From: Paenibacillus aceti
Lineage (GTDB): Bacteria > Bacillota > Bacilli > Paenibacillales > Paenibacillaceae
Reading direction: 5' to 3'
Length of the DNA: 64,000 bases
Assembly: GCF_003614185.1 (NCBI RefSeq)
Contig: NZ_KZ987724.1
Coordinates: 3,551,171 to 3,615,170 of the forward strand
In this document: piece by piece, positions 1 to 64,000 of the stretch
How the letters are laid out: every line of letters starts with the position of its first letter
Position numbering within the stretch: the first letter of the stretch is position 1
The notes under the pieces: model-generated
Told to the model about the DNA's origin: nothing
What the model saw: only the letters and a program-made list of their open reading frames with translations
Database searches by the model: none
Position numbers and translations under genes: made by a program

Positions 1-794
1 CAGTTGCGGATGTACTTCTCACAGCGCGTATGCAGATCCCTAGCCTCGATCTTTATCTCTGGATCGCCCATAATAATCACGATGTTGACGCCCTGCTTCG
101 TCTGGATGACCTCCCCCTTGCCCGTAGGAATCAGCATCTCCGCCGCACCCTTGCGAATCGCGTACTCAATAATCTCCTCATCCCTCGTGCTGAACTCCCG
201 CAGCCAGGATTCCACGCTGACAAGAACGGGAAGGAAGCTGGCGTTCTGAAGACCCGACAGCCCATGCTTCTCCAGAATCCCTGTGATATTGTCCGGGCAG
301 CACACCGTTCTGCCTGAGAACAGATCATTCCAGAACTTATCGGTAACCAGGGGCTTCTGTCTGCGCCACAGGTCATAGTAGGGCTTATATTGCTCGCGTA
401 ATTTATGTAGCTCTCGCTCTTGTCGAACCGCTTCCAAAGCTCTATAGATCGTATCCTCCAGTACATCGAATTCAATCGGCTTCAGTAGATAATCGAATCC
501 GTCCAATTGAATCGCCCTTTGCATGAAGCTGAAGGCAGAGTGGGCGGTCAGGAAGATCGTCTCTGTCTCGGGTGATATCTTATTCACCTTCTCCAGCAGC
601 TCGATCCCTGTCCCCTTCGGCATTTCAATATCGCAGATCATGACATCGATCGAGGTACGTTCAAATATACGCAGGGCTTCCCGCATATTATAAGCCTCAT
701 ACACCTCGGATACCTGCAACCGCTCCCAATTCACACCACTGCGAATCCCCATCACCGCATAGATCTCGTCGTCTACAATCAGAGCCTTGAACAT
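1..794 (-). CDS. YesN-type response regulator, 3' end outside window
   Basis: Reads from ATG at 794 and stays open to the window edge, giving 264 residues. The N-terminus (MFKALIVDDE) is a receiver domain: acidic pair DD near residue 8, phospho-acceptor Asp in CDIEMPKGTG near residue 55, T in FLTAHS and K in LLKPIE. Family knowledge predicts a C-terminal AraC-type DNA-binding domain, which lies outside the window. It starts 21 bp after the stop of the histidine kinase gene, so the two form a two-component pair. Such pairs usually control the neighbouring Lpl-type sugar importer; that link is inference from position. Confidence 0.9.
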   Translation of the reverse strand, partial: MFKALIVDDEIYAVMGIRSGVNWERLQVSEVYEAYNMREALRIFERTSIDVMICDIEMPKGTGIELLEKVNKISPETETIFLTAHSAFSFMQRAIQLDGFDYLLKPIEFDVLEDTIYRALEAVRQERELHKLREQYKPYYDLWRRQKPLVTDKFWNDLFSGRTVCCPDNITGILEKHGLSGLQNASFLPVLVSVESWLREFSTRDEEIIEYAIRKGAAEMLIPTGKGEVIQTKQGVNIVIIMGDPEIKIEARDLHTRCEKYIRN

Positions 795-815
795 GCTTAT
801 CCCCCATTCTCATGA

Positions 816-2567
816 TCAATATGAAGTAAATTGTTCTACTGTTCGAAATGGAAGTTCAATGCGAATTAACGCCCCTGCCTGAGGAACATTGTCAAATTCA
901 AGCCGGGCATCCTGTCCGAACAAATGCTTGATCCTGTACTGCACATTGGTAATGCCGAGATGCTCTCCATTCTGATGCTCCATATAGCTGCCGGACTGCA
1001 GCTTCTCCAGCATCTCCGGTGAGAATCCATTGCCGTTATCCCAGACGGTGATCTCCAGCTGATCCTGCCCCACTAACCTGATCCTTATAGATATATGAAA
1101 GGGATGATCCATAAAATCAAAACCATGCTTAATCGCATTCTCAATAAACGGCTGAATTAAAAGCGGCGGTATAGCACCCTCTCCGGCACCCTCTTCAATC
1201 TGAATTTCATATGTAATCCGCTCCGGGAATCGGACTTGTTGAATTTTAATATAGCTCTCCATATGCTCCATCTCTTCATTCACGGTCACAAAAGCCTGAT
1301 TGGTCCTGGTAGTGAAGCGGAAATATTTTACCAGATTCATGCACATCAGCTGAATGACATTATAATTCTTGATCTCAGCCAGGTTGTAGATAATGTTAAT
1401 CGAATTCAGGAGAAAATGAGGGTTGATCTGCAGCTGCAAATGCTTCAGCTCGGCCTTATGCGCCTTGATCTGCTCTTCATACACGTTGATCTTCAGTTCA
1501 TGGATTTCAGCAGCCATGCCATTGAAGGTCTCTTCTATAATCGCGAACTCTCTGGACTTGGAAGGCTTGAGCCGTGTATCCCAATCCCCGTGCTTGATGC
1601 GCCGCATCCCGAAGACGAGATTGTTCATGGGCTTAAGTATAATATCATTCAGATAGATCAGATAAATGACCAGAATGAATAGTGCACCGATCGAAATAAG
1701 AATAATACCTCGGCGGAATTTCTCCAGATCCTCCAGCATTTGATCCTCCGGGACGAATACACTTAGAATGACGTCCGTGCCGATAACCGGATTCGTAACG
1801 GCAATATATCTATGATCATCCTGCTTCACGATCGTATAATCACCGCTACGCTTCGCTCCCACGGATAGGGAACGGTTCGGGGTGATGGCACCCGCATTCG
1901 TAATCAATTGTCCCTGTTGATTCAGGAAGCCGGCGAAACCCTCCTTCGAGTGAATAATATCCAACGGAATCACCAGATTCTCTAGCTCAATAAAAGCTCC
2001 CACATAGAAATCATCTCCCGTACTCACCATGCGAATCAAGGCATATTTTCCTTCGTTATACTCTATCGCCTTCCACTTCTGGAAATATTCGCTATCTAGC
2101 TTGACCTCCTTGACCAAGTTCTCAATCGATGTCTTGATCGCATTCATCCGCTCGTAGGACGGCTCCTTGATCTGTGTCGTGAAAAAATCCTTATTGCGCA
2201 GCGAATAAATAAACTGCAGATCGACACTGTTATCGTAGCGATGATAACGGGAAATGGTGCTTATTAGCGTGGCTTTGGCTAGAAAATACTCATTCGGATC
2301 ATCCATCAGCTGCGGCAGGGCAGCGAGATTCGGATCTTCAACGGCAATGTTGTAGAGAAAATTCGTCTCTTTGTTCAGAGCCGCCTCAATCTGATGTGAA
2401 TACAAGATCATCGAATTTTTATTGGATTCGGCGACCTGCTCGCGGATCATATTGGAGGCGTAATAATTGTTATAGAGCATCAGTCCGAACAATGGAACCG
2501 TAATTACTACAAAACCGATAATCAGCTTGAAACGAAGTGACTGCTTGATATTCGATACTTTGAACAT
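816..2567 (-). CDS. YesM-type sensor histidine kinase
   Basis: Membrane sensor kinase of about 583 residues if it starts at ATG 2567 (MFKVSNIKQS); an in-frame extension to 2657 exists but precedes the membrane segment with no typical leader. A first transmembrane helix near residues 15-35 and a second near 280-305 flank an extracellular sensor region, followed by a HAMP-like linker, the His-kinase box INPHFLLNS (phospho-acceptor His near residue 380) and an ATPase domain with N-box FIENAIKHG and DNGNGF. This is the LytS/YesM class that pairs with AraC-type regulators. It is in one operon with the downstream response regulator and is separated from the upstream importer genes by a weak terminator-like hairpin. 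Confidence 0.92.
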   Translation of the reverse strand: MFKVSNIKQSLRFKLIIGFVVITVPLFGLMLYNNYYASNMIREQVAESNKNSMILYSHQIEAALNKETNFLYNIAVEDPNLAALPQLMDDPNEYFLAKATLISTISRYHRYDNSVDLQFIYSLRNKDFFTTQIKEPSYERMNAIKTSIENLVKEVKLDSEYFQKWKAIEYNEGKYALIRMVSTGDDFYVGAFIELENLVIPLDIIHSKEGFAGFLNQQGQLITNAGAITPNRSLSVGAKRSGDYTIVKQDDHRYIAVTNPVIGTDVILSVFVPEDQMLEDLEKFRRGIILISIGALFILVIYLIYLNDIILKPMNNLVFGMRRIKHGDWDTRLKPSKSREFAIIEETFNGMAAEIHELKINVYEEQIKAHKAELKHLQLQINPHFLLNSINIIYNLAEIKNYNVIQLMCMNLVKYFRFTTRTNQAFVTVNEEMEHMESYIKIQQVRFPERITYEIQIEEGAGEGAIPPLLIQPFIENAIKHGFDFMDHPFHISIRIRLVGQDQLEITVWDNGNGFSPEMLEKLQSGSYMEHQNGEHLGITNVQYRIKHLFGQDARLEFDNVPQAGALIRIELPFRTVEQFTSY

Positions 2568-2685
2568 ACTTATCGACCCCGGATCTATGCAAGATTTAGT
2601 ATGAACCCTTATTCTAAGTAGTCCTGTACGTAATCCCTCCGATGTCCACAGGCTCATCTACCTCGAGTATAGTTTCCGGTAGAGC

Positions 2686-2739
2686 AAAAAGGAATCCCTA
2701 GATAGGATCCCTGCATCGCCCTAGTTCAGAATTCCTTTT
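2686..2739 (-). terminator. possible weak terminator after the solute-binding lipoprotein gene
   Basis: AAAAGGAAT at 2687-2695 and ATTCCTTTT at 2731-2739 are inverted repeats. In the minus-strand transcript the second arm ends in a run of U. The loop is long, so termination may be partial. Confidence 0.45.
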
Positions 2740-2756
2740 CGCTTCACCTCTGTTTA

Positions 2757-4286
2757 TTACTTCTGTGATTCCGCCCATGCCGCCAACTGCTTATCCACTT
2801 CGGCCTTGACTTTGTCAAAACCGGCCGATTTGCGTTTTGCTTTCCACTTCTCAAGCAATGGCTCAGGCTCTACTGCCCCAGAACGTAAAGTAGCTTCAAA
2901 CTCTTTCATCACGTTGGTTAGGGATGCCATTTCTGATTTAACCGGCTCTTGGTTAAAGGAGAAGCCCAGAGCGATGGAACGCTCGGAGCGATCATTGAAC
3001 TTCTGGAATTCCTCCCATTTGTTCGGATCCTCGTTCGCCCATAGATAGGAATTGAACTGATTACCGAACATCCAGCCACCTGGATTCGGATAGGTCTGTG
3101 TATCTGAATTTACACCCTCAGGAAAATCGATCACATTATCGCTTACCTTCACATAGTGCTTGCCTTCAATGCCCCAATCGAGCATATTTAACAGTACCGG
3201 ATCTGTATAGAGCATGTTCAGGAACATCATCGCCCTTGCCGGGTCCTTGGAGGTCCGGGAAATACCGAGCATAGCCCCTTGGGCGTCACCTGTAGTTGTA
3301 AATGGCTCAAAGGTCTCCACCTGAATCATTTCAACCCCGGCGCTCAGACTCATTTCCTTGTCCTTACCAGGCTTCAGAGATTGGCCGACCGCAAAGGCCT
3401 TGCCCGCCTTGATCATATTAACGCCCTGTTCTTCAGTCGAAGTCAGGATGTCTTTATCGAACCAGCCATTCTGATTCCATTGATGCATCCGTTTATAGAA
3501 ATCGATGAAGTTAGGGTCCTCCAGCATATCAACTGCTTTAAGCTCCTTGCTGTCGCGAGGAATTCCGATATCAGTTGCTAAATAGTCATAATTAGCTGCA
3601 TTCCAAATGTTCGTGAATTTGGATGAGGCCACAGGGGCAACATCAGGCTCGTTCTCTTTAATTGTTTTGAACATCTGTTCCATATCCTCAATGGACTTGA
3701 TGCCATTCGTATCAAAGCCATATTTATCAACCAGCTTCTTATCGAGCAAGAAGCCGAAGCCTTGGCCGAATTCTTTCTTGGTAGGAAGAGCGTACAGCTT
3801 GCCGTCAATTCTCGACCCCTTAATAAAGTCATCGCCGAGAACCCCAGGAATATCCTTGCCGTACTCGTTCATCAGATCGTCAAGCTCCAGATATTGCCCT
3901 TTGGCAGCATCCTTCGCGTATGAGAACCAGCTAGCCGTGAACATCAAGTCAAAGGGCTCATTCGAGACCTTCATCAGGTTCGTCTTGTCCTCCCAGGAAG
4001 CCCATTCAATCGGTTTCAGCTCGATCGTCGCATTGATCTTCTCCGTCAAGTATTTGCTCATTTCGTCTTGAACCAGCTGAAGATCCTTTGCGGCTGAAGC
4101 CGGGTATACCATCGTAATTTTATACGGGCTAAGCTTGCTATTTCCTTCTTGATTCCCGCTTTCCGCTGTATTGCCAGATGTGTTCCCCGAATCGGATGGC
4201 TTATTGGAATTCCCCTTGCCACACGCCGTCAGTACAAGCATTCCACATAGCATCACAATGAACAGTAAATGAACCTTCTTCTTCAT
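2757..4286 (-). CDS. ABC importer solute-binding lipoprotein (LplA-like)
   Basis: About 509 residues from ATG 4286 (MKKKVHLLF), chosen because GAGGAG lies about 11 bases upstream; the longer in-frame start at 4307 lacks a signal sequence. The N-terminus is a lipoprotein signal peptide with lipobox LTAC followed by a Ser/Gly/Asn-rich linker. The rest is a cluster-B type solute-binding fold, and the C-terminal part resembles the DUF3502 tail seen in Paenibacillus and Bacillus LplA/YtcQ proteins. It captures a ligand outside the cell, probably an oligosaccharide or glycoside, for the two permeases upstream. No ATPase gene is present; this class commonly borrows a shared MsmX-type ATPase, which is inference here. 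Confidence 0.9.
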   Translation of the reverse strand: MKKKVHLLFIVMLCGMLVLTACGKGNSNKPSDSGNTSGNTAESGNQEGNSKLSPYKITMVYPASAAKDLQLVQDEMSKYLTEKINATIELKPIEWASWEDKTNLMKVSNEPFDLMFTASWFSYAKDAAKGQYLELDDLMNEYGKDIPGVLGDDFIKGSRIDGKLYALPTKKEFGQGFGFLLDKKLVDKYGFDTNGIKSIEDMEQMFKTIKENEPDVAPVASSKFTNIWNAANYDYLATDIGIPRDSKELKAVDMLEDPNFIDFYKRMHQWNQNGWFDKDILTSTEEQGVNMIKAGKAFAVGQSLKPGKDKEMSLSAGVEMIQVETFEPFTTTGDAQGAMLGISRTSKDPARAMMFLNMLYTDPVLLNMLDWGIEGKHYVKVSDNVIDFPEGVNSDTQTYPNPGGWMFGNQFNSYLWANEDPNKWEEFQKFNDRSERSIALGFSFNQEPVKSEMASLTNVMKEFEATLRSGAVEPEPLLEKWKAKRKSAGFDKVKAEVDKQLAAWAESQK

Positions 4287-4417
4287 ATTCTGCCGTTCTC
4301 CTCTCAATTCGTACTATTAACACTATATCCCCCGGAGTTGCAGTCCATCCAATCTGTGTCAGCCCCACCTCCTTTACGGTGAACTCTCTGTATAAACCCT
4401 ATGTTTCAGCCTTATAC

Positions 4418-5317
4418 TTAGCCTTTTACTGCGCCAGATGTAATTCCGCTAATATAGTATTTTTGGAAAAACGGATAGGCAAACAATAAAGGAGCTACAC
4501 CGATCATGGCAAGGGCCATTCGCACTGATTCACGCGGCATCTTGGCCAGCAGCTCGCCAACCTGCGCTGTACTGTTGGATTTCGCCAACAGGAATTGAAT
4601 ATTAGTCAATGTCTTAGTCATCAAATACTGAATGTTATACAAATCTGGATTATCGATAAACAGCATGCAGTTATACCAATCATTCCAGTAAGCAAGAGTA
4701 TTAAAGAGACCTATCGTCGCCATAATCGGCAGGGACAATGGTACGACAATTTTGAAGAAGATCTTCAGTTCCCCCGCTCCATCAATCGTCGCCGACTCAA
4801 TGACCGATTCAGGTATCGTCGAGGCGAAGAAGCTTCTCATCAAGAACACGTTAAAAGCGCCCATCAACAAGTTCGGAATAATCATGGAGAAGATTGTATT
4901 CTTCATACCTAGCATGTTGACATAAGTGATATACCATGGTGCCAATCCTCCACCAAACAGCATCGTAAAGAAGAGGTAGAAGGAAATTGTCCGCCTGAAC
5001 GGCAGTTGAGCTCGCGATATAGGATAGGCAAAGAGTGCCGTAATCAGCAAGCTTACTGCCGTACCAACAAGCGTAGCAACGATGGTCACTCCGTAGGCCT
5101 TAGCAATTTCAGTAAAGTCATTGAACAGGAATTGATAAGCTCCAAAGCTGATTTCGTTAGGAAATAAGGAAAATCCTTTCTGCGCAATGGAATCCTCGCT
5201 TGAAATGGATACCATAAATATGAGTATGAACGGAACCAGTGATACGATGGTGAAGCACCAGAAGAATAGATGGATCATCGCAGGGCCGATTCGCTTGGAC
5301 AAATTTAATTCTCTCAC
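4418..5317 (-). CDS. ABC importer permease (LplC/YtcP-like)
   Basis: 299-residue inner-membrane permease with six predicted hydrophobic helices. It starts at GTG 5317 behind GGGGAGGGAGAG. The EAA loop reads ESATIDGAGELKIFFKIVVP around residue 180, the site that docks the ATPase. It follows the other permease with a 20-bp gap and precedes the lipoprotein gene, as in lplABC-type operons. It would form the heterodimeric channel with the 308-residue permease. The substrate cannot be read from the sequence. Confidence 0.92.
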   Translation of the reverse strand: MRELNLSKRIGPAMIHLFFWCFTIVSLVPFILIFMVSISSEDSIAQKGFSLFPNEISFGAYQFLFNDFTEIAKAYGVTIVATLVGTAVSLLITALFAYPISRAQLPFRRTISFYLFFTMLFGGGLAPWYITYVNMLGMKNTIFSMIIPNLLMGAFNVFLMRSFFASTIPESVIESATIDGAGELKIFFKIVVPLSLPIMATIGLFNTLAYWNDWYNCMLFIDNPDLYNIQYLMTKTLTNIQFLLAKSNSTAQVGELLAKMPRESVRMALAMIGVAPLLFAYPFFQKYYISGITSGAVKG

Positions 5318-5337
5318 GTTGTTCTCTCCCTCCCCGG

Positions 5338-6264
5338 TTAAAACAATGCGCTCTGTTTATTGATTCGTCTGACTGCGGTATTGGCTACCAGGATCAGTAC
5401 GAAGCAACAAACCGATTGATAGAGGCCCGCTGCCGTAGACATCCCAACGTCACCGGATTGCAGCATAGCACGGTATACGAAGGTGTCGATCGTCTGTGTC
5501 GTCGGTATGAGTGCCCCGGTATTCATAGGTACCTGGTAGAACAAGCCAAAGTCCGAGCGAAGAATCGTACTAACTGCCAGCAAGGTCAACGTGATGATGA
5601 CCGGCATAATTAATGGAATCGTAATGCGCGTCATCTGCTTCCATTTGCTTGCCCCATCGATGGTAGCTGCTTCGTAATACTCCTTGTCTATACCGATGAT
5701 GGAAGCGAAGTAAATAATGGACCAATAGCCGACGCTCTTCCATGCGTTAACAATGACCAGGATGAAAGGCCAATATTTCGGCTCTCCGTACCAGGAGATT
5801 CCATCCATAGAGAACCACTTCAGCAGCAATCTGTTCACCAGACCATTCTCGGCGTTCAGGAAGCTAAATACGAGATAAGCAACGACGACCATCGAAATGA
5901 TATGAGGAAGCAGGAAGGTACTCTGATAGAATCGGCTGATAACTTTATCCTTAATCTCATTGATCAAAAGTGCGATGGTGACGGATAGAATTAGATTTAA
6001 AGTGATGAAGACCAGATTGTACAGCAACGTATTCCTTGTAATGATGTAAGCATCCTCCGTGTTGAACAGGAACCTAAAGTTATCCCATCCTGCCCAAGGG
6101 CTTCCCCAGATTCCGTCGACGTAATTGTAATTTTTGAAGGCCAGAATTACGCCATACATCGGAATATAGTTATTAATGAATAGGTAGATAATCCCCGGCA
6201 CGGTCATAAGCAGCAGCCACTTATACTTTTTCACATCTCTCTTTAATTTAACTAGTTTCGTCAT
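5338..6264 (-). CDS. ABC importer permease (LplB-like)
   Basis: 308-residue permease with six membrane segments and an N-terminal cytoplasmic Lys/Arg-rich tail, typical of LplB proteins. The EAA motif EAATIDGASKWKQMTRITIP lies near residue 200. It is the first gene of the minus-strand importer operon (permease, permease, lipoprotein). The upstream 236 bp separate it from a divergent phosphoesterase gene and contain repeated ACAGGTCAA words that could be operators. Confidence 0.92.
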   Translation of the reverse strand: MTKLVKLKRDVKKYKWLLLMTVPGIIYLFINNYIPMYGVILAFKNYNYVDGIWGSPWAGWDNFRFLFNTEDAYIITRNTLLYNLVFITLNLILSVTIALLINEIKDKVISRFYQSTFLLPHIISMVVVAYLVFSFLNAENGLVNRLLLKWFSMDGISWYGEPKYWPFILVIVNAWKSVGYWSIIYFASIIGIDKEYYEAATIDGASKWKQMTRITIPLIMPVIITLTLLAVSTILRSDFGLFYQVPMNTGALIPTTQTIDTFVYRAMLQSGDVGMSTAAGLYQSVCCFVLILVANTAVRRINKQSALF

Positions 6265-6383
6265 GTTCCAACCCCTTCACCCCATGATGTGTAAACCCTT
6301 ACACTTCCATTCTATAATTCAGTTTCTGACGTAACCACTACCCTGGTGACTTTCTAATAGCACGTTCGTGACTTCTTCTAAAC

Positions 6384-6427
6384 AGGTCAAAAATAAACCA
6401 TTGACAGGTCAATAATAGTCATTGACA
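6384..6427. promoter_or_regulatory. repeated ACAGGTCAA words in the divergent intergenic region
   Basis: ACAGGTCAA occurs near 6384 and again near 6405, about 21 bp apart, and a related TCATTGACA overlaps the -35 of the plus-strand promoter. Spacing of two helical turns is compatible with an operator for a dimeric regulator acting on both divergent transcripts. Binding is inference. Confidence 0.3.
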
Positions 6428-6450
6428 CTTCTAACCGGGATCATTATGCT
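6422..6450 (+). promoter_or_regulatory. sigma-A promoter for the AlkP-fold phosphoesterase gene
   Basis: TTGACA at 6422-6427, a 17-bp spacer, and TATGCT at 6445-6450. The gene starts at 6501 behind the ribosome-binding site GAGGAGGGG, giving a short leader. Confidence 0.75.
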
Positions 6451-6500
6451 AGGGTCGTGATATCGCTGTCATACATCTCTAGAGGAGGGGATTATTAATC

Positions 6501-7328
6501 ATGCAGAAGGATAAGCAAATTAAACGGGTCTTTATTCTAGGAATGGATGGGGCCGGTAACTTTATTCAAAATACGGATACGCCGAATATCGACGCTTTCT
6601 TAAGCAAGGGAGCGGTTACTTATATGGCGCAAGCCCAATCACCAACGATCAGTGCGGAATGCTGGGGTTCTATACTCCACGGTGTCGTTCCTGAGAGACA
6701 CGGACTGAATAATGAAATCGCATCCACTCAGACCTACCCAGTGGACTCCCCATATCCATCGATATTCCGACTGGCACGGGAAGCCTGGCCTGAAGCCAAG
6801 CTGGCTGCCTTCTCAAGCTGGGCGCCTATCGTTAACGGAATCGTTGAAGAAGGACTCGGGATTCATAAGGAAGCCTTGCCAGACGACGAGCTTGTAAGCG
6901 CGATCGAAACCTATATTGAGCAAAATAATGACGTCAAGCTGCTCTATATGCAGCTGGATGACCCCGATGCTTCCGGTCATAAATACGGATACGGCGCGGA
7001 TTCGCCAGGTTATCTGAAGGCTATTACCCGAATGGATGAACTGTTCGGGCGCATATTGCGTGTGATTGAGCAGCAAGGTCTGCTTGAGGACAGCCTCGTG
7101 ATCCTCGTTACCGACCATGGCGGCGGCGGAGCGAACAAGCATGACCACGGCAGCGACCATCCGATGGACAAGAATGTATTCTGGGGCTGCGTGGGCCCGG
7201 GCGTATCAGCTGGCACAGCCTTGCCAGATATGTTCATTGTCGATACCGCAGCGGTCGCGTTGCATGCTCTTGGCCTGGAGCGGCCAGCGGATTGGGATGG
7301 CAAGGTGCCTGCTAATTTGTTCGGCTAA
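6501..7328 (+). CDS. alkaline phosphatase superfamily phosphodiesterase/nucleotide pyrophosphatase-like protein
   Basis: 275 residues, ATG 6501 with a strong Shine-Dalgarno. The fold is recognisable from the N-terminal metal-binding segment ILGMDGAGN, the nucleophile region SPTISAECWGS near residues 50-60 (Thr/Ser nucleophile) and the C-terminal metal ligands in VTDHGGGG and HDHGSDHP. This is the type I phosphodiesterase branch; no signal peptide is seen, so it should be cytoplasmic. It is transcribed divergently from the Lpl-type importer, suggesting it processes an imported phosphorylated substrate (inference). It is shorter than most phosphatases of the superfamily. Confidence 0.85.
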   Translation: MQKDKQIKRVFILGMDGAGNFIQNTDTPNIDAFLSKGAVTYMAQAQSPTISAECWGSILHGVVPERHGLNNEIASTQTYPVDSPYPSIFRLAREAWPEAKLAAFSSWAPIVNGIVEEGLGIHKEALPDDELVSAIETYIEQNNDVKLLYMQLDDPDASGHKYGYGADSPGYLKAITRMDELFGRILRVIEQQGLLEDSLVILVTDHGGGGANKHDHGSDHPMDKNVFWGCVGPGVSAGTALPDMFIVDTAAVALHALGLERPADWDGKVPANLFG

Positions 7329-7640
7329 TAGCGCGGGCGTTGGGGGCTGGGCGCTTTGGCGCGAGGTGCGCGGGCGTGGGCGTTGAGGGCTTTGTGTGGC
7401 GCAGGGCGTTACGCGCTTTGACGCAGGATGCGGACGCATGTGTGTGGTGATGGGCGTGGGGTGCTGAAAGGCTTTGTGTGAGCGCGGGGTGCAGACGCTA
7501 GGCGTTGAAGTCCTTATGTAGGCGCGTAGAGTTATGGGCCTTTTGTGGCACTGGCCGCGGGCGGTGGGTGTTGAAGGCTTTGTGTGACGCTGAGTGCGTT
7601 GCGTTCTTTGGCACAGGGGCGAGTATTTGGAGCATTACCA
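7329..7640. repeat. G/T-rich degenerate tandem repeat
   Basis: A strongly strand-biased G+T-rich stretch with decayed copies of a word close to TTGAAGGCTTTGTGTGACGC at about 7381, 7463, 7503 and 7570. Copies are roughly 40-80 bp apart and none is exact. Apparent reading frames here are products of the skewed composition and I call no gene. Confidence 0.5.
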
Positions 7641-7712
7641 AGGTTCGGGATGTCGCATCTTTTGTACAGTGCTTAGTGCAGTACGCCGGGTGCTCGCTGT
7701 TCGTTTTTCGTC

Positions 7713-7895
7713 TAACGAAACTACAGATCGCTATTTGCCCAAAAACAACGATTAAAAAAATTTAACGAAACACCATATCGCTATTCCGAGTAAATCCCGG
7801 CTTTTGACCCTAAATTTACCCAAATAGCGTTACCCAGTTTCGTTAAAATTGGACACCGCCCTTTTGGGCGCGAATAGCGATACCACGTTTCGTTA
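7713..7895 (+). repeat. 183-bp four-unit intergenic element, copy 1
   Basis: Four copies of the unit TAACGAAAC-(4-5 nt)-ATCGCTATT: two forward (7713-7737, 7763-7785) and two inverted (7821-7845, 7871-7895). The outer pair and the inner pair can each form a stem, so the element could fold as nested hairpins or a cruciform. Homologous elements are at 46349-46531 and 52951-53133, all 183 bp long. The inner spacers differ from copies 2 and 3 more than those two differ from each other. Confidence 0.85.
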
Positions 7896-7905
7896 GCGGC
7901 CGCCC

Positions 7906-8038
7906 TGAAGCTAGGGGGCGAGGAGCGCAGCGTACATGTGGGTACGTGAGCACTGAAGGCCCCGGCTGAATTCAAGATTCGATGTCGAATCTGCTTCCTG
8001 CTTCACTTCGAGATCAAAGGTAGACTTTTTGAACTACC
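7906..8038 (+). repeat. 133-bp direct repeat, copy 1
   Basis: Begins TGAAGCTAGGGGGCGAGGAG and ends GAACTACC. The second copy lies exactly 186 bp downstream with only a few substitutions (for example GGCC/GACC, TCGAA/TCGGA, GTAGA/GTGGA). No reading frame is conserved between the copies. Confidence 0.9.
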
Positions 8039-8091
8039 GGATTCAAATAAGAGTTCAAACAAGGCCGGTTTTCAGCTCCGAGAAGGTTGGA

Positions 8092-8224
8092 TGAAGCTAG
8101 GGGGCGAGGAGCGCAGCGTACATGTGGGTACGTGAGCACTGAAGACCCCGGCTGAATTCAAGATTCGATGTCGGATCTGCTTCCTGCTTCACTTCGAGAT
8201 CAAAGGTGGACTTTTTGAACTACC
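8092..8224 (+). repeat. 133-bp direct repeat, copy 2
   Basis: Second copy of the repeat at 7906-8038. It ends 22 bp before the metallophosphoesterase start codon, so it supplies almost all of that gene's leader. Confidence 0.9.
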
Positions 8225-8246
8225 TCTAAGGGAGGAATCGTGTGGG

Positions 8247-9203
8247 ATGAGAAAACAGTTGCACTTCAGAGAAAACGGAACATTCAAGATTGTCCAATTC
8301 ACGGACACTGAATTCTGTGAGCCGTGTGAGGAAGAAACACGAATGAGTACCATGATGCGGGAGATTCTTGAGGCGGAGCGCCCGGATCTGGTCGTCTATA
8401 CCGGAGACGTCATTGCCAGCAACAAGAGCCCGGACCCGGTGCGGGCTTTTCGCGAAGCGTTAGCGGTGCCGGAAGAGCTGCAGATTCCTTGGGCAGCTGT
8501 GTTCGGCAACCATGATTCGGAAGCGCCGGACTTCACGCGCGAGCAACTGCACAAGCTACAGTTGACGCATCAATACTGTTATGCGAAGCCTGATCCACCC
8601 CATGTCCATGGCTCCGGCAACTATGTGCTTGAGATTCTGGATGAGCAGCAGTTGCCTGCTGCGGCGCTTTATTTTCTCGATACAGGCAGCTACTCCTCAT
8701 TGGTACATCGAGGGATAGGCTATTATGATTGGATCAGAAGATCTCAGATCGACTGGTATACGAATACCTCCTATCAGCTGACGGTCAATAATGGCGGATC
8801 ACCTCTGCCTTCACTCGGTTTCTTCCATATCCCGCTGCCGGAATACAGCGATATTTGGGATTTCACGATATGTTACGGGCAGAAGCTGGATCGATTAATC
8901 TGCGCACCGCCGCTGAATACGGGCTTCTTCGCAGCTATGGTCGAAATGGGCGACATTATGGGGACTTTCGTCGGTCATGACCACGGCAATGACTTCTGGG
9001 GAACACTGCAGGGCATTCGCCTCTGCTACGGGCGTACTACCCGGAATGCCTACTTGAATCAGCCGTTCACCACGGGAGCCAGAGTCATCCAGTTAACAGA
9101 AGGGCAGCGCAGCTTCGACACCTGGCTGCATCTTGAGGATGGAACAATCGTTCGCGATCAGCCTAAGCATATGCCAGAGGGTCGGCCCTTGCAGGTTGAA
9201 TAG
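8247..9203 (+). CDS. calcineurin-like metallophosphoesterase
   Basis: 318 residues from ATG 8247, preceded by AAGGGAGGAATC. Metallophosphoesterase motifs in order: FTDTEF near residue 20 (usual form D-x-H, here D-T-E), YTGDV near 50, FGNHDSE near 88, and GHDHGND near 245. The glutamate in place of the first-motif histidine may change metal binding or be a family variant; I cannot tell which. No signal peptide, so cytoplasmic. It lies in tandem with the AlkP-fold gene but is separated by 900 bp of repeats, so common transcription is uncertain. Confidence 0.88.
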   Translation: MRKQLHFRENGTFKIVQFTDTEFCEPCEEETRMSTMMREILEAERPDLVVYTGDVIASNKSPDPVRAFREALAVPEELQIPWAAVFGNHDSEAPDFTREQLHKLQLTHQYCYAKPDPPHVHGSGNYVLEILDEQQLPAAALYFLDTGSYSSLVHRGIGYYDWIRRSQIDWYTNTSYQLTVNNGGSPLPSLGFFHIPLPEYSDIWDFTICYGQKLDRLICAPPLNTGFFAAMVEMGDIMGTFVGHDHGNDFWGTLQGIRLCYGRTTRNAYLNQPFTTGARVIQLTEGQRSFDTWLHLEDGTIVRDQPKHMPEGRPLQVE

Positions 9204-9210
9204 ATTCCAC

Positions 9211-9263
9211 AAAGGGGTTATCTCTGTAGTAGACCATTCTACTTACGAGATAACCCCTCTTTA
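9211..9263 (+). terminator. Rho-independent terminator after the metallophosphoesterase gene
   Basis: Perfect 11-bp stem GGGGTTATCTC (9214-9224) / GAGATAACCCC (9247-9257) followed by TCTTT; AAA precedes the first arm, so it may work for both convergent genes. Confidence 0.75.
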
Positions 9264-9300
9264 ATATACGCTGACCAGGCGACCAGACGATCGATCCCTT

Positions 9301-10308
9301 CTACTGGATTTTGGCCTTACGGAAGCCTTCAATCATACTGAGGACCACTGAGATCATGAAAATGGCAATACTTCCTGCAATAACTCCACTCTTAAATTTC
9401 TCAACCGTTACTGCGAACAGATCTGCCATAAAGGCGAGAAAATCTGGATTAAATAGATCTGGACTCAGCAAGATGAAGATCACGATAAGAGCAACCATCA
9501 GTTGCACAACTGTATTGAATATCGCCAGGCGTGGCGTCCATTGCCCGATGAAATATTTATACAGCGCCAGAGCGATCTCAAGTCCAGCCATAATGAGCAC
9601 AAGCGGCCAATAACGGAGCAGTACCTCCTGGTTGAACACCGAATACAGGATTTCAAGTCCGCTATCCCTTTTCAAATGGACAACGACTATATGATCCGCA
9701 TAGAAGTACAGGCTGACCCAGATCGTCGTCCACAGCAGGCTGCCGAATACACTGATCTTGGAGATGACTCGCTTCTCAGGAATATAGGCAAGCTTCTTCA
9801 AATCATCCGGTGTCCATGCTTTAAATCTTGAAGCATTCGATTCAGAATCCCGGTTCGCATCCGCCCGCTCTATAATGACAAATATCACGGTAATCCAGAA
9901 GAAAAACTGAATGATGACTCCGAATGAACCGACGATCCCTTGAACAATCAGATTCACAAAAGCATTGATCATGGTATCAGGATTTTCGCCACCGCTATAA
10001 CCGATCAGATTCTCGGCTACGATTGAAATCACGGAGATCACGATGGCGATCGGTAATAGCATTTTCAGTAATGAAACATAAGACTCATAATAGCGCGGAC
10101 CGATCAAATGCATAGGGCGATCCGAGTATCCGCTGGCGAGTACCGCCGGATTGCCTAATTTCGCAAGAGCCTCCTTGGCCTCATCCTCGCTGTAATCGTC
10201 AGGCAGCATATCCACGATGGTGGAACGAAGCTCCATCGACACATCTTCCCGATCCTTCTCCGGTAATCTTCTCGTAACCTCTTGAATGTAAATATCAATC
10301 AGGTTCAT
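9301..10308 (-). CDS. HAAS-domain membrane protein, partner of PadR regulator
   Basis: About 335 residues. The ATG at 10308 (MNLIDIYIQEV) is preferred over 10314 because GAGGAGG sits immediately before 10314. Residues 1-60 form a HAAS-type domain (RLPEKDREDVSMELRSTI, then GNPAVLASGY), which in family knowledge couples PadR regulators to membrane modules. The rest holds several hydrophobic helices. It overlaps the upstream PadR gene by about 20 bp, indicating translational coupling. Probable role: signalling or sensing at the membrane under PadR control; the stimulus is unknown. Confidence 0.85.
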   Translation of the reverse strand: MNLIDIYIQEVTRRLPEKDREDVSMELRSTIVDMLPDDYSEDEAKEALAKLGNPAVLASGYSDRPMHLIGPRYYESYVSLLKMLLPIAIVISVISIVAENLIGYSGGENPDTMINAFVNLIVQGIVGSFGVIIQFFFWITVIFVIIERADANRDSESNASRFKAWTPDDLKKLAYIPEKRVISKISVFGSLLWTTIWVSLYFYADHIVVVHLKRDSGLEILYSVFNQEVLLRYWPLVLIMAGLEIALALYKYFIGQWTPRLAIFNTVVQLMVALIVIFILLSPDLFNPDFLAFMADLFAVTVEKFKSGVIAGSIAIFMISVVLSMIEGFRKAKIQ

Positions 10309-10642
10309 CGCCATCCTCCTCTTGTAATAAGCAGTAGAGTTCCTTCGAATTATGCAGCCATTCCTGCTTCAACTGTTCATAGATCTGCAGGCCATATTCA
10401 CTGAGTACATAATATTTGCGCGGTCTGCTCTCCGTTGTATCCCAGCTGCTGGATACGAGCTCCTGCTTCTCCAGTCGACGAAGCAATGGATATAAGGTGC
10501 TCTGATCGATATCAATGCCCGATGCCTCCAGTAGCTGTACCAGCGAATACCCATACTGGGGTGTGCGTAATTGACTTAACACAGCCAAGGTCAAGGTACC
10601 TCTTCGAAGCTCCGTAATCAATGAATTCAATAGCGTGCTCAC
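10295..10642 (-). CDS. PadR family transcriptional regulator
   Basis: About 115 residues from GTG 10642, chosen because AGGTG lies seven bases upstream; an in-frame GTG at 10651 overlaps that site. A winged-helix domain (RRGTLTLAVLSQL ... GYSLVQLLE ... STLYPLLRRLEKQ) is followed by the family hallmark PRKYYVLSEYG and a short C-terminal helix for dimerisation. First gene of the pair with the HAAS protein. Two palindromic sites in the promoter suggest autoregulation. Confidence 0.93.
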   Translation of the reverse strand: MSTLLNSLITELRRGTLTLAVLSQLRTPQYGYSLVQLLEASGIDIDQSTLYPLLRRLEKQELVSSSWDTTESRPRKYYVLSEYGLQIYEQLKQEWLHNSKELYCLLQEEDGDEPD

Positions 10643-10664
10643 TCGGTACACCTCATTTTCAACT

Positions 10665-10712
10665 TACTGTGTATCATACAGTATATAATTTATACTATGC
10701 ATCATACAGTAT
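10665..10712 (-). promoter_or_regulatory. two palindromic operators upstream of padR-type gene
   Basis: TACTGTGTATCATACAGTA at 10665-10683 and the related ATACTATGCATCATACAGTAT at 10692-10712 are imperfect palindromes sharing ATCATACAGTA. PadR proteins commonly bind ATAC/GTAT palindromes in their own promoter, so autorepression is likely (inference). Confidence 0.65.
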
Positions 10713-10756
10713 TGTGTTTACGAAAGCAATCCTTTTTCAACTCCTTATAAAAAATC

Positions 10757-10790
10757 AAAAAACCCGCACTTGAAGCTCAAGTGCAGGCTA
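10757..10790 (-). terminator. Rho-independent terminator after the MBL-fold gene
   Basis: In the minus-strand transcript GCACTTG-AGCTT-CAAGTGC is followed by GGG and a run of six U. Confidence 0.85.
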
Positions 10791-10804
10791 AATCGTAGAT
10801 CTGT

Positions 10805-11542
10805 TTACTTTCGATATCGTTGGACGAGTTCACGTAGTGCTGTAGGGACATCGCCATCATAAAGGCCTCCATGATAGCAAATAATCCGCTCAATATCATA
10901 ATCGAGCAAGCGCTGGACAGAGCGCACGGCTTCTTGCAAATCCAGGGTAAACTGCGGATTGGCAATATTCAACTGACCCTGTTCGATTACAACAGCATCT
11001 GCTGCGATCAGTGTCCGGCTGGCTGGCAGATACAATGATATATGCCCTGGCATATGACCGGGTGTATGGATAATCTCGATCCCCCCACACCAGGGCAGCA
11101 GCTCATCGCTGCGAACCGTCTGATTAACGGGGGCCGGTGCGATCGATTGCAGTAAACGTATAAATTGCTCAGCTTGCGGCTTAGCCTCATCCGGTAATGA
11201 CTCAAAGGTTGTTTGTGCCTGCTCAAGCCGCTGTGACTTCCTCGTGCCGTCGATATACGGCGCCTCCAGTTCATGCGCTATGATCTGAATATGAGGGTAT
11301 GTCCGCTTGATTTCTGCTAATGAACCGATATGATCGATATCATGATGCGATACGATGAGCTTCGTAATCAAATCGAAGTTGATCCCATGCTTGCTGGCCT
11401 CTACCGCTAGCAAAGGCATAAAGCCAGGATAACCACAGTCAACAAGAACTGTCTCATGCTCATCCTGCAAAATAACCGGAGTTATCACCTGTTTGTACCC
11501 GTTATGTTCAAACTCAATATCAAGCAAACGATATTTGTTCAT
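10805..11542 (-). CDS. MBL-fold metallo-hydrolase
   Basis: 245 residues. Metal-binding motif VSHHDIDHIGS near residue 65 (HxHxDH type), further ligands in TPGHMPGH near 165 and the Asp in LIAADAV near 185, and CYHGG near the C-terminus. This is the general glyoxalase II/lactonase branch of the metallo-beta-lactamase fold; the substrate cannot be read from the sequence. Single gene with its own terminator. Confidence 0.9.
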   Translation of the reverse strand: MNKYRLLDIEFEHNGYKQVITPVILQDEHETVLVDCGYPGFMPLLAVEASKHGINFDLITKLIVSHHDIDHIGSLAEIKRTYPHIQIIAHELEAPYIDGTRKSQRLEQAQTTFESLPDEAKPQAEQFIRLLQSIAPAPVNQTVRSDELLPWCGGIEIIHTPGHMPGHISLYLPASRTLIAADAVVIEQGQLNIANPQFTLDLQEAVRSVQRLLDYDIERIICYHGGLYDGDVPTALRELVQRYRK

Positions 11543-11636
11543 AACACCCTCCTGTGTTCATGTTGTTCAAGGGTAAGTTTAGTACATGAAACAGACCGCG
11601 GAAAGGACATACATGATGCTGCAATAAAGTCGTCCA

Positions 11637-11909
11637 CTATACGGTTGACGAATCATGAATAATTCTCCTTATACTACGCTCGCTTAAATAATAATGCTGA
11701 GCAAGCGATTTGACCGTGATCCCTGATTGGAAACTTCGTACGATCTCATCGTTACGCTGCTTGAGCATCTGTCTATAGCCCGAGCGCTCCCCCCACGGTT
11801 TCTTATGTCCTCGACGCATCGGAATATATAAATAATTTCCCTGGGTATATTGTTGAATACTGTTAAGCAGCTCTTGCGGTAATATTGTTTCTGCATTCTG
11901 GTATTTCAT
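11637..11909 (-). CDS. small CD3324-like helix-turn-helix protein
   Basis: 90 residues. The N-terminal part (LPQELLNSIQQYTQGNYLYI) and the C-terminal helix-turn-helix (VKSLAQHYYLSERSIRRII) match small Firmicutes proteins usually annotated CD3324 family. It probably binds DNA. A 14-bp inverted repeat lies 43 bp upstream of its start. Confidence 0.8.
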   Translation of the reverse strand: MKYQNAETILPQELLNSIQQYTQGNYLYIPMRRGHKKPWGERSGYRQMLKQRNDEIVRSFQSGITVKSLAQHYYLSERSIRRIIHDSSTV

Positions 11910-11951
11910 TCATTCTGCTCCTATCTATATAACATGATTCAATATATAGAG

Positions 11952-12017
11952 GAGCAAAGAGTTCTCTCTTCAGTATGAGGAAGGCTCTAAGCAAAAATCA
12001 GTCAGAACTCTTTGCTC
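11952..12017. repeat. 14-bp perfect inverted repeat
   Basis: GAGCAAAGAGTTCT at 11952-11965 and AGAACTCTTTGCTC at 12004-12017, separated by 38 bp. It lies between two minus-strand genes and has no T run, so it does not look like a normal terminator. It could be an RNA hairpin in the leader of the CD3324-like gene or the remains of a small mobile repeat. Confidence 0.7.
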
Positions 12018-12117
12018 AGAGCCATATCCATAGATACGTACAATTACATCTACCATGCTTTCCACTCCTGTCTTGATTAAAATGCAAATTTATCCCACCA
12101 GGCATTAGTCTTTGTCC

Positions 12118-12489
12118 TTACTGGACTCTCAGATTCTTCGTAATGGATTCACGCTCATTCTTCGTAAGGCTGCGGAACACCAGGTCATAGGAATGATCGA
12201 TCATCGCCTGCAAATCTGCAAGCGGAAGACTGCCGTTAATGACGACGGTATTCCAGTGCTTTTTGTTCAAATGATACCCCGGCAATACGCATTTATGCTG
12301 CTCTCTCAGGTTCTCAGCGATCACAGGATCACATTTCAATGAGATATTCGCTTCATCCTGCTGCCCTTGCTCGTTCAACAAGGCGAACATCTTCCCTCCT
12401 ACCTTCATAACGAGCGGCTCCGGCCCGAACGGATAGTCTTGCACAGCGCCCTTCTTGGAAGAGCAATAGGCAATCAGCTTACTGTACAT
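12118..12489 (-). CDS. MmcQ/YjbR family protein
   Basis: About 123 residues from ATG 12489 (MYSKLIAYC), selected because GGAGAG lies six bases upstream. The sequence has the YjbR (double-wing) pattern: an N-terminal helix, KGAVQDYPFG, VGGKMFALL, SLKCDP, and the conserved KKHWNTVVI. Family members bind DNA in vitro, but their biological role is poorly defined. Single gene. Confidence 0.9.
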   Translation of the reverse strand: MYSKLIAYCSSKKGAVQDYPFGPEPLVMKVGGKMFALLNEQGQQDEANISLKCDPVIAENLREQHKCVLPGYHLNKKHWNTVVINGSLPLADLQAMIDHSYDLVFRSLTKNERESITKNLRVQ

Positions 12490-12721
12490 AAGGAACTCTC
12501 CTTCAAAAAAATAAATTACTATACTGGTGCTAATATACCATTTTGTTGGAGCAATCGCATCTTCCCCACCCATATCAGATCAGGCCAACTTCGTTCCCCA
12601 GTACCTTATATCTTTACATCCTGTTATGTAAATATTATACTTACTTTTATAAAGTAACTTATATTAAATCCAGAATATCTTTGAACAAAATAACAATAAT
12701 ACACAAACAAGAGGTGACCCC

Positions 12722-13333
12722 ATGCCAACCATTTATCCAGAAAACCAATCTGAAAGAGACAATTACAAGCTGTTAATCGGCAGCATCATCCCGCGTCCGA
12801 CGGCATTCATTACATCGCAATCCAAAGATGGCGTACTGAATGCGGCTCCGTTCAGCTACTTCAATGTGGTAACCTCCGAACCACCGATGATCTCGATATC
12901 GATTCAGAGGAAGAAAGGCGAATACAAGGATACTTCAAGGAATATAATCGAGACGGGCGAGTTTGTCGTTCATATATCGGATGAGGATTATATCGAAGCG
13001 ATCAATCAGACCGCAGCTAATCTTCCCCCCGAGGAGAGCGAACTGGAACTGACCCAGCTTACCACCCTTGCAAGCGAAAAAATCAAGGTTCCTGGCGTAG
13101 CCGAGGCCAAAATCCGTATGGAATGCGTTCTGGAGCGAGCGATTGAGCTGGGCGGCACCCCTTCGTCTCCGACCTGTGACCTGATTATCGGTAAGGTCGT
13201 ATGCTTCCACATCACCGATGAGCTGTACGAGAGCGGCCGGATCGATGCCGAGAAGCTGAAGCCCGTCAGCCGCCTTGCCGGCAACAACTACTCGAAGCTG
13301 GGCGAAATCTTCGCGATTGCCCGGCCTGAATAA
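12722..13333 (+). CDS. flavin reductase family protein (FMN-binding split barrel)
   Basis: 203 residues, ATG 12722 behind AAGAGGTGACC. Pattern of the flavoredoxin-like branch: IIPRPTAFITSQSKDG near residue 20, APFSYFNVVTSEPPMISISI near 45, and LIGKVVCFHI in the C-terminal half. It should bind FMN and may reduce flavins or act as a flavoredoxin. Single gene with a following terminator. The partner enzyme is unknown. Confidence 0.9.
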   Translation: MPTIYPENQSERDNYKLLIGSIIPRPTAFITSQSKDGVLNAAPFSYFNVVTSEPPMISISIQRKKGEYKDTSRNIIETGEFVVHISDEDYIEAINQTAANLPPEESELELTQLTTLASEKIKVPGVAEAKIRMECVLERAIELGGTPSSPTCDLIIGKVVCFHITDELYESGRIDAEKLKPVSRLAGNNYSKLGEIFAIARPE

Positions 13334-13344
13334 CTCAAGACAAC

Positions 13345-13382
13345 GGCAGCCTCCATGGATTCACCAGGAGGCTGCTATTTTT
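13345..13382 (+). terminator. Rho-independent terminator after the flavin reductase gene
   Basis: GGCAGCCTCC (13345-13354) pairs with GGAGGCTGC (13367-13375), followed by TATTTTTT. Confidence 0.85.
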
Positions 13383-13404
13383 TAGAGATATAAAGTTATA
13401 AGGC

Positions 13405-14100
13405 TCAAGCGATTTCAGGTGATGCCACTACGTGCCGTTCCTTCTCACCCATATCTTGTATTTCGCTGTCCCGGGCATCGGCCAGCAGTCTCACATAGTC
13501 TAGCGAGGCCTGCAAATCCAACGATTCTCCGGCAATATCATGCTTCCGCTCGTCCAGCAAAGTATAGACTTCAATGATACCTGGTGGACGGCCAAAAGCG
13601 CCATGCCAAAACACATTCGTCAAATGCGTAAAGGCCTTGACCAGCTCTTCATTATCCTCCAGGAGAAACTTCTGCACGGTTACCCGCGTCGGATCGCCCC
13701 GGTCCTGCCATAAAGCCTGAAAGATAATAGAAATTTGCATACCCAACGCGTCCGATTTCATCGTCCAGTTTTCATATAAGGCCACGGGATAATCATAAAT
13801 CATCATCCCCGTAATCAAAGCCAATTGATCTACGACCCGATTATATACCTGCCAATAAAAAACAGGATCGGGAAAGTCGTTCTGATTACGCGGCCAACGC
13901 CGATTAAGCAGTACCTGGATCGGCGTACGCAGCCGCACGGCAGGAATTAGCGTGTAATAATCGTTAATGGCATGCCCCACTGCGTATTGCACCCGCTGCT
14001 GCCAGGTTACCTTCGGTTCCCCTCTCCTCGGGCTTCCCATCGCCGTCGAGTACGAGCTGATCCACCCTTCCAGCTCATAATCCACAATCCGTCTCATCAT
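13405..14100 (-). CDS. uncharacterised protein coupled to flavodoxin
   Basis: 231 residues, not recognised. Mostly helical-looking with several Trp/Tyr-rich segments (VGHAINDYYTLIPAVRLRTP, PVFYWQVYNRVVDQLALITG) and no signal peptide or clear membrane helix. It overlaps the flavodoxin gene stop by four bases, so translation is coupled, and both lie downstream of a Fur box. A role in iron-limited metabolism with the flavodoxin is likely by context. No Cys or His motif points to iron or heme binding directly. Confidence 0.75.
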   Translation of the reverse strand: MMRRIVDYELEGWISSYSTAMGSPRRGEPKVTWQQRVQYAVGHAINDYYTLIPAVRLRTPIQVLLNRRWPRNQNDFPDPVFYWQVYNRVVDQLALITGMMIYDYPVALYENWTMKSDALGMQISIIFQALWQDRGDPTRVTVQKFLLEDNEELVKAFTHLTNVFWHGAFGRPPGIIEVYTLLDERKHDIAGESLDLQASLDYVRLLADARDSEIQDMGEKERHVVASPEIA

Positions 14101-14555
14101 GCTTGATGGAGTCCTTCCAGGCTTTTGGCGAAATTCGCCCCGAATTCCCGACAGGACACCTTCTCTTCTGCGCTTGGCCCAAACTCTACCTTCAAGCCCT
14201 CTTGTACGACCAATGCGCCGAATTCCTTAAGTTGCTCCTCCAATTCATCGACGGCTCCACAATACAAGTGATAAGCCGTATCTCCACTTCCGAAGACTGC
14301 GCTACGGGTTCCTTGCAAATCCAGCTCCTTCATTTCGTCCAGAAAGTCCTCAAATTCATCAGGAATCTCCCCGTCTCCCCAAGTATAGGCTCCTAACAGG
14401 TAAGCATCATATTCTTGCAGGAGGACAGCATTACTGTCCTCCACCATTTTTAAATCCGCGGTCGCTCCGGTACTGCGAATACCTTCAGCGATCAATTCGG
14501 CCATTTCCTCTGTATTACCAGTCAAGCTGGCATAGACAATGACAATTTTACTCAA
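14097..14555 (-). CDS. flavodoxin
   Basis: About 152 residues. The start is probably TTG 14555 (LSKIVIVYAS), as GGAGGAG sits nine bases upstream while it abuts the in-frame ATG at 14564. The phosphate-binding loop YASLTGNTEEMAE, the isoalloxazine-contacting segment LLGAYTWGDGEIPDEF and GSGDTAYHLYCGAVD are all present, as in short-chain flavodoxins. It carries one FMN and replaces ferredoxin under iron limitation. A near-perfect Fur box lies 40 bp upstream. Confidence 0.93.
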   Translation of the reverse strand: MSKIVIVYASLTGNTEEMAELIAEGIRSTGATADLKMVEDSNAVLLQEYDAYLLGAYTWGDGEIPDEFEDFLDEMKELDLQGTRSAVFGSGDTAYHLYCGAVDELEEQLKEFGALVVQEGLKVEFGPSAEEKVSCREFGANFAKSLEGLHQA

Positions 14556-14603
14556 TCCCCTCATCTCCTCCGTCAGAGTGACTCAATATATCGAAGTATA
14601 ATT

Positions 14604-14622
14604 GATAATGATTATCATTGTC
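14604..14622 (-). promoter_or_regulatory. Fur box upstream of flavodoxin
   Basis: GATAATGATTATCATTGTC matches the 19-bp Fur consensus at 18 positions. It lies between the flavodoxin start and the stop of the OppD-like gene, predicting induction of flavodoxin and its partner when iron is scarce. Confidence 0.9.
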
Positions 14623-14624
14623 AA

Positions 14625-15683
14625 TTAACTTTCGACCAAAACGGGATGATCATAGACCTCTTCCAAATGGCGCCGTTTCCGTGCCACCGCTTCAGGCGGT
14701 ATAGCCGCTGGAGCATGAGGGTGCATCAACCATGATTTCACAAAATGGGTGTCCGATACCCGGTATAAAGGCGGCTCTTCCTTGTAATCGATCTTCATCG
14801 CGTAGGCACTGCGCAGAGCGAAGGCATCCCCCTTCGGCAGGCGAATCAGATCCGGCGGCGTACCGGGGATGGATGCCAGCTTCCCGCCCTGTCCGTCGAG
14901 GCTCGGCATCGAGGCCAGAAGTCCCCATGTATACGGATGCCGGGGATCGTAGAAGATTTCCTCCGCTGTCCCCGTCTCAACGATCTGCCCGGCGTACATC
15001 ACCGCGACCCGATCGGCCATTTTGGCCACAACACCCAGATCATGCGTGATGAAAATAATCGCCGTGCCGATCTTCTGCTGCAAATCCTTCATCAGCTCTA
15101 GAATTTGCGCCTGAATCGTAACGTCCAGCGCTGTGGTCGGCTCATCGGCAATCAATAGCTTTGGATTGGCCGCCAGCGCGATAGCGATCACTACCCGCTG
15201 CCGCATTCCGCCGCTAAATTCATGCGGAAACTGATGGAAGCGCTGCTCCGGCGCCGGAATCCCGACCAGATCCAATAGCTCAACCGCCCTCCGGTACGCC
15301 GCTTGTCGGGACATTTTCTCATGGGCATGAAGCACCTCCGTGATCTGTTTGCCCACCTTCATCGTCGGATTCAGCGAGGTCATCGGGTCCTGAAAGATCA
15401 TTCCGATCTCTTTGCCCCTAATCCGCTGCATCTGCTTCTCCGTCTTCCCGAGCAATTGCTGACCGTCGAACCAGATCTCCCCCCGTTTATAGATTCCATG
15501 CGGCTGAGGTATAAGCTGCATCACGGCTTGAGAAGTCACACTTTTGCCTGAGCCTGACTCACCGACGATAGCCAGCGTCTCCCCCTTATCCACGTGAAAG
15601 CTGACACCGCGGATGGCCTGCACCTCCCCTTCCCTGGTTTTGAATGAAATCGCCAGGTCCTTTACTTCCAGTAACTTGTCCAT
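14625..15683 (-). CDS. OppD-type ABC transporter ATPase, orphan and Fur-controlled
   Basis: 352 residues. Walker A GESGSGKSVTS, Q-loop MIFQDPMTSLNP, signature FSGGMRQRV, Walker B LLIADEPTTALD and switch His in FITHDLGV, followed by the peptide-transporter C-terminal region RHPYTWGLLASMPSL. It energises an oligopeptide/nickel-class importer, but no permease, second ATPase or binding protein gene is adjacent. The immediately upstream Fur box predicts expression under iron limitation. It may be what remains of a larger iron- or metal-uptake operon, or serve distant permeases. Confidence 0.9.
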   Translation of the reverse strand: MDKLLEVKDLAISFKTREGEVQAIRGVSFHVDKGETLAIVGESGSGKSVTSQAVMQLIPQPHGIYKRGEIWFDGQQLLGKTEKQMQRIRGKEIGMIFQDPMTSLNPTMKVGKQITEVLHAHEKMSRQAAYRRAVELLDLVGIPAPEQRFHQFPHEFSGGMRQRVVIAIALAANPKLLIADEPTTALDVTIQAQILELMKDLQQKIGTAIIFITHDLGVVAKMADRVAVMYAGQIVETGTAEEIFYDPRHPYTWGLLASMPSLDGQGGKLASIPGTPPDLIRLPKGDAFALRSAYAMKIDYKEEPPLYRVSDTHFVKSWLMHPHAPAAIPPEAVARKRRHLEEVYDHPVLVES

Positions 15684-15782
15684 CCTATCTGCTCCTCACC
15701 TTACTAAAATAAAAAGCCGCCGTCCGCAAAACCTCGCGAACCGCAGCGGGTAATTCGAAATGCTGTCAATGTAATTATAATT

Positions 15783-15801
15783 GATAATGATTATCATTAT
15801 T
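15783..15801 (-). promoter_or_regulatory. Fur box upstream of orphan OppD-like gene
   Basis: GATAATGATTATCATTATT matches the 19-bp Fur consensus at 18 positions, about 100 bp before the start codon. Confidence 0.9.
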
Positions 15802-15862
15802 GATTATATCATGAGCTTTCCCCTGTCTCAATCGGGAATCTACTTCCAAACTTCAGGATTTT

Positions 15863-15897
15863 AAAAAAACAGGATAAAGCCGCGTGGCTCTACCCTG
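15863..15897 (-). terminator. Rho-independent terminator after the ABC-F gene
   Basis: In the minus-strand transcript CAGGGTAGAGCC pairs over 12 positions (two G-U) with GGCTTTATCCTG across a four-base loop, followed by seven U. Confidence 0.85.
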
Positions 15898-15904
15898 CTG
15901 ATTT

Positions 15905-17473
15905 TTATCGCTTCATATTTCTCTTTTGTTCGAGTAATCGTTGAAATTCCATCTCCAGTTCTTGAGAAGGCTCGAGACTTAGCCGGCTTAACACCTCTGT
16001 AATTTTCGTCTCCAGTAAGAGGGATTGGTCTTTCTCGTCGTCACGTTCGCTCTGCGGTGGAGCTTGCTTCAGCTGCTGATAGGTCCCTTCGAACAGTTCA
16101 ATCCTCTGATCGCGAATCGTCAGAACCCGCGTTGCAACATTATCGATGAAGCGGCGATCGTGGGAGACGAAGATGACGTTGCCTTCATACTCCCTCAGAA
16201 GTGACTCCAGCGCTTCCACGGCTTCCATATCCAGAAAATTGGTCGGTTCATCCAGGATCAACGTGTTGATGTCGCTCAGGAACAGCTTGGTTAGCGCCAC
16301 CTTCACCCGTTCTCCACCACTTAGCACAGAGACAGGCTTATATACATCCTCTCTAAAAAAGTGCATTCTCGCCAGAACCGTCCGGATCACGGTCTCGGTC
16401 TGCTTGGAAGAGGCTTGGACATTGTCCAGAATCGATTTCTCCAGATCGAGAATATTTAGATTTTGGCTGAAGTAGCCCACCTTTACCGAGGGGGAAAGGG
16501 TTACGCCCGTCTCTTGGCCGATGATCTTCTTCACCAGCGTCGTCTTCCCGCTGCCATTCGGACCTGTGATCGCCAATTTGTCACCGCCCCGAATTTGAAA
16601 GCTAGCCCGGCTCCACAAATGACGATCGCCGATTCTGCCGGCTACATCCTCTAGACGAATAATGATCCGATTCATAAACGTATCGATATTCGGCAAATTC
16701 ATCTTTAGAGGTGGCAGCTCCCGTACTTTTTCAACCTTTTCAAGCTTCTCCAATCTGGTCTCAATCGCCGAGGCTGTCTGCTGTAGCTTCTTTTGTTTTT
16801 TGGCAAAATAGGGCTTCGCTCCTGTAATCCGCGCTTCCGAATTGCTGACCTTCTTGGGCATCTTGGTTGCTCTTGCCGCCTTCCTCTCCTTCAGCCTCAA
16901 GGCTTCCTCCAGCTGTGCCTTCTTCCTCTCATACTGCTCATAAGCCGCCTGCTGCTGATCATGCTCCAGTTCCTTCTGCTTAAGATAATCACTGTAGTTC
17001 CCGACATATTCCTTCAGCTTTCCTTCATGGATCTCCCAGATTGTCGTGCAGAGCGCATCCAGGAATGCCCGGTCATGGGAGACCACGATAAATGCTCCTT
17101 GCCACTCCCTTAGCTTCTTCTCGATCCACTCGATATGCGGTGTATCTAGGTTCGTCGTCGGCTCATCCGCGAATAACAGCATCGGGTCTCTGACCAGCGC
17201 CTGTTGAATATATTCCTGCGTGACTTCTCCGCCGCTCTTGGTCGTATCGGTCCGCTTGAGCTGCGGCAGCAGCTCACATTGAACATGCCTAACCACACGC
17301 CCTTCCTCGGGAACAAGCTTATTCGCTAAAATCTGCAGCAGGGTTGTCTTCCCGCAGCCGTTGCGGCCCACCAGGCCAATTCGAGCATCTTTATAAACTT
17401 GCAGCTGGTCGATATCCAGCAATAAACGATCCTGCACATAATACTTGATATGTTGTGCTTCCAATAAGAACAT
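15905..17473 (-). CDS. ABC-F ATPase, Vga/VmlR-like ribosome protection protein
   Basis: About 522 residues from ATG 17473 (MFLLEAQHIKYY), with GGGGG nine bases upstream; the in-frame extension to 17527 lies within the attenuator hairpin. Two ABC domains without membrane segments: Walker A GRNGCGKTTLL and GPNGSGKTTLV, Walker B LLFADEPTTNLD and LILDEPTNFLD, and second-domain signature LSGGERVKV. The linker between them (about residues 165-290) is charged and coiled-coil-like, the part that reaches the ribosome's peptidyl-transferase centre in antibiotic-resistance ABC-F proteins. The leader arrangement supports drug-inducible resistance to lincosamide/streptogramin A/pleuromutilin-type drugs. 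The first-domain signature is poorly conserved, as in Vga relatives. Confidence 0.88.
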   Translation of the reverse strand: MFLLEAQHIKYYVQDRLLLDIDQLQVYKDARIGLVGRNGCGKTTLLQILANKLVPEEGRVVRHVQCELLPQLKRTDTTKSGGEVTQEYIQQALVRDPMLLFADEPTTNLDTPHIEWIEKKLREWQGAFIVVSHDRAFLDALCTTIWEIHEGKLKEYVGNYSDYLKQKELEHDQQQAAYEQYERKKAQLEEALRLKERKAARATKMPKKVSNSEARITGAKPYFAKKQKKLQQTASAIETRLEKLEKVEKVRELPPLKMNLPNIDTFMNRIIIRLEDVAGRIGDRHLWSRASFQIRGGDKLAITGPNGSGKTTLVKKIIGQETGVTLSPSVKVGYFSQNLNILDLEKSILDNVQASSKQTETVIRTVLARMHFFREDVYKPVSVLSGGERVKVALTKLFLSDINTLILDEPTNFLDMEAVEALESLLREYEGNVIFVSHDRRFIDNVATRVLTIRDQRIELFEGTYQQLKQAPPQSERDDEKDQSLLLETKITEVLSRLSLEPSQELEMEFQRLLEQKRNMKR

Positions 17474-17504
17474 ACGAACATCCCCCTTCATGCTTTGCAG
17501 GAGA

Positions 17505-17543
17505 CAAAAAATGCCCCCTATGTCCATTCAGAATAGGAGGCAT
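17505..17543 (-). terminator. leader attenuator terminator of the ABC-F gene
   Basis: In the minus-strand RNA ATGCCTCCTAT (17543-17533) pairs with ATAGGGGGCAT (17521-17511) with one G-U, followed by six U (17510-17505), about 30 bases before the coding start. Terminators in this position control drug-inducible ABC-F genes. Confidence 0.85.
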
Positions 17544-17631
17544 TCGTATATATAGGTGTGCACCGAAAGAGAGTTCTAGTGTAGTGAGACTTCTCCTTCA
17601 GATCCAACTATTGAAACCCAATCCTATTCTG
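17529..17631 (-). promoter_or_regulatory. candidate antiterminator pairing in the ABC-F leader
   Basis: CCTATTCTG (minus RNA, 17537-17529) overlaps the 5' arm of the terminator, and is exactly complementary to CAGAATAGG (17631-17623) 85 bases upstream. The two pairings exclude each other, as expected for ribosome-mediated attenuation. I did not find a convincing leader peptide; a TTG-initiated short frame between the arms is possible. Confidence 0.6.
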
Positions 17632-17954
17632 AGAATTAACAATCGATGGCATGACGAAATCAAGCAGCATAAAACCGCTATTCAATCACAATCACCGTCA
17701 ATTGTTCTCTTCAACAAATAGGATTAGTACTTCATTTCAGCTGGTTCACCCTTTCGTTCTTTTTATCAAGATTATAGTAAAAGATGGCAGGTGTCAATAT
17801 AGGTACTCTTGGCTTTGGTCACTAACCGTTCTTCCTCAGATTTCTTTCCTTAATATATCGGCTAAATCCAATTTTTATGTAATGTCTGACTTACACAGCT
17901 TCTTATTTCCACTCACAAAATACTGAATAAGCGTCTGCTGCACCTCGGAGGGTT
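17544..17954. other. non-coding stretch upstream of ABC-F gene
   Basis: Holds the ABC-F leader and presumably its promoter up to about 17650. Beyond that I see no supported gene or repeat. Confidence 0.5.
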
Positions 17955-18235
17955 TCATTTTTCTTTTCTCATAAAATAAATCATACGCCCTATATTCGGG
18001 CTTAGACAGTCACTAAGAAATAATACTTTTTCATGAGGTATGTAAATAATGGTTGAATCTACTGTATGGTCACTCTCCACATGATGGAGTTCCACTACTC
18101 TCGCATGCCCAGGCGAGTTGCCTGCATCGATCAATAGCGCTGCATCCTGACCCGCCACACAGCCTAAATTCGGGCGATCTGTAGCATGATTAAAAGGGAA
18201 GTAAAATACATTTGGGGTTAGTTGTTTTAGTATTT
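17955..18235 (-). pseudogene. decayed MBL-fold metallo-hydrolase gene
   Basis: Upstream of the formal Met the same frame reads YFPFNHATDRPNLGCVAGQD and runs into ALLIDAGNSPGHARVVEL, the typical N-terminus of an MBL-fold protein. It then jumps to DHTVDSTIIYIPHEKVLFL and SDCL, a C-terminal part, with the HxHxDH metal site missing, and ends abruptly. This indicates an internal deletion and C-terminal truncation. It is not expected to be functional. Confidence 0.75.
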
Positions 18236-18700
18236 CAACACGTCCTCAGATTCACACTCGTGTAATTGCAAATTATACACTTATTTTGGGGAAGGCTTGG
18301 GGAGATCCTCTTTTAGTTGCATTTTGTACGCTTAAACTCCCCCTTTTCTCGTGAATCAAGGAGGCCGCTCTTTTTAAAAGTACTTTTTGCGATTAAAGGG
18401 AGACCCGAGTCGATTGGCGATGTTTTAGTTGTGCTTTATGCAATTAAATTAGACACTTCGTTACCTGAAGCCCTCCCCTAGACAGCTAATAGTTGCAAAA
18501 ATACACTTATCCTGGGGTAGTCAGCTTGGAATATGAAAAATAACTGCGGATGTGCAACTATTTCTTTCCTGAAGTCACTTTCAGCAGATAATCCGACCAA
18601 ATAGGTGTATAAGAGCAGCTATTTCCTATAATGTAAGCCTAATCCACCAGAATAGTTGCATATGAGCACTTATGCGCCGCCTACCCACCTACCCACCAAC
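18236..18700. repeat. cluster of ATAGTTGCA...ACACTTAT short repeats
   Basis: At least seven degenerate copies of a unit close to ATAGTTGCAAATNTACACTTAT, four to five on the plus strand (about 18264, 18314, 18426, 18488, 18654) and two inverted (about 18546 and 18603). Several are followed by a G-run (TTTTGGGG, CCTGGGG). No protein frame spans them. It is an interspersed repeat family in DNA downstream of the 25-gene operon. Confidence 0.65.
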
Positions 18701-18742
18701 CGCCTAACCAAGCCAGATTCACAAAGTGCCCATATGCAGCGA

Positions 18743-19399
18743 TCAACCATCCCCTAAGCGATGCGCCAACAACCAGGCATACAATTCCGGATTACTGTAG
18801 GTAATCTCCATCACCTTATGCCCCAAGCCCGGGTAGCGGGTGAATTTCACCTGGCCGCCGACCTCCAATAATGCCGTGACGATTTCCTCGGATTTCTGGA
18901 TCGGAATGATGTCATCCTCTTCACCATGGAAATTCCAGATGGGAATGTCCTTGAGCCATTCGACCTTGTCCGTTCGGTACCAGCCGGAAATCGGCACGAC
19001 AGCAGCGAACAGCTCGGGATAGCGGGTTGCCAGGTTCCAGGCCCCGTTCCCCCCCATGCTATAGCCCGTTAGATATACTCTGTTCCGATCCACTCTATAG
19101 CTCGCCAGGATATGGCGATAAATCGCCATAATCTGCTCCTGCTCGATAATCCAGGAGGAATGATTAGGACATTGCGGGGTCACTACAATAAATCCAAAGT
19201 CATCCAAGCTTTGCATAGCCTGCGCGAAGCCATAATTATCGAAGACGTGAATATCATTCCCTCGTCGGTTAGAGCCGTGCAGATATACGATCAGCGGCCA
19301 CTGCTTCTCTGGCTCTTCCGCATACTTCTCCGGAAGGATGAGTTGGTAATCAAGCTCGTCCTCCTCTTGCTTATAATAATATTCTATAGGCAACCTCAT
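18743..19399 (-). CDS. alpha/beta-hydrolase (PHB depolymerase/esterase-like)
   Basis: 218 residues, last gene of the 25-gene operon, 16 bp after its neighbour. Oxyanion segment VYLHGSNRRG near residue 40, nucleophile elbow LTGYSMGGNG near residue 118, Asp in HGEEDDIIP near 170 and His in GLGHKV near 200 complete a catalytic triad. Family knowledge: cytosolic esterases or peptidase-like hydrolases. It resembles the hydrolase core of the 889-residue protein in the same operon, but retains the normal Ser nucleophile. Possible ester-releasing or editing role (inference). Confidence 0.88.
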   Translation of the reverse strand: MRLPIEYYYKQEEDELDYQLILPEKYAEEPEKQWPLIVYLHGSNRRGNDIHVFDNYGFAQAMQSLDDFGFIVVTPQCPNHSSWIIEQEQIMAIYRHILASYRVDRNRVYLTGYSMGGNGAWNLATRYPELFAAVVPISGWYRTDKVEWLKDIPIWNFHGEEDDIIPIQKSEEIVTALLEVGGQVKFTRYPGLGHKVMEITYSNPELYAWLLAHRLGDG

Positions 19400-19415
19400 T
19401 CACCTCCGCTTGTGT

Positions 19416-20279
19416 TCACAAATAATGCTGCAAGAACAGGTTTACTTCCTCGAAGGCCTGCCCAACCTCCGGGCTATGAAAGTTCTGATCGAATACATGA
19501 TCCCCGCCCTCGATCGTAATAAGTTTGCAATCCACCCCAGCTTGCCGCAGCTTGGCGTACATATGAAGCGATTGCTCATAAGGCACATCAGTGTCCCGGT
19601 CGCCATGCAGCAGCAGGGTCGGCGGATAATCGTGGGTCACGCCAAGGATCGGACAATAGGCTTGCAAAGCATCTAAATCCTCGGCACGATCATATCCCGT
19701 CACTTCCTCAACCCAATTGCCATTTTGACGACAGTACATGTAATAGTCATATCGAGCCCAGGAGCCTTCCGATGCGACAACGTTCCCGATCGATGCTTTT
19801 GCCCTCTCCAGCGTCACCTTCGGCCGCCGATTATAGAACGAGCTCGGCTTCATAATCCAATCTCCGATAATATCGCCATATCCATAGAAGGATACGATCG
19901 CCTTCGGTCTAATCTCTTCAATGGTGCCAGCCAGTAAGCTCAAATAGGCCCCTGCCGAGCTGCCGATCAACGCGATTCGCTCGGGGTCAAATCGATAGTG
20001 GGGTACGGCCTGCTCCCGAACCCAACGGACAGCATCCTTAAGATCCTCTACAATATCCGCCAGCTTCGCTCCTGGCGCAAGGCGGTAATCCACACTGACA
20101 ATAGAGTATCCGGCATTCTTGTACCATTGAATTTGCTGCAATGGCAGCCAGCTTCTGGAGCCAAAGATAAACCCGCCACCGTGCAGGTACACCAGTACCG
20201 GAGAGCCTGCTCCATGAGCATAGACATCCGCTCTGATCTGACAATTATCCAACTGTTTATAGATTTTAGTCTCTTTCAT
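19416..20279 (-). CDS. alpha/beta-hydrolase of the HGGG (hormone-sensitive lipase-like) class
   Basis: About 287 residues from ATG 20279, with GAGGTG four bases upstream; a longer in-frame start at 20342 has no ribosome-binding site. Oxyanion hole YLHGGGFIFG near residue 35, nucleophile GSSAGAYLS near 115, catalytic Asp in LLHGDRDTDVP near 225 and His in GGDHVFD near 260. Cytoplasmic carboxylesterase, deacylase or deacetylase type. A 99-bp gap with a hairpin separates it from the gene before. Confidence 0.88.
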   Translation of the reverse strand: MKETKIYKQLDNCQIRADVYAHGAGSPVLVYLHGGGFIFGSRSWLPLQQIQWYKNAGYSIVSVDYRLAPGAKLADIVEDLKDAVRWVREQAVPHYRFDPERIALIGSSAGAYLSLLAGTIEEIRPKAIVSFYGYGDIIGDWIMKPSSFYNRRPKVTLERAKASIGNVVASEGSWARYDYYMYCRQNGNWVEEVTGYDRAEDLDALQAYCPILGVTHDYPPTLLLHGDRDTDVPYEQSLHMYAKLRQAGVDCKLITIEGGDHVFDQNFHSPEVGQAFEEVNLFLQHYL

Positions 20280-20307
20280 AAGACACCTCATCTTTAGACA
20301 TGGGAAT

Positions 20308-20340
20308 GAGCGGAGCCAGGTAAATCCCATTACTCCGCTC
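20308..20340 (-). promoter_or_regulatory. intergenic hairpin inside the 25-gene operon
   Basis: GAGCGGAG (20308-20315) and CTCCGCTC (20333-20340) form an 8-bp stem in the longest internal gap of the operon. No U run follows, so it is more likely an RNA-processing or stability element than a terminator. Confidence 0.4.
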
Positions 20341-20378
20341 ACCCTATAATACTTCTTACATCACCGATATCTGCTTAA

Positions 20379-21380
20379 TTAGAGGCCGGTCTGGACACTC
20401 AGGCCCCAGCCGAAGAACTCGCTCTGGGACACCTCAGCCGTCACTGTATTCTCACCTGGCTGCCATTGCACCGGAATCCGGGCAAAGCTTGAGCGGACCC
20501 GGCCATCACTCGCTGGAGGATTCCAATTCCAATCCCCTTGATATACTTCCTTATCATTGACCCATAGCCGGATATGATCGCTGAATCCGAGGCTTAGGAT
20601 CGACTCCCGCCCTTCCGGAACCGTAACGGTTCCCTTCACCAGCACAGTTGAGTCCGGCCCTGCCTTGTGAATTCTATTAATATTCAACGTCCCGTTCTCT
20701 TCCACGACAGAGGTTGTCCATTCCTGTTGGTCAGCTAAGCTACTCCCACGAGAGTACGGCTGAGAAATCTGCCATTCGGTAATGAAGGAGTCCGACTGTA
20801 ATTGCCGCTGATCCGCCAGTCTCTGCTCAATCGGAGCCGCAGGAGTAATCTCCTCAATCGTAAAATTACGAATATAACTCGAGAGGAAATTCCAAATACC
20901 TACTTTTCCCGGAGCCCCCCCATGCTGCAAATTCTTAATCACAAGCTGCGGCTCTGGATCATCACCTAAATATACCGTTGCCCCGTTCGGCTCTACGTCA
21001 ACCGTGAACTTCCTCCATTCACCGGTTGTATTCGGCAGGGGCTTCTGATAGGAAGGGCCATTATAGACCTGCCAGGTCATAGATCCATTCATCACCGGAT
21101 CATATTGAATCTCCTCAGGGGCCAAATAGATCAGCTCGAAGTTCTCCGCATCCCGGGCGCCAAAGGCAAAGCCGATGAAGCCTACATGCTCAGGAATCAC
21201 TACATCCGCCTGCAATCGATAAGAAGCGAAGGGTACCTCTTCCTGTAAAAAGATCGCGGAATTCACCTTATGAAGATGCAATGCTTCGCATCCCTGCCAG
21301 TGGCCAGGACATGCGCCAGAGTCTCCTAAATCGAACTTGCTCAAATCATCGTGCAGGTTGAACATTAACTTCGTCTTCAT
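20379..21380 (-). CDS. two-domain beta-sandwich protein, lectin-like plus galactose-binding-like
   Basis: 333 residues without signal peptide. The N-terminal 180 residues (PFASYRLQADVVIPEHVGFIG, FAFGARDAENFELIYL, GKVGIWN) resemble the laminin G/DUF1080-type jelly roll that binds sugars. The C-terminal part (ILSLGFSDHIRLWVNDKEV ... GENTVTAEVSQSEFFGWGLS) looks like a galactose-binding beta-sandwich. No catalytic residues are recognisable. Immediately downstream of the carbamoyltransferase/SGNH fusion gene, so probably a binding partner for a glycosylated intermediate; this is inference. Confidence 0.7.
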   Translation of the reverse strand: MKTKLMFNLHDDLSKFDLGDSGACPGHWQGCEALHLHKVNSAIFLQEEVPFASYRLQADVVIPEHVGFIGFAFGARDAENFELIYLAPEEIQYDPVMNGSMTWQVYNGPSYQKPLPNTTGEWRKFTVDVEPNGATVYLGDDPEPQLVIKNLQHGGAPGKVGIWNFLSSYIRNFTIEEITPAAPIEQRLADQRQLQSDSFITEWQISQPYSRGSSLADQQEWTTSVVEENGTLNINRIHKAGPDSTVLVKGTVTVPEGRESILSLGFSDHIRLWVNDKEVYQGDWNWNPPASDGRVRSSFARIPVQWQPGENTVTAEVSQSEFFGWGLSVQTGL

Positions 21381-21389
21381 CAGAACACC

Positions 21390-24389
21390 TCATTCATTTA
21401 TATTTAAATTGAAGAATTGCCAGCGGAATATATCGCCATATGCAGGTCTGGCGCGTTTGATGAATAATTCATAGCCTGAGTACGACTGATTATAAGCAGC
21501 ATGGATCGTCTCCGTGATCGAATCAATATCCGGCCAGAGGATTTGAAGCTCATTCACCCCATCCTCAGACAGATCCTCCTGGTCGATATCCACCGAATAA
21601 TTGCTCCATGTTGCAAATAAAGGAAGCCGGGCTATCCTCTTCTTGTTCATAAGCAGCTCAGCATAGACCGGTTCGTCCTCGTCATGACCATGACCTATCG
21701 GTCCACGAAGGGTTAATTGTCCACGCAACTTGCTCTTAGGATCAGCGATAAGATAAAAGGTAGAGATGCTGCTGCGCGCGCTATAGTAGCATTGATCCTT
21801 ACTGTTATAGTCCACGGACTTCGAGCCGGAGAACACGGTAAAATAACTATTTTCCCGATAATACGTCTCCAACAGGTTCACCGACCGATGAGGCAAAGGC
21901 TGATGCTGCTCGATCCGCAGCACGTTCATCTCCGCACGGATATCCATCCCTTCCTCTACGAGACATTGAGTCATAGCTCTGGCCAGCCCCAGATCGAGTA
22001 CCATACAATCCGTGAATTGGCGCAGAATCACATATTGCTTCGTGCACACCGTCTCATATTGGCGATTCAGCACCCAGGGTACCTTTCTTGAGGTCAGGTC
22101 GATAAAGGAGCGGAACCAGTCGGTCATCCCCGGCCATAATGTGATAGCTTGCTTGCAGTGATAATACAGAATCTCATACGGTTGATCCCCGATATGTGCA
22201 CTATGAACCGCAGCATAGAAATGCGACTTGCTCACGGTCTCCGAAGCAGGCCTGTGGAAGGAAGGAGCGACTTCTCCTGATCGTCTTCCAAGCGACTGCA
22301 ATATTTGCTCCGCTGTGTAGCTCATCGCCAGCTCAATTCCTCGGGGATTCAGATGACAATAATCCAGGAATATATTGAATGAAGGCAGTTCCCCCTCTAA
22401 ATCCTCAGCGAATCGATCCGGCAAATCCACCGTCCTGATGCCAAAATACTCAGCATGCTTAAGAATCTGCTCGCGGATGAAACTAGTACAGGCTGGGGGC
22501 GGCCCAATACGATACATATTCGTATCCCTGGCCTTCTCCAGAGAACGACGTGCCTCATCCAGCATTCCGGCATTATCATAGACTTCGGCCAACAGTTGGT
22601 ATCCAAGCGGGTTCGCACTGTTCAATTGAACCATTCGTGCAGCAAGCGGGGACAATTCCTCGAACCTTCCAGCTTGAAGCAGCTCCTCCGCCTGTAGTCT
22701 CAGCGCATGCCATTCCTCGCTCTCTTCCCCTGGCCAGGACAATGTTTTCTCAGACTCATTGCTCTTCCAAGCCTGCAAATTAAATTCCGGAATGATGAAA
22801 ATGACCGGGATACCCCTGAGGATAAATGGCTCGTACAGCTTCTCAAAAAAAGCTCTGATCAGCGCATCGCTCTTCTGCTCAAACACCGCTCTAATTACTT
22901 CATAACGATGGGGTTCATGAAGCGATTGAAGGATGGTGCTTACCTCCCCCTCATTAAGAGCCCAGAGCGATTTTCGCCAATTATCCCCGGCATAGATGAC
23001 CAGGACATCGGGCTCCAGCAGACTGCTCTGTAGACATACGCTCTGCAGATCACGCAGTCGAATGCTCACCCGAGCGATATCAACGACCTCCATCTCCTCT
23101 GCGCCCAGCGTTCCATTGAGCAACTCCTCCAGACAGGTCGCTGGGTTATGAAAGGGATCGAGCAAGAACCCTCTCGCCCCGGATTCCCCGGCGAATCCAA
23201 TTCTGGTTCGCGCCCCTTTTGGGGGAATACGCTCCACCTGAGCCCAATGACAGAACTCATGCCGATTTCGCGCATCGCGTACAAACTCCCCTTGGCTGCC
23301 CGGTGCTTGCCGTCGCCAAATCCCCACTTTCTCCTCAACGCTCTCTGTCAACAGGGTTCTGGGTGGCAGAGGAGTCTGTAGATCGGCCAGCACCTCCCGG
23401 ATAAACCGGGCTTCATTGCGCTCACACTCCAAAATAAAAGAGCCTATGACCAACACATCCAAATCTGTGGACAAAAAGGCACATACCGCATCCGCCGGAC
23501 TTTCCACCCGAGGTTCACCATGTACCTGAAAGGGCAAATGCATAAGGCTGAAATTTCGCCCCTGCCCAGTAATTTGTTTCAATACGCGATCAAGCAGAGG
23601 ATTATGATCAGGCAGGCCTACAATCTCATGAACTGCAGCAGCCCTATCCAAGCCTTCCTCATATGTCATGGCTTGTAACCGTTCAACGATCGACCCTTGA
23701 TCCACTCCTGCATCAGCCAGATACAGGATAGAGCGATTGCCTTGAGATCGTGGGCCGAATTCCATTCTTCCTTGGAACCAGCCGACCAGGCGACCTTCCT
23801 CTAATAGTTGAGCCGTCCGCGAGATCAGTCCAGCCGAATCCCCCCTGAAATCAGCAAAATCCAGTGCAGCCGCTTCAAGAATGCGAACAATATCCTCGTC
23901 AGGATGCTCCGACCCTAAGTAGACATGTTCTAACGGAGTAATGACCTCTCCAGTAAGCCGAGCGTACGAAGCTGCCGCAGCCAATACAGCCGTTCCTCCT
24001 CCAATACTCATGCTCTCCTGCTGTATTTCTCCTTCCGCTAATGAGCGGGTACTGGCCGTATACAGCACATCTTGATTTATAAATTCAACAGGCCCCTCAA
24101 AAGCCAGTAATTGTCTAACCAGCAGCTCGGTCTGCTTCAGCCGTTGGTCGACCTCATCGCCAGCCCCCGCTTCCAAAGCGTCCATATAAATAGCAATGAG
24201 ACTAATATCCGTAATCGATAGACCCGCGCTGTCCAGACAAAATCGGAAGGACTTGCTAGGCATCCTGGCAGCATCCTGGCTGCGTGAGAATACTTCCTCC
24301 TGGGCCGCATAACGTATCACCCCATCTTGAACCAGACAGCACGCGGCTTCGTCAGGTGCCAGCGAGATTCCGACAAGATTAAGACTCAT
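21390..24389 (-). CDS. carbamoyltransferase-like/TPR/SGNH-hydrolase-like fusion protein
   Basis: About 999 residues from ATG 24389 (MSLNLVGISL). Residues 1-300 resemble the NodU/TobZ O-carbamoyltransferase family: the N-terminal VGISLAPDEAACCLVQDG and the C-terminal hallmark GWFQGRMEFGPRSQGNRSIL, where PRALG is changed to PRSQG. From about residue 390 a new region begins with IGFAGESGARGFLL, an SGNH-type first block, with a TPR-like segment (LLAEVYDNAGMLDEARRSLE) around 630 and the matching CHLNPRGIEL block near 700. The C-terminal 250 residues form a beta-rich domain. It overlaps the upstream ACP gene by 11 bp. Changed motifs suggest a non-carbamoylating role or altered acceptor. The architecture is unfamiliar to me. 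Confidence 0.7.
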   Translation of the reverse strand: MSLNLVGISLAPDEAACCLVQDGVIRYAAQEEVFSRSQDAARMPSKSFRFCLDSAGLSITDISLIAIYMDALEAGAGDEVDQRLKQTELLVRQLLAFEGPVEFINQDVLYTASTRSLAEGEIQQESMSIGGGTAVLAAAASYARLTGEVITPLEHVYLGSEHPDEDIVRILEAAALDFADFRGDSAGLISRTAQLLEEGRLVGWFQGRMEFGPRSQGNRSILYLADAGVDQGSIVERLQAMTYEEGLDRAAAVHEIVGLPDHNPLLDRVLKQITGQGRNFSLMHLPFQVHGEPRVESPADAVCAFLSTDLDVLVIGSFILECERNEARFIREVLADLQTPLPPRTLLTESVEEKVGIWRRQAPGSQGEFVRDARNRHEFCHWAQVERIPPKGARTRIGFAGESGARGFLLDPFHNPATCLEELLNGTLGAEEMEVVDIARVSIRLRDLQSVCLQSSLLEPDVLVIYAGDNWRKSLWALNEGEVSTILQSLHEPHRYEVIRAVFEQKSDALIRAFFEKLYEPFILRGIPVIFIIPEFNLQAWKSNESEKTLSWPGEESEEWHALRLQAEELLQAGRFEELSPLAARMVQLNSANPLGYQLLAEVYDNAGMLDEARRSLEKARDTNMYRIGPPPACTSFIREQILKHAEYFGIRTVDLPDRFAEDLEGELPSFNIFLDYCHLNPRGIELAMSYTAEQILQSLGRRSGEVAPSFHRPASETVSKSHFYAAVHSAHIGDQPYEILYYHCKQAITLWPGMTDWFRSFIDLTSRKVPWVLNRQYETVCTKQYVILRQFTDCMVLDLGLARAMTQCLVEEGMDIRAEMNVLRIEQHQPLPHRSVNLLETYYRENSYFTVFSGSKSVDYNSKDQCYYSARSSISTFYLIADPKSKLRGQLTLRGPIGHGHDEDEPVYAELLMNKKRIARLPLFATWSNYSVDIDQEDLSEDGVNELQILWPDIDSITETIHAAYNQSYSGYELFIKRARPAYGDIFRWQFFNLNINE

Positions 24390-24654
24390 CGGCGTCCCCC
24401 AGCTTCTGATAGATATACTGTGATATTTTCTCAACCGTTGAGAAATTCTCAAATACGAGCGAACTCTGATCCACACAGATACCGAACTCTTCCTCCAGGT
24501 CGAACAGCAAATTTACAATCTTTAACGAGTCGATGCCGTGATCATTCTTCAGGTTGGACTGCTCATGAACTCTATCCGGATTGTGAAGGGCGTTACGGCC
24601 GACGACCTCAATTACTTTATTCTTAATTTCATTCATATCCATTAGCGTTGGCAT
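24379..24654 (-). CDS. acyl/peptidyl carrier protein (second of operon)
   Basis: About 91 residues from ATG 24654 (MPTLMDMNEI), with GAAAGGG upstream; ATGs at 24642 and 24636 are alternatives. A four-helix carrier protein with the phosphopantetheine attachment Ser in HGIDSLKIV near residue 44 and the helix II pattern LLFDLEEEFGI. It overlaps the genes on both sides. Together with the ACP at 44523 it gives two loadable carriers; which ligase serves which is not visible. Confidence 0.92.
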   Translation of the reverse strand: MPTLMDMNEIKNKVIEVVGRNALHNPDRVHEQSNLKNDHGIDSLKIVNLLFDLEEEFGICVDQSSLVFENFSTVEKISQYIYQKLGDADES

Positions 24655-27298
24655 GAGCGTGCACCCTTTCATGATTGAAATAGTGGAATTGGCCTTCATT
24701 CCATAGGATTGCGCTGCAGTAGAACATAGGGTTGGAATCATAGCTATTAAAAAGATCTAACAGCTGCTGTTCCGCAACCGAGCCGTTTACAATAACTAGC
24801 AGTAAGTAACGCCTCGGGTTCAAATAACTAGTCGTTCGAATCAGCGCCACATATTCCCCCTGATAGCTTCTGCCCTGGAATACCAGCTTATTGGGCGACA
24901 GCTTCAGCTGCAGAGATCCGGTATCAAACGGCAGTGCTTCGCAGCTATCGAATTCGGCATCATGATAATAGACGATATGGCTATTCTCCAGAGCACCCAC
25001 CTGCTCATCGAGGCGATGCTGAAGCATATACTTATAATTTCTTGCCCGCTCTCGCAGCGGCTGCTGCAGCAAATGAGTCATGGTGCGGATATACCGCTTC
25101 TTGTTCGGATCCGGCTCAGGCACGATGACGGTGCATTTATCGGCATATACGGCTTTGATTCCCATAGCGCTCTGATCCGGCTCCAGCTTCTCCCTCATCA
25201 GCTCGTAGGGCACTTGGCTCAGCTGCTCAACCGTAAAGCTCATCTTCCCGCCGCCAGCTGCCAATTGAATTCGAATCAAGCTGTAATCATGCAGCTGCAA
25301 TGACGCTTCCTCCCCATTCACTCTCAGAACCGTATTAATGCCTAAATCCATCGCATTCCGGTCTATTAAGAGTCGAATGCTCCGGGCCTGATCCGTGTCT
25401 ACGACAATTTCGCCAGGCTGAACCGCGGCGCGAACTATCGTCCGCTGGCACACATCGGCGACCGCCTCGATTCTCAACCAATAGGATGTATTGTAGATCG
25501 GCTCATGCATATGAAACACAATTTCCCGAGGATTCCGGTCCCTTATATGCTGCTGCATTAAGCGGAGCACCTCTCTCGACTGAAAGACCTCAACCGCTTC
25601 CTTATGCGAGAAATAATTATAGAGGACATTCCGCACCCGGGGCATATAAGCACTGGATTGCAGAATCCGGGTCGTGTTGAAAATATCATCTTCGATATTC
25701 AATAGCTGATATACAGGGGTTGTGCCCAGATTTTCGAGTATCGAATAATCAGGATTATTGATATCCGCCCGGAACGTGCCGACGATATTCATGACAGCGG
25801 CGAACTTGCCGGGAAAGCGGGTGGCCAACCCGAAAATTCTCAAAGCACCGGAGCAGACTCCCATCAGATAGACCCGATCCCGATCTACTCCATAATCCTC
25901 AATGATCTCTTCGATAAACCGCATAATATCCATTTCATTAATATAATCCTTGTTATAGCCGCCCCTTGCGTACATGCAAGCCCAGATGACATCCTCAAAG
26001 CGGTTGTGATACATCTCGTCCGTTCCTTCAGGAACCGTGTTGACCATCGTTCCAAAGGGCATACAGAACACCAGCGGAAACGCCTCTTCCCGCTTATAAT
26101 TGCGGGGCAGAAATACCGTATAAGCGAGCTTGGCCCCATCGATGCTACTCGTACTAAGGGCCGTCTTGATTCCTCTTGGCGAGAATTTCCCTGCATCGAC
26201 ATCTGCCCCCGCCTCCAGCTTGCTCACCGCATCCTCATATTCCCTTAGCAAATGATAATAGATACGATCATAATGCAGCTCTACCTTCCCATGGTTAAGC
26301 CCCTTATCATTCATAGCGAGACTGAGCATGTAGCGATAGAGCTCCAATTGATCTGAACCCATCCCACAAGCAGCCAACCCCTCCAGCAAGCGTTCTCTCT
26401 CATCCTCATAATCTCCGATAAAAATATAGGCGGTCGACAAAGCCTCTTCCGTGCTGCTCTCCCCTGCTGAGACGATGAGTTCCACTACTCCTGAGGCGGC
26501 CTGGCTTAAATCGATACTCACGGGCGTACCCATGTATACGTCACTCGAATGCCAGATCACGCCCTGACGATTTCTCACTTCCAGCTTCAGCCGTTCAGAC
26601 TCGCTATTCTGCAAATCATAAGGAAGGATGAGACAGGATACCCGCTTGTCGGTGCAGAAAGGGCGGTCCGGCAGTACATAATAGAGAGATTTCATCTCTT
26701 CGAGCTTGGCCGGTGTAAACACCAACTGCTCCCGATCCATCTCCAGCAGCAGGGATACCGGCTTATACGAGATCGTAAATCCGTATTCCCCTTCTGGAAG
26801 CGAACGAGTCTCATCATTCACAGCACGTTCCAGCAGAATCGTGTTCACGCCCTGCTTCAACCTGGCAATGATCTGAAACGGCTTGACATGATATTGGAAG
26901 GTACTGTGATTGATTAAATGACCGTTGAGCCATACCGTTACAGGCAGCGAGGAACGAGTGAAAATGAACACTTCCTGTTCAACAGGGCTATAGATGGAGC
27001 AGAGACAATAGATGCGCTTGTCCTCATCGATCTGGAACATGGATTCCAGCAGATTCTCTCTGCCATCCGCTGATTTGTAATAACGCCAGCTATTCTCCCT
27101 TTGCTGCTGCGAGGCGAAGGATACCTCATGCTCCAATAGAATAGGGGACGCCAGGGTCAACGAATCCTCCCCAGGGTCGCTCACACTTCTCACCAGCCAT
27201 TTTGTCAGAAAATTAGGTACATCTCCGGAGAAAGTAACCGGATAATGGCTATGATTCACTATCAGCTCTAATTCATCGGCATCCTGCTTAAGCCGCAC
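24629..27298 (-). CDS. large alpha/beta-hydrolase with Cys in the nucleophile position
   Basis: 889 residues from GTG 27298 with GAGGTG upstream. The N-terminal 330 residues form beta-rich domains (WLNGHLINHSTFQYHVKPFQ, LKQGVNTILLERAVN is sugar-binding-like). A hydrolase core follows, residues about 385-570: YTVFLPRNYKREEAFPLVFC, then DRDRVYLMGVCSGALRIFG. Compared with GYSMGG of the 218-residue hydrolase, the elbow reads GVCSGA, placing Cys where Ser is expected. The C-terminal 300 residues are further beta-structure. Cys-nucleophile hydrolases include dienelactone hydrolases and some thioesterases. Acting as an acyl-releasing or transferring enzyme on the carrier proteins is inference. Confidence 0.75.
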   Translation of the reverse strand: MRLKQDADELELIVNHSHYPVTFSGDVPNFLTKWLVRSVSDPGEDSLTLASPILLEHEVSFASQQQRENSWRYYKSADGRENLLESMFQIDEDKRIYCLCSIYSPVEQEVFIFTRSSLPVTVWLNGHLINHSTFQYHVKPFQIIARLKQGVNTILLERAVNDETRSLPEGEYGFTISYKPVSLLLEMDREQLVFTPAKLEEMKSLYYVLPDRPFCTDKRVSCLILPYDLQNSESERLKLEVRNRQGVIWHSSDVYMGTPVSIDLSQAASGVVELIVSAGESSTEEALSTAYIFIGDYEDERERLLEGLAACGMGSDQLELYRYMLSLAMNDKGLNHGKVELHYDRIYYHLLREYEDAVSKLEAGADVDAGKFSPRGIKTALSTSSIDGAKLAYTVFLPRNYKREEAFPLVFCMPFGTMVNTVPEGTDEMYHNRFEDVIWACMYARGGYNKDYINEMDIMRFIEEIIEDYGVDRDRVYLMGVCSGALRIFGLATRFPGKFAAVMNIVGTFRADINNPDYSILENLGTTPVYQLLNIEDDIFNTTRILQSSAYMPRVRNVLYNYFSHKEAVEVFQSREVLRLMQQHIRDRNPREIVFHMHEPIYNTSYWLRIEAVADVCQRTIVRAAVQPGEIVVDTDQARSIRLLIDRNAMDLGINTVLRVNGEEASLQLHDYSLIRIQLAAGGGKMSFTVEQLSQVPYELMREKLEPDQSAMGIKAVYADKCTVIVPEPDPNKKRYIRTMTHLLQQPLRERARNYKYMLQHRLDEQVGALENSHIVYYHDAEFDSCEALPFDTGSLQLKLSPNKLVFQGRSYQGEYVALIRTTSYLNPRRYLLLVIVNGSVAEQQLLDLFNSYDSNPMFYCSAILWNEGQFHYFNHERVHAHANANGYE

Positions 27299-27304
27299 CT
27301 CTGC

Positions 27305-27967
27305 TCACCTCGCTTTCGTCTCCATGAACTGATGATCCGTAAAATACGAATCGACGTAAAACAGCATTTCATCCCATCCATCACGAAGGATGTGGACTTG
27401 CAGCGATTGACTTCTCATTAACTGTGAGAAGATGCGGTGATAGATTCGCCGGCATCTCCTCAAATAAAACAAATCCTTGTTTTTAATCTGTTCATTGCTT
27501 AGAATGGCTTGATTCATATGAAATAGCTTCTTGCCTCTTAACAGCATTCTCTGATAGCACTCTTCTGGACTACGATCGACAAAGAACACCAGATCCGGCT
27601 TTCTGGCCCACTTCAACAGCCAGTTTCCGAATTTAGGGTTAGCCTGATTGGCCTCATCCCTGACTAATCCAGTGTATATATACCTGTCACAGATGAGTGT
27701 ATGACCCCAAGCTAGTTTTGGGATAATTATACAAAAATAATCTACCATAAAAGATATCCATTGTAAAAAACTATATATATTAGTAGTTAACCATCGCTTT
27801 TTAACCAGGTAGGCAGTCAGAGCACGGATCACACGATTTGAATTCCATTCAAATACATAAACGCTGTGACCATATAGAAGCAAATGCGGCGCCAGTTGTT
27901 CAATCAAATGGCTCTTGCCGCACGCGCTAATCCCTTCTACTACGACCAAATGGCCAGTTCTCCGCAA
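27305..27967 (-). CDS. thymidylate-kinase-like P-loop kinase
   Basis: 220 residues, TTG start directly after the stop of the preceding gene with GAAGGG overlapping. P-loop VVVEGISACGKSHL near residue 12, the DRY-type motif LICDRYIYTGL near residue 95 and the lid-like ECYQRMLLRGKK near 140 follow the TMK family plan. The family phosphorylates nucleoside monophosphates, but divergence between P-loop and DRY leaves the substrate open. It neighbours a nucleotidyltransferase and a 5'-nucleotidase-fold gene, suggesting handling of a nucleotidylated or phosphorylated intermediate. Confidence 0.82.
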   Translation of the reverse strand: MRRTGHLVVVEGISACGKSHLIEQLAPHLLLYGHSVYVFEWNSNRVIRALTAYLVKKRWLTTNIYSFLQWISFMVDYFCIIIPKLAWGHTLICDRYIYTGLVRDEANQANPKFGNWLLKWARKPDLVFFVDRSPEECYQRMLLRGKKLFHMNQAILSNEQIKNKDLFYLRRCRRIYHRIFSQLMRSQSLQVHILRDGWDEMLFYVDSYFTDHQFMETKAR

Positions 27968-29149
27968 CTACCCTTCACCACCAACCTGGATTTGCTCTTT
28001 TCTACTGCTCCAGAAGCGATCCCTCGGCCCCATCATCTCCTCACTGACTTGAAGCACCCGCGCAGAATCGAACATTCTAGTGAAGAAATCGGCCTCCCAT
28101 CGGGCCGTGGTCTCATTCTCGATACCGTACTCGTCCAAATAGCCTTTATCCTCCGGCTCAAGAGCCTCCATCACCCATGAAGGAATGACCTCGCCATAGA
28201 TATAATTGACATAATAGAAAGCGTAATAGATGACCTTCTCACAGCCATGCTCCTCGCAAAAGGCGAGTAATTGATCCCATTTGATCTCATGCTCATATTT
28301 CTCAATGTACAAGAGGATGTCCGAGAATTTATACAGCTTCAAATCGCGAAGATCCGCGATCCAGTTCAGCATCACCGCTTCCTTATACAGATGGCAGGAT
28401 AACTGAATGAGGAAATCCTCATGATTCAGAACATAGCTCTTATAACCGAATACCTCTACTTCTCTCAAGCGGGACAACAGCAGCGGGGTAGAAATCCGAT
28501 ACGGGCAGTTGCCCTTCCACAATATATCGTGATTCAAATCCACCTGCAGCAGACTGACAAAAGGATGCTCTGTTTTCTTGAGACATTCCTGAAGCTCATG
28601 GGTCGCCATCTGATGCATCATCTTCTGCTTGCGCGTCCCCGGGATAATCATATCCGTGTTCCTGTCATATTCCCCCTGAATGTATCCCATATCCTCCAAA
28701 ATGCGGACGAATTGAGCGCTATCCTCCATCGAAATCAACAGATCCAGATCATTAAAGGTGCGTGTCTCGATCGACGGGTAGACATTGGCGGCCAGATAAT
28801 TTCCTTTTAATATAGCGGCCTTCAATCCTTGCTCATGAAACCGTTCATAGATCGCACCCAGCTCTTCAAAATAATACTGATTGCGCATCGCATACACTTT
28901 GCTCTGATTCTTCATCACCTTAACTACTTCTTCTTCCACCAGGTCGAGGAGCTTCATACGCTTCAAATGATAGTACATCATATTGAGAACCCGATGCGTT
29001 AAGCCCTGATACAATATATCCTTCCAGTCCAGATATCCGCCTAACAGCTCGCGGGCCTGATTCTCCTGTTCTTCATTCCAGTCGCCACGCGAGCATAATA
29101 TGACCAACTGTCTTTCTTTTGACAAGCTCTCCACAGGTAATCGCATCAT
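27968..29149 (-). CDS. nucleotidyltransferase family protein (PF14907-like)
   Basis: 393 residues from ATG 29149 behind GAGGAG. The catalytic segment AAILKGNYLAANVYP ... TRTFNDLDLLIS near residues 105-135 matches the nucleotidyltransferase fold with metal-binding DLDLL, followed by LEDMGYI. Family members occur in peptide natural-product clusters (including lasso peptide clusters) and are proposed to transfer nucleotides or modify phosphorylated groups. Adjacent to the TMK-like kinase with no gap, so the two may act in sequence (inference). Confidence 0.85.
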   Translation of the reverse strand: MMRLPVESLSKERQLVILCSRGDWNEEQENQARELLGGYLDWKDILYQGLTHRVLNMMYYHLKRMKLLDLVEEEVVKVMKNQSKVYAMRNQYYFEELGAIYERFHEQGLKAAILKGNYLAANVYPSIETRTFNDLDLLISMEDSAQFVRILEDMGYIQGEYDRNTDMIIPGTRKQKMMHQMATHELQECLKKTEHPFVSLLQVDLNHDILWKGNCPYRISTPLLLSRLREVEVFGYKSYVLNHEDFLIQLSCHLYKEAVMLNWIADLRDLKLYKFSDILLYIEKYEHEIKWDQLLAFCEEHGCEKVIYYAFYYVNYIYGEVIPSWVMEALEPEDKGYLDEYGIENETTARWEADFFTRMFDSARVLQVSEEMMGPRDRFWSSRKEQIQVGGEG

Positions 29150-29174
29150 CTGACTCCTCCTCTATCATCGCTTC

Positions 29175-30758
29175 TTAATTGAACAGACCTGAGCCGTATC
29201 TCAAATTAATCGCTTCAATTCTTCCGTCCTCTTGAGGATTAACGACCTTCTTCTCTCGCAGATAATCTGCCAATACATTCATCAGCAGTTCGCCTGTATC
29301 GAGCACTTCGGCATCCTTGAATTCCTCATAATTGTCGCCGCCATTATACAAGTAATCGCTGATCGCCACTTTATAGAGCTTGTCCTTCGCAAGTGGCTCG
29401 CCGTTATAAGTTACCTCTACCAGCCTTTCCCCGGCCGGCTTGGAGGCATCGAACACATATTTAATGCCGGAGACCTGCAGGAAAGCACCATTCGTGCCGT
29501 TCGGATAAGCGAGCAGCCCCCGCTCTATCGCTTTATAGATCGGGTCCCCTTTCATCTCTACCACAATGAGCGAATTTGCAAACGGCAGTGCGCTGTTCAA
29601 TTGGTATAAGCTGATCTCGCCCTCGTCGATGCTCTCGCGAATCCCTCCGCCATTCAGCAGCGCGATCTCCGCTCCCGCCTTCTCTCTCATTGCGTCGGCC
29701 AGCAAATTGGCGAAATTGGTCTCTTGGGTACGCAGCTGCGTCCGTACTCCATTCAGCTTGATCGCCGATGAGCCCACCACTTCCTTCGTCTGCTCCATCG
29801 CAACGGCATGATACTTATCAGCGATTTCCGCCATATCCGGATCAGCCTTACCGCCATCCCGGATCGACTTGACCATCCATGAAATGTCCGCCAGCTTGCC
29901 ATCCTTGAAATACAGATTGGCGATTCCTACATGCGTCGTCCAGGCACCCGCTTCTGCAATATAGGTGTTGCGTACCTTCACTGCATTGGTATATAAGTTA
30001 TGCCTGCGCCCGCTCAGAATCAGATCGATGCCGTCCACATGCTCGGCCAGCTGCACATCTGTATCATCGCCGAGGTGAGAGAGCAGGATGACCGCATCGG
30101 CCTGCCCCTTAATCTCATTCAGTACAGCAGTAACCTCTTGCTCCGGGTCCTTGATCGAGATATTCTGATGCTGATCGCCCGAGAAATTTCGCAGAGCCTG
30201 CGGGGTGAGCAGACCGATGAACGCGATTCTCTTCCCCCCGATGTCCACGATCTTATAAGGCTCGAACATTCGCTGCTCATCCATATACAGATTGGCTGAC
30301 AGCATCGGGAATTGAATCTCATCCTTAATTTCCATAAATCGGTCGATACCGAAGTTGAAATCATTGCTGCCCGGGATCATCGCGGTATAGCCCATCTTAT
30401 TCGCGACTTCTACGATCCCCTGGCCTTCATCCACATTCGCTTCATTAGTCCCATGGAACATATCGCCGGTATCGACAATCAGGGTATTGGGATTCGACTG
30501 CTTTTCCTTATCGTAGAGATACTTCACGACGGGAAGCCCCATCACGCCGTAGATATTCTCTGTCGTATACTGTCCCCAGGCATTATCCGCGAACATGATA
30601 TGTCCATGGATATCCGCCGTATTCATAATCGTAATTTTCTCATCGTATTGGCCTACCTTTAACAGAACCTCGTCCCAGGTCACATTCTTCATGAAATAAT
30701 AAACACCAAAGAAGATGAGCAGGACGGCCAGCACGATAATATTCACATATTTCCTCAC
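29175..30758 (-). CDS. membrane-anchored 5'-nucleotidase-fold protein with altered active site
   Basis: 527 residues from GTG 30758. An N-terminal hydrophobic anchor (residues 5-24) places the rest outside the membrane. The metallophosphatase domain has TADIHGHI and VDTGDMF, but the usual GNH(D/E) motif is PGSNDFNFG and the GHxH motif is SGRRHN, so the catalytic His and metal ligands are substituted. The C-terminal 5'-nucleotidase domain is normal (LNGGGIRESI, YLYNGGDNYEEF). Probably a binding or altered-activity protein instead of a standard 5'-nucleotidase. It stands between exporter permeases and the nucleotidyltransferase. Confidence 0.82.
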   Translation of the reverse strand: MRKYVNIIVLAVLLIFFGVYYFMKNVTWDEVLLKVGQYDEKITIMNTADIHGHIMFADNAWGQYTTENIYGVMGLPVVKYLYDKEKQSNPNTLIVDTGDMFHGTNEANVDEGQGIVEVANKMGYTAMIPGSNDFNFGIDRFMEIKDEIQFPMLSANLYMDEQRMFEPYKIVDIGGKRIAFIGLLTPQALRNFSGDQHQNISIKDPEQEVTAVLNEIKGQADAVILLSHLGDDTDVQLAEHVDGIDLILSGRRHNLYTNAVKVRNTYIAEAGAWTTHVGIANLYFKDGKLADISWMVKSIRDGGKADPDMAEIADKYHAVAMEQTKEVVGSSAIKLNGVRTQLRTQETNFANLLADAMREKAGAEIALLNGGGIRESIDEGEISLYQLNSALPFANSLIVVEMKGDPIYKAIERGLLAYPNGTNGAFLQVSGIKYVFDASKPAGERLVEVTYNGEPLAKDKLYKVAISDYLYNGGDNYEEFKDAEVLDTGELLMNVLADYLREKKVVNPQEDGRIEAINLRYGSGLFN

Positions 30759-30789
30759 GGTTTCTCCACCTCTTCGTCATCTAATACAG

Positions 30790-31602
30790 CTAATACAGCG
30801 CATTTCCGGTGCTGGAGTAATGTTTCAATCCATAGTTCCAGACAAGGCACACTAAGGCGAAAAGAACAGCAGCCACGACAGGGTTGAGAAACATAAAACC
30901 TGACCAGAATTCATTCATTTCCGGCTTCTTCAAAAAATACTGGGCCGGAAAATAATTGACGAACCCGAAGGGAATCACATAAATCAAAAACTTCTGAATC
31001 AATCCCGGGTAGAAGCTGAGCGGATAGGCTGCTATTTTCCGAGAGTTAAAAAACAGCATATTGCGAAGGTTCGTCGTACGAACCGTCCAGAAACAAAAGG
31101 TAGAGGCGATCATAAATATGGAAGCCTGGATGAGCGCTCCACCCAGCAGCATGAGGATGTAGAACAGAATCCCGCTCGCCGTCCATTCAATCCCCAGCTG
31201 TGAAGCCGTCTTCTGCAATAGAATAATCCCCAGCACACCATGCCCGAGTGCCGCCGTATAGTCCACCTTCGAGGCGATAACCTGAAACAGAATCCCGACA
31301 GGTCTGACCAGAAATCGGTCAAATTCACCCGAATAGACCAGATCCTCGAAATCGCGGATACCTGTAAAGAAGAAGACAAACAAGCTGTAGGACAAAAATA
31401 AAAAGCTGTACAAGAACAAAATCTCATCGATTTGCCAGCCCTTGATCATCACGAAGCGATTGAGCATAAGAATCAGAATGATGACACCGGCCATCTCCCT
31501 GATCATGACTGCCGCAGCGATTAGAACTCTGTCGAATTTATACTGGAGCGTGACCTTTAAGGTGAGTTGAAAATATTTTAGAAATAGTCGTAGAGGATAC
31601 AT
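30790..31602 (-). CDS. ABC-2 exporter permease (COG3694-like)
   Basis: About 270 residues from ATG 31602 (MYPLRLFLKYF), placed after GGGAGGG; the in-frame 31656 start overlaps the upstream gene. Six hydrophobic segments; the family pattern SGEFDRFLVRPVGILFQVIA near residue 85 is typical of the DUF990-type permeases. With the preceding ATPase and permease it forms a three-gene exporter set (COG4586-4587-3694 type). It likely exports the pathway product or confers self-protection. Confidence 0.88.
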   Translation of the reverse strand: MYPLRLFLKYFQLTLKVTLQYKFDRVLIAAAVMIREMAGVIILILMLNRFVMIKGWQIDEILFLYSFLFLSYSLFVFFFTGIRDFEDLVYSGEFDRFLVRPVGILFQVIASKVDYTAALGHGVLGIILLQKTASQLGIEWTASGILFYILMLLGGALIQASIFMIASTFCFWTVRTTNLRNMLFFNSRKIAAYPLSFYPGLIQKFLIYVIPFGFVNYFPAQYFLKKPEMNEFWSGFMFLNPVVAAVLFALVCLVWNYGLKHYSSTGNALY

Positions 31603-31606
31603 GTCT

Positions 31607-32395
31607 TCACCCTCCCTGCACGATAAGTCTTCGGGTGGCCAGCTTCCACAGCACATGCCCGATCAGGCCCAGTACAGTAATCCAGATCACTTGTCTGAGC
31701 AGACTGAAGAGTAGCTGATCCATCGGAATCTGTCCCAAATAAATAGAAATGGGAATGAAGAAGATGGTGTCAAAGGGTGTAAGCTTAATAAAATGAACGA
31801 GCTGCTGCGGCATAAACCATAAAGGGATGACCGCTCCCGAGAGGACAAGCACAGCCGTATCCTTAATCGTCACGAGACTAAAGGTCTTATAGAACCAGAA
31901 GGCGCTGAGCCATACGATAAAGTTCAAGCTGTACATGACGAAATAACCCAGGATGACACTCAGCAAAAAGCAAAGGAACATCTCGATGGAAAACGGCGGA
32001 AGTACGCGGTAGACGAGTGAGTATAGTAGCAGTGTCGGAATGAGCAGCAGTACAATCCGGTACAATAACGCGCCGAAGTGAAAGGAGAATAGATGCAGCC
32101 GGAAGCTCAGCGGCTTAAGCAGGTCTGATGTGATCAGCCCTGACTTGATCTTCTTCTCGATCACATATTCATCCATCGTAAAAATTTGAAAGAGGGCCAG
32201 GGCCAGAATGACATAGGTGACGATCAGGCTGAACTGCAGATTATCGAGCCCGCCCTCTTCTTCATAGATCGCTCGCCAGATCGCCAGATTAACGAGAATC
32301 GTCACGATCGTATTCAATAGAGCTGCGAAATACTCGGCGCGAAATACTAGATTGTTGCGGAAGGACTTCTGCGCAATTTTAAGATACGCTCTCAT
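31607..32395 (-). CDS. ABC-2 exporter permease (COG4587-like)
   Basis: About 262 residues from ATG 32395, with GGAGGGG nine bases upstream and a 17-bp overlap with the ATPase gene. Six hydrophobic segments and the family element KKIKSGLITSDLLKPLSFRL near residue 80. It pairs with the permease that starts four bases after its stop. The substrate is unknown. Confidence 0.88.
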   Translation of the reverse strand: MRAYLKIAQKSFRNNLVFRAEYFAALLNTIVTILVNLAIWRAIYEEEGGLDNLQFSLIVTYVILALALFQIFTMDEYVIEKKIKSGLITSDLLKPLSFRLHLFSFHFGALLYRIVLLLIPTLLLYSLVYRVLPPFSIEMFLCFLLSVILGYFVMYSLNFIVWLSAFWFYKTFSLVTIKDTAVLVLSGAVIPLWFMPQQLVHFIKLTPFDTIFFIPISIYLGQIPMDQLLFSLLRQVIWITVLGLIGHVLWKLATRRLIVQGG

Positions 32396-33377
32396 ACGCC
32401 GGCGCCCCTCCCTCATAAATCTGCTTGATGATCGATTCAATATCTGTCTCTTGAACCGTCAGATCAAGCACCTCATACCGGCTCATCAGCTCGGCGATCA
32501 GCTCGGGAATCTTAACCTCATTCGTCCGGAATTGAAAGGTCTTTGTATTCCCGGCTTCCTTGATCATCTGCGCCCCGGGAAGCTCGATACGGTCGTATTG
32601 CCGGCCAAATTTCACGGTCAGCTTGCGCTCGCTGTCGCTGAATTGCCGGATTTCATCGACCTTGCTATCACAGACGATATCCCCACGGTCGATCACAATC
32701 ATCCGCTCGCAGGTCTTCTCAATATCCTGCATATCATGAGTCGTGAATAGCATGGTAATGCCCTTCTCCTGATTCATGCTGCGGATAAACTCCCTGATCC
32801 GTTCCTTGGCGACAATATCCAGCCCGATCGTCGGCTCATCAAAGAAGAGGATCGCCGGCTCATGAATCATGGCCGCGGCGATATCCGCTCTCATCCGCTG
32901 ACCCAGACTCAACTGCCTGACCGGCTGATGTAGAAATTCATGAAGATCCAGCATTTCACTGAACATATCCATGTTTTTCTTGAATGTAGCGTCCGGGATT
33001 TTGTAGATGGTCTTGAGCAGATCGAAGGTATCCTCGGCGGGCAAATCCCACCACAGCTGTGTTCTCTGCCCAAAGACCACTCCGATTTGAGATACATACT
33101 TCTTCCGATTGCGGAACGGGTCCATACCGTTGACAATCACCTTACCGGAGGTCGGCTTCAATACACCTGACAGAATCTTTACGGTAGTAGATTTGCCCGC
33201 TCCATTCGGTCCGATGAACCCTACCATCTCTCCCTCTGAGATCGAGAAGCTGATGCCGTTCACGGCCCGTTTCTTCTGATATTCGGGCATCAGCAGGTTC
33301 TTGATCGCATGAAAGAACCCCTTCTGATTTTTATTCAATTGATAGTCTTTCACGAGTTGCTCTACTTGAATAAGCAT
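32379..33377 (-). CDS. ABC-2 exporter ATPase (COG4586-like)
   Basis: 332 residues. Walker A GPNGAGKSTTV near residue 60, Q-loop FGQRTQLWWDLP, signature LSLGQRMRAD, Walker B ILFFDEPTIGLD and switch His in FTTHDMQD. The C-terminal 80 residues form the extra domain typical of drug-exporter ATPases. Followed directly by its two permeases. Confidence 0.93.
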   Translation of the reverse strand: MLIQVEQLVKDYQLNKNQKGFFHAIKNLLMPEYQKKRAVNGISFSISEGEMVGFIGPNGAGKSTTVKILSGVLKPTSGKVIVNGMDPFRNRKKYVSQIGVVFGQRTQLWWDLPAEDTFDLLKTIYKIPDATFKKNMDMFSEMLDLHEFLHQPVRQLSLGQRMRADIAAAMIHEPAILFFDEPTIGLDIVAKERIREFIRSMNQEKGITMLFTTHDMQDIEKTCERMIVIDRGDIVCDSKVDEIRQFSDSERKLTVKFGRQYDRIELPGAQMIKEAGNTKTFQFRTNEVKIPELIAELMSRYEVLDLTVQETDIESIIKQIYEGGAPAYESVS

Positions 33378-33392
33378 GTCACTTCGACCACC

Positions 33393-33986
33393 TTAAGATA
33401 AAAGTACCCCGCTATACGTCTCCGCCATGTCCAGAAAATTACGAATCAACACCTTACCATAGGAGGATAAAATGGATTCGGGATGAAATTGCACGCCTAC
33501 CGTACAAAATTCCTTATGTCTCACGGCCATAATCGTCCCATCCTCTGCATAGGCCTGTACCTCCAGGCAGTCCGGCAGCGTATCCTTGCGAATACAGAGT
33601 GAATGATAGCGCACCACCTCGAATTTCTCGGGAGTATGGGCGAAGATTCCCTGATTATCGTTGACGATCACCGAACGCTTGCCATGCACGACATCAGGGG
33701 CCAAATCGATCGTTGCTCCCAGGCAATAACCGATCGCCTGATGCCCGAGACAGATGCCGAAGATCGGGATCACACCGTTAAGCTCTCGGATAATATCCAG
33801 ACTGACCCCTGATTGTTCCGGACGTCCGGGGCCCGGGGAGATGATAATGCTGTCCGGATTCATACGATAGACCTCATCCAGGCTGATTTTGTCATTCCTA
33901 TACACCGCCAGATCAGAGGTCATCTCACCGATGTACTGGTACAGGTTATAGGTAAAAGAGTCGTAGTTATCGATTAACAAGACCAT
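33393..33986 (-). CDS. pabA: aminodeoxychorismate synthase glutamine amidotransferase subunit
   Basis: About 197 residues. ATG 33986 is preferred (MVLLIDNYDSFTYNLYQY, eight bases after GGAGAG) over GTG 33995, which abuts that site. A class I amidotransferase with catalytic Cys in FGICLGHQAIG near residue 77 and the His/Glu pair in VQFHPES near 168. It releases ammonia from glutamine for the PabB subunit. It starts five bases after the pabB stop. PabA and TrpG are indistinguishable by sequence alone; the PabB partner decides the name. Confidence 0.92.
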   Translation of the reverse strand: MVLLIDNYDSFTYNLYQYIGEMTSDLAVYRNDKISLDEVYRMNPDSIIISPGPGRPEQSGVSLDIIRELNGVIPIFGICLGHQAIGYCLGATIDLAPDVVHGKRSVIVNDNQGIFAHTPEKFEVVRYHSLCIRKDTLPDCLEVQAYAEDGTIMAVRHKEFCTVGVQFHPESILSSYGKVLIRNFLDMAETYSGVLLS

Positions 33987-33991
33987 TCTTG

Positions 33992-35389
33992 TCACCTCTC
34001 CAACAGTGCTTTTTCCAGCGCTGCCCCTTTATCTAGCGTCTCACGATACTCTTTTTCAGGGACTGAATCCCAGACGATGCCGCCGCCCACCTGATAGCAG
34101 GCCTGATCACCCTTCACTAATATGGTTCGGATCACGATGTTCAAATCCATATCCCCATCGAAGCCGATATAGCCGATGGAACCGGTATACAAATGGCGTC
34201 GGGTCGGTTCGAGCTCATCGATAATTTCCATCGATCTGATCTTGGGCGCTCCGGTAATAGATCCGCCCGGGAATGTAGCCATAATGCAATCCACGGCATC
34301 GAGTCCTTCCTCCAGCTCACCGGTCACTGTCGATACGAGATGGAATACCGTCGCGTATTTCTCTATAGCAAACAGCTCCGGTACCTCTACGGAGCCAAAT
34401 TTACAGACCCGGCCGATATCATTGCGCATCAGATCCACGATCATTAAATTCTCCGCTTGATCCTTGATGCTGTTCGCAAGCAGCCGATGGTTCTCCTCAT
34501 CCTCTTCCGGGCTGCTGCCGCGGGGCAGGGTTCCTTTGATAGGACGAGTCTCGATTTTGCCCGAGCGCAGCTGCAGGAATCGTTCCGGCGAGCTGCTGAC
34601 CACCTGCAGTTCCTCAAAGTCCAAATAGGAGGCAAAGGGAGCCGGGTTGATCGTCCGCAATGTCTCATAGAGATGCAGCGGATGCCTGTCCAATTTCGTC
34701 GTAAATCGCTGGGTCATATTCATTTGATAGATGTCTCCGATGCGGATATGCTCTCTGGCGTTGTCGATGGCAGCGCAATACTGCTCAGGCACGAAATTGG
34801 AGGCCAACTCGACCCGATTCGCCTGATAGGGCTCATCCAGATGGCTTAAATCCGGTATTTCCCCGGCTTCAATCCGCTGCTTGAGAGAGAATGCCCGAGC
34901 TCGGGCTGCCTCCAGATCTCCCTCTGGCAATCCCGCCGATACGGCAAAGATTCTGTTCTCCAAATGATCGATAACGATGATTCCGTCATAGAATCCCATG
35001 ATCATCTCCGGCAGCTCCAGGTCATCGACGGCTCGCTTCGGCAATTCTTCGATATGATGGCATAGATCATAGGCCAAATAGCCGACGGCACCGCCGACGA
35101 AGGGAAGCCCCGTCTGATGCTCGATCCGGTAGCGACGCAGAAGCTCCTGCAGCAGAAGAAAGGGATTACCCTGGCTCTCTCTCGGTTGTCCCCCCTCTGT
35201 CACTTCAATGCTATCCCCCTTGGATTTCACCGTGATGAACGGATCTGAGCCGATGATAGAGTAGCGTCCCAAGCGCTCAGGATCCATGCGGCTATCCAGA
35301 AAAAAGCTGTACTTGCCGCCGAAGAACAGCTTATAGATGTCGAAGGGACTAAGGCTGGTGTGTACCTCTTCAAGGTGTACGCGATTCAT
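33992..35389 (-). CDS. pabB: aminodeoxychorismate synthase component I
   Basis: 465 residues, chorismate-binding fold. The key motif ETRPIKGTLPRG near residue 280 carries the Lys that distinguishes PabB (PIKGT) from anthranilate synthase TrpE (PIAGT); FPGGSITGAPK and GDMDLNIVIRT complete the active site. It converts chorismate plus ammonia to 4-amino-4-deoxychorismate. There is no aminodeoxychorismate lyase gene (pabC) nearby. Within this operon it likely feeds a specialised pathway and not folate; that is inference from context. It overlaps the PAP2 gene by 20 bp. Confidence 0.93.
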   Translation of the reverse strand: MNRVHLEEVHTSLSPFDIYKLFFGGKYSFFLDSRMDPERLGRYSIIGSDPFITVKSKGDSIEVTEGGQPRESQGNPFLLLQELLRRYRIEHQTGLPFVGGAVGYLAYDLCHHIEELPKRAVDDLELPEMIMGFYDGIIVIDHLENRIFAVSAGLPEGDLEAARARAFSLKQRIEAGEIPDLSHLDEPYQANRVELASNFVPEQYCAAIDNAREHIRIGDIYQMNMTQRFTTKLDRHPLHLYETLRTINPAPFASYLDFEELQVVSSSPERFLQLRSGKIETRPIKGTLPRGSSPEEDEENHRLLANSIKDQAENLMIVDLMRNDIGRVCKFGSVEVPELFAIEKYATVFHLVSTVTGELEEGLDAVDCIMATFPGGSITGAPKIRSMEIIDELEPTRRHLYTGSIGYIGFDGDMDLNIVIRTILVKGDQACYQVGGGIVWDSVPEKEYRETLDKGAALEKALLER

Positions 35390-36257
35390 ATCGACTACCG
35401 TCTCCCCCTTTAAATATTTGTGAGATTACCAGCTTCAATCCCATATATAGCGCAGGAATAATTAATGTGATTAATATCCCGATCAGAAAGCCCTCGGTAA
35501 ACTTGCCCGCCGGCGTCCTGGTCAATAATGGAGTGACTAAGCCCTCCACGATGTAATATACAAGTAGTCCGCCCAACAACAGGCCCAGCTTGGCCCCCCA
35601 TCGCTTCGGAACTTCAAAATGGAGCAGCTTCTCGTCCAGATAATAAGCCAGCAAAATACTGATCACCGTGCCGATCGAAGAGAAATACCAGGTATCACTG
35701 GCAATCAGCGTGCCGAGGAATAATGCGCCAGCGACAGCCAACAGCTTCAGCTCCAGCCAGCCTTTGCTGAATGTTCCGAAGACCCACTCCGCCAGGATTA
35801 CCCAGCCTGCGCCGATGATTAATGACCCGAGCACATCCATCGGTGTATGGGCACCTAGGTACAAGCGCGATAGTGAGACGAGCAGGATCACCAGGATAGC
35901 TAGTGTGTAAACAAGTTTGTACCTATAGCGAAGAATGAAGGACGTGCTGAAAGATGTTACATTCTGAACATGTCCGCTGGGAAAAGAATACCCCCCGATC
36001 GCCACCTCATTAAGAGTACGTACATCGATCTGACCGAAATGGCGCGGAACCTGAAAAATATTTTTCAAAATCGAATTCCAGGCACTGTTAGAGTAAAAAG
36101 CGAATCCCATACGATACCCGAAGTCTTTGCTAATACACCAGAAGAACAAGGCAAACAGGATGACAAAAAAGCCGTCGTCGCCAATTCGGGTCGCCTGGAT
36201 AAAGAATCTATCCCAGAAAGGAGAGGCAAAGGATTGGATAAATTTAACGATCTCCAT
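35370..36257 (-). CDS. PAP2 superfamily phosphatase, integral membrane
   Basis: 295 residues with about seven hydrophobic helices. The three-part phosphatase signature is visible: the central SFPSGHVQNVTS near residue 95 and the C-terminal SLSRLYLGAHTPMDVLGS near residue 130. The first part, normally KxxxxxxRP, is weak. The active site faces outside the membrane in this family, and typical substrates are isoprenyl or lipid phosphates. It could dephosphorylate a lipid-linked or exported phosphorylated intermediate. Confidence 0.87.
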   Translation of the reverse strand: MEIVKFIQSFASPFWDRFFIQATRIGDDGFFVILFALFFWCISKDFGYRMGFAFYSNSAWNSILKNIFQVPRHFGQIDVRTLNEVAIGGYSFPSGHVQNVTSFSTSFILRYRYKLVYTLAILVILLVSLSRLYLGAHTPMDVLGSLIIGAGWVILAEWVFGTFSKGWLELKLLAVAGALFLGTLIASDTWYFSSIGTVISILLAYYLDEKLLHFEVPKRWGAKLGLLLGGLLVYYIVEGLVTPLLTRTPAGKFTEGFLIGILITLIIPALYMGLKLVISQIFKGGDGSRYESRTP

Positions 36258-36272
36258 AAGCCATCCCCCTCT

Positions 36273-36995
36273 CTATGAGCGTGTGTAATTCGTGGAAGCT
36301 TCGGACTGCTTACGCTCTTCAACCTGGCATAGATAACGGTAAATCGGCTCCAGCAGCTTGAAGCCATGAAGCACCTCATCAGCGATATCGGGAGTGAATA
36401 GCTTCTTTACATCGCCATCATTATGAACCAGATAAATATTCTTCCTGTCATACCATTGGCGCAGCTCTTCTGAGAGGGAAGGGTCCTGCGGCTTCTTGTA
36501 CATATCCCCTTCGATGACGTAAATGTCCTGCTTCTCGTAGAACGAGATGGCCTCCATGAACTTAGGAGTATCCTCTGCGATCATTTTGCGGAATACATCC
36601 ATGGATTCTCGGGTCGCGCTATAATAGCCCATTCCATAGCGGAAGTTATCGGGAGAAATCTCAAAGAAGAAGGCCGGCGCATCCCGCCATTCGGACTTGG
36701 GACGCTTGAACGTCAGCCACATCGTGGAGCGATATAGCGATTTATCCTTGGAGAAGCGGGTGTCTCTGTATAATCTGGACAATGTTTTATTAACAGCAGG
36801 CCTTACTTCGAACAAAGAATCGATTTGCAAAATATCGGCGGCAAGATCGCTAACCAGATATTGAAAGGGCTGTACCAGGAGCTCCTGATATTCCTTGCGA
36901 TGCGCCTCATACCATTCCTTGCTGTTATTCAATCTGACATTCTCCAGAAATTGCAGCGCCTCCGGGCGAAAGCCTTTAAATAAATTGTCGCTCAT
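36273..36995 (-). CDS. DUF2461 family protein
   Basis: 240 residues matching the TIGR02453/DUF2461 family: FRPEALQFLENVRLNNSKEW at the N-terminus, then RLYRDTRFSKDKSLYR and GMGYYSATRESM. The biochemical function of the family is unknown. It overlaps the amino acid:carrier protein ligase gene by 20 bp, so it is translationally coupled to it. Confidence 0.87.
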   Translation of the reverse strand: MSDNLFKGFRPEALQFLENVRLNNSKEWYEAHRKEYQELLVQPFQYLVSDLAADILQIDSLFEVRPAVNKTLSRLYRDTRFSKDKSLYRSTMWLTFKRPKSEWRDAPAFFFEISPDNFRYGMGYYSATRESMDVFRKMIAEDTPKFMEAISFYEKQDIYVIEGDMYKKPQDPSLSEELRQWYDRKNIYLVHNDGDVKKLFTPDIADEVLHGFKLLEPIYRYLCQVEERKQSEASTNYTRS

Positions 36996-38142
36996 TTTGT
37001 CCCTCCGTTACTGACTGAGCCTGCTCCAGGCCAATCTGGCTCAAGATGGCATACACGAATCTCTCCAGCCCGAAGGCAATGCAGCCGGTATGCACATTAC
37101 TTCCGTCCGTCGAGGTGATATTGAAAGCTTCGGCGAAGTATGTACCATGGTAATTAAAAGAACCCACGGACAGCTCCTTGCCGCTATATGGCAGTAGCAT
37201 GTTCAGTTCATATTTCAGCTTCAATTTCTGCTGCAGCAGAGCCTTTGGCTCATATTCAGTCGTAAAGAACGGATCATTGCCCGTTTTAATATTCGCCTGA
37301 AGATCGATGCGCCGGATCAAATCCTCGGTCAGCTGAATGAACTCTTCCCTGAGCTTAAGAACATATTCATAGGAGCCGACCAGCACGATTTCACGCATGG
37401 TGAAATCCAGCAGCCGCTCTACCTTGGTCATATTGATGGATTCGAATCTTTTACATTTCCCTGCCGATGTCACGATGATAGGCTGCTCCGGATCGATGGC
37501 CTGATTCTCATACTGCTTGTACACATGCGGGCAAATCGCCAGTTTATTCGCATACGTGGGCTTATCGATATAGCTGCTGTTATAGCAGTCGCAGCCAGCG
37601 GACACCTCACTGGAGAAGTCTTGGATCAGCTCGATATCCTCCTTCAAGTGAGAAGCAAACATAAGATGGTTAGGGAATTGGGCGATATAGTGATATTGAT
37701 TGAGAGTATCGATACTGATCAAATCAGGATATACATATTCAACCGCGCCATGCTGCTCTGCCCACTGAACGAAGGTCTGATCGAGATAACGGTACAGATT
37801 GAGAAATTGTTTGCCGAATCCAACCAGACCATTCTCATAAGGGACGACCCATTGATTGGACAGCAAAGCCTCATAGATATCGTACTCTGGAAACTTATGA
37901 CCCGACTTATGCTCAAAAATAACGTCCGCCGGAACATCGATATAGCTCTCACTGGTCTCTTCTACTAAACGAAAAATCGCCGCTTCAATTTCAGCCGCCT
38001 TCTCCTCAGACACCTTGATGAACAGCTTCGCCCCTTGCTCCGTAATATCCTGAATATCTTTGGAAATATAAGCGATCTTATAACGCAGTGATTTCACATA
38101 CTGTTCATTATCCAGCGGCAAATGGATACATAGCTCCTTCAA
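36976..38142 (-). CDS. seryl-tRNA-synthetase-like amino acid:[carrier protein] ligase
   Basis: 388 residues from TTG 38142 after GGCGGGG. The C-terminal half is a class II synthetase core without tRNA-binding extension: motif 2 SAGKCKRFES ... TMREIVLVGS near residues 240-275 and motif 3 HTGCIAFGLERF near residue 363. Three candidate zinc ligands fit the known carrier-protein ligases: Cys in LAICPH, Glu in KRFES, Cys in HTGC. Characterised relatives activate Gly or Ala and load it onto a carrier protein's phosphopantetheine. The N-terminal 120 residues are an extra domain. Expected partner: one of the two carrier proteins in this operon. Confidence 0.82.
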   Translation of the reverse strand: MKELCIHLPLDNEQYVKSLRYKIAYISKDIQDITEQGAKLFIKVSEEKAAEIEAAIFRLVEETSESYIDVPADVIFEHKSGHKFPEYDIYEALLSNQWVVPYENGLVGFGKQFLNLYRYLDQTFVQWAEQHGAVEYVYPDLISIDTLNQYHYIAQFPNHLMFASHLKEDIELIQDFSSEVSAGCDCYNSSYIDKPTYANKLAICPHVYKQYENQAIDPEQPIIVTSAGKCKRFESINMTKVERLLDFTMREIVLVGSYEYVLKLREEFIQLTEDLIRRIDLQANIKTGNDPFFTTEYEPKALLQQKLKLKYELNMLLPYSGKELSVGSFNYHGTYFAEAFNITSTDGSNVHTGCIAFGLERFVYAILSQIGLEQAQSVTEGQNERQFI

Positions 38143-38169
38143 ATTAACCCCGCCCTTCAGCGCTATCGT

Positions 38170-39579
38170 TTATGACATCTCCAGTAAATACTTGCCTTGA
38201 ATTTTGCCCGTTTCCGACTTCGGGATCTTGTCCATGAGATGGACCCTTTTGGGCACCTCTACGGGTAACAGACGGGCTTTGCAAAACGTTCGGATCTCTT
38301 CCTCCGTCAAGTCAACTCCTGCACGGATTTCAACGAACGCACTCACCATCTGATGAAAGCCGGAGACCGCAGTCCCCATCACGACGGCATCGGAGATGCC
38401 AGGGCAGGCTTTGATAACATCCTCTACCTTCTCCGGGCTAATCTTGGCCCCGCCCACATTGATCACCGGTCTGAGTCGACCCAGCACTTCAATGCAGCCG
38501 TCTGACCGGATATGGCCTAAGTCTCCGAGCGTATAGGGGATCGCCGCCTCCGGGCCGTCATAGTATCGCTCCATCGTTCCTTGACTGAACAGCAGCAGCA
38601 CTCCATCCTCCGAGACTTGAAAATGCCTGTTCGGTAGCGGCCATCCTACGCAATGATCACTGACCTCCAGCGGCATATCCCTATAGACGCACATCGTCCC
38701 TGTCTCTGTGCTGCCATAATTGTTGCTGAGCTGTACTCCCAGCAGTTCCTTCGCCTTGGAACGCACCTCATAGGTTAGCGGCCCACCTGCGGAGAAGGCG
38801 ATCCTCGGAGTGTTGACCTCCGTACCGGGAGAGATCGCGATGAAGTCGTATTGAAAGGGCAGCCCATAGACGACGACCGGATGAAGCTCCGCCCAGATTC
38901 TGCGGCAGGCTGAGGGATAGAAGTCGTGGACGTTATATAGCGCTGAGCCCCTCAGCAGCGGCCAAATCAAGCCTCCGCAGAAGCCGTAGGAATGATGAAG
39001 CGGAGCCATATTCAAGTAAATACCTCCCGGAGGAAGGCCAGAGGCCTCCTCCAGGGCGAGTATTTCATCTTCGATCGCTGCCCAGCTCCGGATGACAAGA
39101 CGGCTCTTCCCTGTCGTTCCGGATGTGAACTGTCCCAGCCACTCTCCCTCAGGGACATCAGCGGTGAAATTGAGGTTCCTCCAGACCAGATAACCTCCCG
39201 TGCAGATCCCCTCCAGATTCAGACAATCCCAATCGGGGTGAATAAATTCATCTCTGAATCGGGTCTGGTCGGTGATCAGCGCCGCACAGGGGCTATTGCT
39301 CAATGCTGCCGCTATTTCATGCATGGGCCATTTACTTCCCAGCAGCACAGGGGAACGACCTGACTGAATCACCGCGATCAGGGCAGCCACGAAGGCCGGG
39401 CCTGTGGAGCAGCAGATGGCTACCCCGCCGGATGCAGCGCCGCTTTCCTGAAGGCTCTGTCTCAAGCCCTCCGCCGTCCCCTGCAAATCCACTCCTGTAA
39501 ACCACTTCCCTGGTTCTGAGGCAATCAGCCTCTCTGTGCTGCTCTGCAAATCCAAAATCTTAGTCAAAATAGACTGCAT
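38170..39579 (-). CDS. adenylate-forming acyl/aryl ligase
   Basis: 469 residues of the ANL superfamily. P-loop GQFTSGTTGKSRL near residue 155, NNYGSTETGTM near 285, YTLGDLG near 345, hinge GRLRPVINVGGAKISPE near 365 and the C-terminal catalytic Lys in PKSETGKIQGKYL near 460. It activates a carboxylic acid as the adenylate and transfers it to CoA or a carrier protein. The specificity pocket cannot be interpreted reliably by eye. A 4-aminobenzoate-like or other aryl acid from the PabAB branch is one plausible substrate (inference). Confidence 0.9.
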   Translation of the reverse strand: MQSILTKILDLQSSTERLIASEPGKWFTGVDLQGTAEGLRQSLQESGAASGGVAICCSTGPAFVAALIAVIQSGRSPVLLGSKWPMHEIAAALSNSPCAALITDQTRFRDEFIHPDWDCLNLEGICTGGYLVWRNLNFTADVPEGEWLGQFTSGTTGKSRLVIRSWAAIEDEILALEEASGLPPGGIYLNMAPLHHSYGFCGGLIWPLLRGSALYNVHDFYPSACRRIWAELHPVVVYGLPFQYDFIAISPGTEVNTPRIAFSAGGPLTYEVRSKAKELLGVQLSNNYGSTETGTMCVYRDMPLEVSDHCVGWPLPNRHFQVSEDGVLLLFSQGTMERYYDGPEAAIPYTLGDLGHIRSDGCIEVLGRLRPVINVGGAKISPEKVEDVIKACPGISDAVVMGTAVSGFHQMVSAFVEIRAGVDLTEEEIRTFCKARLLPVEVPKRVHLMDKIPKSETGKIQGKYLLEMS

Positions 39580-39608
39580 CTTTCATCACCCTCTTGACCT
39601 TGATTACT

Positions 39609-40613
39609 TCAAGCATGCGAAACAGGATTAACGGTATTCAGCAGGTTCAGTGCATTTAACAGTTCCCCCGGTAATTCATAAGGATCATAGGACAGGACAT
39701 TCAACAGCTGCTCATCGCTGCTGAAGCCACATAATGCACAGGCCACATTCGGCTGAGCCAATACCCAGCTTATAGCCGCATCCACATATTGAACCTCATA
39801 CTGATCACATAACTGAAAGAAGACTTGTAAGGCTTCGACTTTGCTGCGATCATCCGTGATTCTCTTGAGCCACTTATTGCGGTAAGGGATGTTCCCGCGC
39901 AGATCATTCGTGTTCGTGTTGTCCTCCCTATATTTTCCGCTTAAGAGGCCTTGAGCGAGGGGAGAATAGGCGATTAATCCAATCCCCTCGTCACGGCAGA
40001 CCGCCAAGACATCCTCGTCGGGTCTTTGCAGGACATTATATTGCACCTGGTTGGCGACCACCTGCAGCTTCGCTTCCTTGGCCAGCCGGGAGAATTCCCC
40101 AATCGCCTCCGCGGGCCACATGCTGATGCCGGCATACAATATTTTGCCTTGATTCTTCAGGGTCGCTAGAGCATCTACTGTCTCATGGAGAGGCGTATCT
40201 GGATCGAAGCGATGACAGTAATAAACATCGATATAATCCGTGTTCAGCCTGGTCAGGCTTTTGTCGCAGCTCTCCATAATATGCTTACGGGACAGGCCCG
40301 CGTCATTCGGCCATTTGCCGACACGGGCATGCACCTTCGTAGATAATACATAGGAAGACCGGGTGATCCCCTCCAGGGATTTACCGAGTAATATCTCCGA
40401 CCAGCCTGGCAGAGCGCCGTACATATCCGCGGTGTCGAAATGGCAGACCCCCTCGTCCATGGCTTTGGAGATCAATGGGCGCTGATCCTCATTCGTAGAG
40501 AAGTTCAGCCAGGTACCGAACCCGATTACAGAAATCTTCAGCCCGGAGCTCCCCAGTCTTCGATGACCGATAGATTCGGCCATTTGCTTGGCATAGATCA
40601 GCTTTCTTTCCAT
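39609..40613 (-). CDS. aldo/keto reductase
   Basis: 334 residues. The catalytic tetrad is visible: Asp in FDTADMYG near residue 60, Tyr in the same segment, Lys in LSTKVHA near 93, and His in YYCHRFD near 132; GLIAYSPLAQGLLSGKY is the usual NADP-binding strand. It reduces an aldehyde or ketone with NADPH. It overlaps the carbamoyltransferase gene by 16 bp. The substrate is unknown. Confidence 0.92.
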   Translation of the reverse strand: MERKLIYAKQMAESIGHRRLGSSGLKISVIGFGTWLNFSTNEDQRPLISKAMDEGVCHFDTADMYGALPGWSEILLGKSLEGITRSSYVLSTKVHARVGKWPNDAGLSRKHIMESCDKSLTRLNTDYIDVYYCHRFDPDTPLHETVDALATLKNQGKILYAGISMWPAEAIGEFSRLAKEAKLQVVANQVQYNVLQRPDEDVLAVCRDEGIGLIAYSPLAQGLLSGKYREDNTNTNDLRGNIPYRNKWLKRITDDRSKVEALQVFFQLCDQYEVQYVDAAISWVLAQPNVACALCGFSSDEQLLNVLSYDPYELPGELLNALNLLNTVNPVSHA

Positions 40614-42247
40614 ATCAAATACCCCTCTAAATACATAAATTCCAGAGGCGAAGCATAGAAGGATCTGATCGCTTCCTCAGGTCTGCAGACGACGGGTTCC
40701 CCCGCGATATTGAATGATGTATTGACTACGGCCGGGAAGCCAAGGGTCGTCTTCACCTGATTTAATAGATTCGCATACGGATCATTCGGGTTATTCGCCA
40801 CTGTCTGCACACGGGTCGTACCATCGACATGGGTCACTGCCGTCAGGTTCTGGCGGTCCCCTGTAACTGGCAGGGTGAACAGCATGTACGGAAGATCAAG
40901 CGGCTGACCGAACGCGGTCTCTGTATATTCCTCCAGCATGCTCGGGCCGTAAGGTCTCCAGGTCTCCCGCTTCTTCACATCGATATTAAGCCGATCCTTA
41001 TTAGCTCCAAGCGCCGGATTAGCGATAATGCTGCGATGCCCCAGGGCTCTGGGGCCAATCTCAATCCCACCGGAGAACCAGGCCCCGATCTTCCCCTCTC
41101 CCAGCAGCTTGGCCACAACTTCGATACTATTACTGGAGGAATGCGGTATACCGAGCTTCTTCAGCAGAGCCCCTATGTAATCCGTGCTGAATTTCGGGCC
41201 TAGCCCTAGATCCTTGAGCGGCTTCAAAGGCAAGCCGGTCGCTTGATACCATAGCTCGGCAGCAGCTCCAATCGAGGCTCCCGTATCATTAGCTGGTCCC
41301 GGGACGAAGATATCCTTGAATAATTGCTCGACCAGCACTTTGCCATTGGATGTGCAATTCAAGGCTACTCCGCCTGCGAGACATAAATTGTCCTCACCGG
41401 TTAATTGCTTGGCGAGTCTAGCCAGATGGAGAATTACGGTATCTAATGTCAATTGCACACTAGCCGCTACTTTTGTAATCCGCTCATCAAATTCCGTCTT
41501 CTCTTGGTTATAGCAAGTCGCAAGCTCATACTCATATTTTCTGCGGTTAGCAGGGCCAAAATCCTTGATCAATCTCTGCACCCAATATTGAGTCACATGC
41601 TCCTGAGTAGGCAGCTCCGGGACATCCATCTCATAGCCGTCCTCCGTCAAGCGCACATAAGGCAGTACCTCGCCAACGCCATAAGGCGCCAGCCCCATCA
41701 GCTTGCCTGCTTCCAGCTTGGAGAATCCCGCATATTGCGTAGCCCCTTCATAGAAGAGACCCAGGGACAAATTACTCGACCAGGAACGGAGCAATTTAAT
41801 CGTGCCATCCGCCTGTCCATGATATAGCGTAGTTCCTACACTCTCTCCCGTTCCATCGATGATGAGGATCGCCGCCGATGGAAAACCTGAGAAACGGAAG
41901 GTAGATGCGGCATGAGACAAATGATGATCGACATCCTCAATTTGGGCGTTGCGCGGCTGATAGCCGAATAGCTCCGGCGGAAATAGTCTACGCGAGTTCA
42001 CTTCATAGTTCGCCAGAGTGCGATCCTGAATTTTGTCCCTTTCCCATGGATAAGCGATCTTATCGACGTCCTCCAGCGTTAATCCGCGGCTCTCAAGGCA
42101 CCATTTCGCAGCGTTAACCGGAAACTTGCCCCAGGCTCGCTTATTTCTAATTAATCGTTCTTCTTCGACGGCGCATACCAATTCGCCATCTTCAATCAAG
42201 CATGCGGAACCATCATGATAAGGAGCTGATACGCCTAAAATTCTCAC
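40598..42247 (-). CDS. O-carbamoyltransferase (NodU/CmcH/TobZ family)
   Basis: About 549 residues from GTG 42247 (VRILGVSAPYHDGSACLIED) with TTGGGGG nine bases upstream; ATG 42274 is the alternative. The N-terminal ASKHA-type domain carries VDHHLSHAASTFRFSG, IIDGTGESV and LCLAGGVALNCTSNGKVL. The C-terminal domain has IEIGPRALGHRSIIANP, ETWRPYGPSMLEEY and NTSFNIAGEP. Family members make carbamoyl-adenylate from carbamoyl phosphate and ATP, then carbamoylate a hydroxyl of an antibiotic or sugar. All recognised catalytic blocks are intact, in contrast to the degenerate copy at 21390-24389. Confidence 0.92.
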   Translation of the reverse strand: MRILGVSAPYHDGSACLIEDGELVCAVEEERLIRNKRAWGKFPVNAAKWCLESRGLTLEDVDKIAYPWERDKIQDRTLANYEVNSRRLFPPELFGYQPRNAQIEDVDHHLSHAASTFRFSGFPSAAILIIDGTGESVGTTLYHGQADGTIKLLRSWSSNLSLGLFYEGATQYAGFSKLEAGKLMGLAPYGVGEVLPYVRLTEDGYEMDVPELPTQEHVTQYWVQRLIKDFGPANRRKYEYELATCYNQEKTEFDERITKVAASVQLTLDTVILHLARLAKQLTGEDNLCLAGGVALNCTSNGKVLVEQLFKDIFVPGPANDTGASIGAAAELWYQATGLPLKPLKDLGLGPKFSTDYIGALLKKLGIPHSSSNSIEVVAKLLGEGKIGAWFSGGIEIGPRALGHRSIIANPALGANKDRLNIDVKKRETWRPYGPSMLEEYTETAFGQPLDLPYMLFTLPVTGDRQNLTAVTHVDGTTRVQTVANNPNDPYANLLNQVKTTLGFPAVVNTSFNIAGEPVVCRPEEAIRSFYASPLEFMYLEGYLIWKES

Positions 42248-42306
42248 ACCTATTCCCCCAACTTGTGATTTCATCAGCCAATAAAAAGCTAGAATGGTGA
42301 ATGGCT

Positions 42307-43197
42307 CTAGCCGTTCGCCGTCCCCCGAAACGCTGTTCTTGTCATGAAAGGGCGAGATTGTATCAGCCATAACGTCCCATCGTGATCCTCGGCCCATTCT
42401 ACTTCCTGGTCACCCTCAAAGATCGATCTGACGCTGCTTCCAAGGGCCGCCAAGCGTCGGTTGAGCCCGGGCTCGAAAAGCTCGGCTGCCTGCTCTTCGG
42501 GATTCAACCCCCGGCGGCTTAGGCCCTGTCCGCTCTCGGCCCGCTCGCATACCTCCGTCTGGCTGCCTTTTCGCGTAATCGCATCCTCTCCCCCGGATAA
42601 CGAAGCGGTCAAGAAGTCCGGATTCATCGCCCCGGAGACGAGATCGACCGCCAGCCCCCAGGCTCCTTCGGCAATAAATTGCTGGCTTGAAGGTCGGCCT
42701 GTGATCATCACCCCGGCCTTCCTCGGAGAAATCAGCTGCTGAATAATAATATTCATCTGCATTCTGGCGTTGCCGAGCCGCTCGGCATATTTGACGGCGA
42801 CATCGGAATGCAGCGCTCTGACGCACTCCTCTACCGCATCAGCGATCTGATCGATACCACGCACGCCAAGTACACTCTCGAAAATTCCCGCCGCGCTGGC
42901 CTGAGCTAGATCCTCGACGGTAGAGCTTGATCGAACTGCAAGAGTTGTCGCATCCAGATCGAAATAAGCTTGAAGCTGTCCGAGCAGCCATGACTTCCAA
43001 TCCGGACGATCTAATTCAATCAGTTCATAGGGGATAATGATCGCCCTTGGAACCTGTATACCTTGTTGATGAGCAACGCCCAGTCTCCAAGCTTTAGCCC
43101 CTATGAGTTCAAGGGAGACCTCCGCTGCCTGCTCGATAGATATGACTGTTCGTATATCAATACCCTCCTTTGTGAAAATTGGAAGTGGGAGGATCAT
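42307..43197 (-). CDS. PEP-synthase/PPDK-like ATP-binding subunit
   Basis: About 296 residues from ATG 43197, which overlaps the stop of the preceding gene (ATGA). It is the stand-alone N-terminal nucleotide-binding domain of PEP synthase-like proteins: GAKAWRLGVAHQQGIQVPRA, LAVRSSSTVEDLAQASAAGI, and LWLIQSRPF at the C-terminus. In the full-length enzymes this domain phosphorylates a histidine on the swivelling domain, here encoded separately at 44191-44526. Relatives include rifampin phosphotransferase and PigC-type condensing enzymes. The PEP/pyruvate barrel domain is absent. Confidence 0.88.
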   Translation of the reverse strand: MILPLPIFTKEGIDIRTVISIEQAAEVSLELIGAKAWRLGVAHQQGIQVPRAIIIPYELIELDRPDWKSWLLGQLQAYFDLDATTLAVRSSSTVEDLAQASAAGIFESVLGVRGIDQIADAVEECVRALHSDVAVKYAERLGNARMQMNIIIQQLISPRKAGVMITGRPSSQQFIAEGAWGLAVDLVSGAMNPDFLTASLSGGEDAITRKGSQTEVCERAESGQGLSRRGLNPEEQAAELFEPGLNRRLAALGSSVRSIFEGDQEVEWAEDHDGTLWLIQSRPFMTRTAFRGTANG

Positions 43198-44201
43198 ACG
43201 CCAAGCTGAATGAGAAAAGCCACTTCCCGGGGCGATAAGCATTTAGAGCGAATCTCGCTTGGCTTACCGTTGCGGATCGTCTCATAGACATGGTCTGGCA
43301 CTTTGCTGGAAAGGCCGCGCAGCTCTCTTAATGGCGATTTTCGAAACCAGAAAATATCTGCATATTTTTCCGTCTTCTGCTGCCAGGTCCACTCATCCAC
43401 GATCCCGCTTACCTGCCTTGTCTTCGCGATCAATGCATCGACAAAAGCGCTTATCTGCTCAGTATCCACGCTCTCTCCATCGATGGTGACATGCCATGAG
43501 AGCAACGATTGATTCAGCTTGCCTGAATGGTAGATATGGTCATAGCAATCGACTTTAACTTCTGCAGAAGTCATATATTCACATACTGTAGTTATCTTCT
43601 TGTGATTAATTAGTAGAGAGGAAGGCCAAAGTTCTGTCGGGGAAAGATTGTGAAATTCGCGAATGACGATTGCCGTATTGTCTGCGGTGATGTATGGGCC
43701 ATGCACGGTCTTCACCGCGTCATGTCCGCGAAACAGGATGGCTTCTGTATACATGAACAGCGCCGCTTGCAGCTTATGAATGAGATTTGAATCGCCTTGC
43801 TTCCTGCTGCTCTTAGGGGGAATATCGGGATGGATGAGAAGATTGGCGCCGTTCTTATTGAATAAATCTCCAGCTTTCAGTGTGTGGGCTGCCCGAAGCA
43901 TTCTCACCACGAATTGTCTCTGCTCCTCTAGCGGCGTACGCGCTCTCCTCAGGCCGAATATGACGACATCGATGAGACGGAACAGTCTTCCGGGATATTC
44001 GAAAATTTGCGCCAGCTGCTGCGGACCGTTCTCCTCATCCCAGATGGCATTCAAATCCTCGATGAACTCCTTGGCGAACACATCCGTAAACAGATGCATA
44101 ATCGATGAGATCCGTAGTGGCCAATCTTCATAATCGTTATATCCCCACGCTACCTTCAGGGATTCACGATACCCTTTGAGAAGCTCCTCATTATCCAACA
44201 A
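43194..44201 (-). CDS. unknown protein between the split PEP-synthase-like subunits
   Basis: 335 residues from TTG 44201 with AGGTG upstream. I recognise no domain. Helical N-terminus (DEENGPQQLAQIFEYPGRLF, FVVRMLRAAHTLKAGDLFN), then a mixed region with DNTAIVIREFHNLSPTELWP. No signal peptide or membrane helix. Sandwiched by overlap of 11 and 4 bp between the swivelling His domain and ATP-binding subunits, it is the candidate acceptor-binding subunit of the tripartite enzyme, by analogy to the substrate domain of rifampin phosphotransferase. This assignment is inference. Confidence 0.7.
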   Translation of the reverse strand: MLDNEELLKGYRESLKVAWGYNDYEDWPLRISSIMHLFTDVFAKEFIEDLNAIWDEENGPQQLAQIFEYPGRLFRLIDVVIFGLRRARTPLEEQRQFVVRMLRAAHTLKAGDLFNKNGANLLIHPDIPPKSSRKQGDSNLIHKLQAALFMYTEAILFRGHDAVKTVHGPYITADNTAIVIREFHNLSPTELWPSSLLINHKKITTVCEYMTSAEVKVDCYDHIYHSGKLNQSLLSWHVTIDGESVDTEQISAFVDALIAKTRQVSGIVDEWTWQQKTEKYADIFWFRKSPLRELRGLSSKVPDHVYETIRNGKPSEIRSKCLSPREVAFLIQLGV

Positions 44202-44526
44202 CTAGCACCTCTCCTTGATCGGCATGGACTTCGATATAGCTGCCGTCTTTAATCGCCTTCGTGGCATCATTGACCTGGGTCATGCAAGGGATTCCGATTT
44301 CACCCGCTACGATGCAGATATGAGCCATCACCGCACCGGATTCACAGACTAGTGCTCCAGCATCCAACAGCATAAGAGAATACTTCGGGTTACTATGAGG
44401 AATAACTAGAATATCGCCTTTGTCAAAAGGCCTATCATTGTCCGGACCTGCCACATATGCCTTGCCCTTATATACTCCCGGGTTAATGACAATGCCTTGC
44501 AGCGTCTTATTGTTGTCCACGATCAT
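44191..44526 (-). CDS. PEP-utilising-enzyme swivelling phosphohistidine domain, stand-alone
   Basis: 111 residues. The segment DILVIPHSNPKYSLMLLDAG, then ESGAVMAHICIVAGEIGIPC near residue 70, matches the mobile domain of PEP synthase-like proteins, with the phospho-acceptor His in MAHICIVA (usual TSHAAIVA). The C-terminus IEVHADQGEVLV is also typical. It should shuttle phosphate between the ATP-binding subunit and an acceptor. It overlaps the ACP gene by four bases and the unknown 335-residue gene by 11. Confidence 0.9.
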   Translation of the reverse strand: MIVDNNKTLQGIVINPGVYKGKAYVAGPDNDRPFDKGDILVIPHSNPKYSLMLLDAGALVCESGAVMAHICIVAGEIGIPCMTQVNDATKAIKDGSYIEVHADQGEVLVVG

Positions 44527-44786
44527 GACCTCGCCTCTATTTTTTTGAAAATAAATTCACAGAGTTGATCATAATTATCGAATAAATCCGGGCAGAGCTC
44601 CCCGTCAAAGACAGCTACGCCAAAGCGCTGTTCAATAGCTACGACCAGCTCGATCAGTTGGACCGAATCCAGGCCAATATCGCGCAGCAATGAGGTGTCA
44701 CCCTTTAGTTCCTCCTGCACCTGTGTAGAAGATAATCCGTTAGCCAGCAATTCACCCAGCTCTTTTTTTACATCAACCAATAACAT
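44523..44786 (-). CDS. acyl/peptidyl carrier protein (first of operon)
   Basis: 87 residues. The phosphopantetheine Ser lies in LRDIGLDSVQLIELV near residue 41, followed by VAIEQRFGV. Second gene of the operon, six bases after the radical SAM gene and overlapping the swivelling-domain gene by four. Its proximity to the phosphotransferase genes suggests that a carrier-bound intermediate is what gets phosphorylated or condensed (inference). Confidence 0.93.
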   Translation of the reverse strand: MLLVDVKKELGELLANGLSSTQVQEELKGDTSLLRDIGLDSVQLIELVVAIEQRFGVAVFDGELCPDLFDNYDQLCEFIFKKIEARS

Positions 44787-44792
44787 TCTCTA

Positions 44793-46076
44793 TCATCCCT
44801 TTCGGCTAATATGAGCGAGCATGTCTTCCTGTAGATGTGTTGGATAGAAGAAACGTGCCACATCATCGGCAAAATCATAATACTCGGATTCCAAATACAA
44901 ATGATCTTCGTCCAAACGCAGCAAGCCTTTTCTCGTTAGATCACTGATTTGTTTACCATATACATCTGTCAGTTCAACACCGAATTTATTGATAAAATCC
45001 TGACGCTTGATCTTCAAGTTCTTGAAGCTCATGACGACGTAGCGAATAATCTCATCACGCTTCGACAGCTTGTACGATCTCGATATCGGCAATCTCCCGT
45101 TCGTCACCATATCTACGTACTCTTTCATATCCGACGTATTTTGGTACATTGAACCGTTAAAGGAGGAATGCGATGAGAGACCGATCCCTATCATTTCCCC
45201 CCCATACTGTATATTCTCCCGGTGTCTGTCGATGTAGTGGGGACTAATGACGAAGCTGGAATTGTTGGACATGAAGTAGCCCTTCGATTCCAGGAATCTC
45301 CTCGCCCATCTGAAATGCGCGGCTTCAACATCATCGCTCACTAATATTTCCGGATTCTCCCGCAGCTTCTTGAAGAGCTTGGTATTGTAGAATACCTCCA
45401 TCTTATAGATTGAGATATTCTCCGGGCCAAAGCCATATAGGGCTTCCACCGAGTTCTTCCACGATTCTTCTGTCTCATGCAGCATACCGGACATCAGGTC
45501 GCAATTGTCCCAATCAAATCCTGCCATACGCACACGATCATAGGTATCATAGAAGATCTTCGAGAGGTGATTACGACCGTTCTCTTTCAGAACTCGGTCA
45601 TCCAGGCTTTGAACGCCCATGCTGATTCTGTTGACGCCTAATTGTTTAAGAGTATTGAGTTTCTCTTGGGTGGCTTCTCTTCCAGGTCTTACTTCCACGT
45701 TGAATTCAAAATCGGAGGTTTTAGGAAAGATAGATTCGAGAGCTTGGACAATCTTGATGAATTGTTCTGAGGTAAGCATGGTCGGGGTACCCCCGCCGAA
45801 GTAAAGAGTTTGCATGGAACAGTATTGTACTTCCGGCCGTTCTGCCAGCAAAGCAATCTCCTGCAGCAGCACATCGACATAAGCGGCAATTTCATCTCCG
45901 CCCTTCGATTCTTCGACACGGTAGTAACAAAAGTTGCATCTTTTAGGGCAGAACGGCAGGTGGAGGTAAATATTAATCGGCCGTCTCTCCCAAATTGTGG
46001 ATACATTTTTTGCTGATAGTACGCTGTACGGTGGATAAGCCGTTACAAAGGTTTCCCGCTTGAGCGTAAGTTCCAT
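44793..46076 (-). CDS. HemN-like radical SAM enzyme
   Basis: 427 residues, first gene of the operon. The [4Fe-4S]-binding motif is CPKRCNFCYY near residue 45 (CxxxCxxC), with the SAM-binding GGGTPTM near residue 108 and FEFNVEVRPGREATQEKL near 145. The C-terminal region has the HemN winged-helix-like tail (FGVELTDVYGKQISDLTRKG). HemN-like enzymes in natural-product clusters catalyse C-methylation, cyclopropanation or other radical steps; a housekeeping coproporphyrinogen oxidase is unlikely in this setting. Confidence 0.88.
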   Translation of the reverse strand: MELTLKRETFVTAYPPYSVLSAKNVSTIWERRPINIYLHLPFCPKRCNFCYYRVEESKGGDEIAAYVDVLLQEIALLAERPEVQYCSMQTLYFGGGTPTMLTSEQFIKIVQALESIFPKTSDFEFNVEVRPGREATQEKLNTLKQLGVNRISMGVQSLDDRVLKENGRNHLSKIFYDTYDRVRMAGFDWDNCDLMSGMLHETEESWKNSVEALYGFGPENISIYKMEVFYNTKLFKKLRENPEILVSDDVEAAHFRWARRFLESKGYFMSNNSSFVISPHYIDRHRENIQYGGEMIGIGLSSHSSFNGSMYQNTSDMKEYVDMVTNGRLPISRSYKLSKRDEIIRYVVMSFKNLKIKRQDFINKFGVELTDVYGKQISDLTRKGLLRLDEDHLYLESEYYDFADDVARFFYPTHLQEDMLAHISRKG

Positions 46077-46151
46077 ACATTCAACCCTTTCTCTTCAATT
46101 TAGCTTTTTAATAATCCCTCTGTATTGGCATATATGACTTTTTTCAGAATC

Positions 46152-46180
46152 ATATTACATTTTCTACTTTCTTTTGTCAA
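46152..46180 (-). promoter_or_regulatory. sigma-A promoter of the 25-gene operon
   Basis: On the minus strand TTGACA (46180-46175), a 17-bp spacer and TAATAT (46157-46152). The first start codon is 75 bp downstream. No other promoter of this quality was noticed inside the operon. Confidence 0.85.
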
Positions 46181-46259
46181 TTATTCCTTGTATATTTATG
46201 GGTCAATAGGCCAAATCGTGGTATATCGTTGCTAGGGAGGAGGTTGAACGATGTATAAA

Positions 46260-46327
46260 TGCAGGCTTTTGCATGCGAAACTACCTATTTTGAGGAAATC
46301 CCTGCAAATGTGCAGGAATTTGCTTGC
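46260..46327 (+). repeat. TGCAGG hairpin repeats, locus 1
   Basis: Contains TGCAGGCTTTTGCATG and CCTGCAAATGTGCAGGAATTT. The second word recurs almost unchanged at 62011 (CCTGCACATTTGCAGGAATTT). Each forms a small CCTGCA/TGCAGG hairpin. Confidence 0.6.
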
Positions 46328-46348
46328 GCGGGTGGGGATTCGGCGCTC

Positions 46349-46531
46349 TAACGAAACACCATATCGTTATTTCGACGAAATCAGCACCTTCTCGACTCTA
46401 ACGAAACTCCATATCGTTATTCGGGTAGAAATACGTCATTTCGCCTTGTATCTGCCCAAATAGCGATCCCCTGTTTCGTTAGATTTCTAAATCGCCCCTT
46501 TTGACGCAAATAGCGATACCTAGTTTCGTCA
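46349..46531 (+). repeat. 183-bp four-unit intergenic element, copy 2
   Basis: Units at 46349-46374 and 46399-46423 (forward) and 46457-46481 and 46507-46531 (inverted). It aligns over its full length with the inverted copy at 52951-53133, including the spacer GAAATCAGCA. The frame that runs through it encodes a peptide resembling that of copy 3, but almost all base differences change amino acids, so coding is unlikely. Confidence 0.88.
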
Positions 46532-46599
46532 CAATTTAGTGGGCAGCACAAAAGGCCGCCAAGATAGATAGCTCCCTCGACAGCCTTAATAGATTGACG

Positions 46600-47610
46600 T
46601 TATATCTGGTTTTGCAGCAGCAAAATAATGATAGAGAACAAACCGAAGCAGATATTAATTAGCGACAATACGAATACAACCTGCTTGGTGTTCAAGCCTG
46701 TTCTTAATAAGCGATAATGAGCCTGACTAGCATCCGCTTTATACACGGGAATTCCATTGATAAAACGTTTGATAACGACAAAAATATTGTCGAATATCGG
46801 AACCCCCAAAGCCAGGATCGGAATAAACAACGACAGCGTTGTTGCTTGCTTCAAGGCACCGTCCAAAGCGACAACTCCCAGCATAAATCCGAGGAAGGTG
46901 GCCCCCGCATCGCCCATAAAAACCTTTGCAGGCGGTTTATTATACCGTAAATAAGCAAGAGAAACCCCGATAAGAATGATCGCAATGATTGCGGAACCCG
47001 TCTGCCCCTTCGCTGCAGCGACAATGAACAATGTAGTAGAAGAGATACTTGTCAGCGAACCAGCCAAGCCATCGATCCCATCAGAGAAGTTGATCACGGT
47101 CGTCACGCCGAATATCCATACTACTGTAAATATCAACTGAAGCCAGACTGGAAACTGGATATATTCATCCGAAAAAGGAGCCGTGAATCCGGTAAAAGAA
47201 ATGCCCGAATAGAATACAATAACGGCTGCGGCTACTTGGACAATTAGCTTCGGGAGTGCAGAAAGCTCTTTGCCCTGCGTCTTCATCCAGTCATCTACAA
47301 GACCGATGCTGAGAATCAGGCTGCCGCCAATCAATATAGCCACATATTCTTTAACATCATCCGGCTTCACAAAAAAGAGATACGCGATTACAAAGCCTAT
47401 AAATATAGCGATACCTGCTGTCAAAGGAATTGACTGCTTATGTATCTTTCTATCATTATTCTTCACAGGCTTATCAACAAAATCGATCTTATAAGCAAAC
47501 TTCCTCAGCGGCGGAATTAAAACATAAACGACAAGAAATGACACCACTAACGCAGCAATGTAGTTAATAATTATCCCTCCGAGATTGCTAGTGTTAAATG
47601 AACCTACCAT
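46600..47610 (-). CDS. tagO: undecaprenyl-phosphate N-acetylglucosaminyl-1-phosphate transferase (TagO/WecA-like)
   Basis: 336 residues with about ten hydrophobic helices. Family motifs: LTAGIAIFIGFV, the metal-binding LVDDWMKTQGKEL near residue 105, INFSDGIDGLAGS near 178 and VFMGDAGATFLGFMLG near 238. It transfers GlcNAc-1-phosphate from UDP-GlcNAc to undecaprenyl phosphate at the cytoplasmic membrane, the first step of wall teichoic acid or related polymers. Transcribed alone; it stands outside the 25-gene operon and is separated from it by a repeat and the operon promoter. Confidence 0.9.
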   Translation of the reverse strand: MVGSFNTSNLGGIIINYIAALVVSFLVVYVLIPPLRKFAYKIDFVDKPVKNNDRKIHKQSIPLTAGIAIFIGFVIAYLFFVKPDDVKEYVAILIGGSLILSIGLVDDWMKTQGKELSALPKLIVQVAAAVIVFYSGISFTGFTAPFSDEYIQFPVWLQLIFTVVWIFGVTTVINFSDGIDGLAGSLTSISSTTLFIVAAAKGQTGSAIIAIILIGVSLAYLRYNKPPAKVFMGDAGATFLGFMLGVVALDGALKQATTLSLFIPILALGVPIFDNIFVVIKRFINGIPVYKADASQAHYRLLRTGLNTKQVVFVLSLINICFGLFSIIILLLQNQI

Positions 47611-47672
47611 TCTATTCTATTATATTACGCTATGCAGCTACCGTGCAGTGACGAAATCTATGAGCGATTCTT

Positions 47673-48263
47673 TCAATAGTATATACTAGATCCTGAATTT
47701 TGGGTATATTCGGTAAAAATTGTCGATCTGATGTACTCGGCGCGTTCTTCGATACTGCAACGCGGAAGCTCGACTAATTCGTATCCAAGTTCAGTATAAA
47801 CGTCCACCATCATGTCAAAGGTTCGGTGGGCTGTTTCCAAATCCTGTTTTCGTTCGGCATCCTGTCGATAAATATCCGGCCAAGGCGGGGCGATAAAGAC
47901 CCGTTTATTGTAGCGGAATAATTCGCCAGCGCGCTGGATATGAATCGGAACATCCAACCCCTCCAGTCGAAGATATCCGATGATATCAGGCACACCCCGA
48001 TCAAACAGCACGGGAGCCCTATTCCCTTGCTCCAACCCTTGTCGGTATGAGCGCATTTCCCAAGATAACATGAGCTCAGCGAAGAGTATTCTGTCTTCCC
48101 AAGGCAGCGCCGCACCGCCTATCATTGTTTGCTCCTGGATGATGCTTCGCCCTGCCTCGATCGACCGCATGAAGCCTTGCTGTTCGAGATAATCGAGGAG
48201 CGTACTCTTCCCTGAGCCAGGGCCACCTGTTACGACATAAAACTGTTGTCCATCAAACTGCAT
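47673..48263 (-). CDS. AAA-type P-loop ATPase/kinase-like protein
   Basis: 196 residues, ATG 48263 with AAGGAGG. P-loop VVTGGPGSGKSTLL near residue 12 and the DRG motif VLFDRGVPDIIGYL near residue 100 match the AAA_28 group of small ATPases annotated as predicted ATPases. It may be a small-molecule kinase. Single gene, substrate unknown. Confidence 0.85.
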   Translation of the reverse strand: MQFDGQQFYVVTGGPGSGKSTLLDYLEQQGFMRSIEAGRSIIQEQTMIGGAALPWEDRILFAELMLSWEMRSYRQGLEQGNRAPVLFDRGVPDIIGYLRLEGLDVPIHIQRAGELFRYNKRVFIAPPWPDIYRQDAERKQDLETAHRTFDMMVDVYTELGYELVELPRCSIEERAEYIRSTIFTEYTQNSGSSIYY

Positions 48264-48403
48264 AAAATCCTCCTTAGATCGAGCTTAGCTAAGCGAATTG
48301 GATCATGATCTTTTTCGCCAGACAGCCGTGCTATAATTCAATTAAGTCAATACGTTCAATACAACTCATTTATAGAATATTATAAAAAAGTAGGTGGGGA
48401 AAT

Positions 48404-48859
48404 ATGGTATGCAAAGAGTGCTATAGTGATAATCCAAGGATAACACCCATTTTAGAGCCCGAGAATTGTTTAAAAAACCATACCCAATACATATGTTCAA
48501 CTTGTGGGAGATGTATATGTATTGATAGAGATGATAAAAGAGGTCTGTATAGATGGAACTTTCCATTTAAATCATTAGAGATTGCTAATCTCTATTTGAG
48601 AACATCCGAAGCAAGTTGCAAAGATACTTGTGGAATATATGAGATCATAGGGAAAAATAATAGAGTTTCCTATAAGATTTTTCATACCGAAGAAGATCTG
48701 GAAAATTATTTATTAAAGAACAAAGACAAATCGTGTAGGGATAAGAAACCTGCTTATATATCCGAACAATATATTGAAAGCCCCAATGCTCAAATTCGCA
48801 AATTGAATCCTGATGAAATAGAAATATATCTTAAGGAACAAAAGCAGTCTAAGCACTGA
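48404..48859 (+). CDS. Cys-rich hypothetical protein
   Basis: 151 residues, ATG 48404 behind AGGTGGGG. AT-rich compared with neighbours (many AAA and ATA codons), suggesting acquisition by transfer. Cysteine pairs CKEC at residues 3-6 and CSTCGRCICID near 32-40 suggest a zinc ribbon; a further pair CKDTC occurs near 73. It contains WNFPFKSLEIANLYLRTSE and a C-terminal Lys-rich tail. I recognise similar proteins in Firmicutes but know no function. TATAAT at 48332-48337 may be its -10. Confidence 0.75.
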   Translation: MVCKECYSDNPRITPILEPENCLKNHTQYICSTCGRCICIDRDDKRGLYRWNFPFKSLEIANLYLRTSEASCKDTCGIYEIIGKNNRVSYKIFHTEEDLENYLLKNKDKSCRDKKPAYISEQYIESPNAQIRKLNPDEIEIYLKEQKQSKH

Positions 48860-49165
48860 AAAAATAAATTACCTATATTTCATGAAAACTTTGTGCTTTT
48901 CTATTACTTCAGGTGAGAAAACATAATCGTCATTTGCAATTATTATTTTTACCCAACTATCTTGTAGGGGATCTAACTTGATTCAGAGTAGCTTCTGTTG
49001 GTTATTATACCTTATTACTGCATCAAACGTAGTATTTGGTAATGCGATTTCTTAGTCATTTTGTGTCGCTCTCCACTTGATTAAGCTCCTCTACCACATC
49101 TCGTGTCTTTCCCTTTTACCTATTCCTCAAGTTGGAATATACTTACCAATAAGGAGGCGAGTGGT
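48860..49165. other. AT-rich intergenic stretch
   Basis: No gene, hairpin or repeat could be supported here beyond the ribosome-binding site of the next gene. Confidence 0.5.
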
Positions 49166-49615
49166 TTGATCCAAGGTCTGTTTGAGACACATATCCATGT
49201 AACTAATCTGGAACGATCAGCCGAGTTTTACGAGAACACGCTTGGGCTGGAATTTGCCTATCAGGACAATCGGCGAGTAAGATTCTATTGGATTGGACAC
49301 AGAGGAAAGGCAATGCTTGGCATATGGGAAAAAGAACCTGCTCAAGTTATTCGACAGCACTTTGCTTTTCACACAACGATTGAACATATGAAGCATGCAG
49401 TTCCGTTTTTAAAAGAACGTGGACTTCCTATCCGGAACTTCTTAAATGATGGTACGGAACGCCCCTTTGTCTTCGCATGGATGCCCGCCGTGTCGATCTA
49501 CTTTGCTGATCCAGACGGGCATTCCCTAGAATTCATAGCCATGCTGCCTGATGAGCCGCAGCCCGAATTGGGCGTAGTACCCTGGGATGAGTGGGAAACG
49601 GCACATGGCCGGTAG
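49166..49615 (+). CDS. VOC/glyoxalase-family protein
   Basis: About 149 residues from TTG 49166, eight bases after AAGGAGG; the upstream in-frame codons do not resemble the family. One vicinal-oxygen-chelate domain: ETHIHVTNLERSAEFYENTL at the start, HFAFHTTIEHM in the middle and FADPDGHSLEFIA near the end, with metal-ligand candidates His and Glu. The class covers glyoxalases, dioxygenases and bleomycin- or fosfomycin-resistance proteins; the substrate is not clear. Confidence 0.88.
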   Translation: MIQGLFETHIHVTNLERSAEFYENTLGLEFAYQDNRRVRFYWIGHRGKAMLGIWEKEPAQVIRQHFAFHTTIEHMKHAVPFLKERGLPIRNFLNDGTERPFVFAWMPAVSIYFADPDGHSLEFIAMLPDEPQPELGVVPWDEWETAHGR

Positions 49616-49790
49616 GTAGACTGGTGATTGTTTGACTTTCCTATTTTCTTGATTTAAATACAATATCCCTAATTTCAACATATCATCTATCTTCATTGTT
49701 ATACTAAAGCCACAATCCAAACCTCAGTGTGAACCTTCTCAGGCCCCCGCAAGGAGAACCGACGGAACGAGCCAGGACTTTCCACTGACA

Positions 49791-49985
49791 AACGGTCAAA
49801 AATGACCGTTAGAGCACGAAAACAACAACTACGCTCTTCTAACGGACACTTTTGACCCTTAGAAGCACAAAATGCAATTTCTCGCGACAAATCCCCTTGT
49901 AACGGACATCATTGTCCGTTACAAGGGCAGGATGCCACAGGATCAACGCTAACGGACAATGATGTCCGCTAGCGTCGATCCTGCC
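49791..49985. repeat. four AACGGACA hairpins
   Basis: Units with core AACGGACA-N4-TGTCCGTT: 49791-49810 (AACGGTCA variant), 49841-49860, 49895-49926 and 49945-49975. In the last two the flanks differ but pair (CCTTG/CAAGG versus ACGC/GCGT), and an outer GGCAGGAT (49926-49933)/ATCCTGCC (49978-49985) encloses the fourth. Compensated arms point to structure being conserved. Confidence 0.8.
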
Positions 49986-50251
49986 AGAACATGGGGATGT
50001 CCACATTTTAGGGCACGCAAAAGGCGCGTCTCCAAGTCGGGAGAGCACTGAAATTATTGTCTCAGGCTACCCTCTAGATACATTAATTTTAATTAAATTT
50101 CATGTTGGTTCCATACATTTTTATCATTAGACGCCGTGTGCACATCCCAAAAGTCGTGTTACGCCCCTGTCCCCCACCAAATCGCCCCAGACCCTTACCC
50201 CACTTGGCTTTAACGTCTCTCACCCTAACTTCCTTGCTTCAACACGAGTAA

Positions 50252-50393
50252 ATAAAGTCGAGTTAAAAAAGCAGGAGAAAAGCTCGATTTATCAGGGATT
50301 AGAGGGTCATACGACCCGCTCGAAAGATAAAGGAAGCCGAGGAAAACAGGAGTGGATACCTGAGTTTCGCTCGGCTTTTTGATACGACTTTAT
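50252..50393 (+). ncRNA. candidate structured RNA downstream of glmS
   Basis: An outer stem ATAAAGTCG (50252-50260)/CGACTTTAT (50385-50393) continues with AAAAAGC (50266-50272)/GCTTTTT (50374-50380). Inside are the GGGTC-ATAC-GACCC hairpin (about 50304-50317) and AGCCGAG (50335-50341)/CTCGGCT (50370-50376) followed by a T run. The last stem competes with the outer extension, resembling a switch. No plus-strand gene follows, so it could be a free small RNA or part of the glmS 3' end on the other strand. Confidence 0.4.
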
Positions 50394-50448
50394 AAGCCTT
50401 GGGAGAACTTAAATTTGAATTCACAACGCCACTCTTTAATTCAATCCC

Positions 50449-52281
50449 CTACTCCACCGTCACGCTCTTCGCCAAATTCCGCGGCTTATCTACGTCGTTG
50501 CCTCTGGCGAGGGAAGCGTAGTAAGCGAGCAGTTGCAGCGGCACTACGGACAGGGCCGGAGTGAGGATCGGCAGCGTCTTCGGAATCGCAAAGGCCTGAT
50601 CGACTGATTTCAGGAGATCGGTGACATGCTCTTCATGGGTGAGCGCCATAACGTCAGCGCCACGCGCCTTGACTTCTTTGATGTTACTTACTGTTTTTTC
50701 CAGGACAGATTCCTGGGTAGCCAGAGCGATGACCGGAACGTCCTCCTCGATCAGAGCCAGGGTTCCGTGCTTCAATTCACCTGCGGCATATGCCTCAGAG
50801 TGAATATAAGAGATCTCCTTCAGCTTCAGCGAGCCCTCTAAGGCCACTGCGTAATCCAGGCCACGGCCGATGAAGAACAGGTCTTCATGCTTGGCGATAT
50901 GCTCAGCATATGCTTTAATAGCATCGACATTAGCCAGTATACTCTCCACTTGCTCAGGCAATGCATGCATGGCCGCGATCACATGGGCGATCTCTTCTGC
51001 CGATTGCGTACCACGTACTTGAGCGAGGTACAAGCTGAACAGGTAAAAAGCGATCAACTGCGAGGTATACGCCTTTGTCGAAGCAACGGCAATTTCAGGC
51101 CCCGCAAGTGTGCTAATGACATCATCCGCATCGCGGGCAATCGAGCTGCCCACGACATTCGTGATCGCCAGTACATGAGCCCCGTTCGCTTGCGCTTCAC
51201 GCAGCGCGGCCAGGGTGTCGGCTGTTTCGCCGGATTGGCTCACGACGATTACCAGCGTGTCAGGAGTAATCAGCGGCGAACGATAGCGATATTCAGAAGC
51301 TACATCGCACATCACCGGTATCCTCACCAGACGCTCGATGACGGCCCCTCCGACCAGACCAGCATGAAAGGCTGTTCCGCATGCTACGATATGGACGTTG
51401 TTGATCGAACGTATTTTCTCATCTGTCAAATGCAGATCCGGCAGAATAATACGGCGTCCGCTCTCATCAATCCGCCCTAGCATCGTGTCACGATAGGCTC
51501 TAGGCTGCTCATGGATCTCCTTGAGCATGAAATGAGCAAAGCCGCCTTTTTCTGCAGTGACTGCGTCCCAATCGACATTAATCATTTCCCGAGAAATAAA
51601 ATTCCCTTCGATGGTCATCAATTCGACAGCATCCTTAGTCAATACAGCCATTTCTCCATCGTTCAAGATATACACTCTACGCGTATAATTCAACAAGGCC
51701 GGTATATCGGAGCCAATGAAGTTCTCGCCTTCACCAATACCAATAATTAGTGGGCTCGCTTGACGCACAGCGACCAGCTTATCCGGTTCATACTCCGTCA
51801 ATACCCCTAGCGCAAAAGCTCCACGCATATAGCTAATTGCCTTCTGAACCGCCTTCACGATGTCTCCATCGTATTCACGCGCTACCAGATGGGAAATAAC
51901 CTCGGTATCTGTCTCCGAGACGAATTCATAGCCTTGGCTAATTAGCTCATCCTTCAGTTCCAGATAGTTCTCAACGATCCCGTTGTGCACTACCGAGAAT
52001 TTCTTGCTGCTATCCGTGTGTGGGTGAGAGTTCACATCAGACGGCTTGCCATGGGTTGCCCAACGTGTATGTCCAATCCCGGCACTGCCTACCAGCGGCG
52101 CGTCCTCCAATTTATGCTCCAGATTGGCCAAACGCCCCGTTGCCTTGGTAATCTTCAGGCCATCCTTCGTATACACAGCGATACCCGCGGAATCATAACC
52201 GCGATATTCCAGCTTCTTAAGCCCCTCGATCAAGACCGACTGGGTGTCTCTCTTCCCAATATATCCAACAATTCCACACAT
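50449..52281 (-). CDS. glmS: glutamine--fructose-6-phosphate aminotransferase
   Basis: 610 residues, full length. N-terminal glutaminase domain with nucleophile Cys at position 2 (MCGIVGYIG), followed by RGYDSAGIA and HTRWATHG; two SIS domains bind fructose-6-phosphate (VVSQSGETADTLAALREAQ near residue 355) and the C-terminus is NLAKSVTVE. It makes glucosamine-6-phosphate, the entry to cell-wall amino sugars. The ATG is preceded by GGAGGAT. The long leader carries the glmS ribozyme, giving feedback by the product. Downstream of glmM, as in B. subtilis. Confidence 0.98.
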   Translation of the reverse strand: MCGIVGYIGKRDTQSVLIEGLKKLEYRGYDSAGIAVYTKDGLKITKATGRLANLEHKLEDAPLVGSAGIGHTRWATHGKPSDVNSHPHTDSSKKFSVVHNGIVENYLELKDELISQGYEFVSETDTEVISHLVAREYDGDIVKAVQKAISYMRGAFALGVLTEYEPDKLVAVRQASPLIIGIGEGENFIGSDIPALLNYTRRVYILNDGEMAVLTKDAVELMTIEGNFISREMINVDWDAVTAEKGGFAHFMLKEIHEQPRAYRDTMLGRIDESGRRIILPDLHLTDEKIRSINNVHIVACGTAFHAGLVGGAVIERLVRIPVMCDVASEYRYRSPLITPDTLVIVVSQSGETADTLAALREAQANGAHVLAITNVVGSSIARDADDVISTLAGPEIAVASTKAYTSQLIAFYLFSLYLAQVRGTQSAEEIAHVIAAMHALPEQVESILANVDAIKAYAEHIAKHEDLFFIGRGLDYAVALEGSLKLKEISYIHSEAYAAGELKHGTLALIEEDVPVIALATQESVLEKTVSNIKEVKARGADVMALTHEEHVTDLLKSVDQAFAIPKTLPILTPALSVVPLQLLAYYASLARGNDVDKPRNLAKSVTVE

Positions 52282-52540
52282 ACTTATATAATCCTCCGTT
52301 TCAATTCTGCAGTAATTTATCGCAAGCAGAACAGGAGCGGAAGATGCTTCACGCGGTATACAGAGACAGAACTATTCAATTATCAAAATGCAGGTTCTAC
52401 GATATGAAAAATAATGAAAATCACATCAGCCCAACGTTCTATTTTTCATGAATGTCCACTGCTGCTCCGTCCACCACGGATTCCTCCGCTCATTCTCTCG
52501 CGTACACTCATGAGTTTCGACTAATCGAATTCAAACTATA
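52282..52540 (-). other. glmS leader between ribozyme and start codon
   Basis: About 260 bases of untranslated leader with the ribosome-binding site GGAGGAT near 52290. No other element is evident. Confidence 0.6.
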
Positions 52541-52776
52541 CTGCATCCTTCCGCAAGGTTTGTCGGAACAGTCGCCTGTTCGTTTTGACTTTACGGTTAC
52601 GGTGTGATGCCACACCGGGAGGTCCCCGCCGAATATTTCGAACACCCCCACCTCGTCAGCTTGCATTTGCCGGTTCAGAATCTTTGGCATGAATCAGTCT
52701 GATTAGCAGTGTTACACTACATCATGTCAAACTGACACCGAATTCCTACCCGCGCGAAACCAAGCTCTGGCGCTTA
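52541..52776 (-). ncRNA. glmS self-cleaving riboswitch-ribozyme
   Basis: On the minus strand the conserved start AGCGCCAGAGCTTGG gives the cleavage site between A 52774 and G 52773. Further downstream come GACGAGGTGGGGG, TTCGGCGGGGACCTCCCGG, CCGTAAAGTCAAAACG, AGGCGACTGTTCCG and the end CTTGCGGAAGGATGCAG, all blocks of the known ribozyme core. It is bound by glucosamine-6-phosphate and cleaves the transcript, lowering glmS expression. The peripheral arm after GCGCC is long here. Confidence 0.96.
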
Positions 52777-52823
52777 TGTTGCTATGACCTCACGATCCTC
52801 ACTTTCTTTACTTGAATATGCTT

Positions 52824-52852
52824 ATTATATGCATCTGCGTCCAATTTTGCAA
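52824..52852 (-). promoter_or_regulatory. predicted glmS promoter
   Basis: On the minus strand TTGCAA (52852-52847), a 17-bp spacer and TATAAT (52829-52824), about 50 bp before the ribozyme cleavage site. Confidence 0.75.
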
Positions 52853-52950
52853 TTATTCCTCTCATCCCTAGGCTGCCTTGTTTCTCAAGGCCTGCAAATA
52901 TCAGCAATATCAGGCAGTGAGAACACGAAGCAGAGACCAGCTTGAATTGT

Positions 52951-53133
52951 AAGGAAACTAGGTATCACTATTGGCATCTAAAGGAGCGATTTAAAGATCT
53001 AATGAAACTGTGTATCGCTATTGGGGCAAATACAGGGAAAAACGACGCATTTCTACCCGAATAACGATATCGAGTTTCGTTAGATTCGAATGAGTGCTGA
53101 TTTCATCGAAATAGCGATATGGTGTTTCGTTGC
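52951..53133 (-). repeat. 183-bp four-unit intergenic element, copy 3 (inverted)
   Basis: Units at about 52951-52974, 53000-53024, 53058-53082 and 53107-53133. Read on the minus strand it aligns throughout with the element at 46349-46531. It lies between the end of glmM and the glmS promoter. Confidence 0.88.
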
Positions 53134-53195
53134 AAAAAGCCGCCCAAACAGCGCTAACTCCACTGCCCGGCGGCTCATAATTATATAAATATCGA

Positions 53196-54536
53196 TTAGA
53201 CCAGTTCTCTCTCAACTACAGCGACGATCTCTGCCACTAACTGTTCGATCTCTTCTTTGTCCGGCCCTTCAGCCATAACGCGAATCAGGGACTCTGTACC
53301 GGATGGACGCACCAGTACGCGGCCGTTGTCGCCAAGCTTGCGCTCCGCAGCGGCCACAGCCTCCTCAATCGCCGCATTGCCCGCATATTTGCTCTTATCC
53401 TGTACGCGGACATTCACGAGCACCTGCGGATATTTCTTCATGATTTTCTTCAATTCGCTCAGCGGTTGACCGGAGGAAAGCAGTGTATCCACCAATTGGA
53501 TTGCTGTGAGAATGCCATCGCCCGTCGTGTTATGATCGAGGAAAATAACATGACCCGATTGCTCCCCACCCAGGTTATAACCACCGCGAATCATCTCAGC
53601 CATGACATAACGGTCTCCGACCGCAGTTTTCTCCGTATGGAGGCCTAGCTTCTTAATGGCCTTGTAGAACCCAAAATTACTCATTACCGTCGATACGACC
53701 GTACTATCCTTCAGCTTGCCCGCCTGGTTCATCGCGTTGCCGCAAATGCAGAGGATATAATCGCCATCCACTTCTTCACCCAGTTCATCGATTGCTATCA
53801 GTCGATCCGCATCACCGTCAAAGGCCAGCCCGATATGCGCGCCGAGACGCACTACTTCCTCTTTCAAGCGTTCAGGATGGGTCGAGCCGCAATGATCATT
53901 GATATTCAGTCCATTCGGCTCAGCGCCAATCGTATGCACCTCTGCGCCAAGCTCCTTGAATAGTCTTGGAGCCAGCTCATAAGCAGCTCCGTTCGCGCAA
54001 TCCAGTACCACCTTCAGCCCTTCAAAGGAACGGTTAATCGTCGTCTTCAAATGCTCTAAATATTTCAGTTTGGAATCATAATCAACTGTTACCGAGCCCA
54101 GTCCGCTACCGATTGGCCGAGGGAGCTCATCAATCTCTTTGTCTAGCAACTCCTCGATCTCCAGCTCTGTCTCATCCAGAAGCTTGAAGCCGTCGCTACC
54201 GAAGAACTTGATTCCGTTATCCTCCACCGGATTATGTGAAGCCGAGATCATAACCCCAGCATCCGCGTGGAGCATCCGTGTCAACAGAGCCACCGCAGGT
54301 GTCGTGACCACACCGAGTCGAACTACGTCGGCACCGATCGACAGCAGGCCGGCTACAAGAGCAGATTCCAGCATAACGCCGGAAATCCGCGTATCCATCC
54401 CGATGATAACCTTCGGCTTGGCTGCTTGCCCTGTAAGTACATATCCCCCACAACGCCCAATACGATATGCTAATTCAGCTGTTAATTCCTGATTTGCGAT
54501 TCCCCTTACTCCATCCGTACCAAAATACTTCCCCAT
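53196..54536 (-). CDS. glmM: phosphoglucosamine mutase
   Basis: About 446 residues from ATG 54536 ([12 protein letters not shown]), with GAGGAG seven bases upstream. The phosphoserine loop [15 protein letters not shown] near residue 100, the metal-binding DGDADR near 240, the sugar-specificity loop GGEQSGHVI near 325 and the phosphate-binding RPSGTES near 410 are all present. It converts glucosamine-6-phosphate to glucosamine-1-phosphate. Downstream of cdaR; in Firmicutes the mutase also interacts with and inhibits CdaA. Confidence 0.97.
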
Positions 54537-54571
54537 GTTTTCACTCCTCAAGTATTTTAAAAAACGTATCA

Positions 54572-55960
54572 TTAGCCCCCGCTATTACTATCCGTGTTGT
54601 TCCCGACATTATTCGAGTCAGTTCCGCCGCTGCTATCCCCATTGCCTTCAGCGGTAGATCCGTGATCAGATCCTTCTCCGTTATTGTTATGAGGTGGCGG
54701 GCTCTCCGGGTCCGTCGTGGCCGGATGGGAGTCTTTATCCGTTAATTCCACTTCGATCTCAAGAGGCTCTTCCGATTCCGCCAGCTTCACATAATGGGGC
54801 AATGTCACCTTTAAAGGCACCGAGTGTATACCTGCCCCGAATTTGCTCATATCCGCCTCCAGCGTAACATCCTTCGCATTCAACCCGTTCAGCTGTTCCT
54901 TCGTCCCCAAGACCGTTAAAGACAGCTTCTTATCAGAAGGCTGTATAAATCTCGCTGTGAGATTGGAGCCCAAATTAAGCAGAGTAATAGGTATATTATC
55001 GATGACCTTCTGCGAGGCAGGCTCGACCTTGATCGTCACCTGCACAGAACTAGGCTCGATTTTCTCAAATCCGGCAGGCGGAGTCAAGTCCAGCGTATAT
55101 TTCGTTTCCAGATTACCCTTATAATTATTCAAATCGACGGTAATCGGGTAAGAGGTGATCTTCTCCATAGCCTCCTTAGAGCCGTATACGACGACCCCCT
55201 TCAAATCTGTATCGACACCCGCCAATACATATCCGGCAGGAAGCTGTCCCGTCTGGCGCACCTCCAGCGGAATACTTTTATACGTCTTATTCAGCGGTAC
55301 ATCAACATCGACCGAATCCGGCGAAATCTCTGCATTTTTCATAATCTCGCCCTGCTTGTCGTAAGCGGCCAGCTTAACCGCTTTCCCCTTGAGTGAATCA
55401 TTCAATCCAGTAATATCTATTATCCCCTGTACCTTCTGCAAGTCATCGATTTCACTCTCTGGCAGCGTAACCTTCACAACCTCTGTACTCGTAAGTGGAG
55501 TTCCGACCTCGAACCCTTTCTCAGGAGTTCCCTTGGTAATAATCGTCACCGGTAAATCCTTCGTCTGCTTCGGTTCAATCGTTACATTGACAATCGAAGG
55601 TGTCATAGACACCAATTGCACGCCTGGAGGCAGCTCCGTAGACAGAGGTAGCGTGAATGTACCCGGCCCTACATCCTTCAAATTCAGCTTCACTCGATAG
55701 TTGGAGAAATTCGTAGTTAGATCTGTTTTTCTCCCTTTGACCTCGAGCCGTACTTTATCTGGATCCAGGTTATAGAGGACATAATTGTCGCTATCAAAAC
55801 CGGTAACCTGAATATTGACATTATCAATCACTCGTGGCTTCAAATCCGGCGTAGTCACGACGGTAGTCCCGCTATCGATATGCACCATGGCCCATAGAAT
55901 AATACTAATCACAAGTGCAATGATTTTCACAATATTGTTATGACTTAACCATTTATCCAT
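54572..55960 (-). CDS. cdaR: CdaA regulatory protein, YbbR-domain
   Basis: About 462 residues from ATG 55960 ([13 protein letters not shown]), overlapping the cdaA stop by 8 bp; the longer in-frame start at 56038 lies wholly inside cdaA. One N-terminal membrane helix (residues 10-30) followed by four YbbR-type repeats outside the membrane and a low-complexity Gly/Asn/Ser-rich tail. It modulates the diadenylate cyclase at the membrane. Confidence 0.94.
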
Positions 55961-56786
55961 TCTTCTTGCCAGCCTCCTTCGTACGCCAGAAGGACTTGCG
56001 CTTCTCATTCGGGCTGGAATCCGGTCCAAGCTCCTCATATAATTTAGAGATCAGTGATTCTTCCTTGATATCCCGGACGACTTGTCCATCGATCGCCAGC
56101 GAAATTTGGCCCGTCTCTTCAGAGACGACGATGGAGACCGCGTCCCCAACCTCGCTGATGCCGATAGCAGCACGATGTCGCGTACCCAGCTCTTTACTAA
56201 TAAAAGGATTCTCGGACAGTGGCAAATAACAAGCCGCCGCCGTAATCTTATGCCCCTGAATAATGACCGCCCCATCATGAAGCGGAGTATTCGGAATGAA
56301 GATATTGATCAGTAATTGAGAGGTAATCACCGATTGAATCGGGATGCCCGACTCGGTATATTCATTAATTCCCGTATTCCGTTCAAAAACAATTAATGCT
56401 CCGATTTTTCTACGTGATAAATAATTCAGCGCCTTAATAATTTCGCCGATCTCCCGGGCAAATTCCTCCTCATCAGCGATTCCCCGGTTGAATAATTTTC
56501 CCCGCCCAAGCTGCTCCAAAGCTCGTCTAAGCTCAGGCTGAAAGATGATGAAGATAGCGACGACACCGAAGGTGAACATCTGATTCATCAGCCATTTCAA
56601 TGTGTATAAATCAAACCAGGTACTAACCGCCCAGATCAAAACAAGAACAAGCAGCCCCTTCAGCAATTGAATAGCCCTTGTCCCCCGTACAAGCAAAATC
56701 AGATGATAAATTATATAAGTAACGATCAGGATATCGATAATATCCTTAATCCAGTCCTGCCAGCTCATATTCGCAAAATAATCCAT
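55953..56786 (-). CDS. cdaA: diadenylate cyclase
   Basis: 277 residues. Three hydrophobic helices at the N-terminus (residues about 10-80), then the DAC domain with the catalytic DGAVIIQG near residue 170 and the ATP-binding GTRHRAAIGIS near residue 200. It makes cyclic-di-AMP from two ATP. First gene of cdaA-cdaR-glmM, with glmS following but under its own promoter. Confidence 0.97.
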   Translation of the reverse strand: MDYFANMSWQDWIKDIIDILIVTYIIYHLILLVRGTRAIQLLKGLLVLVLIWAVSTWFDLYTLKWLMNQMFTFGVVAIFIIFQPELRRALEQLGRGKLFNRGIADEEEFAREIGEIIKALNYLSRRKIGALIVFERNTGINEYTESGIPIQSVITSQLLINIFIPNTPLHDGAVIIQGHKITAAACYLPLSENPFISKELGTRHRAAIGISEVGDAVSIVVSEETGQISLAIDGQVVRDIKEESLISKLYEELGPDSSPNEKRKSFWRTKEAGKKNG

Positions 56787-56959
56787 GGTGTAACCCCCGG
56801 TTTTTCTTCTAATTCGATCAAGTCGACTAACTAGAAGACGCTTATGTATATCTAATAAGTCTGCTCAGATATACGGCAATGTAATCTATTTTATTTATTT
56901 CTCTAAACTATAGGTTATAACGTTCCCGGGTCAGATGCAAGTTTCAGGAAAATAACATA

Positions 56960-56991
56960 TAAAAAGACGCCATCTGCTTAGAGAGGGCGCC
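56960..56991 (-). terminator. terminator after the anti-sigma gene
   Basis: In the minus-strand transcript GGCGCC (56991-56986) pairs with GGCGTC (one G-U), followed by five U. Confidence 0.65.
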
Positions 56992-57016
56992 AATCTGTTG
57001 TTATATCACTACCTGC

Positions 57017-57634
57017 TTACCTATAGGCGACATCTGTAAAGGTATTGCTGATTCTGTACCAAATCCAGTCCAGAGCCTGATCAATTCTCTTGACCTTACC
57101 GGAAATATGAGCCGTCGAGGCCTGATAATAAGAGCCATCGATGACGGTCAAATTTCCTTCAACATTCCCCAGAATCTCCGCTTTGCCGTTCTCCACCGTC
57201 AAATTGCCCGTTACAGTGGACCCTTCAGGGACTGTGACGATATTCCCATTGATGACGACTTGATCCAGATCGCCCACCTTCACGATCAGTTGATTATCCG
57301 CCTTCATCAAGGATAGCGTACTGAACAGCATCACGAGCAGGAATATTGCCGCCGCTGTCAGAGCTGGATGCTTCTTAATCACCTTCAGCCATACCTGCTG
57401 CTTGCGCTGCTTCGGAATCTCATTCATAATCCGACTCACTAATCCATCCGGAGCCGAAATACGAGTATGCCTTAATGTCGCGAACAACGTCATTTCCGTC
57501 TGCTCCAATTGCTGGAACTGGATACTGCATGCGGAACAAGATTGTAAATGACCTTTGAGCTCCACGGCCTGCTCATGCGTTATATCTCCGTCAAAGTAAT
57601 CATGCATTAAAGTGGAGGCATGTTTGCAATCCAT
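57017..57634 (-). CDS. rsiW: RsiW-like anti-sigma factor with zinc-finger domain
   Basis: About 205 residues from ATG 57634 (MDCKHASTLMHDY), nine bases after AAAGGA; in-frame starts at 57643 and 57703 are less well placed. Residues 1-45 form the zinc-binding anti-sigma domain with HLQSCSAC. One membrane helix (ALTAAAIFLLVMLFSTLSLM, near residue 100). The extracytoplasmic part ends with a bactofilin-like repeat (GNLTVENGKAEILGNVEGNL). It would hold the adjacent ECF sigma factor at the membrane until proteolysis; in B. subtilis this system responds to envelope stress. Confidence 0.87.
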   Translation of the reverse strand: MDCKHASTLMHDYFDGDITHEQAVELKGHLQSCSACSIQFQQLEQTEMTLFATLRHTRISAPDGLVSRIMNEIPKQRKQQVWLKVIKKHPALTAAAIFLLVMLFSTLSLMKADNQLIVKVGDLDQVVINGNIVTVPEGSTVTGNLTVENGKAEILGNVEGNLTVIDGSYYQASTAHISGKVKRIDQALDWIWYRISNTFTDVAYR

Positions 57635-57766
57635 ATCAGCCATTCCTTTCGATATCAATACTATGAAGAGCCATACACAGTATGGAAATAGTCGTCCTAA
57701 CATACATTACGTTACGGAGCGAATAACGTTTCAAAAAGAAATCCCATTTAATTTAGTCCAGTTTTT

Positions 57767-58342
57767 TTAGAAAACTGCCTTATGTTCCAGCTTTTTGCGT
57801 AAAAATTCCCGTCCCCGGTGGACCCTCGTTTTCACTGTCGTTACAGGCATATCCAGAACATCACCGATCTCCTGCAGCGACAATTCCTGTAAATACCTAA
57901 GCACAATTACGGACTTATATTTAGCAGGCAACCCTTCGATGGCTGTATGAATCATTGCCTGAGTCTCTGACAATAAATATTCCGATTCTGGCGTTCGTTC
58001 GTCTCCCGGTATAATCGCATAACCATCCACCCCATCCTGATCGTTCATTCCCGCATCAAGATAGTAGTTCGGCTTGCGCTTACGCAGACGATCTATGCAT
58101 AAATTCGTAGCAATCCGATAAATCCATGTAGAGAACTTCTGCTTCTCATCATAGCGATGGAAGTTCTTGTACACACGCAGGAATGTCTCCTGAACTATAT
58201 CCTCAGCTTCATGCCGATTAGATAGCATCCGATATGCCAAATGAAATATTTTATCCTTATATAAGTCAACGAGTTCTGCAAATGCCCCTTGGTCACCTTT
58301 GCGGGCCAACTTTACCAATCTCGTATCAAAATGATCAGCCAC
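57767..58342 (-). CDS. sigW: SigW-like ECF sigma factor
   Basis: About 191 residues. Start set at GTG 58342 (VADHFDTRLVKL), seven bases after GGAGGA; longer in-frame starts up to 58456 have poor ribosome-binding sites. Region 2 includes AYRMLSNRHEAEDIVQETFL, DEKQKFSTWIYRIATNLCID and RLRKRKPNYYLDA as in SigW, and region 4 LQEIGDVLDMPVTTVKTRVH is the helix-turn-helix. Followed by its anti-sigma gene. Regulon probably envelope-stress genes. Confidence 0.9.
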   Translation of the reverse strand: MADHFDTRLVKLARKGDQGAFAELVDLYKDKIFHLAYRMLSNRHEAEDIVQETFLRVYKNFHRYDEKQKFSTWIYRIATNLCIDRLRKRKPNYYLDAGMNDQDGVDGYAIIPGDERTPESEYLLSETQAMIHTAIEGLPAKYKSVIVLRYLQELSLQEIGDVLDMPVTTVKTRVHRGREFLRKKLEHKAVF

Positions 58343-58540
58343 TATGATTTCCTCCAGATCCATGGACGGGCTCCAATCAAACCCCTCATGCCTGTCCGGC
58401 CTTCTCCCCGATCTGCTATCCAGGAATAACCCGTTCATCGCCGGTACTTCATTCAAATGTTAATTCAAGTCTTTATAAAATGCAATAGAATTAGGGCTTT
58501 TCCATGAACATTATCCCTTTGGAGAGATATATTCATAAGA

Positions 58541-58582
58541 AAACGAGCCGAAAGCTCTCCGAAATAGGAGGGTTCGGCTCGT
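58541..58582 (-). terminator. Rho-independent terminator after ppc
   Basis: ACGAGCCGA (58543-58551) pairs with TCGGCTCGT (58574-58582); in the minus direction the 3' arm is followed by TTTTCTT. Confidence 0.8.
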
Positions 58583-58620
58583 CAATGATTAGCGTTATAT
58601 CGGAATCAGGCGAGCGAGTA

Positions 58621-61416
58621 TCAGCCCGTATTGCGAAGCCCTGCGGCGATTCCGTTAATCGTAAGCAGCACTTCACGAAGCAGAATTGCATCATCCTGGC
58701 TCTTCTCGCGAGCGTCACGCAGTTCTGTCAGCAATTGTACCTGCAGGTAACTGAGCGGATCTACGTATGGATTCCGCTGACGAATCGATTCTTGCAGCGC
58801 AGGAGCGTCGTCGAGAATTTCCGTAAGTCCGGTAATCTTCAGAACCATTTCCTTGGTGAGATGGAATTCTTGCTCGATCTGTCCAAATACGCGATCTCTT
58901 ACTTCCTCATCATCACACATTCCTGCATATTCTCTGGCGATAATGAGATCCGCCTTAATAATCGCTAACTGCAATGTGTCGATCAAGGAACGGAAGAAGG
59001 TGAAGTTCTGGTACATATCCTGTAGAACCTTCAGCTTCTGCTCATCACCTTGGTAGAAGTTATATAAGCCTGTTCCCGCAGCATACCATGCCGGGAATAG
59101 ATAACGGCTCTGCGTCCAGGCGAACACCCAAGGAATAGCGCGCAAGTCCTCAAAGCGATCGCTGTTCTTACGCTTCGATGGTCTGGAGCCAATATTCAGT
59201 TCTCCTACTTCCCCAAGCGGTGTCGATTCTTTGAAGAACTTCAGGAAATCCGGATCACGGAATACGAGATCCTGATATTTATTCAGGGAAGTCTCCGAGA
59301 TCTCGGCTGCAATCTTATCCCATTCTTTCTCCTGCTGATTGTTGTCTACATATAGCTTCGCGTTGATGGCTCCCTTGATCAATGCCGAGGTAGCTTGTTC
59401 AAGACTGCGGTATGCGATCCCTTTGAGGGAGTAGCGGGAGGAGATAACCTCGCCTTGCTCCGTAATCTTGATACCCCCGCCGATCGTCTCTGGCGGCTGT
59501 ACCAGAATACTGCGGTTCAGCGGCATGCCTCCGCGGCCGAGCGCTCCGCCACGTCCGTGGAAGAACTTCAGCTTCACCCCATACTTGCTAGCCGTCTTGG
59601 TGATCTGCTTCAGAGCTACACGCAGCTCCCAATTCGCTGTGACCACTCCGCCGTCCTTATTGCTGTCGGAATACCCCAGCATAATTTCCTGTAGGTCGTT
59701 CATTGCAGCTACAGACTGGCGATAGATCGGCATTTCGAACAGACGACTCATGATCGCCGGAGCTTCATGCAGATCATCGATCGTCTCGAAGAGAGGAACG
59801 GATTGGAGCGTACATATAACGGTACCGTCCTGCTCTTTGCAGAATAACCCAACTTCCTTGGCGAATACCATAACTTCCAGTATATCGCTACCTGCTTCAG
59901 TCATACTTATCAGGTAGCTGGTAATACACTGCACACCGAATTCCTTCTGCGCTCTATAGATCGTGCGATATACATCGAGACATTCGGTCGTGCCCTCACT
60001 ATATTCCTGATATGGCGAGGTCAGAGGCCGAGGATCATTCAACAGCTGCTCCAACAGCACCAGCTTCTCCTCTTCCTCCAACTCGGCATAATTGCTTGTA
60101 ATATTCATTTTGGCCAGGATTTCCGTCATGGCTTTCTCATGTTCCTGACTGTGCTGACGAATGTCCAGTGTAGCCGTGTGAAAACCGAAGAGCTCCACCT
60201 GACGGATCATTTGACTCAGATGCGTATCCGCAACGTAATCCGCATAGTGATGACGCAAGCTGCGGTCAATAATTTTCAAGTCGGTAATTAGCTCCTGGAC
60301 GCTCTCATAGCGCTCTGAAGTCCCCCTCTTGGCGTCATCGAGAACATTATGAAGCTTCTCTGTCATATAAGTCAGCTTAATACGATAAGGCTCTTTCTCA
60401 TTGCGCCATTCTGGCGTCTTATTCAAGGTAACCTGGAGCCGATCCTTCTGAATCGAAGCCATTAGCTCATCCGTTACGTCAACGATCGACGTACTGAAGC
60501 TAAGGTGCTTGAACATCTCGGCCAATGTACGCTGGTATTCCCTAACGGCCAGCTTGCGCTGCATCTTCAATGTCTGCCAGGTAATATCGGCAGTCACCGA
60601 CGGATTCCCGTCCCGGTCTCCACCGATCCAGGATCCAAAGCGCAAATATTTCGGCACATGCCAATGATGCTCAGGATAGTATTTACTCAAGCAGCGCTCC
60701 AATTCCTGATAAACATCGGGAAGCACGTGGAACAGCGTCTCATGGAAATAGTACATTCCATTTCTGACTTCATCGAGAACCGTAGGCTTGCGGTCTCTTA
60801 ATTCGTCAGTCTGCCAGAGTGTAATGACTTCATTCAGAAGCTTCTCTCTCAATTGTTCCCTTTCACGAAAAGTTAGTGTAGGATTATCAAGCAACATGAC
60901 ATCGTCAGCGATCCGTTTATGAATATCGAGGATTGCGCGACGCATAGCCTCAGTAGGATGCGCCGTTATGACGAGCTCAAGCGACATTCCCTCCAGAATC
61001 TCTTGCGCCTCATCATAAGCGAACCCTTGCTCCTTCAGGAGACGCACAGAGGCCTCAATGGAGCCCGCTTGTACAGACTCGCCAGCGGAGCGCTCGTAAT
61101 CCCGTTTGCGGCGAATACGATGATTCTGTTCAGCGATATTAACTAACTGAAAATAAATTGCAAATGCACGGATCACTTGGTGACGAATCTCGGGTTCAAG
61201 AGAGTTTATCATTTCTTTAAACTCTTCATGCAAATCCGGTAAGAAAACCGCCCGCAAGGACTTACTCGTCTCTCTGATTTTCTCGACGATATCCAGTAGC
61301 TCGTTCCCACCTTGATGCACTAAGACTTCTCCCAGAATATTCCCAAGAAATCGGATGTCGCGCCTTAGAAGGTTGTTCGAATTGCTCTTGCCGGCGGTTA
61401 CCGCTAGTTCAGTCAT
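58621..61416 (-). CDS. ppc: phosphoenolpyruvate carboxylase
   Basis: About 931 residues from ATG 61416 (MTELAVTAGKS), just after GGGGGAG. Motifs: the catalytic ELVITAHPTEAMRR near residue 145, SWIGGDRDGNPSV near 260, GYSDSNKDGG near 590, KFFHGRGGALGRGGMP near 620 and the C-terminal TINGIAAGLRNTG. It carboxylates PEP with bicarbonate to oxaloacetate, replenishing the citric acid cycle. Single gene with its own terminator. Confidence 0.97.
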   Translation of the reverse strand: MTELAVTAGKSNSNNLLRRDIRFLGNILGEVLVHQGGNELLDIVEKIRETSKSLRAVFLPDLHEEFKEMINSLEPEIRHQVIRAFAIYFQLVNIAEQNHRIRRKRDYERSAGESVQAGSIEASVRLLKEQGFAYDEAQEILEGMSLELVITAHPTEAMRRAILDIHKRIADDVMLLDNPTLTFREREQLREKLLNEVITLWQTDELRDRKPTVLDEVRNGMYYFHETLFHVLPDVYQELERCLSKYYPEHHWHVPKYLRFGSWIGGDRDGNPSVTADITWQTLKMQRKLAVREYQRTLAEMFKHLSFSTSIVDVTDELMASIQKDRLQVTLNKTPEWRNEKEPYRIKLTYMTEKLHNVLDDAKRGTSERYESVQELITDLKIIDRSLRHHYADYVADTHLSQMIRQVELFGFHTATLDIRQHSQEHEKAMTEILAKMNITSNYAELEEEEKLVLLEQLLNDPRPLTSPYQEYSEGTTECLDVYRTIYRAQKEFGVQCITSYLISMTEAGSDILEVMVFAKEVGLFCKEQDGTVICTLQSVPLFETIDDLHEAPAIMSRLFEMPIYRQSVAAMNDLQEIMLGYSDSNKDGGVVTANWELRVALKQITKTASKYGVKLKFFHGRGGALGRGGMPLNRSILVQPPETIGGGIKITEQGEVISSRYSLKGIAYRSLEQATSALIKGAINAKLYVDNNQQEKEWDKIAAEISETSLNKYQDLVFRDPDFLKFFKESTPLGEVGELNIGSRPSKRKNSDRFEDLRAIPWVFAWTQSRYLFPAWYAAGTGLYNFYQGDEQKLKVLQDMYQNFTFFRSLIDTLQLAIIKADLIIAREYAGMCDDEEVRDRVFGQIEQEFHLTKEMVLKITGLTEILDDAPALQESIRQRNPYVDPLSYLQVQLLTELRDAREKSQDDAILLREVLLTINGIAAGLRNTG

Positions 61417-61434
61417 ATTTCTCCCCCATTCCAT

Positions 61435-61663
61435 CCCTATTCCGTCTTTCTAAAGCCTTCCTAATATCATACAATAAACTGCCCTGAAAATCTTCACTTT
61501 ATTTGTAAAGAATTCAACATTTCTCATACACAGCAAAGGAAAAAGAACCCAAAGGAAGTCTAAGAATATCGCCTCTTGTCGTTGAATGTTGGCCTGTCGG
61601 TTGCTTTGTTTCGATATTGCGGTAATGCGGTAAAACAGGTAATTGTATAGTCTTCATCTATAA
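61435..61663. other. intergenic stretch upstream of ppc
   Basis: Presumably contains the ppc promoter; no clear -35/-10 pair could be fixed. No gene is supported. Confidence 0.4.
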
Positions 61664-61854
61664 CAAAAAACATCATCTTGTTGATGATGTTGCAGTTATA
61701 GATTGGATGCTTATTGACCCGAATGCGCAGCCTTTAATGCATATGCAGAGCTAGATGTTCTGCCAAACCAAGCTATACTCCGTATACCATATACCGTATA
61801 CTGTATATTATTACATAACATTATTATAATAGCATAGCTCTGGATGTATTTCAA
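61664..61854 (-). ncRNA. candidate small RNA with own promoter and terminator
   Basis: A minus-strand promoter TTGAAA (61854-61849), 17-bp spacer, TATTAT (61831-61826) is followed about 130 bases later by the terminator ACATCATC-AACAA-GATGATGT with a U run (61690-61664). The transcript would start near 61819 and be about 155 nt. A 36-codon frame is possible, but has no ribosome-binding site. The 5' part has GTATAC repeats. Confidence 0.45.
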
Positions 61855-61943
61855 ATGCTTGGCGTTGCAGCTAGTATGCATTTCGCTTGAATTCATCGCT
61901 CTATATCCAGAATTGGCTCAAATAGGGGACTAGTGTTTGGTTA

Positions 61944-62034
61944 GAAAAAAGCCTGCGAAAATGCAGGTTTTTTCTTCTGATCAGCTCCATTTCAGCCAAA
62001 AGGCTGGAAAAGCCTGCACATTTGCAGGAATTTA
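61944..62034 (-). repeat. TGCAGG hairpin repeats, locus 2
   Basis: Contains CCTGC-N6-GCAGG followed by a U run on the minus strand (61944-61968), terminator-like, and the word CCTGCACATTTGCAGGAATTT near 62012 shared with 46306. Confidence 0.6.
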
Positions 62035-62123
62035 TTAAGAACAGGGAAGTTAGAGTTGAAAAGCCTTTTTGCAGTTTTCGAGTTTTAGATGAGAAGTTCG
62101 TTACGTTTCGAGAAAAATATAAC

Positions 62124-62148
62124 AAAAAAACCGCCTGCTTAAGGCGGT
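62124..62148 (-). terminator. Rho-independent terminator of the rRNA-tRNA operon
   Basis: In the minus-strand transcript CCGCCT-TAAGC-AGGCGG is followed by seven U, 12 bases after the last tRNA. Confidence 0.92.
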
Positions 62149-62160
62149 CTGTATTATGTA

Positions 62161-62234
62161 TGGAGCGGGTGATGGGAATCGAACCCACGCTACCAGCTTG
62201 GAAGGCTGGAGTTCTACCATTGAACTACACCCGC
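62161..62234 (-). tRNA. tRNA-Gly (TCC)
   Basis: Full cloverleaf with encoded CCA; anticodon TCC in the loop of stem CCAGC/GCTGG. Last tRNA of the array. Confidence 0.97.
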
Positions 62235-62247
62235 ACAATATGAATGA

Positions 62248-62324
62248 TGGTCGGGACGACACGATTTGAACATGCGACCCCCTGGTCCCAAACCAGGTGC
62301 TCTACCAAGCTGAGCTACATCCCG
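62248..62324 (-). tRNA. tRNA-Pro (TGG)
   Basis: Acceptor CGGGATG/CGTCCCG, anticodon TGG within CCTGG-TTTGGGA-CCAGG, encoded CCA. Confidence 0.96.
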
Positions 62325-62350
62325 TAAAAAATATAGATATTTAATTTAAA

Positions 62351-62427
62351 TGGCGCGCCCTAAGAGATTCGAACTCCTGACCTTTTGATTCGTAGTCAAA
62401 CGCTCTATCCAGCTGAGCTAAGGGCGC
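62351..62427 (-). tRNA. tRNA-Arg (ACG)
   Basis: Acceptor GCGCCCT/AGGGCGC, anticodon ACG, encoded CCA. The wobble A would be converted to inosine to read CGN codons. Confidence 0.97.
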
Positions 62428-62436
62428 ATATTTAGA

Positions 62437-62511
62437 TGGAGCGGACGACGGGAATCGAACCCGCGACCCTCGCCTTGGCAAGGCGATGCTCTACCGCTGA
62501 GCCACGTCCGC
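62437..62511 (-). tRNA. tRNA-Gly (GCC)
   Basis: Acceptor GCGGACG/CGTCCGC, anticodon GCC, encoded CCA. Confidence 0.97.
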
Positions 62512-62516
62512 AAGTA

Positions 62517-62600
62517 TGGTGCGCGTGGAGGGACTTGAACCCCCACGTCAAAGACGCTAGATCCTAAGTCTAGTGCGTCTGCCAATTCCGCCACACGCGC
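62517..62600 (-). tRNA. tRNA-Leu (TAG)
   Basis: Class II tRNA with a long variable arm, acceptor GCGCGTG/CACGCGC, anticodon TAG, encoded CCA. Confidence 0.97.
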
Positions 62601-62631
62601 ACAATCACACTATATACTCGAATGAGTATAC

Positions 62632-62707
62632 TGGTGAGCCATGAAGGACTCGAACCTTCGACACCCTGATTAAAAGTCAGGTGCTCTACCAACTGAGCTA
62701 ATGGCTC
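62632..62707 (-). tRNA. tRNA-Lys (TTT)
   Basis: Acceptor GAGCCAT/ATGGCTC, anticodon TTT, encoded CCA. Confidence 0.97.
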
Positions 62708-62713
62708 ATAAAA

Positions 62714-62787
62714 TGGCTGGGGATATAGGATTCGAACCTATGAATGACGGAGTCAAAGTCCGTTGCCTTACCGCTTGGCTAATCCCC
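62714..62787 (-). tRNA. tRNA-Gln (TTG)
   Basis: Acceptor GGGGATT/TATCCCC with weak last pair, anticodon TTG, encoded CCA. Confidence 0.95.
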
Positions 62788-62798
62788 AATAATTCATA

Positions 62799-62874
62799 TG
62801 GTGGAGGCTAACGGGATCGAACCGCTGACCCTCTGCTTGTAAGGCAGATGCTCTCCCAGCTGAGCTAAGCCTCC
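62799..62874 (-). tRNA. tRNA-Val (TAC)
   Basis: Acceptor GGAGGCT/AGCCTCC, anticodon TAC, encoded CCA. Confidence 0.97.
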
Positions 62875-62900
62875 ATATGTATGAATCATTTTAAAGAAAG

Positions 62901-62975
62901 TGGTGACCCGTAGGGGATTCGAACCCCTGTTACCTCCGTGAAAGGGAGGTGTCTTAACCCCTTGACCAACGGGCC
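62901..62975 (-). tRNA. tRNA-Glu (TTC)
   Basis: Acceptor GGCCCGT/ACGGGTC, anticodon TTC, encoded CCA. Confidence 0.97.
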
Positions 62976-62982
62976 ACATACG

Positions 62983-63058
62983 TGGAGCTCTCAACCGGGA
63001 TCGAACCGGTGACCTCATCCTTACCATGGATGCACTCTACCTACTGAGCTATGAGAGC
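62983..63058 (-). tRNA. tRNA-Thr (GGT)
   Basis: Acceptor GCTCTCA/TGAGAGC, anticodon GGT, encoded CCA. Confidence 0.96.
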
Positions 63059-63061
63059 TAA

Positions 63062-63137
63062 TGGCTCCCCGAACAGGACTCGAACCTGTGACAACTCGAT
63101 TAACAGTCGAGTGCTCTACCAACTGAGCTATCAGGGA
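63062..63137 (-). tRNA. tRNA-Asn (GTT)
   Basis: Acceptor TCCCTGA/TCGGGGA, anticodon GTT, encoded CCA. First tRNA after the 5S gene. Confidence 0.96.
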
Positions 63138-63142
63138 ACATT

Positions 63143-63259
63143 GCTTGGCAGCTTCCTACTCTCCCAGGACCCTTCGGTCCAAGTACCATCGGCGCTAGAG
63201 GGCTTAACGGTCGTGTTCGGGATGGGTACGTGTGGAACCCCTCCGCTATCGCCACCAAA
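63143..63259 (-). rRNA. rrf: 5S ribosomal RNA
   Basis: 117 bases beginning TTTGGTGGCGATAGCGGAGG and ending GAAGCTGCCAAGC, with the conserved CCGAACAC and AGCGCCGATGGTA blocks. Between 23S and the tRNA array. Confidence 0.97.
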
Positions 63260-63316
63260 CGTTCAAGGTTAATCCTTGAAAACTGGATACGAAACTACAT
63301 TTGCATTTAGATGTTT

Positions 63317-64000
<684 letters not shown>

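Follow-up and report, generated by a model that had tools for sequence, protein, structure and literature searches.

A conserved gene block of Paenibacillus aceti with a putative three-part dikinase and a proposed carrier-protein pathway lacking NRPS condensation and PKS ketosynthase domains

A block of 25 genes was identified in Paenibacillus aceti which, as the balance of the evidence slightly favours, encodes a carrier-protein pathway free of NRPS and PKS enzymes. Judged from the gene content, its product would be an exported, carbamoylated and probably aminoacylated small molecule derived from 4-amino-4-deoxychorismate (ADC) or p-aminobenzoate (PABA). More tentatively, three of the proteins may form a dikinase, whose acceptor subunit g4 comes from a family without known relative, and phosphorylate a carrier-bound intermediate, allowing its condensation or rearrangement jointly with the HemN-type radical SAM protein. 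This would be a new enzyme class and natural-product class, thinly spread over the Bacillota in otherwise different clusters. Gene content, gene order, conservation and motifs were observed directly, and the catalytic steps are inferred from them.

The window, the whole stretch of DNA analysed, comprises 64,000 nucleotides. All genes of the block, 24 open reading frames (ORFs) spanning 18743-46076 and the gene of a second acyl carrier protein, ACP2 (24379-24741), are on the minus strand. The close spacing described in the first-pass annotation was confirmed, ranging from overlap to at most 36 bp; the single larger spacing among the ORFs, 152 bp between g20 and g21, is filled by ACP2. The gene functions named there also agreed with the Pfam and NCBIfam results. 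A strong promoter had been proposed before the first gene, and the site is present:

46152..46180, minus strand: promoter-like site TTGACA-17-TAATAT, 10 of 12 consensus matches

Of all minus-strand sites in the three promoter scans it scored best (46180-46152), yet promoter-like sites are no more numerous there than expected by chance. On both strands 2 sites were counted against 1.9 expected for 45900-46700, 28 against 25.8 for 18000-37500 and 10 against 10.6 for 36500-46000; in the latter two scans, internal promoter-like or terminator-like sites were not in excess. In P. xylanexedens, a search of the 400 bp before g1 with a stricter pattern gave no TTGACA-17-TAATAT-like site. Since the counts are at chance throughout, including the region upstream of g1, a single transcript across the block is only plausible.

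Conservation as a unit in a relative had been named as the check for the block and was found in P. xylanexedens, which belongs to another genus. There, 24 of the 25 genes are colinear with 45-85% identity (39% for the N-terminal part of g21), and the gene order g1-g23 is the same. The block is thus beyond chance. Its extent has to be reduced by one gene, because g24, at the edge, lies outside the conserved block and has no orthologue within 20 kb downstream of the block of P. xylanexedens. P. agilis has a shorter core of HemN-type radical SAM protein, ACP, swivel-His protein, orphan g4, PPDK_N protein and AMP ligase. This core was also detected at more distant loci, of which two are from metagenome-assembled genomes labelled Bacteroides and Clostridia. 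In P. agilis the radical SAM protein, ACP, g3, g4, g5, aldo-keto reductase, AMP ligase, PabA and PabB occur all together, with an ACP2-like gene, an NTP_transf_5 gene and a g22 homologue as neighbours. Genes resembling ABC transporters were also seen by eye near this core. The loci L055, L056 and G947 have the core without detected PabAB; the L056 contig ends within the AMP ligase gene. In L055 and G947, the PPDK_N genes gave no tblastn match with g5, yet they match PF01326 with 8.3e-41 and 4.6e-47. The distant G947 cluster holds a ketosynthase domain.

The putative dikinase is encoded by three genes:

44191..44526, minus strand: g3, stand-alone swivel phosphohistidine domain, His69 (PF00391, 1.1e-14)
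43194..44201, minus strand: g4, orphan, putative subunit for acceptor binding in the split dikinase (directly after g3 in six of six loci)
42307..43242, minus strand: g5, stand-alone PPDK_N ATP-binding domain (PF01326, 2.6e-37)

Two domains of a His-swivel dikinase were recognised above the cut-offs, with 129.3 bits for g5 against PF01326 (cut-off 27) and 54.2 bits for g3 against PF00391 (cut-off 23.1). The swivel histidine is conserved in all six loci, and g3 is a free protein of 111 amino acids. The orphan g4 is rare (3 of 395 genomes of the family) and matches no Pfam or NCBIfam family. Nothing significant was found among PDB sequences (best E 0.42 and 0.64), Foldseek returned 0 matches at E<=0.001 for its AlphaFold2 model (pLDDT 85.5), and similarity to the dikinase acceptor domains tested was not detectable. 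Together, g3-g4-g5 look like a His-swivel dikinase divided into three chains, with g4 proposed as the acceptor-binding subunit from the position of its gene. His69 of g3 would be phosphorylated by g5 from ATP, and the phosphoryl group would pass from g3 to the acceptor bound by g4. The role of such a dikinase would be to activate or protect a substrate group (hydroxyl, amine or carboxylate).

Carrier proteins and enzymes for their loading and for modification of the building block were assigned as follows:

44793..46076, minus strand: g1, HemN-type radical SAM protein, CxxxCxxC from residue 43 (PF04055, 1.1e-22; PF06969, 3e-6)
44523..44786, minus strand: g2, acyl carrier protein 1 (ACP1), Ser41 (PF00550, 8.9e-9)
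24379..24741, minus strand: ACP2, Ser72 of the open frame (PF00550, 8.9e-9; homologue in P. xylanexedens)
39609..40613, minus strand: g7, aldo-keto reductase (PF00248, 1.1e-64)
38170..39579, minus strand: g8, AMP-forming acid ligase (PF00501, 7.4e-32; PF13193, 2.4e-12)
36976..38142, minus strand: g9, related to amino acid:[carrier protein] ligases and to SerRS of the archaeal type (phmmer: SerRS 3w3s, 1.1e-22; Bll0957 3mey, 1.1e-20)

Identity of g1 to its homologues is 75% in P. xylanexedens, 55% in P. agilis, 38% in L055 and 36% in G947. HemN-like radical SAM enzymes are employed in natural-product pathways (PMC9714029). The building block would be modified by g1 and the aldo-keto reductase g7. 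The top NCBIfam match of g2 was cispentacin AmcB with 41.8 bits, under the cut-off of 80; the true start of ACP2 is probably inside the ORF. The ligase g8 may charge ACP1 with the ADC-derived acid or another acid. For g9, the annotated relationship to amino acid:carrier ligases was supported by the match to Bll0957, to which it is homologous over 240 residues. Cys, Glu and Cys at positions 204, 234 and 354 align with residues which we take to be the metal ligands of Bll0957. In contrast to Bll0957, g9 has an N-terminal extension and remains below the cut-off of NF005479 for amino acid:[carrier protein] ligases (129.4 bits, cut-off 357), hence it is named a homologue only; the SerRS model NF002120 scored slightly higher (139.3 bits, also under its cut-off). 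It may charge a carrier protein with an amino acid, ACP2 being the simplest choice. As annotated before, neither an NRPS condensation domain nor a PKS ketosynthase domain was detected by Pfam scan in any of the 25 block proteins.

The aromatic precursor would be supplied by two proteins:

33992..35389, minus strand: g12, aminodeoxychorismate synthase component I, Lys285, PIKGT (TIGR00553, 370.8 bits, cut-off 328.4)
33393..33995, minus strand: g13, PabA-type glutamine amidotransferase, Cys82 (PF00117; TIGR00566, 220.4 bits, cut-off 121.05)

The assignment as ADC synthase pair is supported by these two curated models, of which TIGR00566 also covers anthranilate synthase partners. The second ADC synthase model, TIGR01824, was not reached by g12 (388.2 vs 408.55), and its top-scoring model was the anthranilate synthase TIGR00564 (461.2 bits, under the cut-off of 517.7). 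The three other chorismate-binding enzymes of the genome have PIAGS, PIAGT and PMKGT; the lysine of PIKGT is presumably diagnostic for ADC synthases. PabAB would form 4-amino-4-deoxychorismate, from which PABA would most likely be released by an ADC lyase with its gene outside the block, where no ADC lyase was found. The genome does have a fusion of PabB with aminotransferase IV at another place, and P. agilis also has a fusion of a chorismate-binding domain with Aminotran_4; both point to PABA. The distant loci are devoid of pabA and pabB in the stretches read, thus PABA is not necessarily used in the core reaction.

Product tailoring is indicated by three further genes:

40598..42277, minus strand: g6, NodU-type carbamoyltransferase (PF16861, 7.4e-56; PF02543, 2.7e-44)
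21390..24389, minus strand: g21, NodU-like N-terminal part, truncated, joined to a C-terminal part that carries SGNH-like motifs (Carbam_trans_C only)
24629..27298, minus strand: g20, alpha/beta-hydrolase-like, Cys482, Asp537 or 538, His565 (motif alignment)

Of the carbamoyltransferases annotated at first, g6 is complete, with both Carbam_trans domains over the cut-off, and would carbamoylate the product. Its ORF opens at 42397; the homologue of P. xylanexedens (73% identity, likewise passing both cut-offs) aligns from residue 51. The second, the N-terminal part of g21, is truncated and divergent. The ORF of g21 opens at 24476 and corresponds to two separate genes in P. xylanexedens. There, the counterpart of the N-terminal part is full-length with both domains over the cut-offs (41.8 and 35.7 bits), but an alignment revealed that the His motifs of g6 are missing. 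The C-terminal part, for which Pfam named no family, contains GESGAR and DYCHLN, read by us as SGNH motifs. The protein g20 is alpha/beta-hydrolase-like, and as a correction its triad is Cys-Asp-His, which is conserved in P. xylanexedens. No Pfam match was obtained, and NF050058 scored 29.8 bits (cut-off 150). As g20 adjoins ACP2 and has this triad, it may transfer an acyl group off the carrier thioester.

The remaining genes encode transport, phosphatase-like and other proteins:

36273..36995, minus strand: g10, DUF2461/TIGR02453 protein (Pfam/NCBIfam)
35370..36257, minus strand: g11, PAP2-family membrane protein (PF01569, 7.6e-18; motifs KX6R, PSGH, SRX5HX3D)
32379..33377, minus strand: g14, ABC transporter ATPase (PF00005, 1e-29)
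31607..32440, minus strand: g15, ABC-2 permease (PF06182, 1.1e-14)
30790..31656, minus strand: g16, ABC-2 permease (PF06182, 2.7e-47)
29175..30758, minus strand: g17, 5'-nucleotidase-family protein, N-terminal hydrophobic segment, residues 1-19 (PF02872, 9.3e-46; PF00149, 4.9e-7)
27968..29149, minus strand: g18, NTP_transf_5 protein (PF14907, 1.6e-51)
27305..27967, minus strand: g19, thymidylate-kinase-like P-loop protein (PF02223, 4.8e-13; P-loop)
20379..21380, minus strand: g22, hypothetical protein (homologues: 58% in P. xylanexedens, 45% in P. agilis)
19416..20342, minus strand: g23, alpha/beta hydrolase, GSSAG (PF20434, PF07859; homologue in P. xylanexedens)
18743..19399, minus strand: g24, alpha/beta hydrolase, GYSMG, at the edge of the block (Pfam)

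The annotated exporter was recovered by Pfam as g14-g16 and may export the product. For a nucleotidylation of the product, only the nucleotidyltransferase-family protein g18 and the kinase-like g19 are present. More generally, g10, g11, g17-g19 and g22-g24 are not firmly placed in the proposed pathway. Phosphate may be removed at the cell surface by g11 and g17, both with counterparts in P. xylanexedens. This would also fit self-protection, in which the dikinase phosphorylates the (nearly) finished product in the cell, like rifampin phosphotransferase (RPH), and both phosphatase-like proteins dephosphorylate it after export. The three-part logic resembles RPH (PMC4844700), but we regard this explanation as unlikely: in distant loci g3, g4, ACP and AMP ligase travel together, and no relatives of g11 or g17 were found there (tblastn, stretches read). 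Hence, the dikinase seems to belong to the core of the biosynthesis.

Equally doubtful is a condensing ligase similar to the prodigiosin ligases PigC and RedH, with phosphorylation driving the coupling of two building blocks in place of a condensation domain. No other condensing enzyme is evident in the block, and g5 matched RedH with 3e-31, second among its matches, and PigC with 1.7e-25 (g3 with PigC: 5.9e-13). PEP-synthase models, however, were equal for g5 (1.2e-31) and better for g3 (4.2e-20; RPH 1.3e-17), all these NCBIfam matches are under the curated cut-offs, and g4 resembles no middle domain tested. Least probable are two adjacent units, the conserved core g1-g9 and a separate g10-g24, neighbouring or co-transcribed by chance: no place in the pathway is evident for g10, g11, g17, g23 and g24, and the core has other companions in distant loci, but the shared order in P. 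xylanexedens, the P. agilis neighbourhood with PabA, PabB and the other companions (transporter-like genes by eye) and the lack of excess internal sites argue against it.

A cluster of this kind is likely to be missed by genome-mining tools keyed to NRPS/PKS condensing domains. If the proposed three-chain dikinase is real, g3-g4-g5 would be a simple and testable marker for a group of assembly lines that do not rely on modular synthases. The butirosin side chain and closthioamide pathways likewise use separate carrier proteins and ligases and no modular synthases; to our knowledge, neither of these has a split dikinase, g4 or the PabAB and NodU set. RPH and PEP-synthase-like dikinases have the ATP-binding domain of g5 and the swivel His domain of g3. 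However, RPH is one chain instead of three genes, g4 has no detectable relation to the acceptor domains tested, and the RPH model NF041857, with a cut-off of 999 over one chain, gave 63.5 bits for g3 and 99.6 bits for g5. PigC and RedH have the same domain relatives and belong to a biosynthetic pathway, but their models each cover about 880 positions in one chain, g4 is unrelated, and g3 and g5 miss the curated cut-offs by a wide margin. Multi-subunit dikinases with phenol and aniline as substrates were described (PMC7500099). These phenylphosphate and phenylphosphoamidate synthases of Thauera and Desulfatiglans, likened to g3-g5 by description and not by sequence, are PEP-synthase-derived and consist of several polypeptides as well, with an aromatic OH or NH2 as acceptor. 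They serve degradation pathways, and their long alpha subunit carries the histidine at residue 512-571 (PMC7500099), whereas here it is located in the small free protein g3.

The 24 open reading frames at 18743-46076 of the window all lie on the minus strand. The sole large intergenic gap is occupied by a second ACP gene, giving a block of 25 genes, numbered here from the promoter end. All 25 proteins were searched with Pfam, and 20 of them also with NCBIfam (all except g11, g14, g15, g16 and ACP2).

Genes of the block, with identities from Pfam and NCBIfam, or from Pfam where marked (P)
g1, minus: HemN-type radical SAM protein
g2, minus: ACP1
g3, minus: swivel His domain
g4, minus: no family assigned by Pfam or NCBIfam
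g5, minus: PPDK_N
g6, minus: carbamoyltransferase
g7, minus: aldo-keto reductase
g8, minus: AMP ligase
g9, minus: class II synthetase-like protein
g10, minus: DUF2461
g11, minus: PAP2 (P)
g12, minus: PabB
g13, minus: PabA
g14-g16, minus: ABC-2 transporter (P)
g17, minus: 5'-nucleotidase
g18, minus: NTP_transf_5
g19, minus: thymidylate-kinase-like protein
g20, minus: esterase, weak match
ACP2, 24379-24741, minus: second ACP (P)
g21, minus: carbamoyltransferase C-terminus and long unnamed C-part
g22, minus: no family assigned by Pfam or NCBIfam
g23, g24, minus: alpha/beta hydrolases

For 23 block genes, blastp orthologues were found in Paenibacillus xylanexedens DE0019 in the same order and orientation, with identities of 46.7 to 85%. 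A counterpart of g23 follows next (49% over 240 aa, 45% over the last 55 aa); none of g24 was detected in the 20 kb past that block. The proposed block of 25 single-strand genes thus holds and is conserved as a unit, g24 excepted. The first-pass annotation had also listed carbamoyltransferases in the plural, which applies to g6 but hardly to g21. The counterpart of g21 is split in P. xylanexedens into a 591-aa NodU-like protein and a 675-aa protein, so that g21 of the window is a fusion which has lost most of its NodU-like part. The 591-aa protein, weakly above both carbamoyltransferase Pfam cut-offs, aligns with g21 at 39% over 105 columns, and in the alignment both versions are without the His motifs of g6.

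The composition of the block resembles that of the host genome (5.6 Mb, 8 contigs). A promoter-like site (TTGACA-17-TAATAT) lies 75 bp ahead of g1; promoter-like sites near g1 and within the block were as numerous as in shuffled sequence, and terminator-like sites within the block occurred at chance level. The ABC-F region is kept in three sister species of the genus at about 81-87% DNA identity, ending at about 17.8 kb of the window. In the stretches read around the P. xylanexedens block, the ABC-F-type, GT4 and AAA genes that flank the window's block have no orthologue. An interspersed repeat, about 190 bp long and itself containing direct and inverted repeats, occurs at 46340-46550 and 52945-53131; it may be a non-autonomous palindromic element. 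With 40 of 215 first-look candidates scored, it gave at least 46 matches at no fewer than 40 places of the genome, the one at 46340-46550 counted. An ordinary glmS ribozyme (52541-52785) precedes a SIS/GATase gene (50449-52281), and rRNA and 11 tRNA genes, likewise ordinary, occupy the right end (62161-64000).

The orphan protein g4 is rare. Among 395 genomes of the family, its profile matched three: that of the window, P. xylanexedens and P. agilis N4. In a phylum sample it matched one of 398, again the window's own. In the family of a MAG labelled Bacteroides only the MAG itself was matched (1/150), and in the class of a clostridial MAG the MAG itself and genome G947 (2/391). A scan of genome contigs from a stated 84,980 species gave at least four loci, from 83 stretches, a lower bound as exact short peptides are required. 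No relatives were found in the plasmids and viral contigs searched.

Six g4 loci were found: those of the window, P. xylanexedens, P. agilis, the Bacteroides-labelled MAG (L055), L056 and G947. In all six, g4 immediately follows a g3 homologue with an invariant swivel His, and each locus also has an ACP and an AMP-ligase-like gene. Radical SAM and PPDK_N genes occur in five; the exception, L056, is a 7.4 kb contig ending inside the AMP ligase gene. The PPDK_N genes of L055 and G947 were recognised by Pfam, with no tblastn match to g5. Beyond these genes the neighbours vary. L055 has NodU genes and a DUF362 iron-sulfur protein, P. agilis and L056 both carry FkbH, and a ketosynthase, an ETF gene and a U32 gene are found in G947 (L065/L066). 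Hence, the core can also accompany fatty-acid-type enzymes. An AgrB gene on L055 raises the suspicion of a mis-binned Bacillota contig. The P. agilis cluster additionally contains a complete 771-aa single-chain dikinase (L061:667-2982; NF004508, 930.8 bits, cut-off 501) adjoining an ACP and an NTP_transf_5 gene, thus two dikinases in one cluster.

Together, g5 and g3 would provide the two conserved halves of a dikinase mechanism. Since g4 always adjoins g3, its position makes it the natural candidate for the acceptor-site subunit. Pyruvate is an unlikely acceptor, because Pfam found no PEP/pyruvate-binding C-terminal PEP-synthase domain in the 25 proteins. Divided dikinases acting on phenol and aniline are documented (PMC7500099). 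As PabAB is encoded beside the putative split dikinase here, an aromatic hydroxyl or amine is a reasonable guess by analogy. The stretches read at the distant g4 loci contain no pabA or pabB, which speaks against PABA as obligatory dikinase substrate. With NCBIfam, PEP-synthase and RedH models fitted g5 about equally, and PEP-synthase and rifampin phosphotransferase (RPH) models fitted g3 better than PigC, all below cut-off. Thus, preferring phosphorylation, protection or condensation is a matter of judgement.

PABA is the likely precursor. The PabB g12 exceeded one curated 4-amino-4-deoxychorismate (ADC) synthase cut-off and no anthranilate synthase cut-off among those shown; its highest raw score was with an anthranilate model. 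It carries Lys within PIKGT. The genome encodes three further chorismate-binding enzymes; two have Ala at this position and the third has PMKGT. This third enzyme, encoded elsewhere (G000:C1:5545670-5546428; L006:1153-2922), is a 589-aa protein with an Aminotran_4 domain, and the P. agilis cluster encodes a PabB fused in the same way. Fusions of this type are read as ADC synthase plus ADC lyase, which argues for PABA; the 589-aa protein could finish its synthesis in this genome.

Alignment of g9 with Bll0957 placed C/E/C at matching positions, which we take to be the metal ligands of Bll0957. Judged by sequence, g9 probably loads an amino acid onto a carrier protein; only probably, because its SerRS score was slightly above the Bll0957-type score and the curated cut-off was not reached. 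Matches to g9 occurred in 51 of 395 family genomes, its own included (E<=1e-8), the nearest non-self match being 62% identical (P. xylanexedens) and the runner-up 37%. Discrete carrier-protein clusters may therefore be common in this family. Genome G316 contains a cluster (L046/L051/L052) without a g4 match. It includes a homologue of g9 (30%), a radical SAM protein of HemN type (26%), genes for an ABC-2 transporter (28-44%) and ACP-like matches. In g20, GxCxG replaces the GxSxG of its relative g24, and Asp and His are kept in P. xylanexedens; the Cys nucleophile and the adjoining ACP gene suggest acyl transfer. HemN-like enzymes methylate, cyclopropanate or decarboxylate (PMC9714029), so that more than one type of reaction is conceivable for g1.

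The block is a genuine conserved biosynthetic cluster free of NRPS and PKS. Much of its downstream half is without a firm step, which counts against the pathway reading. An AlphaFold2 model of g4 from five sequences (mean pLDDT 85.5) predicts a helical N-terminal part followed by an alpha/beta part. Residues 21-31 are among the most conserved stretches, yet have the lowest confidence. Foldseek and VIA gave no convincing match for this model. In RPH, the part that binds rifampin comprises an apex subdomain, an alpha/beta sandwich and a four-helix bundle (PMC4844700); judged from that description, the mixture in the predicted g4 fold is loosely similar. As far as our searches go, the open-licence literature does not describe a dikinase split in the proposed way with an orphan protein as one subunit, and the discrete carrier-protein pathway is of a kind known in outline.
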